Shown here: piece after piece, positions 1 to 64,000 of the stretch | How positions within the stretch are numbered: position 1 is the stretch's first letter | Layout: every line of letters starts with the position of its first letter | Assembly (NCBI GenBank): GCA_002189035.1 | Contig: CM007989.1 | Coordinates: 1,550,001-1,614,000, forward strand | Direction: 5' to 3' | Origin: Utricularia gibba | Taxonomy: Eukaryota; Streptophyta; Magnoliopsida; Lamiales; Lentibulariaceae | Length of the DNA: 64,000 bases | Translations under genes and position numbers: made by a program | Notes under the pieces: model-generated | Told to the model about the DNA's origin: nothing | Databases searched by the model: none | Seen by the model: the letters and a program-made list of their open reading frames with translations, nothing else

Positions 1-1118
1 AAGGAGAAGATGGACTCCAAAGATGGCTCTGGGTGGTGGAAGTTTTGCACTATCTCCATGACTTGAGTGGCTCCATGACTACTGAAGCTCTGTTCCACGT
101 TCCCTTCACCGACGAAATGCGACTGAATTTGAAGTATCTCAGAGACATCACCATCCTCGCTAGCAACGAATCGAAGCCATTCAGCTTTCCAGGATCGCAG
201 TTCTTGCCATCTAAAACAAAGACGAAGGCGAAGCAGATGGAGAAGCATGTCAGAGAATCGTTCATGAAGATCATCAATCAACGGATTAAAGATAGGAAAG
301 CGAACAGCAACACGGAAGAAGTAGAAGAAGACTTGCTTGATCTTTTCCTTGATGAATTGTATCATGAACCCGGGAAGAAGCTGAGCGCCAGAGAAGAGAA
401 GAGGATCCTGGAGGAAGCCATGGCTCAGTGCAAAGTTTTTAGTTTTGCGGGTTTGGACACCACATCGACACTGGTGGTATGGACGATGATCAGTCTCGCT
501 ATTCATCAGGACTGGCAGGCTCGTGCTAGAGAAGAGGTCATCAGTGTCGTCGGAGATCAGAAGAATTTAACCAGCGATATTCTCGGACGGCTAAAAATCG
601 TAACTTTAACCAACTTTTCTCCTCTGTGTATGCTGGCCCAATGCTTTGGAAGGTGGCTTACTTGTCTGAGTCTGTTTGGCAGGTGACAATGGTTTTGAAT
701 GAAGTGCTCCGCCTTTATCCGGCGACGATGGAGCTTTCGCGGGTGGCGGAGGAGGATTTCCAGCTGGGGAGCCTCCTAATTCCAAAGGGCGTCTTGGTAC
801 AGATTCCGATCGCCCTTCTCCACCGGCGAACTGACATCTGGGGCAGCGACGCAAATGAGTTCCGGCCGGAGAGGTTCGCGGACGGCGTGATGAAAGCGAC
901 CAACGGATATGGGGCGGCGGCTTTCATGCCGTTCAGCTTTGGCCCCAGGGTCTGCATCGGCCAGAACTTCGCACTTCTGGAAGCGAAAGTGTTCGTAGCG
1001 CAGCTGCTGCGGACCTTCACCTTCGAGCTCGGCCCGGCTACAAGCACGCGCCTTGCGCCGACTTCATGGTCCACCCCAGCACGGTGCGCCGCTGCTGCTC
1101 CGAAGGATCTCGACTTGA
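1..1118 (+). CDS. Cytochrome P450, CYP72 clan, 3' part (5' end outside window)
   Basis: C-terminal two thirds of a microsomal haem monooxygenase; the substrate cannot be told. Visible in order: the FPGSQFLPSK segment, the I-helix oxygen-binding motif AGLDTTST (around 450), the K-helix ExxR in EVLRLYP, the FRPERF meander, and the haem loop FSFGPRVCIG with the thiolate Cys near 954. One intron, about 600-682 (GT-AG), joins LKI to VTMVLNEV. As it stands the frame is broken. Near 37 the reading moves from one frame (DSKDGSGW) to another (VEVLHYL). Near 1036 and 1074 two more single-base losses separate FELGP, YKHAPCADFMVHP and QHGAPLLLRRIST. With all three, the expected stop is the TGA at 1116-1118; the uncorrected frame runs to 1147. 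Family membership is certain. Whether the gene is functional depends on whether the shifts are real. Confidence 0.85.
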
Positions 1119-2019
1119 TCCCATCTTGCTTCTCAATTCAAATCTAGTGGTCGTAAAGCTTCTGTTTTCTGCTCTCATCTTTGTTTAGTTTAAAATTTAA
1201 TTTTTAAAAAAAAAAATTAGTAGAATTGCCAAAAATTTCAACTTTAATTTGTATACTTTCATTAATGAAAATACACAAAATATTATGCTATTAGTATTGA
1301 ATATACTAATAGAAGATGTCATCACTAATATGCTTTTAAAAGAGGGGAACCTCACGTGCGCTATCACGCATTGGACACGTCATTCTCAACTAGAATATGA
1401 CACGTGTTTGAATATGGTGTGGTTGAATGATCAAGAAACGCGGTGCGACATCGAACAGCAGGAGTGCAAAATCGAAACCAAGGCATGAAATGCTTGTAGG
1501 AGGAAGGGGACTTGGGATAGATACGATGATCTCTCGGTTGTTAACTCCTCTTACAAGAGGAAAAGAGAAAGAAAAGGGTGCAGATGTGGACAAGAAACGC
1601 CTGTGAGCAGCAGCATCACAAGAATACAAACTGTTGTGATGGCGATGGACTTTTAGGTAATTTTCATAGGCGCGTGCGTGGCTCGGAGTGTATGGCTTCC
1701 CTAGAAGGCGGGATTATATTTAGGGCCTTCTATTTGCTGCTCCTGCTGCTGTTCATTCCCTTTTTTCTGGGTTCGGTTGTTTTTGCTTGTGAGGCGCAGG
1801 TATGGAGACTGATTTACTGTTGGATTTCTCTGTAATGTTTAATGTTTGGGACGAGGAAATGAAATGGGTTGAAGCCATCCCATGTACAGGAGGAATATGG
1901 GATTCCGTTGTTGTTTTTTCCTCTGTTTTAGACTTTTCTTTGCGCAATTCTAGAATCTTCATCTTCCCGTGAAGCCAGAGTCTCCTTCTTTCATGGGTAT
2001 GTATTAATATATTCTAGAT
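1119..2019. other. Intergenic; promoter-like sequence for the following gene
   Basis: No convincing ORF. Two CACGTG G-box/ABRE cores lie at 1353-1358 and 1401-1406, with an ACGT core between them. From about 1804 the sequence is the left arm of the tandem duplication described below and reappears near 7286. Confidence 0.5.
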
Positions 2020-3760
2020 ATGCTGGCGGCTAGGTTGTGCTGCTCGGTTGCTGTAGGGTTTTCGAAAGTGAATAGATCTTCCTCAACGTGCACCGCGAAG
2101 ATGGAGAAGAATCTGAATCTTGGCCCAACAAAACTGGAGTACTACAATGATATGTTCAAGCTCAAATCTTCGGCTTCTCTCCTCTCTTCGTTCCTGGTCA
2201 GTTTCGATCTACTTTTTTCTCATCATAAATGGATGCTGGGTGCGTCTTAACACGGCAATATTGGGGGATTTTTTTTGGGGTGAAGAACGACGGTGGGAGG
2301 CAGACTATGGTGTTGGATTCCACAATCTTCCATCCTCAAGGCGGAGGCCAACCATCGGACATGGGTACCATCAAATCTCCTGATTCGGTCACCAACTTCG
2401 TTGTTGAGGATGTTCGTCTCAAGGACAAAATTGTATGTGTATCTTGAATCTGGACGTGCTAATTTTTTTTTTTTTTATCAGTCAGTGTGTCCCCCTTTTT
2501 TTTATCTTTGATTCTTTGTCAACATAGGTGTATCACTATGGTCATTTTGAGGGTTCGGAGACAGTTGAGAAAGGAGCCGAAGTTCTTTTATCGGTGGATC
2601 CAGATAGAAGAAGACTGAATTCCCGGTATGTCAATATACAGAGGTCTATGTTGCACCTTGAAATGATATCCAAAGTTAGTTACTTTCCGCTCTTTCCTTG
2701 TACATTCCCCCAACTTCCAGTTTACATTCTGCTGGGCATTTGCTTGATGTCTGTGTGAGAAACGTGGGATGGGATCACTTGGAACCAACGAAAGGCTACC
2801 ACTTTCCGGATGGGTATGGCCTTCTTATCCTTCATGGTAGTGTATCATATGTTCCCCTCTATCGTTTGTGTGCAGTATCGATGTTCATTCATTGCTCCTC
2901 TTAGCGGGTTATTTGGTTCAATTTTCAATATTCTCAACAGTGGAAAGTAGATCTCCTATCTTTAAACTTGAAGGGAGTTTGTGCCTCCATTCTAGGAACT
3001 TTTGTCCCAATTCATTGATTTCGAACAGGCAGAGCTTTTCGGTTTTCATGTGACTCTATGTGACATTTCACAAATTCCAGGCCCTATGTAGAGTACAAAG
3101 GTACAGTCCCACAGAACGAACTGCAGGCCAAGCAAAAGGAATTGGAGTTGGAAGCCAATAGGTTGATCTCTGAAGGAGGAGATGTATGCTCTCTTCACCC
3201 TCTACAAATGCTAGTCTGCACTATGGTAACTGTTCCTTTCGTCTTCCAGGTATCTGTATCCATTCTACCATATGACATAGCTTCCCAGCGCTGTGGTGGA
3301 TGCCTTCCAGAATACATTCCAAGGTCGGACATGGCTCCCATATGATCCTCTGTCTACTTCTAATTTTCAGAGAGTTTATATCTACGCTTACATTCGAAAT
3401 TTCAGAATTAGAACCAACACAACAAACACTTCCTAATTCTTTAAACATTCATTTGGGTTCATGTATATTGTCACTACAGCTACATTTTGCCATTCATGTT
3501 CTTTGTTTCAGGATAGCGAACCCCGCATCGTCCAACTCGGCGACAGCCCGGGATGCCCTTGTGGTGGTACACACGTCAGCAACGTCTCTGAGATTTCAAG
3601 CTTCAAGGTATGATCACATCATCCATGGTGTTACACATCACTTGCCTCCTCCAGACGCATGAAACCAGAGCTGATCTCTGCTTTTTTTTTTTTTCTCCCT
3701 CAGGTTTCTCAGATTCGAACCAAGAAGGGACTCACCAAAATCTTCTACAACATTCAGTAA
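2020..3760 (+). CDS. Alanyl-tRNA editing protein, AlaX type (trans-editing hydrolase)
   Basis: Stand-alone relative of the alanyl-tRNA synthetase editing domain, expected to hydrolyse mis-charged Ser/Gly-tRNA(Ala). Eight exons: 2101(or 2020)-2196, 2286-2432, 2528-2625, 2721-2813, 3081-3183, 3250-3323, about 3512/3517-3607 and 3704-3760. Motifs: FHPQGGGQPSD, the zinc-ligand HSAGH (exon 4), and the second zinc motif GCPCGGTHV (exon 7). Two in-frame starts: ATG 2020 adds 27 residues (MLAARLCCSV...) that could be a targeting peptide; ATG 2101 (MEKNLNLGPTK) gives the core enzyme. The exon 6/7 join is awkward. Using the strong acceptor at 3511 puts exon 7 one base out of frame, so either one A is missing near 3322 or a weaker acceptor ending at 3516 is used. 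Otherwise intact, and the source copy of the truncated paralogue at 7.5-8.1 kb. Confidence 0.88.
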
Positions 3761-5091
3761 CCTTCTCCAACTCTATTTCTGGTCTTTGAGAATGCAGACT
3801 TTGAACTCGTGCATGTATTGATGGCCACGGAATATTCGTAATCCCGTGACGCCCCCTGCTGTGTTATGTTTTGAATTTCCGTTACCACATCGGAGCTGTG
3901 CACCCCACAACTTATAATCATTGAATCTAATCCAAATGAATTTCGGATTTTAATATTGTGCAGTACTATTCATCTTGATTTTAAAGTCGTGAGACACGAT
4001 TAAGATAGCATTTTATGGAACTTTTTATTAAAAATATAAAATGTTTTTGAAATATTTGTGATTAAGTATAAAAAGTTATTTGATATTAGATTATTAATAT
4101 GTTTAAGTATAATGTAATTGAATATATATATATATATTAATTATATATGATATTTAATATTCAAGAATATAAATTTGAGTATATAAGTTATATAGATATA
4201 TAATTAATTTTTAATTTGAGTATATGAATGATATATTTATATAAAATTAACATATGCATATTAATTAATCAAACCATAATTTATATGTAAAATTGAATAT
4301 GAATATTTTATATTACATCATTACTATCAAACAGAATTTAAATTGTTTTAAACACACGCAAGGAATGGCATTTATGAGTAGCAGCATCCCATATTTGACT
4401 TTTAAAACTGAATTTCCGGATACAGAAAATATCCTTATTTTGAGTTTAGCCGACTCTTCAAGTTCAAGTTCCCTTTCCCTACTGGTGTTGTGGGCCCACG
4501 CCATAAAACTGCGGCGAGTCATCCTTTGTTGACCGTTGACGGCTCGGCTCGGCTGGCACGCTCGCGTTGACTGACGAGCCCCGACTCCGAGTCCGGGCTA
4601 GCAAGGCATGGTGCGTTGACGTGGGTGGTGGGCTCATCTTCCACCCACGTCAAGAGAGGTGACAGTTGCCACCTCGCGCTTCGAGGAAATTAAGGTGAGC
4701 ATGATCTGCAACACACTAGGTTTTATTTGTCCCCAAATTGAGATTGGGTCGAATTTGATTGTCATTTTGATTCGCCACCGCTTCTTTATTTGGGATGCCA
4801 AAAGTGTCTCTTCATGCTCGGGAGGACTTTCTCGAATTCTCCCGATATTTCTTTGACTAGATGGCCCATTAGGGTGGGTGCATTCAATGTGAACCGTCGA
4901 CTACGGAATTTTTGACAATTCGTATGCTACTCCAATGGCAAGTCGACACGTTGCTACCAGACCAACCCAGCATATGAACACCCACATAGACGAGAAGGTG
5001 TTCAGTCTTCTTGTTCGTCTTATATATATTTACTCACTCGCTGCTACTTCCAGATTCATACACAAGTAGAAAAAAACTTCAGGCATCGGAG
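3761..5091. promoter_or_regulatory. AT-rich spacer and SWEET promoter A with W-box cluster
   Basis: 3761-4330 is AT-rich and featureless. From about 4529 there are four TTGAC W-box cores (4529, 4536, 4567, 4616), bound by WRKY factors in other plants, followed by CCACC/CACGTCA-like boxes near 4640-4675. A TATA element (CTTATATATATT) lies near 5018-5029, about 70 bp before the SWEET ATG. The same arrangement recurs upstream of the second SWEET gene. Confidence 0.55.
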
Positions 5092-6242
5092 ATGGAGAGA
5101 TCCACCGCGCATTTCGCATTCGGAGTTCTGGGTCAGTGTTTTTACTACCTTCTCTGTTTTTGTTTTCTTGTTCTGTACTTTCCCTCTCATCCTTTTCCTT
5201 TCAATGTGGCAGGGAACATTTTTGGGATGCTCTTATTCCTGGCGCCGATGTAAGTTTTATGGATACCGGTTCGACCGCCGGAGCTTGTAATTGATCTGTG
5301 TGTGTAATTGATGCAGGATTACGTTCAGGAGGATTGTGAAGAACCGATCCACTGAGAACTTCTCTGGGATTCCATATACCATGACCCTACTCACATGCTT
5401 GCTCTCCACATGGTACGTTTTTACAAGAAAATTCCCAATGTGAGCCTCAGGGAGTGCGAAAGATTGCGAGTCAGCCTGGATAAGTCCAGTCTCAAATGTT
5501 TTTTGTGTTCCGACGGGTGATAGGTATGGACTGCCGTTCGTGTCGCCAAACAACATTCTCGTGTCGACGATCAACGGGTGCGGGATGGTTCTGGAATCCA
5601 TCTACGTGATCCTGTTCCTGGTATTCGCCCCTAAGAAGGAGAAGGCGAAGATTCTTGCGTTGCTGGCTCTGGTTCTGGCGATGTTCGCAGCCATCGCGAT
5701 GGTGTCCATCCTGGCTCTTCGTGACAACGCGAGAAGGCAGTTCTGTGGCGTTGTGAACACACTGTTCTCCACGTTGATGTACGCCTCGCCATTGACGATC
5801 ATTGTGAGTCCAAAAACCACTTCTCCCTCACCATAAACACAAATCATTCTGACAAAATGTTTTCATGCAGACGTTGGTTATCAAAACGAAGAGCGTCGAG
5901 TTCATGCCTTTCTTCCTCTCCTTCTTCATGTTCTTGTGCACCACCTCGTGGTTCATCTTCGGCCTCCTGGGGAACGACCCTTTTGTATACGTAAGCAAAA
6001 AAAGAACACTTGCCTCTCTCTGCGCTGGAACTTCCATTACAGAAGTGCTTTTCCTGTTGCAGATTCAAAGTGGGATTGGATGCGGACTAAGCATCGTCCA
6101 GCTGCTATTGTACGCCGTATACCACAAGAACAAAGGCGGTGACAAAAGCTGTAACCAAGAAGCTTCTGCAGAGAAGGGGGAGGGCACCTGGAGGCCCCTG
6201 GAGGAGAAGCCGACTGCGACGAAAACACCTCCGCAGGCTTAA
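5092..6242 (+). CDS. SWEET1: SWEET sugar transporter, clade I (SWEET1-like), copy A
   Basis: Seven-helix sugar uniporter with two MtN3/saliva triple-helix repeats, expected at the plasma membrane and carrying hexoses. Six exons: 5092-5131, 5213-5249, 5317-5412, 5524-5803, 5871-5990, 6063-6242; phases all close and give 250 aa. First repeat: [57 protein letters not shown]. Second repeat: [60 protein letters not shown]. The cytosolic tail (about 36 residues) is Lys/Glu rich. Substitution is by the clade I pattern (STINGx[12 protein letters not shown]); the exact substrate is not readable. All introns are GT-AG. The start has TATA support, and the second copy uses the same start. Confidence 0.95.
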
Positions 6243-7480
6243 TCGGAAGCAGCCACCACACATTAATTCTCAATTCCACACTACCCGACGAGATAAGTCT
6301 CTTGTTGTCTGGGTGCAAAAACCTGTGACGCTCGTTCTCCCATTCTTTTCTTCAAGAAACCATTGCTTTCTTAAATAATCGACGCTGAACCCAATAGTTT
6401 ACTACAAAAAAAAGTGCATACTATTTAAAATTATTATTAAATTATAAATTAAGATTATTAATTTAATAATATTAACAAAATAATATATAGATAATCATGA
6501 CACGGCTAATCAGGAATCCTACTATCAATGTCCATCAACCAAGATATTGATCATAATTATACATCCACTCCTTCAATAGCATCTCAATAAATTGATACAG
6601 ATAATAAATATATTAAAATGTTAATTTTTCTCAAAAATTACTTTTCTAAAAATTATAGAAGTATGACCAAAACTGATTAAATTCATATGCGTTTTTTTAT
6701 TAAATTCATTTATATTTTATGTAAATATGATTAAAATGGTTTCATTTTTTATATATGTGTTTATAGTATATTATTTATAATAATTAATAATAAAACGTTA
6801 TTTATACACTTTATATTTGTAATATTTAATTCATAAATTATATATGTATAATTTAAATAATTAATTTTATATGTATACAATATTTATTTATTAGTTCGAT
6901 TTTGCATTTGTAAAAATAATATCAATTTAAGTTTTCATGTTGTACTAAAAAAGATATATTATTTGGGAATAAATTAAACATGCGTACACTCCAAAGGACT
7001 CCGCGTTAATTATTTCCGAGTCTTCGCCAGCATTGACCGTACTAAATAAAAAATATTGGAAAAATAATCAGAATAAAAAACCATAAGATTTAGATGAATA
7101 TGAAATCCGAAGGATGTGATTGACTGAGAATAAGTAGTTGAGTCGGTGGCGTGCTGGGAATTTTCTACGACACGTGGGCTCATGATGGTGTAGCCCGCCT
7201 CCGACTCGCCACGTGCTAAATGGTCGCTCGAAATGGCACGAGGCCCAAATTGGGAAATAAATTTTTTTATTAGGCAATTTTTAGAGGAGACTTATTTACT
7301 GTTGGTTTTCTCTGTAATGTTAAAATGTTTGGGACAAGGAAATCAAAATGGGTTGATGGCTGAAGCCATCCACATACGGGAATATGGGATTCCGTTGTGT
7401 TTTTCTTCTGTTGTAGACTTTTCTTAGTGCAATTCTAGAGTCTCCTTCTTTCATGGGTAATGTATTAATATATTCCAGAT
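6243..7480. other. AT-rich spacer within and at the end of duplication copy A
   Basis: No coding potential. A block near 6505-6625 has a close match near 11490-11610 (copy B). A G-box-containing block near 7140-7215 (ACACGTGGGCT, CCACGTGCT) matches one near 12490-12560. The junction to copy B is near 7286; from there to 7480 is the duplicated AlaX leader. Confidence 0.5.
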
Positions 7481-8103
7481 ATGCAGGCGGCTAGGTTATG
7501 CTGCTCGGTTACTGTAGGGTTTTCTAAAGCGTATAGATCTTCCTCAACGTGCACCGCGAAGATGGAGAAGAATCTGAATCTTGGCCCAGCAAAACAGGAG
7601 TACTACAATGATACTTATCCCCTCTCTTCGTTCCTGGTCAGTTTCGATCTTAATTTTTCCTCATCTTAAATGTATTAGAACAAATAATAAAGCATTGGGA
7701 CTTATATTAAAATAATCAAATATATAATAAATCATAAATCATTAATGATTTTTTGTATCTAATATTTTTTAATATAATTCATGTTTCTTATGTAAATAGG
7801 ATTCACATATGATCAACTATTCATTAAATCTTTAATTTCAACTTGATATCAGAGTGTTTGCATCACAACATGACTTTGGTGACCAAAATATGTTTCGTAA
7901 TAGTCTAAGTTTCAACTAAAAAATAATAAGATGTATTGAATTTAGACGAAAAAAGTAGATAGATCTATGATCCAGGTGTACCGTGTTGAGTAACGCATGA
8001 ACGCAGAGCTGATCTCTGCTTTTTTTTTTTTTTTTTTCTCCCTCAGGTTTCTCAGATTCGAACCAAGAAGGGACTCACTAAAATCTTCTACAACATTCAG
8101 TAA
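7481..8103 (+). pseudogene. AlaX-type editing protein, truncated duplicate
   Basis: Keeps the leader and exon 1 (7481-7646: MQAARLCCSVTVGFSKAYRS..., then MEKNLNLGPAKQEYYND) and the final exon (8047-8103: VSQIRTKKGLTKIFYNIQ, TAA). Exons 2-7 are missing, including the HxxxH and Cys-x-Cys zinc sites, and the FKLKSSAS part of exon 1 is also deleted. A different 330-bp sequence sits where exons 2-7 should be. It cannot encode an editing enzyme. Confidence 0.9.
7677..8000 (+). mobile_element. Retroelement-like insertion or relic inside the AlaX pseudogene
   Basis: This stretch is absent from copy A and interrupts the pseudogene. It has an AT-rich leader of about 170 bp followed by TTGATATCAGAG (7842-7853), close to the primer-binding site used by retroelements primed with initiator Met-tRNA (TGGTATCAGAGC). 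A diverged relative lies at 15570-15725. There is no coding capacity. The boundaries are approximate. Confidence 0.4.
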
Positions 8104-9756
8104 CCTTCTCCACCTCCGTTTCTCTTCTTTGAGAACGCAAACTTTGAACTCGTGCATGTATGTTACCACATCGGAGCAGTGCACCCCACAACTTAATAGG
8201 TCTAACGCTGGCTGGTTCAGTCACCGATTTTAATACATTATTCAATGCTTTTTATCATTCTTGATTTTAGAGTTGAATGACATGATTAAGGCACAATTTG
8301 ATATAATTTTTTGAAAATTAATTTTTAGAAGTTTGTTCTTTTTTGAAAAATTAGATGTTGAGATTGTACAGTTCATAAAAAATAACAAATATTTCTACAT
8401 TTTTTTAAAGTAACATCAATTTATATTTAATAAAAAAATCGTTATACTATCCTTTAAATCTGAGAAATAAATGATTTTAAAAAAATGCGTGTGTATTTTA
8501 TTAAAAAATATTATTTAATATGTGATTTATGTAGAATTGTACAATTATATTTATATAAGGGTGTTTTATAATATAATATATAAAATTTATACCCAAATTT
8601 ACATATAAACTGTTATTTGATTAATTAACAATGTATGACAGTCTTATCTATACCACTTACATATTTATTTTTTAAATATATGGATTGTATACATAAATGA
8701 ATTGGAATCTAATTATATTTATACTATTTACATACTCAAATTTTTATTTATATATATATATAATTGAGTGTATATAAATAAATAAATATTTATTTATTTA
8801 TTTAAACATATTAATACTCTATTATCAAACGACATTTATGTAATATGATCATAATATTAATAATAGGTAATTGGAGAACAAAATTTCAAAATATAAAAAA
8901 AATTATACAATCTGATTAAATAAACCCATATAATTAATATGTTTGTGCTTCACTCACAAATCGAGAATCAAATGAAAAATTATTCGCATATATAATATAT
9001 AATACCAAAGATTATTATTTAACATGAAATGTTACCAAAGGAGCCCTTACTTGTCGGCTTAAATAGAATGTAGGCATGAAGTTGGTAATTATGTACAAAA
9101 GACTATTATTATTGTGCGGCTAATATCTAATTGCATTATTGAGAGTGGCGTCCCAAAATGACCAGATTCCTACGTAACCCTAACCTCCACGTTGCTGCAT
9201 CTTGAAACCTTAATTTTGTACCTAACCTTCGAAATTAACCTCCCCTACTTTAGTGGGCACGTTCACGGCTTGCCGCGGCTCGCACAACCACGTTGACTGA
9301 CGATTCCGGAGTCCTGGCTAGCGAGACGTGGCGCGTTGACTTGGGTGGTGGGCTCGTCTTCCACGTCATGAGAGGTGTCAGTTGCCACCTCGCTTTTCCA
9401 GGAAATTAGGGTGAGCATGATCTGCAACACACTGGGTTTTATTTGTCACAAAATTAGGGTTTGGTCGAATTTGATTTTCATTTTGATTCGCCACCGCTTC
9501 TTTATTTGGGATGCCAAAAGTGTCTCGTCATGCTCCTGAGTTTCTGAAGTTGTCCATATATTTCTTTGACTAGGTGGCCATTAGGGTGGGGCATTCATAC
9601 AATGCCAGTCGACACATTGCTACCACACCCACCCAGGGGTACGAACACCCGCTCACAGGAGAGAAGGCCTTCATTCTTCTTGTTCGTCTTATATATATTT
9701 ACTCACTCGCTGCTACTTCCAGATTCATACAGAAGCGGAAACTTCAGGCATCAGAG
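8104..9756. promoter_or_regulatory. AT-rich spacer and SWEET promoter B
   Basis: 8240-9050 is strongly AT-rich without genes. 9290-9420 retains the promoter block of copy A, with TTGACT W-boxes at 9293 and 9336, and CTTATATATATT (about 9688-9699) forms the TATA box. Compared with copy A, one of the four W-box positions and its neighbour are lost. Confidence 0.5.
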
Positions 9757-10952
9757 ATGGAGGGATCCACCCCACATTTCGCATTCGGAGTTCTGGGTCA
9801 GTGTTTTTACTACCTTCTCTGTGTTTGTTTTCTTGTTTTTACTTTCCCTCTCATCCTTTCCTTTCACTGTGGCAGGGAACATTTTTGGGATGCTCTTGTT
9901 CCTGGCGCCGACGTAAGTTTTATGGATACGGGTTCGAGCGCCGGAGCTTGTAATTGATCTGTGTTTGTAATTGATGTAGGATTACGTTCAGGAGGATTGT
10001 GAAGAACCGATCCACTGAGAGCTTCTCTGGGATTCCATATACCATGACAATACTCGCATGCTTGCTCTCCACATGGTATGTTTTTTAGAAGAAAATTTCC
10101 AATGTGAGCCCCAGGGAGTGCGAAAGATTGAGTTTCAGAAGAGCTAGCCTGAACAAGTCAAGTCTCAAATGTTTTCTGTTCCGACGGGTGATAGGTATGG
10201 ACTGCCCTTCGTGTCGTCGAACAACATACTCGTGTCGACGATCAACGGGTGCGGGATGGTTCTGGAATCCATCTACGTGATCCTGTTCCTGGTATTCGCC
10301 CCCAGGAAGGAGAAGGCGAGGATTCTTGCGTTGCTGGCTCTGGTGCTGGCGGTGTTCGCAGCCATCGCGTTGGTGTCCATCCTGGCTCTTCATGACAACG
10401 CGAGGAGGCACTTCTGCGGCGTTGTGAACACACTATTCAACACGTTGATGTATGCCTCACCATTGACGATCATTGCGAGTTCAAAAAACACTTCTCCCTC
10501 ACCATAAACACAAATCATTCTTCCCTTGTGAACCAGCGTTAACTCTTACAAACTGTTTTCATGCAGACGTTGGTTATCAAAACGAAGAGCGTCGAGTTCA
10601 TGCCTTTCTTCCTCTCCTTCTTCATGTTCTCATGCACCACCTCGTGGTTCATCTTTGGCCTCCTGGGGAACGACCCTTTTGTATACGTAAGCCAATAAGA
10701 ATAAAAAAATAAAAAGAACACTTGCCTCTCTCTGCTTGAACTTCCATTACACAAATGCTTTTCCTGTTGCAGATTCAAAGCGGGATTGGGTGCGGACTAA
10801 GTGTCGTCCAGCTTCTATTGTACGCCATATACCACAAGAACAAAGGCGGTGACAAAAGCTGTAACCAAGAAGCTTCTGCAGAGAAGGGGGAGGGCACCTG
10901 GAGGCCCCTGGAGGAGAATCCGACTGCGACGAAAACACCTCCGCAGGCTTAA
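9757..10952 (+). CDS. SWEET1: SWEET sugar transporter, clade I (SWEET1-like), copy B
   Basis: Tandem paralogue of the gene at 5.1 kb with the same six-exon structure: 9757-9796, 9876-9912, 9980-10075, 10195-10474, 10567-10686, 10773-10952; 250 aa. Changes are scattered and mostly mild (FLAPM to FLAPT, STENF to STESF, FVSPNN to FVSSNN, LRDNARRQF to [14 protein letters not shown] to FSCTT), and the frame is fully open, which suggests it is still under constraint. Oddity: the donor after exon 4 reads ATT|GCGAGT where copy A has ATT|GTGAGT. This intron would have to be spliced as a GC-AG intron; failure would read into the intron after [11 protein letters not shown] and truncate the second repeat. 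Confidence 0.92.
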
Positions 10953-13476
10953 TCAGAAGTAGCCACCACACATTATTTCTCAATTCTACACTACCCGACG
11001 AGATAGTCTCTTGTTGTCTGGGTGCAAAAACCTGTGACCCTCGTCCTGCCATTCTTTTCCTCACGAAAGGATTGTTTGTTAAGCATCGTTTCTTGGTCTT
11101 ATTTCATAATTTCGATTGAAACAAATGTGTTTCGCTCAAATCTGGCGTACTGGACGCGAGGGTATTTGTTGAATAAGTTGGTGACTTATTTTAATAAATA
11201 TCTCAACTGTAACTTATAAAATAAGTTGGATTTAAAATAAGTACAAGTAAAATTTAATTACAATTTACGTATATGTAAAAATCAAGTTATCTATAATAGG
11301 TAGTATTAATCTATACTTTAAATTATAAGTTAAAAAATAAGTTAGGATAACCTTAGATAATCGACGTTGAAACCCAATACTAAAAACAGTATTACTACTC
11401 CAAACAAATATATATTGTGCATACCATTAAAAATCATTCTTAAATTATAAATTAAGATTATTACCTTAATAATATTAATACATTAGTATAGTTTATCAGG
11501 AAGCCTACTATCAATGTCCACCAAGCAAGATACTGATCATAATTGTACATCCACTTCCGTGATAGCATCTCAATAAATTGATACAGATAATAAATATATT
11601 AAAATGTTAATTCATTAATCGAATATGCATTATATAAATATTATCTTAAAATAAAACAATAACCTGACATGGAAACTATGAATGAAAGAGATTTGCACGT
11701 GTAATTCTTTCATGAGAACGCACGTTCCAAGCACCAGAAAAAGAATACGTAATCCTCGTAAAAACTCCTTTAAGTTAAAAAATTATTACTATAGCACTCT
11801 ATTTCCAAATGTTTATAATTAAATAATTGAAGAATTAATTTTATTACTAATATAAATTATTTAAATTTCAAAAAAATATAAAATTAAGAAACGTTTTTCT
11901 TTTATAAAAAGTCGAGAAATCTCATTTTCTAATTTTTAAAAAGCACTTCTCAAAAATCATTTTTTATAAAGTTATAGGAAATAGTACCGAAACTTTACAA
12001 CTTTTGTCCAAACTCATTGGCTTTATTTGGTTTTTGGAGTTCGATTACTAATATATCCTTAATATTATACATGCTTGTCAAGAATATATATCATTTGAAG
12101 AAGTACTTGCCAAGAGTAATTATAATTATCTAGCAAAGTATAAAATTAATAAATGATATTTATTTATCAGTTCGACTTTGTATTTTTAAAATTAATATCA
12201 ACTTTTCACGTATCTTTTTGAAGTGTTTTACAAATGTTGTATTAAAAAACATATATTATTTAGGAATAAATTAAACATGCGTGCACTCCAAACGACTCCG
12301 CATTAATTATTTCCGAGGCGCCGCAGGCATTGACCGTACTAAATAAACAACATTATTAATGGAAATATTGGGGGAAAAACGGTGAGCCGCTGGTTACGGG
12401 ATAAAATAATCAGAACAAAAAAACGGCAAGATTTAGATCAGTATAAAATCCAAAGGATGTGATTGACTGTGGAAAAGTCGTTGAGTCGGTGGCGTGCTGG
12501 GAATTTTCTGCGACACGTGGGCTCCTGATGCTGTCGGCAGCGTCCAATTTGCCACGTGCTAAATGCTCGCTCGAAATGGCAGGAACCCAAATTGGGAAAT
12601 AATTTTGGATTCCCATTCTCTCCTTTGAATTATCACACACCAAATATTCGCATATTATTTAAATTTTTATATTAGGGAACTTCTAATGAGGGGAATCTTT
12701 TTAAGGTACGCAGGGGCGCGTCAGGATTTTCATGAAGGGGTGTCCATTGCATTTTTTTTAATGATGTTAAATTACTAAATAATGAACTAAATTCATATTA
12801 TTAACCGTAAATTTTTATAATATATTTAGTAAATGTTTTTAGTGACACCACTCAAATACGTGTGGGGCCTGCCCTGCTCTTAACTGCGGGCGTGGCGTTC
12901 TAATCATTGAGCCCGCTCCCGTTGAATCTTCCAGTCAACTCTCAAGTCGATTCGAATAGGGGCATTGGCCGTTTCGCTAAAACACAAGGAAAAAAGACCA
13001 CAATTTTCAATTGTGTTTTGTTATAAGTAAAGATATTTTGAATCTATGAAAAATGCATTCAATGATAATTTTTTAAATTAAGGATTTGAGTACAAATAAT
13101 CTATAATTTATTACATACTTCATTATTTCAATTTTAAATGTGTGATATTATTTGTTTTAATAAAAATAAAAGTATTTTTGTAGTCCAAAAATAATTTCGT
13201 TAATAAATAAGAATAAATTATTTCATAAAAAATAGATTGGTTACATTTCCGTATTTATTACGTGAATAAAAATTGAAAATATAGCATATTATAGTCATTA
13301 TTCGTCTTAAATATTATTTTAACATGCAGGGAAGTTGGGTGGAAAATTTCTATTTATTGGAGGCAGCATGGAGACCACAGAAGCGTCGAGTACCAGTTGA
13401 AGCCTGAAGCTTTTGTTCTTCTTCTAAGAAAACAAAAGAAGAATTTATTGGAGGAAGCTCTGCTGAAGCTACGGTA
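10953..13476. other. AT-rich spacer between SWEET copy B and the glycosyltransferase
   Basis: 10953-12692 is the tail of duplication copy B. 12693-13476 has no ORF of note. A short upstream ORF (ATG 13368, about 10 codons) lies in the presumed leader of the glycosyltransferase. Confidence 0.45.
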
Positions 13477-14933
13477 ATGGCGCAGCACGTGGTCCTTGTT
13501 GCATTCCCACTTTACGGCCACATCAACCCTACGATGGAGCTCGCAAAGCGCCTTATGCGCATCGGGGTTGAGGTCACCTTCGTCACCAGCGTTGCCACCC
13601 GCCGCCGTGTCGAGAAATTTGTCTCTGCCTCCCAGAAGTACGGTTTCTCCTGCTTCGCAGCCTACTTCTCCGACGGCTTCGATGACGGATACAAGCTAAC
13701 CGACGACCTCACGAAGCTCCTCGACGGGTTGAAGTCAGCCGGCGCCGCGACTTTGAGAGACGTCATTGTCGCCGCCGCGGAGCTGAACCGGCCGGTCAGC
13801 TACATGGTCGCCACGCCGTTTCTCCCTTGGGCGGCGGACGTGGCGCGTGGTTTCAATATCCCGGCGGCGTTGCTCTGGACTCAGCCGGCGGCGGTTCTCG
13901 GTACTTACTACCACTATTTCAATGGCTTCGCCGATGAGGTCTCCAGAAAGTATGATGACCCAAAATGGAAACTTCAGCTGCCGGGGTATCCGTACGCGTG
14001 GCCAGCAGAGATCTTCCGACGTTCTTGCTTCCTTCCTGCGATGAAGCCACGGTAACGCAAGTCTACAAGGAGCAAATCGAATATCTGGATAATAAAACGG
14101 TTTCCAAAATACTTGTCAACACTTTTGATGCGCTGGAGCACGGGCTTTTGGAAGCCGGCTTCGGGAAATACGAAATGATCGGCATCGGACCTCTGGTCTC
14201 CGACGCTTTCCTTAAGAAGAATACAGAGGAGGTATTGATTAATTCCCCGCGTTTTTAGATCATCTAATCCGGATTATTTCTCCCATTCTAATCCCTGAAT
14301 TCTCTGCAGGTGGACGATGAATGCCTGCGATGGCTGAACACGAAGCCCAACTCCTCCGTCGTTTTCGTCTGCTTCGGCAGCCTGGTGGCGCTCCCGAAGC
14401 CGCAGATGGAGGAGATCGCCAAGGGATTACTGAAATCGAAGCGCCCCTTCTTGTGGGTTATCCGGGAAGAAGAGAGCAGCAAGGCTATGAAGAAGTTGAT
14501 AGGAGAAGTCGAAGAGAGCTTCGGAAAAATCATTCCCTGGTGCTCGCAGCTCCACGTCCTCAGCCACCCCGCGCTGGGCTGCTTCGTTACGCACTGCGGC
14601 TGGAACTCTACCTTGGAGAGCTTGTGCTGCGGCGTCCCGACGGTGGCCTTCCCCTCGTGGGGCGAGCAAGGAATGAACGCCATGATGATAGCGGAGGCGT
14701 GGAAAACTGGAGTCAGAGTGAGAGCAAACGATGAGGTAGGCGGAGAATTGACCGTCGACAGCGAGGAGATATTCCGATGCATCGAACAAGTGATGGACGG
14801 AGGGGAAGCCGGCAGGGAACTGAGGCACAACGTCCATAAATGGAAGGTATTGGCTCGTGAAGCCATGGCAGAGGTGCATGGTACTTCTTACACAAATCTG
14901 CGTGAATTATTCGCGGCTCATGGGACTCAATAG
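13477..14933 (+). CDS. UDP-glycosyltransferase, family 1 (UGT75-like, group L)
   Basis: Cytosolic enzyme transferring a sugar from UDP-sugar to a small molecule. The catalytic His is in FPLYGHINP (residue 15). The PSPG box runs from WCSQLHVLSHPALGCF through HCGWNSTLESL and ends GEQ; the final Gln suits UDP-glucose. One intron, 14232-14309 (GT-AG). The N-terminal SRDLPTFLLPS-type segment and overall pattern resemble UGT75 enzymes (flavonoid, ABA and hormone glucosylation), but the acceptor cannot be read. The frame breaks in the GGGG run at 13983-13986: KWKLQLPG lies in one frame and SVRVASRDLPTFLLPS in the next. One missing G explains it. Everything before and after is well conserved, so a recent lesion or a consensus error is likely. 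Confidence 0.88.
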
Positions 14934-14966
14934 ATAATTTATTACAGACGATTGATGTACCATGTG

Positions 14967-15006
<40 letters not shown>
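14967..15006. repeat. (CT)n followed by (TA)n microsatellite
   Basis: About 14 CT units followed by about 6 TA units in the presumed 3' UTR of the glycosyltransferase. Confidence 0.95.
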
Positions 15007-15007
<1 letters not shown>

Positions 15008-15569
15008 AAATAATAATTTATTCTACGCTGTTATTCTTATATTTTTGCCCTTCCAGACAATGAGACGTCAGCAGCTTACGTGTTCTCAATACTGAGGAAT
15101 AAAATAATCACATTAACGGGGTAGTTGGCAATTTAGCGTCAACCATATCAATCTTCAACATTTTATCATCTATTTTACATTCATATTATATTTTTTTTAT
15201 TCACATCATATTTCTTTTTATTTTTTTGTATACCAAATATTTTACTATTTTATCTTCAACAAATATCATTTTTCACCAGAAAACCTTCTTTTTACAATTA
15301 ATCACATTTTAAAAATATACTACACCAAATTTCATGGTTTAATTCATCCAAACAATTCCATATCATTTTCAACGTAACATCTTCATCGGTTAGGGACACC
15401 GATAGAGTTGCCCTTAGGATATACCATGTTTGCCCTAAGAGATTGCGATAAGATTCGATTATGAACGAGGAAGTCTCCACGTGGTTAGGTTTGGGCACAT
15501 GCCATACTATATCAGAAAATTAACTTAATATAACTAAATATATTAAATATTGTAAATCAATATTAATTG

Positions 15570-15725
15570 ATTGACACTAATGTTTTTTAATATTATTCAT
15601 GTTTTTTGTGTATTTAGGTTTCGTACACATTCGTCTGATCAATGCTTAATTTTAATATGATATCATAACGTTTGTGTTACGACACGTTTGGGTAACCAAT
15701 ATAAATTTCGTCTTGGGCTTAAATG
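15570..15725 (+). mobile_element. Diverged relative of the 7.7-kb retroelement-like sequence
   Basis: It shares the order of blocks seen at 7755-7905: CTAATGTTTTTTAATATTAT, TTCATGTTTTTTGTG, GATCAATGCTTAATTTTAAT, GATATCATAACGTTTGTG and GGTAACCAATATAAATTTCG. The GATATCA motif is a decayed primer-binding-site-like sequence. The rest of 14934-15928 shows no gene. Confidence 0.4.
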
Positions 15726-15928
15726 TAAAAAAAAAAAAAATCAGATAAATTGGTGGGCTAAAGAGCCAGGCCAGGCCCTTCTTGATTCATTAATTATATA
15801 AGATTCAGATTGGGCCTGAACAACCCGATAAATCCAGACCTGGGCACAGTACATCTGGTAGAGCAACGGTAACTTTGCTAACTAACGTTCATTTGAACGT
15901 TGGAGTGTTGCTAAATTGTTTTGGGCCT

Positions 15929-18900
15929 TTACTGTATGGGACATCCATCTACATGTATGCCCTTTGCAGTCGGACAGGTCGCCAGACTGCAATGATCTCC
16001 GCCGGTCCCCCACCATGTTATCCCGTCATTGCCGTTCTGCATGCCGAGCGCAAGATACAAGAGCACCGCCATCAGCGCTACGCCGGAGTCCAGAGCCGCC
16101 GAAAGAATGTAGTTGTATTTCTGCCACCATCTCTTCCGGTACCGGAACACGAACCAGTTGAAGATGATGCCGACAACGATCCAGGCATTGAAGTTGAGGG
16201 GTGTTGCTGGAAACAGGAAGTACGCCGCTCCCAAAAAGATCGGCAGATTGACCAGCGGGATCCATGATTTCTTTGGAAATGCCTTGTGTAGCAGCCATAC
16301 AAGTAGAGGGCCTATGGCTCCTCCCAGGAAATACCAGTTCAGGGGGCCGTAGTTTCCCAGGTACCCGAAAGTTCGTCGTGGTCCTAGCAATCCCCATATC
16401 ACGGATTCGTCGAAGAAGAGCCTGCTCCAGGGGCATGTCCATGGACTGTTTGGTGGAAGAAGCTGGAGGTTGCATATATCTTTTACTGAAGTGAGTAGCC
16501 ACCAAGCCACTCCCATGTTCACGCTTCCTGCTATAATTGTTCCTAGGAACTGAAAACAAACTTGTCTGAGTAAATGCAGTTGGTTGAAAGTGTCAAATTT
16601 GTGGGTTTTTTGGCCAAGTGCAAGTTAGATATCTGTCAAGAAGAAGAACTGAGTTTTATCGCCACACCTGAACCATGAACATTGATCTTGGAGGGATCTT
16701 CATGTAGTGCCCGAGTTTGAAATCACTAAGGAAAAACACAGCTTGCGCCATGCTATTGTAACTATAGATTTTCATGCAGACAATGGCGATTGGTTTTCCA
16801 GGGTACATCATGCCCATCACATACTCCATTATCGTTTCAAGAGATGGCGCCTGCAGTCAAAACAAATAGTTTTCATTAAGCCCTAAATTTTAAACCCTAG
16901 AAACATGCACTTTACTTCAAATGCATACCAGATTAGTGGTCGCATTAAGAATGCTGATGGGCAGGGTGAAGACGAAGGCCACAATGCAGGCAAGAATGAG
17001 CCCCCACCATGGCATCTGGACCTGTTCCTTGTACGCAATGCAAAGTACAAGAGAAGCTACAAACGTCACACTTGCCATGACATAAAACCACCACGATGGA
17101 ATGTCCTTGTAGTTTCTCATTAACTTCGTGTGGATATCCTCCTTGAAATTGTTCGTAGCCCGAAATCGTTCGTAGATTTCCCTGTGATACTGCGCAGTCA
17201 AGCCACTATTCGAAAATGGATGACGAAAATCAAGCTTTAGTACCTTCCATGGAACAATCCCACATGCACAAGAGTAGCTGTAGTTGCAGCAAAACCAAAC
17301 CCATATCTCAGAGCAAACAGCATGCTTAGATTCAGCTTCCCCTGCGCCTGATACCTCTGTGTATCAAGCTCAAACCTATCGTTCACTATATCACTGATAT
17401 TGTAAGTCCTTCCTGTCGAAGTGAACAGCCCCGAGGAGAAGATGGGAAACTTGCGAGCACCGAACAAGTCTAGTTTCCAATACGCAATAGGAAGCACAAG
17501 AAAGATGATCAGGAAATAGCCACAGACCACATTGATTATCCCTAAGAAAGGGGTGACCAGAGGGCTTCCAAGGAAGGACGACACAGCACTCCAATCCAAG
17601 GTAAAGGCTCCGAATCCGAGCCCGTTCTGACCCGATCCAAGTTGATGTGCAGTAACCGAGTTAGAGAAGACCCAGCACACCCAGGATATGCTTGTGACTG
17701 TTGGGAAAAGGTAGCCAGGTACTACGTACCAACAGAAACTGCATATCATTGCTATGAGGAAGAACTTCCCCCTTGACATCCGCTCTTCATCTCTTTCGTG
17801 CATGGCCCTGTATCCCCAGTACACGTAAATTGAGCAGGTTTAATGCTTGCAAGATTTAAGACACAAAACATGAGTAACCTGCGATGCCCAATTCAGATTT
17901 TTGTCGAATCCAACCCATGAATCAATTCTAAGTAGGATTTAAGACAGATCGTGTCATTTAGTCACCTGAAAAGAGAAACTTGAACTAGGGTTCCGGGCCA
18001 CCACATATGCGCCGGATCCACCACATACTTCCTTAGGACTCCAGCCCAGCCATATCCCAACACCTACTTTGGAGGAAATATGATTAACATTGGACCCCCC
18101 AAGTTCGACATGTGGAGGACATCACAGTTTTCAGATAGCTGAAATCAGTGCTTCATCGGCTAAAAACCCAATAATTAAAAATATTTTTTATTTTATTTTT
18201 GATAGTAAAAAAAAATTAAGAATCTTACTTTGTAGTATAAAATATAAATGATATATCTATATATATGTGGAATCCAATCAAGATTGGTCATCGGATATAT
18301 GTGCTATTAGGTTAAAGTCAAAATTGATAGATCAAATTTAGTAGTGTGATCTGGTCTATCAAACGTATATTGTTAGAAATCGATGTTTTAAAGCCGAGAT
18401 GGACATATAACTAACTTTTTAATGGAATTTGTATAACCCAAAGTTGTGGAATAATATAATTTACCTGGGTAGTGATGACAAGAAGCCAGCCGACAAGAAA
18501 CGAAATCTTTCTGTGGTAAAAGACCTTGACAATGGTCACAATCTCTACAGCATAAGCGTTTCCCCATCCAAATGCAGCTCCCGCGTTAGCAAACATGGCG
18601 ATCAGCACATGCTCCTTCACGTTGAATGGGCCCGGGTTAAGCGAGAATCGCTTCTCCCCGAATCCGGGTAATCGGAAGTCCGCCTCCGGTAGCACCGCCG
18701 CCATGAACTTGCCGATAGGGAGGGCGACGATGACCACCGTGAGCTGGGTTATGACTAGGGGCTCTGTCCGATATAGGAAGAATTGGTTGATAAAAGCAAG
18801 GACTAGGCAGGAGATCAAGCCCAGTGTCCATGATCGGAAGGTCCATACGGGTAGGGTCGGATCATCCGTGTTGGTGACAGTAAGGCGGACTTCTTCGATC

Positions 18901-18959
18901 GGAGAGACATCGTCCTCATCGTCATCGCCGGCGAGTCGTTGGTGTCCGGTGACGGCCAT
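15929..18959 (-). CDS. Oligopeptide transporter (OPT family)
   Basis: Multi-pass plasma-membrane proton-coupled transporter of short peptides or metal-peptide conjugates. Six exons read on the minus strand: 18959-18465, 18063-17966, 17807-17244, 17205-16929, 16850-16668, 16549-15929. All phases close, giving 745 aa, the usual length for plant OPT proteins. Visible signatures: acidic N-terminus with [24 protein letters not shown] split by helices, [15 protein letters not shown], the [14 protein letters not shown] family motif in exon 5, and the C-terminal [21 protein letters not shown] followed by Cys residues. Intron 1 (18064-18464) is AT-rich. It belongs to the peptide branch of OPT rather than the Yellow Stripe-Like branch. 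Substrate specificity is not visible. Confidence 0.94.
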
Positions 18960-19481
18960 TTTGATGGGAAGACTGAGGAGGAAACAATTGACGCCTTGCC
19001 ACTCCTTATTGGTTAGAGTGAGCTATCGGGTACATAAAAATAATACCCATAACTAGAGGGGTGTGTATGCAAATAACGTAGTTACCAATGAGGGACCATA
19101 CTTTCACCATCGAGAATTCCTGTGGCTGGGAAGAGATGATGTGTTGGTTGTCCAAGTGGCTAGATTGAAACTAGGGATGTGGTCCAAATGCAAGGTGTAG
19201 GATTTATGAATTTGTCCGAGGGAAGTGGACTTTGACATTTTTTCACTCAGATCTACCAGGAAAGATATTCTGTCAAGAGTTCTGGGGGCAGGACAATGCA
19301 AGCTTCATTAGTTTATCCCTTGCAAGTGGACAGAATTGTGCAACAATGAGTTAAAAATGCAGTGAAATAAGTCAATGCATGATCAGGTGTATTACAAAAT
19401 TGTGTATACCAATGAATAGTGGGAGCAATACAAAGAATCGGCATGGATGATGCAGACAAACATGGAATAGTTGCTAGGAAG
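18960..19481. other. Spacer between the transporter start and the 3' end of the reductase gene
   Basis: No gene seen. It must hold the transporter promoter (reading leftward) and the 3' UTR of the next minus-strand gene. Confidence 0.5.
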
Positions 19482-21527
19482 TTAAGAGACTGTCCTCTTG
19501 CTCTTTTCTAGCTTTGTGCGTACCTTTTCTTCCAGCTGGGAGATGAGGGTATCCAGGCTGAATATTCTGTTCAGGGCGTTCATGTTTTCAAGTGTCTCGT
19601 TGAGGGACTGAGGGTCGGCTTTGTCGCAACGCAGGTGCTGCATTGGACCGTGCAGGAGCTTGTTCACAATCCCATTGCTGAGATCGTAGATGGCCTTCTT
19701 CTGTTTATCAGGGATGTCACTGCCGAGTTTAGCCAGGCATTTTTCGACCTCAGAAGTCCTGATTCTTTCTGCATAAGCCCTCAGCTTCTTGATTGTTGGA
19801 ACAGCTTCGAGAGAATACTTCCAAGCTTCGAATTGCTCCACTTCTTCTGCTATGATCGCTTCAGCTTCCTTGGCTTTCTGAAAACGGTCCTCTGCGTTGG
19901 CAGCGACTACTTCTTTCAAATCATCAACATTGTAGAGTTGGATGCCCTCGATTTCGGCCACGGATGGTGCCACATTACGAGGAACAGAGATATCGACGAA
20001 TAGCCTTGGTGAAGAGGGGAGGGCCTGAACTTGTTCTTCTGTGAAGAGGAGAGATTCTGATGCAGTACATGTGAAGATAACATCGGCTTCTGCAGAAGAT
20101 GCATGCATTTCCGAGAGAGGCCTATATTCTATTTCAACATCCTTCAGCTCCTCACGTATGGATGCAACTCTGTCCTCTGTTCTATTCACAACAACCATCT
20201 TTCTGAAACCCTTGGCAACCAAATGTTTGATAACCAGTTTTCCCATCTTACCAGCTCCAATGACCAACATTCTCGAAGACTCACGGCTCACCTCTGGAAG
20301 TTTCATCAAGGCAAGCTCTACAGCAGCAGAACTAACAGATACTGATCCAGTGGAGATACTGGTTTCTGTTCTCACTCGTTTTCCACTGTAATTGCTTGCT
20401 TGAAGAGCCCGCCGATTTTACGATCAAACCCCGGCACTCCTTGTCCTGCTTTAACAACTTGCTTTACCTGTGCAAGAATCTGACCTTCGCCCAGAACCAG
20501 GGAATCAAGCCCAGAAGCTACTTCAAAGAGGTGTTGCGTTGCATCCTTGTTGTAGAGGAAGAATCTGTGCTTAGATAACTCAGAGACTGGTACCGAGCTT
20601 CTCTGCCAACATTGACATCAAAATCAACAACAGCTTTGGGAAATTGCTCATTGCAAAATCTTTCATAACCAGCTTTTTTTTTTATGGGAATCATTCTGTT
20701 AAACTAGTGATCTCTAAGCCTATTAACATGAAGACATTTTCATGCAATGGGGAAACTTTTTCCTAGTCTACTATCCACAACACCGATTTGTAGTAATCCA
20801 AGCAGAGTAATGTTTAACTTTGATAGCAGATTGTCAAAAAAGTAAGTACCTTTGACATCCATTCAGTAACTTCTTTAACTCCGCGATGTTGTGACAGAGC
20901 AACAACATATATCTCCATCCGGTTGCAAGTGCTAAGAACTGCTGCCTCCTCTATATGATTCAAATCACATAGTTCTTCAATCACCTTTGGCCACTGTGCT
21001 TCTTCTATTGCAATTTTCTCACGTATATCGATTGGAGCGGTTCGATAGTTCAATCCTATCACTACAATGCTACTACTTTCCCTGGTGTAACCTGAAAGGA
21101 AACAAAACAAACAACCTTGATTTCATTACAACCCATAAACAACTTTCCAAATTCCAATCCACCATCGAACTAAGTTCACATTAAATACATCCTGCAATTA
21201 ATAACATGAAATGTGCATCATACAAACGAAAAATCTCGTCACAGAATTAAAAAACATACGATCGGCACCGGAGGCTTTGAGAAACTCCAAGGCGGAAATA
21301 CTCGACGACTTGGTCTCAGCATCGGTAGCATGATCAGAAACTTCACATCTAGGACTCGATTTCAAAACACTATAATTTAATTCATAAGGCCCTTTCCCCC
21401 TCTTCCGGGGGAAACAAACCGAATAAGGTTTGCTGCCGCGGGAATGAATCCCCGGGTTGATCTCCATCTTCGCATTGCAATTAGAACGTGAAAAACACGC
21501 CGCGAATCCAATCTCCGTCGCCGCCAT
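19482..21527 (-). CDS. HEMA1: Glutamyl-tRNA reductase, chloroplastic
   Basis: First committed enzyme of plastid tetrapyrrole synthesis: NADPH-dependent reduction of Glu-tRNA(Glu) to glutamate-1-semialdehyde. Three exons: 21527-21260, 21091-20850, 20602-19482. Start chosen at ATG 21527 (good accATGG context, transit-peptide-like [15 protein letters not shown]) rather than an ATG 39 nt upstream. Catalytic Cys in [10 protein letters not shown] (exon 2); NADPH-binding [36 protein letters not shown]-terminal dimerisation region. Expected length 543 aa. Exon 3 carries a frameshift at 20383-20384: KQAITVG and KRVRTETS are in different frames because one G is missing, giving an immediate TGA. Everything else is intact. 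A TATATA box lies near 21575. Whether this is HEMA1 or a paralogue is not decidable. Confidence 0.9.
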
Positions 21528-22228
21528 GGTGGTACCGGTCCGTTTCGCCGGCCGTGTGGCGACCACGGCGGAGTATATATTGCGATCGAAAGAGTTGAAA
21601 AGTAGGTGTGCAAACCAAATTAGAAGTCAGAAGAGAAAACGTGTGTTCGGTACACCCGCACCCGCCACACCTGCTATCGAAGAAATTCTGACGACTTCGA
21701 TAATTAGGAAATGTGAAATTGAATTTTGAGGGATAGACCAGTCGACGTACGTCGGCTGCGGCCCGGTCCAGCCGCAAGCCCGGCCTGGCCCGACACTGCC
21801 CAGTCATTGTCTTTGTCATGGACCGTATCTTGTGACTCAACGGGCCTGAGCCGGTCCGACTGTTTTCTTACCGAGCTTGAGCTTTTCGGTCTGACTCATG
21901 GGCCAGGCTGTGTGCCCTAGAGGGCCGTCTAGTGTCCAATTTGAGTAGATGATGTCTGAAATTAGGGCAATAATTGGGCTTCACCCAAAAATAGAATCTA
22001 ACTGGCCCAATAACTAAATATTGGTTAGTAATAATACGTACATTTTCTTGAATTTAAAAATCAGTAACCCGATCTTCTTTGTCGTAAGTTGAGGCTGTGA
22101 TGCAATATGCCATTACAGAATCTTCTCGTGGTTTGTAGAAGGTCAACTATATCTCTCTTGCGATTATCTCCCGAGGGTGCTGTCTGTTTTTTAAGGGCGC
22201 GGGGAGGAGTTCTTCGTTTCGGAAGAGC
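21528..22228. promoter_or_regulatory. Divergent intergenic region between the reductase and MSRB genes
   Basis: About 700 bp between two outward-facing starts. TATATA near 21575 serves the minus-strand gene. A short ORF (22107-22337, MPLQNLLVVCRRS...) is in a different frame from the MSRB start and is probably leader sequence. Confidence 0.5.
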
Positions 22229-23482
22229 ATGGGGTCTGTGCAAAAATCGGAGGAGGAATGGCGCGCTATCCTGTCACCTGAGCAGTTCCGGATTCTGCGG
22301 AAGAAGGGCACGGAGTAAGTTGGGCTGTTTAAGTTGATTGGATATGCCTCTAAAACTTAATTTAGTGTTATTGAAATTCTGTTGGGTTTCGGTGGTTTGG
22401 TGTTGAAATTTGTGCAATATGTTCTGTACTCAAGAACTGCAGTCAACTGATCAAGCGGATTTGAGAAGGGGGTTGAAAGTTTGAAACTTGTATGGTAGTA
22501 ACGTGGTATATATTCTATTGATTTGATTCCCCTTTGAGATTTCGTATGCATGGCATGAAGCTTGCAGCTGTGACTGTTACCTTTGTACGCTATGCCACTC
22601 ATCTTTGCTTGCTGGATTTTGAGCTTGTTCTGCTACTTGTCAACCGATATGTTGTCATATTTCATGTAGCTTCTCTCCTATTTAAATGGCTTGTTTATGA
22701 GTTTCCTCTGATTTTTTATGGAAATCCGCACAACAGAACAAACTGACAGTTCCGTTGTTTGAAAGCAAATGCATGTTTTGCTGACGACTGCCATCTTTTC
22801 CAATAGCAGCTGCATAATGTTCTTGTTCTCTATCATCTTTCTTCTTCTCTTGAGAAAAACAAGTGCCTCATATGGCAATATATGGAAAGTTAACATTTTA
22901 GATAAAGGCGGGGATTGGTATAATCTATCTTCTTGTATCTAGTCTTCTCTCCAGTGGCAAAATCTAGTATTTTGAGTGTGAATTTCACCCCTTACACATT
23001 ATGCTTATGTTTTCTCCTGTAGATGATTTGAACCCTCTTGGTATACCCAAACACTTCTTTCAGTGCTCTGTATGATGCATATGTTTATCAGGTATCCCGG
23101 TACTGGAGAATACAACAAGTTCTATGAGGAGGGCACATACACCTGCGCAGGATGTGGAACTCCCCTATACAAGTCCACTACCAAATTCAACTCCGGCTGT
23201 GGCTGGCCGGCTTTCTACGAGGGCCTCCCGGGAGCCATCAACAGAACAGTAACGAGTCTTTTCAGCTTTCATTCTAGCAAAAAAGTCCAGGCTTTAAACT
23301 AACTTCGCGGCTGGCATTCCTCTCAGCCTGATCCAGATGGAAGACGCGTAGAGATCACTTGCACAGCATGTGGAGGTCACCTTGGGCATGTCTTCAAAGG
23401 GGAAGGATTCCAAACTCCCACTGATGAGAGGCATTGTGTGAACAGCGTCTCCCTCAAGTTCACAAATGCGTCCTCCCTGTGA
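22229..23482 (+). CDS. MSRB: Peptide-methionine (R)-S-oxide reductase B, probably cytosolic
   Basis: Repairs methionine-R-sulfoxide in oxidised proteins. Exons 22229-22314, 23092-23248, 23327-23482; 132 aa. Two CxxC zinc pairs (CAGC in exon 2, CTAC in exon 3), the GCGWPAF motif, GGHLGHVF, and the catalytic Cys in ERHCVNS. The start ATG gives [19 protein letters not shown] with no transit peptide, matching the short cytosolic plant MSRB group (AtMSRB5-9 type) rather than plastid MSRB1/2. The upstream in-frame sequence soon meets a stop, so a hidden transit exon is not needed, though an upstream exon cannot be excluded. Intron 1 is long (about 780 bp). Confidence 0.92.
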
Positions 23483-24576
23483 CAAGGACACAAAGCACCC
23501 ACCATATTCCATATGGCATCAGCTTTACACTATGATATGTAAACTGAATCTCGCTCTACTTAAATAAAAGTTACCGTTCTGTCACAATTTTTTTTATTGT
23601 ATTCCAACACCAGCTCAATGATGCCATTGAGGATGCATTTCGATCCACGGAACGAAAGAACAAAATGGTTGGATTGTGAACACGATGTGTCAAAAGTTTT
23701 TCTCTTTTTGTGGAATGTGTGTCATAGTAAAGAAGTTTACCCAATTCTGTTGCAAATGGCATCCTCAAAATTGTTGACAATGGCGGCCTCTGGAGTCTTG
23801 TTGCTGCCTGTTCGATGACCTCTAGCGCAAATTTATTGCTGCTTTCAGATGTATATAAGCTTTGCAATATGCTAGAATTTGCTACACAATTTTTACTCCA
23901 GGAAATGAAATTTACCGCAACCAGACTTTTATAGACGACAACCGGGTTTCTGGTGAAGATCAGGTGTCAGCAACGCGGCCGTACATCGATCCCGTTTGCC
24001 TGTGAAGATAAAGAAGAGACTTAGAATGGGAATACTTCACAACTCAATGTATGATGGACGGAAACTCCAATAGCCACGATCCAGTTTTACCCAAAAATAA
24101 AATAAAAAAATAAAAAAATATTTCTTAATATTCCCAGTTTTTTTGATCACATGGAATATTATAAAAAATTATTCAATATTTTCATCAAAAAATAAATATT
24201 TGCAAATTGCTCACAGAACTTTCTTCTCCTATAATTTCTGCCCAAATCGATTTCGTTCTACTGGAAGATTTACGCGTCTGAGTATCGAAGGATTTTCGCT
24301 GTAAGTTTTCCCGGCCGATCACCCTTCTCGCCGCCAAAGGGCCGATCGGCTTTTTTGGGTTTACGATACTTTCCTTGAACTTCGTTGTCATAACTCGCCA
24401 AGGAAAGAAAGGTAAGGGAATTTTGCCCTAATTTTTGTGGACTTGTACCTGATTGGGGGACCCTTTGTTGCGGTTGATTTTGCTGGCTTTAGCTCGAGTG
24501 ATTTGCGATCATTCCGACGTCAACAGGATTCGTATACCTGCTATCGTCATCGGACCTCGGTTTTAGGACTTTGGGG
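23483..24576. other. Intergenic
   Basis: 3' UTR of MSRB followed by a featureless stretch; AT-rich near 24080-24190. The leader of the next gene begins near 24240. Confidence 0.5.
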
Positions 24577-25551
24577 ATGGATTTGGAGACGGAAAACAGA
24601 ATAGCTGCCATTCTTATGAAAGAAGCGGCAGAGCTGCGGCGTCAGGCGCAGGAGGAAGGTGCTTTGGCTTATCTACGGGAGCCTACTGTAAGGTTTAAGC
24701 CTAATTCTCGTTTCTTGACGGCGACTGTACGTGGTATACAACAAGGTTGGTTTTCGTTGCCAAGATTTGTTTTTTAGGCTCATTTATGTGACTTGTGCGG
24801 GTCGTCTTTACATTGAAGAAATCGTGAATCTTGATCATGGATACCATTTTCATGCTAATCAAGGAGCTCGCTCAAATCCTTCAGGGATGATCTTTTTCTT
24901 TTATACAACCTTTTGTGATTGAGTGATCCACTTCATGTTTGCAGCTAATCGAGTGACTGAAGTGAATGAAATGTGGCGGCTGAGAGAAAAACAGATAGAG
25001 CTGGACAATCGGATCAGGGGATCAAGACACAGAAGCAGAAGTATTAGAGATGGCACAGATAAGGTTCTTGAATCATGTAGGAAAAGGAGTAGGAGCAGCC
25101 ATGAGAATGAGGGATCCAGCATTCCTCGCCCTTCGAATTCACATTCAAATCGAAGTTTCCAGACGTCTGAAGATGAGGGTTTAAGGGACGATGAGGTGGA
25201 GGAATTTCTAAACTCAAGGTATGCTCTTTCTTCTGTTCTCAAACTCCTCCATTCACTTCATTCAAAGCATCATTTTTCATGGACAGAGCCAAACGTGGCC
25301 GTGGCACTATTGGATCCAGAATGGATGAAACTGGGCCTTACCTTCCTCTTCATCAAGATTCTCAAGGATACAGCTCAAGATCCTCTCCTGATGATTGGCC
25401 GAAAAGACCTAGTGTTATCCTTGGCCCCGAACGGCCTGAAGAGCTACCCAAGGATAAGAAGAAAAGTAGGAAAAGATGCAGTAAGAAGCACAAATCAAAG
25501 GAAAGTTCCGGACACAAGAAAAGGGACAAGAAAGAAGGTAAGCGTCACTAG
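24577..25551 (+). CDS. Unidentified basic, Lys/Arg/Ser-rich probable nuclear protein
   Basis: Three exons, 24577-24745, 24945-25218 and 25287-25551, with closing phases; about 235 aa. Segments: an acidic helical N-terminus (ETENRIAAILMKEAAELRRQ), an RS-like stretch (RGSRHRSRSIRDGTDK, RKRSRSSHENEG), a conserved-looking RGRGTIGSRMDETGPYLP box, and a Lys-rich tail (KDKKKSRKRCSKKHKSKE) typical of nuclear localisation. I recognise it only as a plant protein of unknown function; splicing or RNA association would be a guess from the RS and Lys composition. The last exon may be spliced further: AAG|GTAAGC near 25537 is a good donor, and an acceptor at about 25681 would replace the KRH ending. Confidence 0.65.
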
Positions 25552-26436
25552 CTCCTGTGTTGGATCCCAGCTCCTCTGTAAGATGATAATTTGCCTTCTA
25601 AAAAATGTAAGGTGTCAGATTTCGAATTGCAAGCCATGTAACTTGTTTAATTTTAAAAAGAAATCGCTTTTTACGGTTGCAGAAAAAGGGGTGAGGAATT
25701 TCACAGTATGTACCGGATTTCTTTTCCTAGAAATGACCTCATTCATGCTTACAAGTCTACTCGAACGCCATGCACGACTCAAGTTTTAACCATGGCCATT
25801 TACATGGGGAAAAAACTTAACATGTGCATATGCAGTTACATACACTTCATGTTTTATGTACACAAGATTCCGCGGTTATAATTAAATTAAATTATTTAAT
25901 TTGACTGCACTCGTAGAATCTTTTATTGTACCTGTTCTAGAATTAGTAATACAATTTATACATAATCAAAATATAATTATGCCATTAAAAATGTACCGAT
26001 AAATCTCACCCTCCCACTCTGGCTGAAGATGGGACTGGGAGTGGCCTTCTTGTTCTTCTTGAATTTCGGCCATTGATCCATAACATAATACAGTGCTCTG
26101 CACCTGGTAGTTCCAGTTGCGTATGCACTTCTCTGCTTATTATCTCGATTCTCTATGCTGTTTCGACTTGAACGCCATTGATCCATGGTTGAGGTAGTTT
26201 GGCACCGAGTTCATTCACAGTGGATCGACCTCATCTCCTGCCCCTCTTCTGTAACTGTTGATCCCTCCTCAATAGACTTCTTACGTTGTTGTTGCAGCGT
26301 GTACGAACCCAACAACAGATCATGGCATTCTGCTATTTGATCAAGTTTGTGACTTCAGAAGGACAGGCGGCTAGGCATGAAAGATGAAGGAAAATGGAGG
26401 AAGAAAGCAGGACTATTTACCCGAAACCAAGCGGAG
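25552..26436. other. Intergenic
   Basis: No credible gene. A 69-codon minus-strand ORF (25977-26186) lacks recognisable features. The right end is the 3' UTR of the minus-strand gene that follows. Confidence 0.5.
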
Positions 26437-27266
26437 TTAATACACAGGCTGGGCTTGATTCCAAGGACTGAGATCCTCGTCCTCGTCTCGTCTATAACTC
26501 CGCACATGATTGAAGTAAGAAATCATAGAGCATACACCACGGATTATCAATATGGATGAAAACACAACGCTGCCCAAAGTACAAACAACCTGAAACCAAC
26601 GAATAGCAAAGTTACGATGTGGAATATTAAGATTCAGCATCCATTAATGGTCACTCCAAAAGAGTACTGCTGCAAAGGAGATGGGGAAAAACCGTTGCCT
26701 ACCTCAAGAAAAGCTTTGAGAATCCACATAAACGTGAGAATTATGGTTCCGTTGACAGCAAATCCCACCTGCACTCAGAGGAATCTCAAAACGGATTCTA
26801 TCAAGCGCAGAACTTGAAGAAAAGCCGCAGGCACACATACCAATCTGGAGGAGATGTGAACTGGAAGAACGGATTTCACGGCCTTCCGAGCTCTTTTAGA
26901 CAAGTTTCTGTACACATTTTCCATAAACCTAATCAAGAGGTCCAGACTCCGATCCCCTCCTTCATCATCTTCATCATCCTCGTCGTCATCGTCTTCAATA
27001 AAGCTGCGGTAATCGTCGATTACCATACCGGCTCGACGGTTCCGGCCGTGAGCCTCGAACCTCCGATTCCGGCGTACCTTTTTCATATCCAAAATCCGGT
27101 ATGCGTCATTTTTTTCATATAATTGCATCGTCGGGTCGATCGAGAATTTCCCTACCTGGAGATGAGTGAGATAGACGGTGTGGCGACATAGCAGCCGCTG
27201 TATTGAGGAATTCTCGCGGCAATTCAAGGAAGGCTGTATGAATCGACATACGGTTATTGCCGCCAT
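26437..27266 (-). CDS. Small acidic-domain membrane protein, resembles SHORT HYPOCOTYL IN WHITE LIGHT 1
   Basis: Three exons: 27266-26841, 26768-26703, 26589-26437; 214 aa. Order: a Ser/Arg-containing N-terminus (MAAITVCRFIQPSLN) that could target plastids; a central stretch with a run of Asp/Glu (FIEDDDDEDDEDDEGGD, about residue 90); a basic segment; then two hydrophobic segments, VGFAVNGTIILTFMWILKAF and VVCTLGSVVFSSILIIRG. From memory the hydrophobic pair resembles SHW1, a plant-specific regulator of seedling light responses; I hold this identification only moderately. Its start is 197 bp from that of the EVE-domain gene on the other strand, suggesting a shared promoter. Confidence 0.65.
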
Positions 27267-27463
27267 GAAGCTGAGCTCTACTCTATAATGCCCTCTTCCT
27301 CGGTACAAAGCAGAGTTTGGGGAGCTCAATTATTTGTTTCCCAAATCTATAGTGACCTCTCTGCAATTTTGAAAAGTTAAGGGGCGATTACCCAAATTTA
27401 CGTCTTCTTTAAAGTCGTTTAATCTGCCGCAGAGATTACTACTGTACAACAAAGCAGTGAAAA
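27267..27463. promoter_or_regulatory. Compact head-to-head intergenic region
   Basis: Only 197 bp separate the ATG of the minus-strand membrane protein (27266) from the ATG of the EVE-domain gene (27464). No TATA box is obvious in either direction. This space must contain both 5' UTRs and both promoters. Confidence 0.6.
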
Positions 27464-27886
27464 ATGGAGGAGAAAAGGAGTTACTGGCTGCTGAAGACGG
27501 AGCCCGGCGAATGGTCATGGGAGGACCAGGCGGCAAACGGCGGGTTGTCAAAATGGGACGGAGTGAAGAACAAGCAGGCACAGAAGAACATGAAGGGCAT
27601 GAAATTAGGGGATTTATGTTTCTTCTACCATTCCGGCACCAAGTTTCGCAGCGTAATCGGAGTGGTGGAAGTGGTGCGCTGCTGGTATGAGGACGACGGC
27701 GGAGGTGCAGTGGACGTGAGAGCCGTGGGAGAGATGAGGACGGCGGTAGGGCTGGCGGAAATGAAAAGAGAAATACAAGGGGCCGAGTTTTCGCTCTTCA
27801 GGCAACCCAGACTCTCGGTGGTTCCGGTACAAAAAAATGTTTGGGATAAAATCTGTGAGATGGGCGGTGGCTATGGGGACAACTAG
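27464..27886 (+). CDS. EVE-domain protein (thymocyte nuclear protein 1-like)
   Basis: Intronless, 140 aa, essentially one EVE domain (PUA/YTH-like fold, a reader of modified nucleotides in characterised relatives). Hallmarks: YWLLKTEPGEWSWEDQ at the N-terminus, WDGVKNKQAQKNMK, MKLGDLCFFYHSGTK, and IGVVEVVRCWYEDD followed by a C-terminal FSLFRQPRLSVVPV. Length equals the usual stand-alone family size, so it is complete. The ligand is unknown. Confidence 0.93.
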   Translation: MEEKRSYWLLKTEPGEWSWEDQAANGGLSKWDGVKNKQAQKNMKGMKLGDLCFFYHSGTKFRSVIGVVEVVRCWYEDDGGGAVDVRAVGEMRTAVGLAEMKREIQGAEFSLFRQPRLSVVPVQKNVWDKICEMGGGYGDN

Positions 27887-28955
27887 TTTTTGCCGGTCCG
27901 TCGACCTTTTACCCTTGTTAGTTGTATTAGGTTTGCATATTACCCTAATTTCAACTTTTGTTTGAAAATTACCTTATGTTTATCTAGCATTTGCAAAATA
28001 ACTTTTGTTAAGATTTCATTTATAAAATAAATTATAAGAAAATAGAAATACATCAAACTTAATCATTAAATTTCAAATCATAATATTAAATTCAAAATTT
28101 AAAAATTTTATAATCTAAACCCTAAAATCTAAAACTTAAATATGAAATCTTAAACTCTTATATATTAAATCACAAAACTAAATATCAAATTCTAAACTTT
28201 AAACCTTAAATTTTAAAATTTAAATCTGAAATCGAAAAAATTAAATCCCAATCGTGAAATCTTAAACCCTTAAAAAATTGTAAATTTCTAAAACCTAAAT
28301 CAGTAATCTTAAAAACTAATCATAAATTATGAAAACTTAACATATAATATTCCTAAGTTATAAATACTAAATATTAAACTTTAAAATTGAACCCCTAAAT
28401 TATAAATAAAAAATATTATTAATAACACACAGACAAAAAAAATACAAAGGTGGGGTAAAATGCAAAAAATAACTTATTTTTTGGTAACTTACAAATCTTT
28501 CTATAACTAAAGTAAATACCAAATCAAATAAAAAAGTTCAGGTATTTGGCTCATTTCCCCTAGTTTTTTTTATGTGACATTTTTTAAAAACTAGTTTTTT
28601 AACAACTCTAATTAATTATTAAATATTCTATTAATTTTCTATCTTCTGATTTTTAGATGATTCATTTATAATAACCTCACTCATTAATCGTTAACCTAAC
28701 CAATTAATAATAGAGTTTCTGATTTTAATAAAAGGATATATGCATGTTTATATAATATTTTTATAAAAAAATGAGATGTGTCATATATAAAGTTGCTTTT
28801 TTACCCTATAGATCAGAACATTTTAGGAACTACGTGATAAAGCCGTATGATACATACCATTAAAAAAATAAATTCATTAGAGTTCTAAGTAATATAAAAT
28901 TAAATCAATAAGTTATTGAATCAAATATTTTATAATTTGTCTTCATACCAAGACT
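27887..28955. repeat. AT-rich tract with degenerate AAACCCTAAA-like repeats
   Basis: 28050-28400 is built of short A/T-rich units of about 6-9 bases with recurring TAAACCCTAAAATC, TTAAACCC, TAAAACCTAAA and TTTAAACC. This resembles a decayed plant telomere-type (AAACCCT) array or simple-sequence drift. No gene is present. Confidence 0.45.
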
Positions 28956-29027
28956 GGGCATTTGGTCTAGTGGTATGATTCTCGCTTCGGGTGCGAGAGG
29001 TCCCGAGTTCGATTCTCGGAATGCCCC
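28956..29027 (+). tRNA. trnP-CGG: tRNA-Pro (anticodon CGG)
   Basis: 72-nt cloverleaf. Acceptor arm GGGCATT pairs with AATGCCC (29020-29026), then C as discriminator. D-arm TGGTCTAGTGGTA, anticodon arm CTCGC-TTCGGGT-GCGAG with CGG at the centre, T-arm with GTTCGAT (box B). No intron. No CCA is encoded, as expected for a nuclear gene. Confidence 0.96.
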
Positions 29028-29861
29028 CACGCTTTTTTCCAATTTTCTTGTGGTGTCGGGCATCTGCATTATTGTTTCGCATGTCATCATGTGTTTGGAT
29101 TTTTCGCATTGAATACGTGTAATATCTATACATTGTCGCATGCATAATGCTGATATCACTGCTGAGTGCGTGGCATCTACAAAAAATTGACTTCCAATCT
29201 TGCCATAAATACAAAAACTAATGAAAGGAAAGTATATTCTAGAAAACAATTACCCAAAATAAGACACCCTTTTTGGCTCCAGATAAGCATTGACCAAGTC
29301 TCCCCTTTCAACTCTTTAAATCACACAACGTTCCCCACGTGCCCATTGACCCTCATGTCGGCTCTCAGTTCTTACAAGCAAAGTCGCCGGGACACCCGCC
29401 CCCCGGGAGACGCGAGCGAGTGCTTCCTCACTTTTAACCCACGTGCTTCTAAGGACCGGTGAAGAAGAGTACACAATTCAAATTTCTAAACCGACTCAAC
29501 CACTTTCACTCCCGCACTCCACAGCGTCGCGTGTAATGTGTGAAACATGATGAAAGCCGCCGGCCCCCCATCTCCGCCCTTCAGCGCCTTCCTCGACCCG
29601 TGTCCACCAAGCCTACTCACACGTGTGCACCTTCCCCCGCAGCCACGACCCTGCCGATCACTTCCTCACTCAAGCTAATGTGTGCAAGACTCCAATCAGT
29701 CATCCCCGGTACAAGAAAAACAAAAAAGCTCTACGCAATCCCCACGCAACTCCCAACCTCCGCCTCCCATCTCTTATATAGATATGAACCGCCACACTCT
29801 GTTGTGCACTCCAGAAACGCAAACATCTTCTTCTATCGCGACAAATTTCGATTCGGTTTAC
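29028..29861 (+). promoter_or_regulatory. Promoter and leader of the C2H2 zinc-finger gene
   Basis: Three G-box/ABRE-type CACGTG or ACGTG elements at about 29336, 29441 and 29619, and a TATA element (CTTATATAGATAT) near 29772, about 90 bp before the ATG. These are the elements expected for an ABA/stress-responsive ZAT gene. A second in-frame ATG at 29682 and one at 29784 lie upstream of or beside the TATA and are not used as the start. Confidence 0.6.
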
Positions 29862-30461
29862 ATGGCTCTCGAGACTGTGAATTCATCTACGGCGCCGGCG
29901 TGCGGCGTCGACGAGGTGGATACCTGGACCAAGTCAAAGCGATCCAAGCGTCAGAGGCGTGCTTACGGTACTACGCCGGAGGAGGAATATCTTGCATTCT
30001 GTCTTATGATGCTCGCTCGCGGCGGCGGCGTCGGTGGTCAGTCTCCTCCTGCTGGAGGTAAGGATGTCAAGAAATCGGATGGTGAATCGTTTCCGCGGAT
30101 CGGCAACTGTTACAGGTGCACCGTGTGCGATAAGGCTTTCTCCTCCTACCAAGCCCTAGGCGGTCACAAAGCCAGCCACCGCGTCAAAATTCAGCCGACC
30201 TACGACGCCGCGCCGGGTTTATCCGCTAGCAATTTCAGCGTTTCCGCGGCGGATAAACTCCACCAGTGTTCAATTTGCCAAAAGTGTTTCCCCACAGGGC
30301 AGGCTCTCGGCGGGCACAAACGGAAACACTACGACGGCGTGCTCGGCGGCGCTGCAGCGAAAAGCCGCTCCACTTCCTCAGCCACTCGCAACTTTGACCT
30401 GAATCTCCCGGCGCGGGCGGAGCCGCAGGATGAAGAAGTCGAAAGCGCTCCAGTAGCGTGA
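29862..30461 (+). CDS. C2H2 zinc-finger repressor, C1-2i class (ZAT10/STZ-like)
   Basis: Intronless, 199 aa. Start chosen at MALETVNS, which matches the family and lies downstream of the TATA box; the frame is open further upstream. Order: basic nuclear signal [11 protein letters not shown]-box [14 protein letters not shown], first finger [20 protein letters not shown] (about residue 85), second finger [20 protein letters not shown] (about 130), and C-terminal EAR repression motif DLNLP. Both fingers carry the plant QALGGH helix. Relatives repress transcription during drought, cold, salt and oxidative stress; the G-box/ABRE promoter fits this role. Confidence 0.94.
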
Positions 30462-31480
30462 TTCGCACAACCCGTGTTGCCTATTTAGGGATCCAGCCAG
30501 TGAATTCTTTCATTCCTTGCCTAGTGGTAATGTAATGTAAATATGTAATCAATGTAGACAACAAGAAAGGGGAATTTCTGTGTGATTGCAATTGGAAGAA
30601 ATCCCGTCCCGTTCTAACAAAAGGTACAACTCGGGGACTTCAGGATTACGCTTTGCGGGGTTGTACCTTGGGACCTGCGAAGCAATGGATAACGTTGAGG
30701 ACACGGCTGGGGGGATGCGTGTCGCATCCATCCCATCTTCATACTTCCCTGCCAAGTAATTGGCATCACTCTCTTATCCATTATTCTCTACCAAACCATT
30801 ATTCCAAAAATAAAACAAAACAACAAACCTGAACATTTTCCAAAAATTACCGCTCCAAAGACATTTTTTTATTAATTTTCTTCCCAAAACATATTTGAAT
30901 ATATTTTCATTTTCAGATACACTTATAATTAGTTTGTTATCTCTTGGTCGAATATAATAACGATATGATAGGTACAATATGAATCATCACTGTTTGTAAG
31001 ATATTCATCAAAAATCGTGTTATTTAAATTTTATATAATATTTAATTATATCTAATCATTTTATTTTTAAAAATAAATTAATATTGACTCATTAAGAAAT
31101 TTTCATTTTTATAAATTAGGCTAAAACTCCTTAACCTGATTGAGTAAAATAATTTTACCTTTGAAAAAATAGAGATAGTGTTATTCATATGGCACAACTT
31201 ATTTTTACTTATACTTTGAAAAAATAAAAAAATATAGATGACTCATTACTTTTGAAAAATCCATTTATACTTTGGAAATTATATCCAAAAAATGGTTTTC
31301 ATTTTTATTTGATGAGATGATAAATACGACGAAAAGTTAGGGAAAAAAAAAAGATCACATGGCTGTAGAAGCGACGAATTTTCCTGGACATGTGTTTCAG
31401 TACGCCGCCGTCTCTGTTTAATACTCCGGGAAACTCTCAGCTATAAATGCTCCTCCATCACATCTCCAAGTAGCTAAAAC
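30462..31480. other. Intergenic; 3' UTR then AT-rich promoter of the next gene
   Basis: No ORF of note. CTATAAATG near 31441 is a TATA box 40 bp before the next ATG. Confidence 0.5.
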
Positions 31481-31857
31481 ATGGCTTCTACCAAGGCGCT
31501 TGCTTGTTTCTTCTTAGTGGCTGCAGTGCTCCTCATTTCCGATTGCGTCTCTGCTGGTGCATCATCATCATGTTACTATAGCTTTGTTCAGTTGAGTTAC
31601 ACTGTTTGCTTATTGATCTTGACCTTCGTTGTCTTCATTTGTCAGCCGAAGAGGAATTGGGATCCAACTATGAGCCTGACCAGTTGGGAGGAGGGGCGTT
31701 TTGCGCTCAGCTGCGTGGATGTATCGCTCGTTGGGGATGCGTAGAGTGTTGCATCAGAAACCCAGAGCGTGAGAGATGCAATAGATGCTGCCGACCGCCT
31801 TCAGATTACCAGAATGGGAATACTGGAACTCATGCTGAAATCCAACCCAACAACTGA
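31481..31857 (+). CDS. Secreted 8-cysteine peptide, GRP/nodulin-like C-terminal domain (member 1)
   Basis: Two exons, 31481-31556 and 31646-31857, phase-1 intron; 95 aa. Exon 1 encodes a signal peptide (MASTKALACFFLVAAVLLIS...VSA). Exon 2 encodes a short acidic linker and eight cysteines spaced C-x5-C-x5-C-x2-C-C-x8-C-x2-C-C, ending in a polar tail (EIQPNN). The final CxxCC...CxxCC block resembles the Cys-rich tail of small plant cell-wall proteins such as AtGRP3, a WAK1 partner, but the glycine-rich middle is absent. Family assignment is inference. A paralogue with the same exon structure lies at 34.2 kb. Expected location: apoplast. Confidence 0.7.
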
Positions 31858-32320
31858 TGCAGTCAAGAACCACCCCTGCTGTTCTTGCTGCTGCTCTTCT
31901 GTCCCTCGCTTATTGATAAATAAGTGGCAATCTCTGTGTTGCCTTATATGTTATGTCAGCTGCTCTGCTTTTCTTCACCATCCTTGCCTCTGTGGGATGT
32001 AGAAGAAGAAAATACTTGAGTTATGAATAAAGGAATGAACCATTTGTGCACCAATAACTGCTGCTGCTGTCATGGAAATTCATGGGGATACAGGCAAAAC
32101 TTGTAATACATGAAGTAAACCAAGCCAGCCTAAACTCCACCCTAAGGTTCAGGGTCCATTTCAGAATCCATTGTTGGTGGGTCGACTGTCGAGGGGAGTT
32201 GCTTTTCACGCTGAGAAGTCAACTCGATGTACATGCACTACTGCAAGAAGAGTCTATCTGCAACCATGAACAGCACTGCACCCCCCAGTTGAAGCAGCAG
32301 CAGCAGCTTTAAAATACTGA

Positions 32321-33453
32321 CTACTTGTCTTGTGAAAACCAACCAAGCTGCACACAAAGGAGTGAAACAAATTATGAATGAATTCTCATTGCACAGGAAG
32401 TTTATTTTGGTAGCATCTAATACCTTACCTTCCAAGCATACATGCCGAAGAATGCTACTGTGTCTGCAGACCAAACAGCTGCAAATGATTTCCAAAAGAA
32501 TGGAATTGTGACATTCAGTAATGGGATGAGCAGGAAAAGGTAATTCAGAGCTTCCTTCTCATTCTTTGAACAGTCCCGAGCTCGAAGAGATGGAATAGCT
32601 GAAACAAACCGACACCTTTTCATCAGACATACGCAAGAGGTAACCAAGAATAAAGGGACAATAGAATCCGTCAACAGTGCAGCAACATCCAAGCACATTC
32701 TTGACATCCTAGTTTTAATATTGGTTCAAAATCCCACGTTCAAAGGAAAAAAAAAATTTGTCAGGCAAGAACAAATCATCTGATTTCCGGGTAAATAGGA
32801 GCAGCAAATGGTGAGGAGTAGTTACTGAACATCCAAATGGACCACATGCCCATCAATCTCCAAATGTCTGGTTCATTCGAGGGAAATATGAGATTAAAAG
32901 AGAGAGCTCCTCCCAACAACAAAGAAGCGTATCCCTGAACTTCAAACACGGTGTACAAAGCAGTTCCCGGTTGAGCAGGATTTTTTGTTGCGGTCGAAGC
33001 TCTCGGCGCAAAAGTTGCAGCAGTCTTCTGGACCACCTGTTTCAAAAGAACGATTCGCGAAAACAACAATCCAATCATTCATTCACATGCACGAAGACGA
33101 ACAGAGAAACTCGAACTGCACAAAAGGAAAAACCTTTTTGAGATCCTTTTCAACTGAAGGTGACCCAACTGGAAACTTGAGATTTTCCTTTTCTTGAAGA
33201 GAATCTTCAGGCCCTTGTTCTACACTCGTTTCCAGCTCATTGGAACTCGCTCGGACTCTGATTGCAGCGCCTCTGCGGATGAATATGAAGGGAACCCTTG
33301 GATTTGGGTGCTGCAGAGAAGCGCCGAGGGTAACGCGCTCATGATTCTTCAACAGCACTGCGAATGGGGATTGTGTGGATTTTTCCAGAGTACCTCCTCC
33401 CCAATTTCCTACAACTGAAACGGATAACCGCTGGACCGAGGCCGGTGCCACAT
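32321..33453 (-). CDS. Plastid thylakoid membrane protein, DUF1118/RIQ-like
   Basis: Four exons: about 33453-33134, 33036-32826, 32598-32429, 32347-32321; about 242 aa. N-terminus is a likely transit peptide; then APGTALYTVFEVQGY-like sequence in exon 2 (PGTALYTVFEVQGYAS), LSFNLIFPSNEPDIWRLMG, TIPSLRARDCSKNEKEALN and FLLIPLLNVTIPFFWKSFA, finishing LGWFSQDK. The arrangement recalls plant DUF1118 proteins (RIQ1/RIQ2, grana proteins affecting light harvesting and non-photochemical quenching); identified by memory of motifs. The start is odd: the open frame begins with GTG at 33451 just inside the out-of-frame ATG at 33453. One missing G there would give M-V-A-P-A-S. Confidence 0.7.
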
Positions 33454-33739
33454 CTGCCCATTCGGGTCGGGTTCGGGTAGCCCAACGGGCTGCTCAAACA
33501 TGAGTTACGAATTGAATCAAATTTATTAAAAAATGTTTTTTTAATACCTTTCAGGTAATTTATAATTAAAATTCTTTTTAATGGATTTTTGAAAAACAAA
33601 ACACAAGGACTCGAATTAAAATGCACGCAATTAAACAAATATATACGATAACTTTAAAATAAGAATAAAATTAAAAGTTATTCAAAAATTATAAAATTAA
33701 AAAGCATATATTATCTAGATAAGATGCATCCTAAAGTAA

Positions 33740-33821
33740 GTCTAATCCTTGGAAAACTTTAACAATATAACCATAAAAAGGTCTAATCCTTGGAGAACTT
33801 TAACGATATAACCATAAAAAA
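33740..33821. repeat. 41-bp tandem direct repeat, two units
   Basis: Unit begins GTCTAATCCTTGG and ends ACCATAAAAA; copies at 33740-33780 and 33781-33821 differ at about two positions. It lies in the AT-rich spacer 33454-34223, which otherwise holds only a CTT-rich tract (34155-34190) and the TATA (CATAAATAG, about 34191) of the next gene. Confidence 0.9.
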
Positions 33822-34223
33822 GAATTTAAAATATGTATATTCTTTAACAACATAAAAAAATAAAATAAAATTTCAGCGTTAACTGAAAGATTAAATTATT
33901 AAACTAGTTTAAAAAATGAATCCAATTTGAATTAGAAAAAATGGTTCAACTAAATCTCACTGTTAAACATTTATTCTAAAAATAGAAATTATTAGTGGGT
34001 TGCTTTTCAAAGAGAAGAATTGAAATTGGTGTCAATTATTGTCTTCTTTTTGCCCAAAAGATGCTTTGGCAGAAATGAGGGTATGAATCCATGGATTTCT
34101 TGACAGTTCAGGATCAGGTCTCCGGGATGTGTTTGCTCCTCCGTTCTACCTCTGAATCCCTTCTTCTTCTTCTTCTTCGTCTTCTTCTTCCATAAATAGA
34201 GAAGCACGGCGCCATACAGAAGC

Positions 34224-34604
34224 ATGGCTTCTTCCAAGATGCTGGTCTTTGTGAGCATACTCTTCGCCATGGCCCTCCTATCCTCCGGGAAGCCTACGCC
34301 GCCGCATCTACTGACGCGGGTATGGATGCGCATGCCCTGAGTTGCACACTTTTACGCACATATAATGAATGCTTTCTCGTTGCTCATGTCTCTGCTTGTT
34401 CTGTGCTCAGGCGAAGTTGACCAGTTCCCATGGTTCGGATGCCGCTGGTACCGGTGTTTCGGATACGGATTTGGGTGTTTCCAGTGCTGTCACGAACGCT
34501 ACTTCTTCTTTGGAGCCCGCCGGAGATGTCGCCGGTGCTGTGTCGCATACTCAAACGCGGCTTTTGAATCTCAAAAAACCAGCCCAAGAACTGATGCACC
34601 ATGA
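34224..34604 (+). CDS. Secreted 8-cysteine peptide, GRP/nodulin-like C-terminal domain (member 2)
   Basis: Paralogue of the gene at 31.5 kb. Exon 1 34224-34319 (MASSKMLVFVSILFAMALLSS...) is a signal peptide. Exon 2 34411-34604 has eight cysteines, C-x4-C-x6-C-x2-C-C-x12-C-x2-C-C, amid aromatic and Arg residues (WYRCFGYGFGCFQCC, RRRCRRCC). The intron is phase 1 at the same place as in member 1. Exon 1 is one base short: after LLSS the open frame runs to a stop, while one extra G in the run at 34287-34289 gives a normal cleavage region (EAYAAAST) in phase with exon 2, for a 96-aa product against 95 in member 1. That match in length and phase supports a base-level error rather than a dead gene. 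Confidence 0.65.
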
Positions 34605-35105
34605 ATGACAGATGATAAGTGGATGTAATAAACAATAATCCCACAATATTGTCATATGTATTAATTATATATTTGATAAATATTGATATTTAATACTATG
34701 AATTAAATATTCAAATAATTTTGTTATTTAAACAATTTAGTGGTAAAATTACATTATTACTTTGTTAATTATTTATTATATTGATTTCATATGATAATTA
34801 AAAAATGTTGGAATAGAATGGATGGGTGATTCGGGTCGGGTGCAGTTTGAATGGGCAACCCGTCTGAAGCCTATAGAGAAGAGAATATATTGCGTATCGC
34901 GCAAACAACGCAACCAGCAGAGCGCTTGGCTGCAGCCTGCGATATATATAGAGGGAGAAGTACGGCTGCAAGACACCGCTGCATATGATTCCTCGCTCCA
35001 AGTCAAAGCTCCCAACTTTTTAAGCAAATTCGAGAATCGATTTTGCGGGTTTCGGAAAAGTCTCTCCGCCTCAGTGTTCGTGTTGCCATTTTCCTACTCG
35101 ATTTC

Positions 35106-35252
35106 ATGATCGGAGGAGTAGGGGCGCTTGAGACGGCTGACGCAGCGGTGCCTGACGGCGGCGGGGTAGATTCGGAAGCTACCGTTGAGTCGGTGGCTGT
35201 GGGCAAGGGGTTTAGGAGAAGGGTTTTGTCCCAGGAGTTGTTGCGTCAATGA
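35106..35252 (+). promoter_or_regulatory. Upstream ORF overlapping the ATG18-like start codon
   Basis: 48-codon ORF, ATG at 35106, whose TGA (35250-35252) overlaps the main ATG (35249-35251) as ATGA. It lies in the probable 5' leader. The overlap would allow termination-reinitiation or, if it is efficiently translated, strong repression of the main ORF. Confidence 0.6.
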
Positions 35253-38200
35253 AGAAGGCCAAGGGGAGAAACGGTAAGTTGCTGCCTAATTCTCTGAGAA
35301 TCATTTCGTCTTGTATCAAGACGGTCTCCACGAATGCCAGCACAGCTGTTCGCTCAGCTGGTGCTTCTGTGGCTGCTTCCATCTCCTATCGCGACGATCG
35401 GAAAGAGCAGGTATTTCCAGAGACACAACTTTTATAGGAGTGTGCATCAGTTTCCTCTTCCTTCCCCTTTTGATTATTGTTCGAATGATTTCAGTCTTTT
35501 TTGGTTTATGCTGCTCTCTTGTTAAGAATTATTGTGTATTATGCTGATCAGGTCTTGTGGGCTGGCTTTGATAAACTAGAGCTTACTTCCTCTTCTTTCC
35601 GACGTGTCCTGCTACTTGGTTATGTTAATGGTTTTCAAATATTTGATGTTGAGGATGCATCTGGTTTGAGTGAGTTGGTATCTCGTCGTGATGGACCAGT
35701 TACCTTTTTACAGATGCTTCCACCTCCTGGAAGTACAAGTAGTAGTGGAAAATATAAATCTGTACATCCCATAGTTGTTGTTGTTGGGGGCCATGGGGTC
35801 GACAAGAGCACCATAACTCAGGCTGCTGGCTTGGGGCATGAACCTTGCGGTTCTAAAGAGTCATCTTGTGGGAGCAGTATTCATCCACCTTGCACTGTTC
35901 GATTTTATTCAATGAAATCAAATGAGTATGTTAAGATTATTGACTTTAAATCAGCAGTGTTAATGGTCAGATGCAGTTCACAAGCAGTAGCTATTGGACT
36001 TGAAGAGCAAGTAAGTACTTGCTGTTTTGAGTGTGGCACTAAGTCCCTTATTATTTTTTTTTTCGTGCCTTCCCCGGCATGTATGACTTAGTACCTTTTC
36101 AACAACTTATCTGCTGTCTTTTTATATTTTGAGCAGATTTTTTGCTTTGACACTCTTAGTTTGGAGAAGAAATTTGTCGTTATGACCTATCCTGTACCCC
36201 AACTTGGAGAACCAGGATCTATGGGTATCAACACCGGATATGGTCCAATGGCTGTTGGGACAAGATGGTTAGCTTATCCTCCGAATCGACCATTTTTAAA
36301 AAATGTAGGTCGAATAAGTCCAAGGATTATTTCAACTAGCGTTACTCCATCATCATCTCCCCAAAGTGGAACCATGATGGTTCGCTATGCAGTAGAGTCC
36401 ACCAAGCATTTAGCGTCTGGATTGTTCACCCTGGGTGACATGGGATACAAGAAGCTAACCCAGTACTATCCTGATTTGCTTCAAGATGGCTCTGGCAAGA
36501 TGGTGGCATCTGAAGCTGAAAATGCTGGACTGGTAAGCGACCATATGTTTATTTTTGTTATTATTATTATTTCTTATGATTGCATGTCCCTGTGAAATAT
36601 GCAGCTATTATCGAGTTTCACATTTGTTAAAGCTGTTGATTGCATTTCATAGTGTTTCCCTGAAACGCAGGTTGCTGTGAGGGACCTTGTTTGCTCAGAT
36701 GTTATATTGCAGTTCAGGGCTCATAAAAGCTCAATATCTGCTCTTTGTTTTGATCCAAGTGGGACTCTTCTTGTTACTGCCTCTGTGCATGGAAACAGCA
36801 TAAATGTATTCAGGATCATGCCTTTTCACAAGTGTGATGGTTCAGATTCTGATGACTGGAAAGCTTCGTATGTGCATCTTTTCAAACTTTATCGTGGAAT
36901 GACTAATGCTGTAAGTATACGCCTGTTTGTTATTTTTTTTTATTCCTCCTATAAGTGCATTGCTTCCCAGTCACTGAAACGCACAAATTCATGGCGTTTT
37001 TTTCTAATGCTTGGTCAGGTCATTCAGGATATCTGCTTCAGTCAATGCAGTCAGTGGATTGCTGTTGTGTCATCCAGGGGCACATGCCATATTTTTGTTA
37101 TGTCCCCCTTTGGGGGTGATGTTGGTTTTCGGAGTTCTTGTGGACCAGGGGGGAACTTTCTGTCCTTAGTTCCTAGTCCTCCATGGTGGTCGACATCACT
37201 GTTTACAGTAAATGAGCAGAATCCTTTGCCTCCATCGACTCGTGCTCTCTCTGTAGTTGCTCGTATAAAATGCAGTGATTCAGGATTGCTAAATTCAGTA
37301 AGCAATGCTGCTTCTTCAGTGGTGGGAAAGATATGGATCCCACATGGAGCTGTTACTGCGGTCTTCCTCAATTCTCAGTCCACTGCTTCTATGGATGTTA
37401 AGTTGAACTCTCAACCCTTAGGGCAAATCATGGTTTATACTCCATCGAGTTTTGTGGTTCAACATGAAATTAAGCTTCATATCGGATCTGAAATGAATGA
37501 CAGTGAAGCCATTCTTCTAGCTTCACAACCCGAAAATCTGAATCAGGAGGTAAGGGTGAAAGTTGAACCATTACGATGGTGGGATGTTTGCAGAAAATTG
37601 GATAACATGGAGAGGGAAGCTTCTTTTTCTGGGTGTATATATGATGGACCAGATGGGCTTGATGATAGTGATTATTCCAAAACAGGGTTCCAGGATAAAA
37701 TGTGTCCTGGTGAAAAGAAATCAGTGATGTCTAATCCGCTGAATTCTCCAGGGAGGTCGCACTGGTATTTATCTAATGCTGAAGTGCAAATAAAATCCTG
37801 CAGGGTGCCCATATGGCAAAAAACGGTAGTTCCACTTTTGGCCTAACTTCTTTTGTAGTCACAAACGTGTCCTCAACCTGCATATTTTTAACTAGGATGC
37901 TTGTCCTTCTCCAGATCCATTTCCATGTCCTGGAATCGCCACAAGTTGGATATGATTCAAATGGGGAGTTTGAAATTGAGATGGTTTCTTCACACGAAGT
38001 AGAGATAAAGCACAGGGATTTATTGCCAATATTTGAGAACTTCTGCAGGGTGCAACCTGGAGCGGCCGTGGGGTGAGTGAATTTTGTATGTCCCTTTCTA
38101 CTGATTTTGCCTCTTTTTTTCTTCCCATCGTTTGGTGTTTAGTCAATAATGCACTTCTGATGCTCGTATTCGGTCTGTGCATCATTTTATCCTGTCAGCT

Positions 38201-39213
38201 TGATCCATACATGCTCATCTCACACTTTGCATAAAGCTATGTTCAGCAAGTTCTGAAATTTAAGAGCATTGCCAATGAATAATGATAATTTTTAGGTTCA
38301 AGATTTGGTAATTCATTTTAAACTTTTGTTGAAAAAAATTATGTTCTTCAACTAATGGCTATCAAGATTGGGACACCAACTGCAGCATTAATCTCTGCTA
38401 GGCTTTTTTGTGTGTTTATCTAACTTTCATTTCCTCCATTCAACCTAGACTATTTAGGACACATTGACTGCTTGTGCAGATCTGTATCTTCCGGACAGAA
38501 GTATCCTATTGCTTCCACCAAGTGTTTCGAAACCAGAAAAAAGTCCAATGAAGCAAGCATTATGTGTCATTCAAAACCGCCCTCATGCAGCTCTACAGAA
38601 AGCTCGGAAGGAGGTAATCGACGATCAACTCACTATTCCTTGTTATTAACTTGAGTAAAAAGAAATGTTTTCTTTGAAGAATAGAAGAAAGTAACTGATG
38701 GTCTTTTATTGAGCAACATCACCTTGATGACATTTGCATCAGGTTCATCCTGGAGAATGGAGAATTTGCTTGATTTGGAGCACACAAGCCTGGGTCATTT
38801 GAACTCCATAACCGGTGAGGGTAATATCTCAAGGTTCTCACCAAAAGACCAGAAATCAGGAGGAGTCTTCCTCGGACACTACCATGAGGAAAGTTGCAAT
38901 GATAATGCAACCATCAGTCTCCCATCATCCTCACTGGGAAACGAATCTCCATCCACAAATGCAAACTCAGATGTCGATGCTCTACAATCATCGACACATC
39001 TTGAAGATGAAGCAGGCCTGGGGTTGCTACATAACGCATGCTCCAACAACACCAGAAGTGAGTTCGACGAGCACGAAAACACCCAAGACGAGGAAGGGTG
39101 GATTGGTGAGACGCTCGTTTTCCCAGATGAAGGTATACTCATCATACTATCCATTGGTTCATCCAATCATCCCTCGGCTCCTAGTAACAGTAGTCTTCCC
39201 TGTTGCAGGCTAG
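35249..39213 (+). CDS. ATG18H: Autophagy-related protein 18g/h-like (WD40 + BCAS3 domain)
   Basis: Phosphoinositide-binding PROPPIN-type protein used in autophagosome formation. Nine exons: 35249-35410, 35552-36010, 36137-36532, 36671-36910, 37019-37825, 37915-38072, 38480-38613, 38743-39132, 39209-39213 (the last supplies only the TAG); 916 aa. Key segments: LPNSLRIISSCIKTVS N-terminus, GYVNGFQIFDVEDAS, NTGYGPMAVGTRWLAYP, FRAHKSSISALCFDPSGTLL (WD repeat), VIQDICFSQCSQW, and the BCAS3 region VKVEPLRWWDVCRK, followed by a Ser/Asp-rich tail ending PDEG. Long form like Arabidopsis ATG18g/h rather than the short ATG18a type; where the short types have a clear F/L-R-R-G motif this reads FRAH. All frames are intact. 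Confidence 0.93.
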
Positions 39214-40310
39214 CTGGGCATGCGAAGCACCTTGTTGATGTTTGTAAGTACTTTGTATATATAGAGAAGGAGCACGACCCGTTGTACATATCTGTGGATG
39301 GTGCCATCTTCCTCTCTCTGCTCCTTCATGTCTCTTATAGTACATGTGCGCTTGCTCTGTTACATGAGTTTAACCAAGAGATTAAATGAGAAGATTGCAT
39401 GCACATTCTTGGTCCACTTTTTTCTATATTTTTAAACAGTTGTTTTTGTACAAGCAAAAAAAATGCATTTTTTGATTAAGTAAATGATTTTCTGCAGTTA
39501 AATTTGTTCTCTGTGATTTGTTTATAAGGTTCATGAGTGTGCAGATAAGACGAAACAAAAGACCAAGAGTCAAAAGCACAAAAAAACAAGGAGAAAGAGA
39601 AAAACTGGAATCTGCCTGAAACTGTAGTGGAGTGCGGACAAGGCGACCACAAGCGCATTTTGGACAAGCCACGCCAAGACAAAACAAACGGGAATGCGTT
39701 TCTTTTGTCCTTTCCACATATTTGCTTCCCACGTTCCTGCTTCATCTCTCAAAATGGGTCCTGGCAAAAAGATAACCCACCACGGGTCGGGTCTGCTGGC
39801 CATTGACCCGCATACCCGGCTCGGATGTGCGTGCATTCGGTAGGAAGAAGAGGACCGAGACCACCTGTATGTGGTACGGAGACGGTGTGGGTGCATGCAG
39901 AATCAGGCGTGGGTTTATAAAAATGGTGTGGGTCGGGGCGTATCCCCCACCCTACTGTTCTCCAGGTCCGTCCCCATTTCCCATGCCTTCTCTGGTTTCT
40001 TTGCCCTTGACTGCTCTTCTTGTTCTTCATTCCCACTTTTATCTGGCCCTCGATTTCCGAGCCTCTTTGATTTCCAAATGAATCTGTATCTCACGCAGCC
40101 CCTTTTTGCTGAATCCTGAGTGAAGAACGAATACGAGTCATCCGTTTCGGACAAGGGGGTAGAAGTGAAAGCAACAGAATCTCTGGGCTTCTTGCTTTTG
40201 TTTCTTGGGGTGGGTGGGGAAAGTGAAACGGCAAACAGGCTGTGTGCATCCATCCCCTGTTCCAGGGATATTTCAAGAAGTGCTTCTTTCGTTCGTTCCT
40301 CCGGTCACCC
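39214..40310. other. Intergenic and long 5' leader of the GID1-like gene
   Basis: No convincing gene; minus-strand ORFs at 39424-40369 overlap one another and have no family features. A TATA-like TTTATAAAAA near 39914 and a pyrimidine-rich leader (39955-40080) suggest a 5' UTR of some 300 bp for the next gene. Confidence 0.45.
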
Positions 40311-41669
40311 ATGGCCGGGAGCAATGAAATTAGCATCAGTGAATCGAAGGTCCAGCAGATGCCCTGCATTTGAGTTTGGGGGTCTTCTTTCTTCCTGCTG
40401 TAGTTTTGGGATCTGGGTTCTTGATTTGGGTGCTTGTTGTGTTGTTGACCTGATTTGGGTGCTTCTGTGCAGTGTGTTTGGCCTTTTAGGGATTGTTCAT
40501 CTTGTTTCCTCGGTTCTTTGCTTCTTCTAGATACAATTCCTTCGTGCGTTTTTTATTCTGTTTCTGTGTCCTCTGTGTCTCCGATTTTTGATTTTGCTGC
40601 TTCTGAAAACGATGCATCGTTTGTGTGAAGTGTTTCCGTCAACCGTCTTCTTGAATTGATTTTGTCTGCCTGCAGAGAATAGTGCCTCTCAACACTTGGA
40701 TACTGATATCCAATTTCAAGCTCGCGTACAACATGCTCCGGCGACCGGACGGCACTTTCAACCGCGAATTGAGCGAGTTTCTTGACCGGAAGGTCCCTGC
40801 AAACGCTTTGCCGGTAGATGGGGTTTACTCCTTCGATGTGGTTGACCGATCTTCGTGTTTAATCAACCGCGTTTATCTTTCGTCGTCGCCGGAAAACCCG
40901 TCGAAATGGGGGTCGTGGAGCTGGAGAAGCCTCTGAGCGCGACGGAGATTGTGCCGGTGATTATATTTTTCCACGGCGGAAGCTTCGTTCATTCCTCCGT
41001 CAACAGCGCGATCTACGACACCTTGTGCCGCCGCCTCGTCAGATCCTGCAGAGCCGCGGTTGTGTCCGTTAACTACCGCCGCTCGCCGGAGCACAGATGC
41101 CCGCTCCGTACGACGACGGCTGGGCCGCCCTCAAATGGGTACACTCCCGATCGTGGCTACGAAGTGGGAACGACTCCAAAGTTCACGTTTATCTAGCCGG
41201 CGACAGCTCTGGCGGCAACATTGCTCATCACGTTGCTGTACGAGCGGCGGAGGAGGGAATCGAAGTCCTCGGAAACATCCTTCTTCACCCCCTGTTCGGC
41301 GGCGAGGAGCGAACGGAGTCGGAAAAACAACTGGACGGCAAATTCTTCGTCAGAATCCAGGACCGCGATTGGTATTGGAGAGCTTACTTGCCGGAAGGAG
41401 AAAACAGAGATCATCCCGCCTGCAATGTCTTCGGACCCCGGTGCCGGAAACTCCAGGGCGTTGCGAATTTTCCGAAAAGCCTCGTCGTGGTGGCCGGCTT
41501 GGATCTTCTACAAGACTGGCAACTCCGATATGTCCAAGGTCTGAGAAACTCCGGCCAACGAGTGAAGCTCCTTTACTTGGAAAAAGCCACCATCGGATTC
41601 TACTTCATGCCCAACAACGACTATTTCCCCTGTCTCATGAACCAGATCACAGACTTCATTCATGCTTAA
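40311..41669 (+). CDS. GID1: Gibberellin receptor, GID1-like
   Basis: Soluble nuclear gibberellin receptor derived from the hormone-sensitive-lipase fold; GA binding closes the N-terminal lid and recruits DELLA proteins. Exon 1 40311-40349 (MAGSNEISISESK), intron 40350-40675 at the position typical of GID1 genes, exon 2 to 41669. Visible: N-terminal lid NTWILISNFKLAYNMLRRPDG split over the start of exon 2, HGGSF oxyanion motif, GDSSGGN nucleophile elbow, GLDLLQDWQ with the Asp, and ATIGFY where lipases have the catalytic His, the change that marks receptors. Two single-base losses break the frame: in the GGGGG run at 40908-40912 (KWG to VELEKP) and near 41100-41103 (HRCP to PYDDGW). Both flanks match the family exactly, so the protein is probably intact in the organism. 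Confidence 0.92.
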
Positions 41670-42184
41670 ATTTCTCCGGCCGCCCGTTAACCCAAGGATT
41701 AGGGTAACTAATTGATAATTAGTTTCCAATACGATATTTTCATTAATAATGTATTAATAATTATATTATGTTAATATACTGATAAAAGAATGCTTACGAG
41801 TCATTATTATATATTTGAAAAAAATAAAAAAAATCTAGAAGAATAATTATATAAAATATTTTATAATTAAACTATTGTTTTTTTGGGTAAATAAAATTAA
41901 TAACTTTATTTCCAATAACAAAGGAAACAGAGGAGGAGAAATGGGAGGGGTATAAAGGTAAACCGAAAAAATGTAGGAGAAATTTGAATGTAGCGGCCGC
42001 CGTTTATTGTAAGGAAACAAAGAATTAAAAAAAAAAAAGCCCAGCAGGTTCGAACAACCAAACCCCACTTCATTCACTGCCTTCCATCTCTTCTTTATCT
42101 TCAATGCCCTTGCAATGGAGTAACAAGCGTCATAAATCCCTTCCTCAAACTACCCATTTCTCTTTCCCTAGAAACTGAACCCAA
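41670..42184. other. Intergenic
   Basis: AT-rich 3' flank then a short leader for the RopGAP gene. No gene seen. Confidence 0.5.
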
Positions 42185-44578
42185 ATGGGGGCACCCACGC
42201 CGCTGGTTTCTGACTCCGGCGCGGCGGCGAAGTCAGAGCTTACCAGATCCGCGGCGAAGCAACAGCAGATTTCTTTGTTGGATTTCATTTTGTCTGCTCT
42301 GAGAAAATCGATGGTGTCTACTTGTCGATTGGACGACAGAGAGGATCACGGAGTGATTTCTGCCGTCCGTCAGATGGAAATTGGGTGGCCCACTAACGTC
42401 CAGCACATAACCCATGTCACATTTGACAGGTTCCATGGATTCCTGGGGCTTCCTGTTGAGTTTGAGGTCGAGATCCCATGTAAAGCTCCTAGCGCAAGGT
42501 ATGTTCAATCCCCAGATCGTCGTTTTTCTGTTTTTTGCTTTGAGTTTCCATGCAATGGCATGAATTTCTGTGAAGTTAAGTTTAATGGAAATCTGGGTCT
42601 TCCTCTCCGAACTCCCAAGAAAAGAGACCTGCGCTTTATGTTAATTCAAAGCTGTAGACACAAAGTCCTGGGACTTTTTAGATGCTTTTCCCCTTTCTTA
42701 AAGTGAGCATATTCTGAAGGGGATACTTCCTTTCCATGGTAGAGGATCTAAGAGGCTGTTTTTCTAAAATACAAAAAAGCATCTGCTGCTTTAACTTGAA
42801 TTCTCAGACAATTCATCAAAAAAAAAAAAGGAAACCAATGTATGCCTCTTTGCAAAACCATGAGCCATGTAGTTGAAAGATGAATTGGTGGCTAGCCCTT
42901 TTAGTGCTAGATGAAAGCATTTGTTCATAGAACAGAGGCCATCATGATGATATTTTAGAGAGTAGATACCTGACTGGTGCCTTTCCTTTTCACCGATTGA
43001 AGTTCTTGACTATCCACAGCGTTCATCAACTGCTCTATAGACTAAAAGGGTAGGTGTCATTAGACGTCGGCTTACTTGGGACCAAACATTAAAACATGGA
43101 GGCTGAGGTCATACTTTCTAACTCCTTGCTGGTCCACAAGCATCGGAATGAAGAATCTTTGCTCACCTTGATTGGTAGCCTGGAAACTTGATAGTGGTAG
43201 TTTGAGGTGACTTGGCTTCACTAAATTTGTATTTTCTGCTTGCTGAAGCCGAAGCAGCACAGGCATTCCTCAGTAGAGCTGTCAAGTCCTTCACGTACTC
43301 CACTGCAACTGTAGTGCTAATTCATATGTAGTATAAAAAAAATTAGATGAAAACTAGAAGTAGCAGTTGAGGTGGCAAACACCGGGTAAAAAGAATGCAC
43401 TCCAAGTGTTGGTCGGAATAGTAGATCTATTTTGAGGGTAATCTTGAGAGCTGATATTTTGGTTTCATTGTGCTTCCTTTGATCTGTTTCAGCGTCAGTG
43501 TGTTTGGGGTCTCTCCAGAGTCGATGCAGTGCTCCTACGACTCAAAGGGCAACAGTGTTCCAACCATTCTGATGCTAATGCAGGAGAGGTTGTACTCACA
43601 AGGAGGCTTGAAGGTGAGTTCGTTAAGCACCAAGGAGGTGAAGCCCTTCTCTTTTTTTGATGCTTGATTCCTGAGCTGCGCTCGTTGTCTCTGCAGTCAG
43701 AGGGGATTTTTCGGATAAATCCAGAGAACGGCCAAGAGGAACGTGTACGGGACCAGCTCAACAGTGGCATTGTGCCCCAAGACATAGATGTCCATTGTTT
43801 GGCCGGTTTGATCAAAGCCTGGTTCCGGGAGCTGCCATCTGGTGTTCTGGACGGCCTGTCTCCTGAACAGGTTCTGCAATGCGATACTGAGGAGAAATCC
43901 ATGGAGCTCATCAAGCAGCTGAAACCGATGGAAGGTGCTCTTCTGAGCTGGGCTGTCAATCTCATGGCAGATGTGGTGGAGGAGGAGGAGGCCAACAAGA
44001 TGAATGCAAGGAATATTGCTATGGTGTTTGCCCCTAACATGACTCAGGTTCCAGCGAGTTCCTTGGATGAGATAGAATCAGTACTCATTGATTGGCTGTT
44101 GGCTCGGCTCACTCGTTCTGCCGTTTGGTTTGCAGATGTCTGATCCTTAACAGCTCTCATGCACGCAGTGCAAGTTATGAACTTGCTGAAAATGCTGATC
44201 ATGAAGGCTCTCCGGGAAAGGGAAGGATACTCTAATCAGTCATCCTGTTCATCAGGTGCACCGAGCGACGTGGAATACGACAAGAAGCAAGAGATGGAGG
44301 AGATCAGCTGTGAATCAGCTGGGCCAGCCTCGGAGAAGGATGAGCAAGAAGAGTGCAGCAGCAGGGACCATGGCGAGTCTCTGAGTGACATCGAAGAGAG
44401 ATTCCTGAGCCAACTGGATGACGACGACAATTCAAAAAATGGGTTCCGTCGACAGCTTGAAGGCATCCTGTGCAAAGACAATGCAAGTCCTCCAACTGCT
44501 TCTGCAACTATGAATCCCGAGTCCTCTTGCCTTTCTTTATCTGATAGCAGAAAGGGAGGTTCATTTCTCTGTAGGTGA
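42185..44578 (+). CDS. Rho GTPase-activating protein with CRIB motif (RopGAP)
   Basis: Switches off plant ROP GTPases at the plasma membrane. Exons 42185-42498, 43493-43613, 43697-44047, 44136-44578; about 409 aa. CRIB: IGWPTNVQHITHVTFDRF. GAP domain: arginine finger in EGIFRIN (exon 3), HCLAGLIKAWFRELP, NKMNARNIAMVFAPNMTQ. C-terminus is acidic and Ser-rich (GESLSDIEERFLSQL). Exon 4 starts MSDP, but a T is missing from the run at 44147-44148, so the frame reaches TAA immediately; restoring one base joins to LMHAVQVMNLLKMLI, as expected for the family. Intron 1 is about 1 kb. The neighbouring GID1-like gene is on the same strand and separately promoted. Confidence 0.9.
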
Positions 44579-45074
44579 CTCTTCAATTCGGTTGCTGCTT
44601 CGTGCCTGAAGACATCAAGGGCAGGGAGAAGTTCATTGCCAATGCAATGTCTAGTTAGGTAACATCTTGTTCTCTGCTGAAATCAGTATCCTGTTGATCC
44701 TGCAAGTTAGTACCTCAAGTAAACCAGTTTCCAATGTTTCAAGACAAAACAGATTGATCTAGGTTTGTAACTCCTTTTCTTCAGCATAGGGCTGAATCTA
44801 AAATGATCTTTTGTGCTTCCATACTTCCTCAGTCGTTCATACTGAATACTGAGCAAAAAGATTCTGCTTCGAAAGCAACTAATATTATACAATCATACAC
44901 AATTCAGATGCTCTGTGGTGTTTCTGTTTGATTCTTATGCACATATTACGTATGAAGAACAAGCCTATTTGGCTCATCATTTTACAAGATTTCGGAAAGA
45001 ATCTATACAGCACAACATACCTGAATTTGTGCATGAAACATGTATGAGAAACCTGGAATTGTTCCTGGTGTTTC
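44579..45074. other. Intergenic
   Basis: 3' UTR of the RopGAP gene, then no recognisable gene. Confidence 0.45.
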
Positions 45075-45740
45075 TCAGATATGCAATCCATCTCCATTAT
45101 CGGACTCTGGAGCCAAGCAAGCTTCCCAAAACAGCTTATCCCTCTCCTTCTCGTTCACCGCCTTCGAATCGGAATCCTCGCTTGCCGTAGGTGATCCAGA
45201 TTTCACCACCTCCTCACCTCGATCACGGCGGCATTGCTCCACAACGCCGTCCTCCTCCTCACTACACTCCCCTCCATCATGACCGTCATCACCATCTACA
45301 ATTCCGTCCCCGGCTTCAACGTCTTCATACACCTCCACAATACCAGTTCCTGGCGTCAATCCGTAACTACACGACTGCGCATCGTCCTCATACACCTCCA
45401 CAATACCAGTTCCTGGCGTCAATCCGTAACTACACGACTGCGCATCGTCGTCCGCCGCCTGCAATGTTTCGCTTCCCGGCGCCAATGCACCTTCAGAACA
45501 CTGCGCCTCCGAATCACCGGTGGATTCGAGTAATACGTGACAAGAGGCACCGATCCATCGCCGCGCCTCCTCCATCCCCACCGTCGGTGCCTCAACAACA
45601 CTATCAAGGTCAGCGAAACTTGCCTTTCGAACACACTTCTCTTTTCTTGTCTCGGAATTGGAGTTTAGGTGAAGAAATCGATGCCTCCGGGCGCTGTCTC
45701 GTTGTTTGGACGCCTCACCGGTATCTTCGGTGCTGTTCAA
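45075..45740 (-). CDS. Hypothetical acidic ORF with duplicated 21-residue unit (no ATG seen)
   Basis: Open from a stop just beyond 45740 to a stop at 45075. About 220 codons, Glu/Asp/Ser rich, with a perfect in-frame duplication of DDAQSCSYGLTPGTGIVEVYE. There is no ATG at the 5' end; the first in-frame Met is in VGMEEARRW, and the codon at 45740 is TTG. Either an upstream exon is missing, or a short protein starts at that Met, or this is not coding: the plus strand is also open over the same interval because the sequence is CA/TC-rich. No family recognised. Confidence 0.35.
   Translation of the reverse strand: MNSTEDTGEASKQRDSARRHRFLHLNSNSETRKEKCVRKASFADLDSVVEAPTVGMEEARRWIGASCHVLLESTGDSEAQCSEGALAPGSETLQAADDDAQSCSYGLTPGTGIVEVYEDDAQSCSYGLTPGTGIVEVYEDVEAGDGIVDGDDGHDGGECSEEEDGVVEQCRRDRGEEVVKSGSPTASEDSDSKAVNEKERDKLFWEACLAPESDNGDGLHI
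45325..45450. repeat. 63-bp perfect tandem repeat, two units
   Basis: Units 45325-45387 and 45388-45450, beginning TCATACACCTCC and ending GCATCGTCC. The length is a multiple of three, so frames are preserved on both strands. Confidence 0.95.
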
Positions 45741-47470
45741 ACCCGTTTAAATTTGACTTTTCATAAACCGTCTTCCCATATTCCAAAAAATAATTTAAAA
45801 AATATATAATATTACCAAAAACAAATAAATCGATCCTAAGTTTTTTAATTTAAAAGATATGCATGTGATTGGGCTTCTAGAAGAATAATATCAATACTTT
45901 TCATGTTGATAAGTGGGCTCCGTATCACAGTACACGTCCCCTCTCCGTCTTCTAGAAGGATGTGGGCCCGCACCTCACGCGACGCCCCACGGTAACCGTA
46001 GCACTACCCGATCCAGAGGATTTGCACCCCTTGTTTGGGCTAGACTCGAAACTTACTCTGTTGGGCTGATAAATCGATGGCCCATTGGATGGCACATGTT
46101 GAGAGTCCACAGAAGGCCCAAGTCGGTAGGCTGTTATTTTGATATATTTCTTGTGTGTGTTTATATTATTAAACAAAAGTTACAAAATAAAATTTAAAAT
46201 GCATTAAATTATGTATTAATGTGGTATTGAGATTTATTATCTATTTCTTGTCATTTTTAATGCAGATGAAAGCGTGGGAAATATATTTAATAAATATGAA
46301 TCATGTAATATGTAGGCCTTTTGCAAAACTAGTAGTGAAAAAAATATTATAATAATAAGGAATTATAATGTTTTCATGGGTAGCTCATTAAATCATTCGT
46401 TAACCATAATTAAATTGTTTTAGATCGTAAATTATTCATAATGGGAATTGTATTAAAATAAAAAAATGTATTGACTCGTTTTAGATTATAAATCTTTAAT
46501 CATTTTATAGTAAAATTAGATTCTGTAATTAACATTAATAATTATTGAAATTTATTGAATTATATTTTATTAATTAAATAAGATATTATTAAAAATTATA
46601 ATATATATTTTTTATTTACTTAAAATATTATTATATTAAATAATATAATAATTTAATATATTAAACTTTATAATATATTATTTTATTTTATTAAATTTTA
46701 TAATATAATTGTATAGTATAATATAAAATAATTTTATAATATTAAATTAATTATATTCACATAATTTTAAAAATGATTCTATTTTATATAACAAGTCCAA
46801 ATTGTGTTAAGATCAATTGAATCATTTTGGATTGTGAATCGATCTCATGAATCATTTATGTTCTAACAATTTTTCGATGATAATATTAGCAATGAAAATG
46901 AATATTAATAATAAAAAATGTTGGATGCCAACACAAGTCAAATAGAAAGTGTGTCCACTTGAGAGGGGAAAGGAGATGGAATTGTTTTAATTAAACGCTT
47001 TAAGTAAAAACAAACACGTAATTAGTGTTTGACTTTTGTATGGTTTCATCTTTGGGGGACTTTTGAGGAATCGCTTTCCAGCGCAGATGGAGGATAATTT
47101 TCCTTCTTCATTTTATGTATTTATATTACTCCAGGGAAGTAGACAGGAAAACGGTGAACACACAATTCCCAGTTCCGTAGAAACGCGCTCCTAAAAAGCG
47201 TTTCTTTTGGTGTTGCTGGTTTCGTCTACCCGAGCTTTAATTCCTTCTTCTTTGCGCTTCCAACGCGGTTTTTCCGAGTGATTCGGATATGGGTTTCACT
47301 CAGTAGGAGCTGATTCACTTTCCCACATTTCGTTTTCATTACGTTTTGGGTTTTGTTGGAACCATGTGAAAATTTAAAGCCTTTTGTCTTTCTTGCTCTG
47401 GAGATTACTTTTTCTGGGTTTCACGTTTCGAAGCTGGTTTTGATCTACTGCTCTGGACTTGTTTGGAGTT
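45741..47470. other. AT-rich intergenic region, includes a dispersed AT repeat
   Basis: No gene. 46600-46760 shares TAATATAATAATTTAATATATTAAA and TTTTATTAAATTTTATA blocks with 53050-53145, suggesting a dispersed AT-rich repeat family. 47040-47470 contains a probable leader of the Tubby-like gene. Confidence 0.45.
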
Positions 47471-49302
47471 ATGTCGTTCAAGAGTTTGTTGCAAGACATG
47501 AAGGGTGAACTGAGTGGCTCCAGGAAGGGACTTGATGGCAAATCTCGGACTGGATCGAGGTCCGGGTCGAATCGGGTGGCCCGATATTCTTCAGGATTTG
47601 TTGATGATGCCTTCAAGCAGAGCTGCTGGGCAAATATGCCTCCAGAGTTATTGAGGGACGTGCTTATGCGAATTGAGGACTCTGAGTGTACATGGCCTGA
47701 GAGGAGGAATGTGATTGCTTGTGCTGGTGTTTGTCGGAGCTGGAGAGAAATCATGAAGGACATAGTTAAGACCTTGCAACTCTCTGGGAAGTTGACTTTT
47801 CCAGTTTCACTGAAGCAGGTATCTTCCACTTCTTAAATGATCATTGTATAAAGACCCGCATCTTCTTATCGTAGAATACATTCCATTTGCTGATGACACA
47901 ATTTGATGCTCTGCACTTAGATTCTCCCTAATCTGGGTACTTATCGTTACCCCCATTTCGTTTACTCATTGAGTTACAGATGATTTCATTGCACGAAAGG
48001 TCAATCCTTGAAATCAATGAAACTGTTCATTATGATACTAGATGTTTCTTGAGATTCCTATGTGCACAGAAGTTTTGATAGTCCTCTTTGTTGTACGAAA
48101 TTTGGCTTTTTTGATACTCCATCTACTCACTCTTTATGTTGTAGTTTTGCACCTAACATATTGGATGTTTGTGCAGCCGGGCCCTAGAAACGGTTTGATT
48201 CAGTGCTTCATAAAGCGGAATCGTGGAAGTCAGTCCTATCACCTTTACCTAAGCCTGAATCAAGGTAGGGCAGTAAGATCACGCTACTAGTATCGTTCTG
48301 GACTTCCATTTTGATCGTCTGTAACAAGGTTTTGTATCAACAGCTTGCAATGATGAGGGGAAATTCATTCTTGCTGCTCAAAGATGCAGAAGACCAACTT
48401 ATTCAGACTATATTATATCTCTGAATCCTGAAGAAGTGTCAAGGGGCAGCAGCAACTACATCGGGAAGTTGAGGTAAATGATTCAAGTTCCGGGAATCAG
48501 AATTCACTTCCCTGTAGCTATGATGGTGACACTCTTTGCTGTTTCTGTTTCTACAGGTCTAATCTTTTCAGGACCAAGTTTACCGTGTACGATGCTCAGG
48601 CCCCAACAGCGGGAGCTAAATTCACCAAGTCCCGTTCAACCAGAATCATGGGACTGAAGCAGGTTTCGCCCCGAGCCCCTGCTGGTAACTATACTGTGGC
48701 TCATGTGTCGTATGGCCTGAATATCTTAGGATCGAGGTAAGATGAATTGTTTCATTCACCACATGGATTGCTTGAGTTTTAGCCGTTGATTTCTCATGCA
48801 ATGTGAATGGTTGCGTCGTAATAGAGGTCCAAGGCGGATGCAGTGTGTTATGGATGCAATACCAGCATCAGCAACTGATCCAAGCGGTGTGGCTCCAACT
48901 CAGACTGAGCTTCTCCCGGCAAGCTTGAACTCTTCTCCCTCCCGATCCTTTCACAGGTCGAAATCAATCCAAATGGATAACCTTGACGATGATGATGAAA
49001 CTCCCCATTCCCACTGTGAGGAAATGCTCGTTTTGAAGAACAAGGCACCCCGGTGGCACGAACAGCTTCAGTGTTGGTGTCTCAACTTCAACGGGCGTGT
49101 GACGGTTGCTTCAGTAAAGAACTTCCAGTTAGTCGTTGCTCGTGAAAACTCCGCAGCAGATCAGGAGCAGGAGAAAGTTATTCTCCAGTTTGGGAAGGTG
49201 GGAAGGGATGTGTTCACCATGGATTACCAGTACCCCATTTCAGCTTTTCAAGCGTTTGCTATCTGCCTAAGCAGCTTCGACACAAAGATCGCTTGTGAAT
49301 GA
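47471..49302 (+). CDS. TULP: Tubby-like F-box protein
   Basis: Exons 47471-47818, 48177-48264, 48344-48473, 48557-48736, 48825-49302; all phases close, 407 aa. N-terminal F-box ([20 protein letters not shown]...[19 protein letters not shown]), which binds SKP1 in an SCF ubiquitin ligase. The tubby barrel begins [16 protein letters not shown] and carries Lys/Arg phosphoinositide-contact residues. It ends with the family signature [16 protein letters not shown] and a C-terminal [21 protein letters not shown]. Plant members tether to the plasma membrane through PIP2 and act in stress and hormone responses. No frame problem. Confidence 0.96.
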
Positions 49303-49937
49303 CAGGTGACTCCTAGTTTTCTGTATGAGGGTTTGTATGACGTTTAACTAATTGCTCTACTTGTAATGCCAAATGGATTGATTTATTCCACGGTAATAAT
49401 AACCTGGTATAAGAAGGCATTGCTTAACAGACAATGTACATTCCTTTCCAATTACATCTAGTCCCAAATACTCAATACACAACACCAGCATGACGCTCAA
49501 GCGGTCAAGGAACATTTGGGTTGGGGGCCTTCAGAAAAACAAGCCACCCTCCGTACACCATGGATAAGGAGGCCATAGAGCATCCTGCGGATCAAACCTC
49601 TTGCTGAGGCATAAATGAACCTGCATATCATGAAAGTTTGTTCCTTTATGATCTGTCTCAGTAATCTCAAAAAGGAGCTACACAGAAAATGGGAACTTTT
49701 AACAAGGGAGACACTAACTACAGGCCTCAGATTAGCATATTGGCACATTCATCACAGCAGCAACAACTCCTAGGTAAAACCCGGGATGCGCATTGATGTT
49801 ATTGAAGCTTCGGCCAAGAAGTTTTCGTCACAGGCAACATAAGGATAACCCCGATCCATTGACAGCTAATGCAAGTTCAAAAATCACCAAAAAGAGTACG
49901 CGAAAAGAGATAAAAGCACACAACCTGAAACGCATCT
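49303..49937. other. Convergent 3' ends of the Tubby-like and RPB7 genes
   Basis: 3' UTRs of two genes meeting tail to tail; no ORF of note. Confidence 0.5.
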
Positions 49938-50471
49938 TCAAGAAGTTGCACTAGGATCACTAATAACGCCCAAAAAGTCATCTTTTATCGTTCCGACGCA
50001 GAAAATTTCAGTAGCATCAACACGGGTCCCAATTATCTTCAACCTAATTTCACTATCCTTCTGAATCTTGACCGACCCATCAGAAGTCGTATAATTAGGC
50101 ATATCCCCGGCTTGGAACTCCATGTCATCGGGAATTAAGTGGTTAGAAACGAAAATCTGAACAGGCCCGGCTTCCGCAAAGAAGCCCATCTTGTTTACCA
50201 TCGTCACGACGGCTTCGAGAATCTCCCCCTTAAAGGGTCGGAACACCACGCACTGATACTTCACCGGAAACGTGACGAATCCCGATCCGTCACGAATCAG
50301 TCCTTTACCGACGCTGTCTATACCAGTAATCGCCACGATGAAGCCATGGCGACCGCTGCAAGTCCCCTCGACATCTTTCAGCAGCTTTGCCACAAGCTTA
50401 TCGCGGAGATCTCGCCCAAAATGGCGAGGATGCAGCTGCATATTCCGCTCCAATACTATGTGAAAAAACAT
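49938..50471 (-). CDS. NRPB7: DNA-directed RNA polymerase II subunit RPB7
   Basis: Intronless, 177 aa, the normal length of RPB7. Start at MFFHIVLERNMQLHPRHFG, the family N-terminus; the frame is open upstream but that extension is not conserved. N-terminal RNP-like (tip) domain, then an S1/OB domain containing GSGFVTFPVKYQCVVFRPFKGE and PVQIFVSNHLIPDDMEF. With RPB4 it forms the stalk that binds nascent RNA. NRPB7 is favoured over the Pol IV/V forms by the sequence and the lack of introns, though this is not certain. Confidence 0.93.
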   Translation of the reverse strand: MFFHIVLERNMQLHPRHFGRDLRDKLVAKLLKDVEGTCSGRHGFIVAITGIDSVGKGLIRDGSGFVTFPVKYQCVVFRPFKGEILEAVVTMVNKMGFFAEAGPVQIFVSNHLIPDDMEFQAGDMPNYTTSDGSVKIQKDSEIRLKIIGTRVDATEIFCVGTIKDDFLGVISDPSATS

Positions 50472-51022
50472 CCTCTCCGGGAGCAGGAATCGTAAGCAAA
50501 CCAGCGACGCCCGCGACGAGAAATGAGATTTCAACTTAGGGCTTCTCCAAGATGATGAATTTATAGGGCTCACATATTCTTTTTGGGCCGAGGCCCATAC
50601 ATCCTTACTCACCTATATTTTAAAATTAATAAGTCGACTAATTTCCTCGCTTAATTGATAATATAGCCTGATATTCTTCTATTATAGAATAATAAATTAA
50701 ATAAATTCAACGAAAAATAAAAAAAATCATTGTATTATATATATAGTGGATATTTTAAAATGAAATTTGGATTTTGAAAAAGGTTATTACTATAATACCC
50801 CTATGTTCGATTGGTACAAGAAAAAGTGTTTCCAGAGGCCGCCGTACGCTTCGTCTCTGTTCATCAAAATCTGTACAAAAACTAGCATTCCGCACATGCA
50901 AATTCATGGATTTTGATGAGAAAAATCTGAGGAACAAGCAAATCTGGATGGTGGCATCGCCCCTTGTGAATGACTCCATAGCCAGGAGCAAAATGGCGAT
51001 TGCACATACGCAGGAAGACTAG
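50472..51022. other. Intergenic between two minus-strand genes
   Basis: Holds the RPB7 promoter and the 3' UTR of the B-box gene. AT-rich near 50630-50760. The plus-strand ORF at 50774-51022 has no features. Confidence 0.45.
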
Positions 51023-52255
51023 CTAATGTTCGATCTTTGCAAACCGACCCCTGATCCTGGTCCTGGATTCTGCCCGAACCTTCCTCGATTCGTACCGAAT
51101 CTGCTTCTCGTACCTGTCGGAATCGAATCATATGAAAGACTCAGATGTGGGGAAATAAGCAAATGAGTTGACGCTCATCTGAGCTCAGCTCACCGTCTGG
51201 TTTTCTTTTTCTCCTTGTATCTCGAGAGTGCGCAATCCCTTTCTTGGGTGTTGAGCTCACGCACTGCACGCTTGAGAGGAACTTGGAAAACGTTCGCATC
51301 AGGAACAACATGGTTAGCATCACCAGTATCCGGATCCGTTTCTGAAGTCCAATTGTTTGCCTCAATCAAGGGGAAGCTTTGGCCCTGTTCAGATGAACTG
51401 ATCTGCTGCGAACATGAAGAGGGGTGTCAAGTAGAGGGAACCAGCAAGGCGCTAATGAAATGAGTCCTGGGGTTACCTCACAAAAAGGAACTGGTAAACT
51501 TGGGGCCTGCAGCTGCAGCCGCAGCTTTGCACAATTCTCGGTTCCTGATTCATCAAAATCTCCAACACAAGTGTGGAGTTTATGTTCGTTTGTAGCCATT
51601 TCACGAAGCTGCCTTAGTATATCTTCCTTGTGTTTGCCACAAATCGCGTTCCTATTCTGAAATTTGTACATGAAAGTATGAAGTACAGATCTTTTTTTTT
51701 TCCAAGGCATGATGCGAAAAATTGAGAAACCAGAACCTTGGGCAGAGGAGGAACGTCCATAGCTTGAAAACTATGTGGAGAATCAGCAGAATCCTTGGTA
51801 ACAATCGCGTTATCGAGATTGACAACAGAAGCAGTTTCCCAAACCAACAAATCCATCCACCCATCCTCCTCGTCATCACTTTTCTTGGTCAAATCCTCCA
51901 ACCCCAGAAAACTCAGCAACTCGGTAAAAGAAGGGCACCCACTAAAACCCTCAATCGGTCTCCGATCGTGAACCGTCACGAAGTTCCCGTGAAGCTCCCA
52001 ATCACAATTTTGACAGAGAACGGTGGACTCAGTAGAACAGAAAATCGAACAGGGCGCGGAGTCGCAGCCGTCGCAGAGAAGAGAGCGGGCGTGTTTCTGG
52101 AAAAGGGGATTCGAGAAATGGGCTTCTCGATCGCAGTTGAAACAGAGCCTTGCGGAATCGGCACGGCAGTAGAGAAACGCCTTTGAGGAGTTGCACAAAT
52201 CGCAGAGACGCGGACATGGCCAAGGCCGAGCTCCGTTAGCAGGGAGAAAACTCAT
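51023..52255 (-). CDS. B-box zinc finger / CCT-domain protein (CONSTANS-like, COL9/10 type)
   Basis: Nuclear transcription regulator of light and flowering pathways. Exons 52255-51737, 51656-51477, 51405-51194, 51113-51023; 333 aa. Two B-boxes in tandem: CDLCNSSKAFLYC..CFNCDREAH.. and CDGCDSAPCSIFC..CQNCDWELH.. (zinc Cys/His spacing intact). The middle is acidic. The C-terminal CCT domain is split by the last intron: RDCALSRYKEKKKTRR in exon 3, then YEKQIRYESRKVRAESRTRI in exon 4, ending KIEH. The long linker and the double B-box fit the COL9/COL10 group. The exon 3 acceptor is GCAGCAG, a tandem NAG site that could add or drop one Gln. Confidence 0.93.
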
Positions 52256-54683
52256 CCCTAAAACCCAGATTTCAGAAGCTCTAGGCTCGGGATGGAGATG
52301 GATTGAGCGGCCCCCGAAGCCGTCAAAAGTTCGCGAGTCCGAGAAGAAGCGAGAATCTCAAGAATCTTATCGCCTACTCCTTCCATTGGGGTCCGTGTGT
52401 CCGTACACCCATGTTCTCACTGGTGTGGATGAAAAAAATTTAACACAAAACACCAAATTCTGTATTCTCCAGATCTCACATAAACCAAAATCAGTACACA
52501 GCATCTTTTAAAATTCCGACTCCCTCTGTCTCAGGAAATAATGTCGTCAAAGGATGCCTTGTCTTCTCGCCTACAGAAAAAGCACGAACCCTACATGGCT
52601 ACATATCATTCGAAAAAAAAAAGAAATGCATCCGAAAAAACGGGAACAATTGCAACCGTTTTTTCAACGGCTTTATAAAATACCGTTACATGCATGCACT
52701 CCCAATGGGCTTTGTGCAGTGTTTTTTTAATTTCACTTCCATTATTTCTAAAAAAAAAAGCTTCTATTGACTCTTTATACTTACGATTTCTTTTTAATTT
52801 TACTTTTCGAAAATGATTTTTCAAAAAAGATTTCTAATAAAATATATATAGGATAAAAGTACTTGGTCTCACATATAAAAATTTGTATACAATCCCACCT
52901 TGAGAAGTTTGCGTCAGCCATTACGTCATTCGTGAGGCTCCCCCAACGTAATAATAATGAAAAAAAACATTAAACCTCATATTTAAAATGATTTAATTCT
53001 AATTTTATTGTACTCTTATTTTTTTTGTTTTTAATTTTATCTATTTAAAAAATACATTTATATCATAATGTTAAATTATATAATAATTTAATATATTAAA
53101 TTTCATAATATATATCTATTTTATTAAATTTTATATTATCCTATAAAATATTTTACAATCTCAAATAAATATATTTATATAATATTAAGAGTGACTATAT
53201 TCTATTTGAACCACAACTTCAAATTATAGAATAAGTTGTAATCTTTTTCCAAATTCATGTTCCTTTGATAAGTTTGCGTCAGCCCTTACGTCATGCGTGC
53301 GGCTCCCAACGTAATAATAATTAGAAAAAAAACACGAAACCTCATATTTAAAATGATTTAATTCTAATTTTATTGTACTCTTATTTTTTTGTTTTTAAAT
53401 AATTTATTAATAACATCGCATTTTATATTTGATATCTAAAATCATGTGAAAATAATTGTGTTACAGACCTGGGCCCACACGGTGGAACTGGATAAAGCTC
53501 TTGGGAACGAGCATGGAGGAGACAGGGACGACCCATGAAGCGCAGACCACAGGCTACGAATGTGAACCGGAAAGAGGCGGCAACTGCCGGTAAACATCGT
53601 CTTCGGATCCAACTCATGACTCCACCCAGAAAAGGTTTTCCCTTTTGAGGAATTCGGACAAGTTCCTCCCACCCGGTGGCCCTACGTCTGTCGTCCACCG
53701 GATTCCTTCAAATCCAAAGAAAATAACTACAGAGCTCTGGAGCCACGTTTGATTCGTTTTCATGTGTAAAGGCGTCGCGCCTCGCAGCTGTGAGCTTAAG
53801 CATCGAAAGAAACATGGATGCGAATTCCGGAACTTTCAGTATTGTATTCAATGGAACTCCAGAACAAAAAGATGCTATCGAAATTCTGGGACACTCCTGC
53901 TGTTATTGATCAGAAAAGAATACAAAATTGGTTGCAAACAAAGCTAGTTAAATAAACAGCAACCAACAAACTATGCGGAAGTATGACTCAGATAAACAAC
54001 CATGATATTCTCCCTGTGAATCGTTAACAACTAATTTATCACAGAACGCTCCTCCGAGAGATGAGGGGTCATCGGTAATACAATAAACAATTCCAAATCG
54101 AAACTTGACAACGAAATAATTTAGTATATGAAAAATTGTGGATATATTGTTTATTGTATATTTGAATATCAGGGATACTTCATTTCATTTCAACAAAGGG
54201 GTGGACGGCCCTCTTACTTTGTCATACATTTGATCAGGAAGAACTATCATCGTCTTTGACAGCAGCCCATTGGACAGGCATCCATTCTTCATTGAGTTCT
54301 TCGGACACGAGCTGCTGGTTTGAAAACCAACTGTGTATCAGCAATGGGATGTAGAGCTTAGCAGAAATTAGAGCTGCATAAAACAATCCTGGATTCAAAC
54401 TTCGAGTCTCTAGGCTAATCGTCTGCCTTTTTTTAGGCACACTGGGACTTTTTTTTTAGGGTTTAGGGTCTTCAATACTAAGTTGTGGAAGAAAAAAACT
54501 CGTAAAAAATTTGATTTTTTTTATTCCTTTTAACGTTTCAAACCAGAGCTCAACAAGCAAGAAACTGGGTACTGCGAACGACACGCCACGACTTCATGCT
54601 ACATCCAAACTAAGAAACAAGTCATGTCTTATTGCTGTAGTATAACCAGGGCAGTGGGAGATAAGCGAGGCTGTGTGGGATCA
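52256..54683. other. Intergenic, repeat-bearing
   Basis: 5' leader of the B-box gene up to about 52400, then AT-rich DNA and the 130-bp direct repeats listed separately. Minus-strand ORFs at 53423-53698 and 54234-54440 are open but have no recognised domain and no exon support; I do not call them. Confidence 0.45.
52905..53399. repeat. 130-bp direct repeats flanking a 235-bp AT-rich centre
   Basis: Copies at 52905-53034 and 53270-53399 share AAGTTTGCGTCAGCC.TTACG, AACGTAATAATAAT and the long block CCTCATATTTAAAATGATTT followed by AATTCTAATTTTATTGTACT. Size and layout resemble a TRIM (terminal-repeat retrotransposon in miniature) or a 365-bp tandem unit; there are no clear TG..CA ends and no primer-binding site. 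Confidence 0.7.
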
Positions 54684-54995
54684 TTAAGTGAGGGGGAGGT
54701 TCTGGTATGGCCTGAGGAGCGGGACGAGGCGGCCGCCGAGATGATGCGACATGACCTCGTTCGTCGATCCGATGAGCTGGCCGCCGATGAAGACGGTGGG
54801 GACGGGGCTACTGCAGCCTAATTTTCTGAGGGCTCTCTCGACTTCCTTCCCGTCGAGCTCACTGTCTAGTTCGTAGACCGTGGGGTGTACCCGGAGTTCT
54901 TGGAAGAGCATCTGGACCGCGTAGCAAAGGCAGCAGGTGCTCTTGCTGAAGATCAGGACCCCGTTCGCGGATTTCAGTTTCGATATCTTCTCCAT
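54684..54995 (-). CDS. CC-type glutaredoxin (ROXY-like)
   Basis: Intronless, 103 aa, typical of the plant-only CC class that docks on TGA bZIP factors. Start MEKISKLKSANGVLIFSKS, supported by a TATA box (reading leftward, about 55075-55085). Active site STCCLC, then the glutathione-binding region PVPTVFIGGQLIGSTNEVMSHH with cis-Pro. The C-terminus ends LLRPYQNLPLT and lacks the ALWL tail that many ROXY proteins use to bind TGA factors, so that interaction may be missing or different here. Confidence 0.93.
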   Translation of the reverse strand: MEKISKLKSANGVLIFSKSTCCLCYAVQMLFQELRVHPTVYELDSELDGKEVERALRKLGCSSPVPTVFIGGQLIGSTNEVMSHHLGGRLVPLLRPYQNLPLT

Positions 54996-56089
54996 GCCGA
55001 CGCCGGCCAAAGCCACACAATGTGAAGGAAGACTGTGGGGTTTTGGGTTCAGGCGTCCAGCTTCGATGGGGCGTTTACTTATATAGGGAGGGAATTCCAG
55101 GTTTCGATTCAACTCTTCCGTGCTACGATCGCTGTGCAGGAGGAACAGGTATTTCAAGACAGAATAGCAGGGTGCATGTATTGGAAACCAGCTGAAAAGC
55201 ACTTTATGTCACAGCGACATGTAAGTGAGATATGGCAGTAGAACAAGTTGAAAAAATGATGAGGAGGAACTTGTTCCTTCTACCGACTTTTTAGCAAATT
55301 CTTAACACAACCATTTTCAGCCGTTGTATGATTTTGTTTCATCTCATGAACAAAACAAAACGGCGGCTGTCAATTATCTCGCAAGATTCTTACAAGAATC
55401 CGCATGTCAAGGATAGATGGAATCTAGAAATTTTCCAGAGGATCTTAGCCCCAAGTTGATCGCATTAGAAAAAGAAATTATAACACAAAAATATTCGATA
55501 TGATAAGATCCACGAATTTTTTCGACAGAAGATCAGATTAGATGAAATGTAGACTACAAGCAGCTGAAACGTGACCGTGGCTTTGTATTTGTGGCGATTG
55601 ATGTTCTTGCGAGCAAGCTTAAAGAGGTTAGTGGATGCGGGGAATATGCGCGATTCCGGAAAGATAAGGCCTCTAGAACCGAACATGTGCCTCCCTGCGC
55701 CTGGTGGGCTTCATTCTCGAACAGATGCCTGATTTGAATGAAACCAGGGAAGAGGAGGACACCAACTGCACCATGTTTCATTACCATCTTCCCTGTATTT
55801 ACATGTCGCCGGAGTGAGTATCAATGCTGGGATTTGCAGACTGGGCTCTGTGATCCGGTTCAGCAGACCTGCGGTTCTGGTTGTAGCTTGAAGCATACAA
55901 AGTAATATTTGCTTTGGTGAGCTTATTTTATGTCTGAAAGCATAGGAACCACTCAATGGGGATGCTTGCGTTGCCAACTGGTTCACGTTCTGAGAAGTAT
56001 GGGGTCCGCAGGAAGGAATAGCCATTTCGCGTTATCTTCACAACTGCGGACGCCATTTCATTCTCAACTCGAGTCCTCTTTCTTGCGCC
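54996..56089. promoter_or_regulatory. Divergent intergenic region between glutaredoxin and NdhT genes
   Basis: About 1.1 kb between outward-facing starts. A minus-strand TATATAAGT near 55075-55085 serves the glutaredoxin. No gene called; the minus ORF at 55711-56025 has no features. Confidence 0.45.
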
Positions 56090-56868
56090 ATGGCTGCACC
56101 AGCGGCACCTTCCTTATTTTCACCAACAGCCAGCGCCACCAGACTAGGGAGAATTGGAACAGCAAGGTTTGGTGCGGTTCGTGTGTCGGCTGAGCGAGGT
56201 GGTGGCTCCGGTAACGATGGGGGCGGCAGAGGGCGCCTCCGGGGGTGGACACAAGGATTCATTGGGAGAGTGAGGATGAGGGATGGATAGGGGAAGGATC
56301 ATCACAGGACAAGTTCAGGGAGTTGCTAGGAGAAGGATTATCTGACTCGCTTGATAGCTCTACAGATTCTTACTACCGGTACTGACTGCAGGTTGAATGG
56401 AATTAGATCATGGGTTCCAATACTCACATGAAATAATGTTCATGCTTAAGGTTTCTGGGAGTATCCACAAACGCTGATCTGGAAGAGATCAAGGCAGCGT
56501 ACCGTAGACTATCCAAGGAATATCATCCTGACACGACGACACTTCCTCTGAAAACTGCTTCAGAGAAGTTCATGAAACTAAGGGAAATCTACAATGTCCT
56601 ATGCGATGATGAGAAGAGAAAGTTCTACGACTGGACTCTGATGCAGGAGGTAGCAAGCAGGGAAGCAGAGAAACTGAGGATGAAGCTTGAAGATCCCTAC
56701 ATGAAGGAAGTGGAGAACTGGGTATCAGTTCCTGATATGGTTGATCGTCTGGGCGGAAGGAATATGGAGCTGAATGATCAAGCCAAACAAGCCCTTACCT
56801 TCGATGTTTTGGTCATTCTAGTCTCTATGTGTTGTATAGCATATGTAATCTTCTTTAAACAAACATAA
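56090..56868 (+). CDS. ndhT: Chloroplast NDH complex subunit T (J-domain protein, NdhT/CRRJ)
   Basis: Nuclear-encoded, membrane-anchored J-like subunit of the plastid NAD(P)H dehydrogenase complex used in cyclic electron flow. Exons 56090-56378 and 56451-56868. Transit peptide MAAPAAPSLFSPTASATRLG; conserved PPGVDTRIHWESEDEGWIG; J-like domain VSTNADLEEIKAAYRRLSKE followed by HPD and SEKFMKLREIYNVL; MVDRLGGRNMEL; one C-terminal helix ending IFFKQT. The frame changes between GGGRG and APPGVDTRI at the GGG run 56231-56233: one missing G. Length and all other features match the family. Confidence 0.92.
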
Positions 56869-57129
56869 GGTCTCCTTTCCCAAGCCTGAAGCAAAACAAT
56901 AGAAGCAAAGCCAAAGATACACAACTTTATTGAATCTCAGCATCACCAAGCGCAGGAAACATAACACCTCAAGAAGATCTATAGCACTTGAATTGAATAA
57001 AACACCTTTTACTGAATCTCAGCGTTCCCAAGTGCATAAAACTTCACAAATCCTCAACATGTATCACATAAGAGGGAGTATTGTGAAAAACCATACCTTA
57101 GCGATGGCTTCATCTTGAATTCGAGGGAA

Positions 57130-57690
57130 CTAACGCGTCTCTTGAATGAAGTCTTTCAATATGGGGGTATTCAGTTCAATTCTTGCAGCCCCTCTCCAGT
57201 TTTCTACCGCTCTGTGAACGATTGATTCTGCCCTTTTAATCTCCTCAGCAGAGAACTTATGTTCAATTATTCCCAAAGGTCCAGGTTGTAAAACCTTCAC
57301 TACAGTTTCCATGTCATGTTCCAGCTCTCTGAAACCAAAAAACAATCACCATCAGACGATTCCAAAATCATGAACAGCTAAAAAGCTTCCACCGTTATCC
57401 GAAATAGGGGGGTAACGATCACACAAGTTGGAGATTTACTCGGTCCGATAACAACGATACGCAATTCCCATAAAACATCGAAAACCCGATTGACTGCCCG
57501 AAGATTACATTTCTACTTGAACATAACAAGAACAGGAACCTGAAGAGTGTTGGGAAGGGGAGCCTTCGCAGGGATGACAACGGCATTCTCGTAGTTCCGC
57601 AGAACAGAAAAATCCGAAGAGTGGTCGCCGTCGGACTCCACGATGGAATAAACGGCCCAACCCGACCCAATTATTCCCTCCCTCCTTTTT
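57130..57690 (-). CDS. Unidentified small protein, two exons, start unresolved
   Basis: Exon 2 57328-57130 (ELEHDMETVVKVLQPGPLGI...RIELNTPILKDFIQETR) joins through a GT-AG intron (57329-57516) to exon 1, whose reading frame contains SGWAVYSIVESDGDHSSDF, NYENAVVIPAKAPLPNTLQ and PVLVMFK. The join preserves phase (AA|A). Exon 1 has no in-frame ATG: upstream of REGIIGSG there is a TGA, and the ATG near 57693 is in another frame. An upstream exon or a base error is needed. Function unknown; no signal or membrane segments seen. Convergent with NdhT. Confidence 0.5.
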
Positions 57691-58279
57691 CATTTTCTTT
57701 TCCTTTTTTTTGTGAATGAGAAACTATATAATTTACCTTATACTATGAGTTATACAAGGTGTTTGATATTATAATATAGATGACTTATATCAAGGTACAT
57801 AATTATTTGATTAACTAACATATGTATGTTAATTTTATATGACTATATCAATCATATACTCAAATGAATGGTATATATAAATATAAGATGACTAATAAGT
57901 AACATGACATATTTTATCATTGGTAGCATATAAAAAAATAATTTTCCTTTCAAACTTTAGTCATTGTGTTTTTCTTGTGAGTGTTCAACTACTATACTTC
58001 AAACTTTTTATTCTAGTATATGAAATACATATTTGTTATATATTTTACAATTAAATAAATAAATAAATAAATATATACCCAATTATATTACACTTAACAT
58101 ATTAATAACTTCTATTAAACGAATTCATATTAGTATTGCAATTGCACGATTTGCATTCAACCCTAAACCAAAACGACAGCGTTTCAGTGCACGATAAAGA
58201 TCCCACTTAATTCACTGTTATTGGAATTGTTCAGTGCACTAATCCAGAAAACAACACATGTGACGACCCGGGATGGGTC
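57691..58279. other. Intergenic, AT-rich
   Basis: No gene; low-complexity AT runs, including (AAAT)n near 58050. Confidence 0.5.
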
Positions 58280-59154
58280 TCAAGTGCTAGTGATTCCACT
58301 TTCAGGCTCCTGTAGTAATCCTTGGAGCCTATTAGCCAAACTCTTCTTCGCCGCCGGGGAGACGCCATTTTTTCCGATGATTGACTCAAGCACAGCTTCT
58401 GAAAGCTGCTTGTTTTCAATAACCGCAGCTGCGGTTTCAGGAATCGACCCATCTTTAGAGAAGCTAATCTGCGGATTCAATAAATGAATCAAATCCAGAG
58501 AACTCATCATTGAAGAATGAGGGGAGCAGGGAGCTTCTTACAGTCAAAGAACCAGTGGGTGATTGAGTGAAGAGAATCGAGGATCCCGGTGGGAAGTTCT
58601 CGTTCTTAAAAGCTTCTAGAAACTTTTCCGTGGCTTCGGCCTCGGACTCGGTAAATTTTCCGATGGATTTCCAGTAAGCGGTGCAGTTCTCCACCACTTT
58701 CTCCGAGTACTGCTGGCCCGTCAACGGCAGGATCGTCGTCACATTGATGAATTTTTCGAATGGACCTACAATAATTTTCCAAATCCAGGGTTCAGAATAC
58801 CGAACGAATTGACATTGAGGGTCAATTGTCGTCACCTGTGACGATATCGAAATAGAAATCAACGGAATCCACCAATTCCGCCGCAGTCTTGCCCCTCCAC
58901 TTGGCGGCAAGAGCGCCGACAGCGGTAACCTCCAAATAGACGCCGATAGCCGTGAACTTGATGAATTTCCCCTGGATATCCAGTCCCCTGACGCCTGCCG
59001 CCAAGTATACAGATCAGAAACTAATCCACACCCCCAAAAGAGCTGTGCATACAATACCTGCGCCGCCGAGGATGAATGCACTGGTGGATCCAGGAGCCTT
59101 CACCGTAGACGGAAACACGACGGTTTCAATTTCGATCGGTGGCGGCGGACACAT
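58280..59154 (-). CDS. CHI: Chalcone-flavanone isomerase (type I)
   Basis: Converts naringenin chalcone to (2S)-naringenin in flavonoid synthesis. Four exons: 59154-59058, 58994-58836, 58765-58542, 58468-58280; phases close, 222 aa. [19 protein letters not shown] start; the [20 protein letters not shown] segment with the active-site Thr; [20 protein letters not shown] with the active-site Tyr and Asn; [38 protein letters not shown]. All are hallmarks of catalytically competent CHI rather than CHI-like/FAP proteins. An upstream in-frame extension to 59355 is not conserved. Confidence 0.96.
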
Positions 59155-60011
59155 CTCGACGGCGAGTTCGGCTATGCTTGCAGATGTGAAGCGAAGGCAG
59201 AACTTGGAATAGATATAGCAACGAGGGAGGAATAGTTGAGCGTTAGGTGGAAGGAAGAGACTCTTGACCGCCACGAGTTTGTTCACAACTGCTCTGCTCT
59301 GTCTTCTGGTCGAAGCATCTTTACCAACCAAATTACAGAAATGCTGACATGGCATTTTCGGAAATTGAGTTATTTGTATTCATTTCCGGGATGAGGTATG
59401 GGGTGGGGAACGTGGGCGGTGGGTGTCACGAGGAAGCAGTTGTGGGGGCAAACGCCGGGGTGGAAGGTGGCGGGGAAAGTGGGCAAACATGCACCCACTC
59501 AAGTCGTCACCATGTACAAGGACTGCAAGTGAACACGTGTCAAATTTTGATTCAGTCAAAATTGTTTTTAAATAATTAAAAATAGTTTTGCGAGGCCAGA
59601 CAAGAAATATACGACAGGAAGTGGAAGGGGTTCGGAATTAGGGCGGGAACCTTGTCGATTTGAGTTTCTTGACAATCCTGGAGAAATGTGGAGGAGAAGC
59701 AACCTTGTAATGGCATCGTCATTGTCGTTAGTTCTGCGATTCGTCTGCTGATACTTAATGGTTCTTTTGACTAAAGAAATTATTCTACGGTTCTAGGTTG
59801 GAAGTAGAGCAGCGCATGATCATGATTCTGGTCAGAGCATTTCAGGTTATCTTATGTTTTTTCTGCTTGAGAAGGTGGTGTTTTAGTTTCGATAAGGGCT
59901 GATAGTTCATTTGTTACTTTAGTTTGGATCGAAGTTTGGTTAATTTGCATCGAGCTAATTATGCGAGTTTAAAGTTCGTGCTTCAATGTATTTTCTTTGA
60001 TTGGGTGATAG
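59155..60011. other. Divergent spacer, possible 5' exon of the next gene
   Basis: CHI promoter reading left. An ATG near 59688 (MWRRSNL...) may begin the following plus-strand gene, but the link to its next exon is not certain. Confidence 0.35.
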
Positions 60012-60336
60012 AGGAGGAAGAAGGCTTAGAAGTTGGAGCGGATGGAGTTGTGCTTCCTTCAGATGGGGCTCAAAGGAGAAAGGTGTGCTCCTGCTGGATT
60101 TCAACTTTGGCGCATCCTGTATTATAAATTTTCTTTTTTTTTTTAAAGAAATCTCTTTGACGTTTTCTTGATAGTGTGATGTTTGATCTTCTCTTGCTTT
60201 ACCCCTATCTTTAAATTCTTAATATGCTAGGTGGAGATGCAAGTACTCTCTCAACTTGACATACTCAGAGGTTCTGTGAAGATTTTTTTTTTTAAATTGT
60301 CACTTCTTGAATATGATCCCAAGTTCAGCTGCGGAG

Positions 60337-60404
<68 letters not shown>

Positions 60405-62832
60405 TGAAAACGCTGGTGTGGGGGGTTTGCAGATTCCTACCTGGAAAATTGCTCTGAGAACTTCACCTCGTCTCACATGGTATTGCCCTTCACCTTTAAT
60501 GAAGCTGCTATGTTAATGCCTTTTAGATGACAAGATGTAATGCACTGAAAATAAGGTTATTATGTGCTTAAGAATTCCACGTGATAACACTCCACTTTCT
60601 TCTTTAGATTTTATTTTATTCTTGCCAATGAAATATCTTGAAGCTCTTCTATAAGCAATTTTCTGCTAAATGCTTTCCAGTTATGGTTTCTGGCAGGACA
60701 GGGAAGGATGCTCTTATGATGATATCGAAATTCCTATGTTTGATGATAGGAATAGCTCGAGAGATATTCCTGGAACTTCCAATTCCATCAAAACCTTTTC
60801 CAATAGAGAGGAAGTTTTCTTACCAACAGTGTGTTCAGTTTCCCATTTGGATGAACTTTTGCCTGCTAACGAGTAATGTAGTAGATTAGCTGTAATATTT
60901 TTTGCAGACCCAAGTTGGTTGAATATGTCACAGTTCCTTGACACTTTATTCTCTGTCGTATTAGGTATGACCCGAAAATCAAAACTAGTAACCTTCCAAG
61001 TTCAAGGAAGATAGATCTCACATGGTCAGCAGCCAGTCGGGAAGTGCAGTCATTAGTTCAGCTGAATGAAGTGTCTAAATATTTTTCTGTAATGGAAAAA
61101 CAATCTTATCAAGGTATTGAAAATCACTGCAAAAATGAAATGGGGATGCAATCTGCATGTGTGATTTTTGTTTCTCTTCATTGCTTATCCTTAAACATTT
61201 TCAAATTGTATTCCTATTTGGAAGATATATCCACTTGAAAACATATTGTTCTTGAATGCTTAGTTGCCAATTGAAATATATCTTAGCATACTACACAATG
61301 CTGCAGATGGAGAAGTTGTGGGAACATCAAAATTCAGTAACCATGCCATTAAGAAAGGCCCATCTTTATGTAACACTGACAGCCTAAGAAAATTATCTAA
61401 GATTACTCCAGAGCAAGATGACATTGTAGATGATCTTGATGAAGATGAGGAAAAGTTTTTTGATAGTTCTGATACAATGTTCCATCCAAAAGATATCCAT
61501 CAGCCAGAAGACTCCAGAGAATCACCAGAACCGCGTCACATGCATCATCCTAGTGAACACTCAATGTCTGACTATCTGGACTGTTTCAGAAAGGGGAAGT
61601 CTGGAATAGCAGGGTTGTTCTCTGCTGCCTTCTTAGCTTCAGTTTGTGACTGTATTAGTGTTATCGCTGGAATGGTAACCATAATAGAGGATTATCTGAA
61701 GTATTTCCATTGACTGGTAGGGATCTGGATGATGACGAGCTGGAGGATGCATTAGAGAGTGGATCATCTTCTCCTGTTGATCATGAGGCAAGTAATTGGC
61801 GGGGTATCTCCAAATTCAACAATGATTTTGTTTATGTGCTTATTCACTGACTGATCTCGCTGCTTCAGGATAAGCCGCATGACCTGAATGTAACTATACC
61901 TCTAAGGACCATGAGCGACAAATTTCATGAAGCTTTTGGAACAATGGCTGGTGGCAGTGAGAGATCATGCAGGTGGATGAAGAAATTGTTCCCATTTTGA
62001 AATCGTAAAAGTAGCCATTATCTTTGGTTACTTATTTTAATGTGGAACTTGCAAATCTTACCACAGCGGTATCCATGGACGGCTGCAGCAAGTAATCCAG
62101 AATGAAAAGGATAGGGATATGGAGTTCTTAAAATATGTAGGGACAGAAACCGGTATTAAAGGTAAAATCTGGCTTGTATTCTGTGTTGTATTTTCTAACC
62201 CTGTTAAGAAACTTTCACTTTTTTTCCAGATAAAGAAACAGGCCTTCTAGTAAGAATCATATCCAAGTCTCTGGAAGCAAAGCTAACAGTTTGCTGTTGC
62301 ACTTACTGTGGTGATGAAAATGTATGCCCATGACAAAACTCTCTCTCACACACTTCAGCAGCCACGATTTTTATTTTATGGTTCCTTGTGACGCTTAATG
62401 AAAGGATGTTGCTTGGTTTGTCTCTGCAGGAACATTATACTGAGTACAGAAACTCCCAAGGTAAAACAAAAGATGCACAATCAAGGGCATTGTGCGTCAT
62501 CTTCAACACAAGATTATGCAACAATGTCGAGCTTGATGTAGGAAACTTGATCCGCATACACCATCCCTGGTATGACCAGTTTGATAAACGCAACATAAGC
62601 TGCCCGTTTAGCCAGAAATACATAAACACCCCTGTTCCCTTGTTACTTTCTCTTTAAATGCATTCCACTTAGATGCTTATTCTTTCGAACTCTGATTGCT
62701 TGCCAAGCCTAGCGCTAAACATCTCTCACATCTAAGCACCATTCTGTGACATGCAACAGGAAGGAGGTGCACCCCAAGGCCAAAGGCGAAGTTGTGTATC
62801 TGTGCTCCTACTTTTCACAGGTACACACATAG
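60012..62832 (+). CDS. Unidentified multi-exon plant protein, 5' end unresolved
   Basis: A chain of in-phase exons: 60012-60082 (EEEGLEVGADGVVLPSDGAQ), 60231-60275, 60433-60479, 60681-60872, 60965-61113, 61307 to about 61675, about 61721-61787, 61869-61971, then further exons to a TAG at 62832. The tail contains the most conserved-looking parts: DLNVTIPLRTMSDKFHEAFG, TGLLVRIISKSLEAKLTVCC with CTYCGDEN, ALCVIFNTRLCNNVELDVGN, and KGEVVYLCSYFS. The middle is acidic and Ser-rich (DIVDDLDEDEEKFFDSSD). The C-terminal beta-rich pattern might be an OB-like fold, a guess. One intron (61788) begins GC. I do not recognise the family. Confidence 0.6.
60340..60399. repeat. (CT)n microsatellite, about 30 units
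   Basis: Uninterrupted 60-bp CT run inside an intron, 34 bp before the acceptor of the next exon. It may serve as, or interfere with, the polypyrimidine tract, and is likely length-variable. Confidence 0.97.
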
Positions 62833-63874
62833 TTGAGAATTTTCAAGGGTGAAAGCTTCATTTCATGGCTGATCGATCTCCTGTTGTCGCTGAGAATACA
62901 CCTATGTGGCCTTCAAATATCTATATATCTTCCATGTTTCAAATATATACCATTAAAGATCTATGATTGAATTCAGGTACGTTATAAATGTTAGAGCATC
63001 ATCTTGTTTAGATGCATCTGTCAGATAGGATTAGATTTGAATGTCCATAAATCATATCATCAAGGAAAATTTATGCCTGGATTATATTATTAGAGCATCT
63101 TTATTGATTTTCGAAAATGCTGACATGTATTTTCGTAAATGTTGACATGGTTTTCCGGAAATCAATTTTATTTTTATGGAAATCACTTTTATTTTGTGTT
63201 ATATAATGTGGAAATCATTTTGAGGAAACTCAGTTTCCCTATGGAAACTCAATAACGAAAGCGACGTCATCGTTTACGGAAACGAGTAAAGATGCTCTTA
63301 AGCATTCGTTTGATTCGTGTGGGAGGTGTATTAGTTTCAGTTTTAAATAGAAGTTCATTTGGTTAGCATTAGATACTTAATTAAAATTACTAATACTATC
63401 TCTGATATTTAATTTTGAATTAATTCTATTTTCACGAATATTTCTGTGCTGAGCTTTTTCATTAAATCTGAGTATTTAGTAAAAATATAAAAAATGTGAT
63501 TTAAAAAATATCATATGTAAAATTATCTGAATTTTGATTTAAAATCTGAGTAAATATATAGTGAAAATCTTATTTATTAAATCCGAATATATGAATTTGA
63601 TATCGTGGTTAATATTTGGTTTTAGATGGGGTGTAGGTTGGGTTAATGGAGTGGTTTGCGTGGCAGGCAAGGCGACCGACACTGGTTTTTGCAGTTGGGC
63701 TACGGGGAGGCGGATATTTAGGCTCCTTCCAAGGGTAAAATAGTCTTTTGGGATTATACGTATCTATTCGACGGTTGTATGTATATCCACGCTTCCGCAC
63801 GGCGCACACCCACCATTCCAAGCGATTCGATTCGATCCGATCCGAACCGAAGGCTGAACTCCTCTCCCGGATCG
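62833..63874. other. Intergenic with a small inverted-repeat element
   Basis: AT-rich; contains the MITE-like element at 63090-63301. 63780-63874 is the probable leader of the last gene. Confidence 0.5.
63089..63301. mobile_element. MITE-like element, about 210 bp
   Basis: Terminal inverted repeats: TTAGAGCATCTTTA at the left (63090) and TAAAGATGCTCTTA at the right (63287-63300), nearly perfect reverse complements. The interior carries shorter repeats (GACATG, TTTCCGGAAATC). The flanking TTA/TAA could be a 3-bp target duplication as in PIF/Harbinger-type MITEs. No coding capacity. Confidence 0.65.
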
Positions 63875-64000
63875 ATGCTTCAGCCCTACCTCGATCAGCA
63901 GCGTCCGGAGATGCAGCCGTCGTACGACGACGACGAAGCCGTGAATCACGGTGACAATCTTGTTTCCCCTGCGAACGTTAACATCGATTCCGTCGCTGGA
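63875..64000 (+). CDS. Start of an unidentified gene (3' end outside window)
   Basis: ATG 63875 opens a frame (MLQPYLDQQRPEMQPSYDDD...) that stays open to the window edge: Gln/Asp-rich, probably a soluble or nuclear protein. Too short to identify. Confidence 0.5.
   Translation, partial: MLQPYLDQQRPEMQPSYDDDEAVNHGDNLVSPANVNIDSVAG

Follow-up and report, generated by a model that had tools for sequence, protein, structure and literature searches.

Frame breaks caused by single missing G or C bases in a plant genome assembly point to residual long-read consensus error

Results

Genes and one-base losses in the window

The stretch of DNA analysed here (the window; 64,000 nucleotides, C1:1550001-1614000) is part of a plant assembly of 100.09 Mb in 516 contigs, and carries genes for a P450, AlaX, a UGT, glutamyl-tRNA reductase (GluTR), an RIQ-like protein, a Cys-rich peptide, GID1, a RopGAP and an NdhT-like J-domain protein, each with one or more actual or suspected frame breaks (Table 1). 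The PacBio assembly of Utricularia gibba, NEEC01, comprises 518 contigs and 101 Mb (PMC6982007) and was made with HGAP, with a Quiver polish as the final step, at 88x (PMC5793159). From the similar size and contig number, we infer that the assembly analysed here is this PacBio-only Utricularia gibba assembly.

A sequence-only reading of the window had attributed at least ten frame breaks to one missing base each. Eight of the ten were confirmed against homologues in the same genome (three in the P450, two in GID1 and one each in the UGT, GluTR and RopGAP). The other two, in NdhT and the Cys-rich peptide, show a shift of the same sign as the remaining sites, seen from their own frames only. The GID1 copies on C321 and C98 are each one open frame, from which the window copy differs by exactly two one-base losses; once joined, the GID1 pieces match solved GID1 receptors over their whole length (PDB match). 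The missing RopGAP base is ambiguous and could be C or T. NdhT is present as a single copy in the genome, and only its J domain was matched when compared with solved structures. The closest paralogue of the window P450 lies on C402; an apparent upstream break in this paralogue proved to be an intron with no loss. The window P450 (about 190-200) does not have the intron found in the C402 paralogue at the FPG...FLPSKTK junction.

Table 1 Frame breaks and corrected sites in the window.
Feature	Position in window	Strand	Observation
P450 loss 1	31..33	+	GGG, one base short; alignment to C402 P450
P450 loss 2	1036..1037	+	GG, one base short; alignment to C402 P450
P450 loss 3	1074..1077	+	CCCC, one base short; alignment to C402 P450
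AlaX exon 6/7 junction	3321..3517	+	in-frame if acceptor at 3517 is used
UGT loss	13983..13986	+	GGGG, one base short; frame and the paralogues' conserved LPG...RDLP segment
GluTR loss	20383..20384	-	GG versus GGG in C317, C451 and C304 paralogues
RIQ-like protein	33290..33292	-	probable one-base loss in CCC, from transit-peptide frame
Cys-rich peptide	34287..34289	+	GGG, one base short; signal peptide frame only
GID1 loss 1	40908..40912	+	GGGGG, one base short; alignment to C321 and C98 GID1
GID1 loss 2	41100..41102	+	CCC, one base short; alignment to C321 and C98 GID1
RopGAP loss	44145..44148	+	CCTT after GATCC, one base short; alignment to C414 and C2 paralogues
NdhT-like J-domain protein	56219..56245	+	one base short within G-rich stretch; reading frames only

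Two further losses had been proposed as likely, and both required correction. For AlaX, a loss at about 3322 had been suggested; use of a splice acceptor 5 nt downstream (GATAG/CGAA at 3517) yields a protein that stays in frame and contains the GCPCGGTHV motif, in which the join reads ...LPEYIPSEPRIVQLGDSPGCPCGGTHV... If exon 6 joins exon 7 at this acceptor, AlaX needs no loss. For the RIQ-like gene, also single copy in the genome, a change of frame is indeed required, but the CCC run listed in Table 1 is a better fit than the position given (33451), which found no support.

The window also contains a tandem duplication with AlaX and a SWEET-type transporter (1901-3914 versus 7388-8195, and 4534-7157 versus 9260-12500), of which both SWEET copies look open and the second AlaX copy consists of fragments with an in-frame stop. 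Positions 15939-30537 form a syntenic homoeologous block with C317:121129-148569 in reverse orientation. The transporter, GluTR and ZAT-type zinc-finger genes are retained in this block, and much else is gone. A tRNA-Pro (CGG) gene lies at 28956-29028, with 72 bp identical on C317.

The same signature elsewhere in the assembly

Outside the window, a further 20 frame breaks were read out in GRAS, UGT, carboxylesterase, GluTR and transporter genes. Each of them (20/20) was a single missing G or C, and no clear gain was found among these 20. Events were found on C1, C2, C3, C4, C98, C142, C213, C244, C255, C317, C328, C375, C412, C414 and C480. The window-wide pattern of losses is real, but it is not window-specific and spans the whole assembly.

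A genome-wide search for GRAS genes gave 48 kb of matches with many split genes, the clean splits being net -1. Twelve GRAS breaks were read out as 12 single G/C losses, and several genes share a break at Gly-Gly-Pro-Pro codons, which call for a longer C or G run than is present. One GRAS split on C4 was an intron. The splits at C414:3444866, C3:261390 and C244:2105663 may be real pseudogenes or gains, and the genes at C414:3443952-3445017 and C244:2105347-2106219, which have in-frame stops or large gaps, may be real pseudogenes. Single G/C losses were likewise read in UGT paralogues on C3, C414 (two) and C4 and in carboxylesterases on C98 and C317.

Losses recurred at the same run in independent sequences: at the GRAS GGPP codons, at the UGT LPG run, which is broken in both the window UGT and a C414 paralogue, and at the GID1/CXE CCC run, where the break of the carboxylesterase (CXE) paralogue on C317 corresponds to the second GID1 loss. 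Such recurrence in paralogues would suit transcriptional or translational slippage, in which the DNA itself has the short run and the reading frame is recovered during expression. Against slippage count the remaining sites, unrelated short runs of two or three bases, and the intact paralogues whose codons at the position in question form no run; the longer run is also present in the DNA of one duplicate contig (see below). A shift site conserved across homologues, as in programmed frameshifting, was not found, and close paralogues (GID1, GluTR) are open without any shift. Slippage is scarcely credible as the explanation of these sites.

On C317, the GluTR homoeologue has a separate loss at 144351, in a different G run (seven G expected, six present), and the transporter beside it has a one-base loss at 147608, giving two losses in about 4.4 kb of syntenic genes. 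Split tables had hinted at a lower rate elsewhere than in the window, but the C317 syntenic genes show a similar loss density, and therefore no local excess is claimed. For the window together with the syntenic block and the controls that were read out, the density was ~1 loss per 2-3 kb of coding sequence; coordinate-only tables give a lower density because breaks near match ends escape them. A rate of ~1 loss per 2-8 kb of coding sequence exceeds the expectation for a well-polished 88x PacBio assembly, which speaks against consensus error.

Sign, base type and run length

That the breaks are all losses and often lie in G/C runs had been proposed for the window, and both observations extend to the controls. 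About 30 resolved events, controls included, were all losses, with three GRAS splits that could include a gain standing outside this tally. Every event in the window and controls whose base could be assigned was a G or C. None of these assignable events fell in an A/T run, though coding DNA contains more A/T than G/C runs (804 A/T versus 620 G/C coding runs of >=3 in the census). The chance of observing only losses is ~1e-9 if gains and losses are equally likely, and the chance of observing only G/C is ~1e-10 if base type followed the run census, where both values assume independent events and serve as a guide only. The homopolymer spectrum has few G/C runs of 7 compared with runs of 6 (37 to 3), while the A/T ratios do not fall, a difference that, seen in this one plant, is only suggestive.

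Selection on the broken genes

The broken genes could be true pseudogenes that decayed independently after whole-genome duplication, with intact paralogues doing the work. Paralogues do exist for GID1, GluTR, UGT, P450 and RopGAP, and NdhT could be lost along with the plastid ndh genes, whose loss is reported from terrestrial relatives. For GID1, dN/dS was 0.076 against C321 when calculated from own-frame pieces, with values alike before and after the first break, and dN to the C98 GID1 was 0.126 for the window copy, no higher than the 0.135 of the intact C321 copy. GluTR downstream of its break had a dN/dS of 0.127 against C317, and RopGAP a value of about 0.08. Relaxed selection (dN/dS towards 1) was not found in GID1, GluTR or RopGAP; all three are under purifying selection with no acceleration, and none has the look of a gene in decay.

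Furthermore, the verified window sites show one-base losses only; gains, stop codons and larger indels are absent from them. NdhT and RIQ each occur once in the genome, and both GluTR homoeologues are affected. The initial judgement that independent decay of so many genes is implausible was borne out, given the uniform lesions and the lack of relaxed constraint, and true pseudogenes are a very unlikely explanation.

Duplicate contigs disagree at G runs

The small contigs C316 (38 kb) and C376 (30 kb) duplicate parts of larger ones without substitutions. These pairs came from the GRAS and P450 searches, where they had equal scores and unequal open-frame lengths. Between C316 and C412, there were 0 substitutions over about 900 bp, and two runs in C316 were each a single G shorter, one of these losses interrupting a GRAS gene whose frame is open in C412. 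Between C376 and C413, there were 0 substitutions over about 1.1 kb, and C376 was without one G, where its P450 frame is broken; this pair differs further at a T9/T8 run in an intron. At the two twice-assembled loci (about 2 kb in total), the coding differences are thus missing Gs only, at three G runs, two of them frame-breaking. As the pairs were picked for their differing frames, they reveal what kind of error occurs and not its rate. Being redundant and free of substitutions, such copies could be used to measure the error rate of the assembly.

The disagreement between contigs of one locus also speaks against true pseudogenes. It bears equally on real deletions, either very recent or heterozygous, produced by a mutational tendency of this lineage towards shorter G/C runs. 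In favour of such deletions, Lentibulariaceae have been suggested to mutate at high rates and to have a deletion bias (PMC6982007), and the duplicate contigs could be haplotypes. Against this, there are zero substitutions between duplicates over about 2 kb, alleles that disrupt the frames of so many conserved genes would not last, and the same codon pair is affected in several GRAS genes. Real deletions of this kind are extremely unlikely. Overall, it is highly improbable that the short G/C runs are truly present in the plant DNA, whether with slippage restoring the frame or through lineage-wide contraction of G/C runs.

Discussion

Residual long-read consensus error, offered from the outset as the simpler explanation, gains support from the genome-wide signature, purifying selection and the discordance of duplicate contigs. 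The breaks are one-base deletions in homopolymer runs, spread over the whole assembly and recurrent, and the consensus of duplicated loci disagrees at such runs. Judged from sequence comparisons, the frame breaks are almost certainly an artefact of the long-read assembly and not biology, and the consensus is unpolished or under-polished. G/C runs would be called one base too short throughout the assembly, more often with growing run length, and raw reads would be expected to restore the missing bases. Since the duplicates show that the assembly systematically drops single G/C bases from short runs, the genes affected are in all likelihood intact in the plant.

The warning that automatic annotation would wrongly call pseudogenes here is justified, as the breaks match the assembly-wide G/C-loss artefact. 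Wherever G/C runs occur in coding sequence, this assembly will yield wrong gene models, pseudogene and gene-family counts and gene-loss claims, with GRAS, UGT, P450, GID1 and GluTR as demonstrated examples of affected genes. Claims of gene loss based on it need to be checked on reads first.

Similar errors are known from other assemblies. In bacterial long-read assemblies, indel errors are also mostly false deletions that are tied to homopolymers and fragment genes (PMC12007338). Those genomes are small, however, and had more errors in A/T runs, whereas all assignable losses found here are G/C. Re-assembly of a eukaryote likewise identified frameshifts in reference genes as assembly artefacts (PMC8445201), where the cause given is collapsed alleles, in contrast to the run-length miscalling proposed here.
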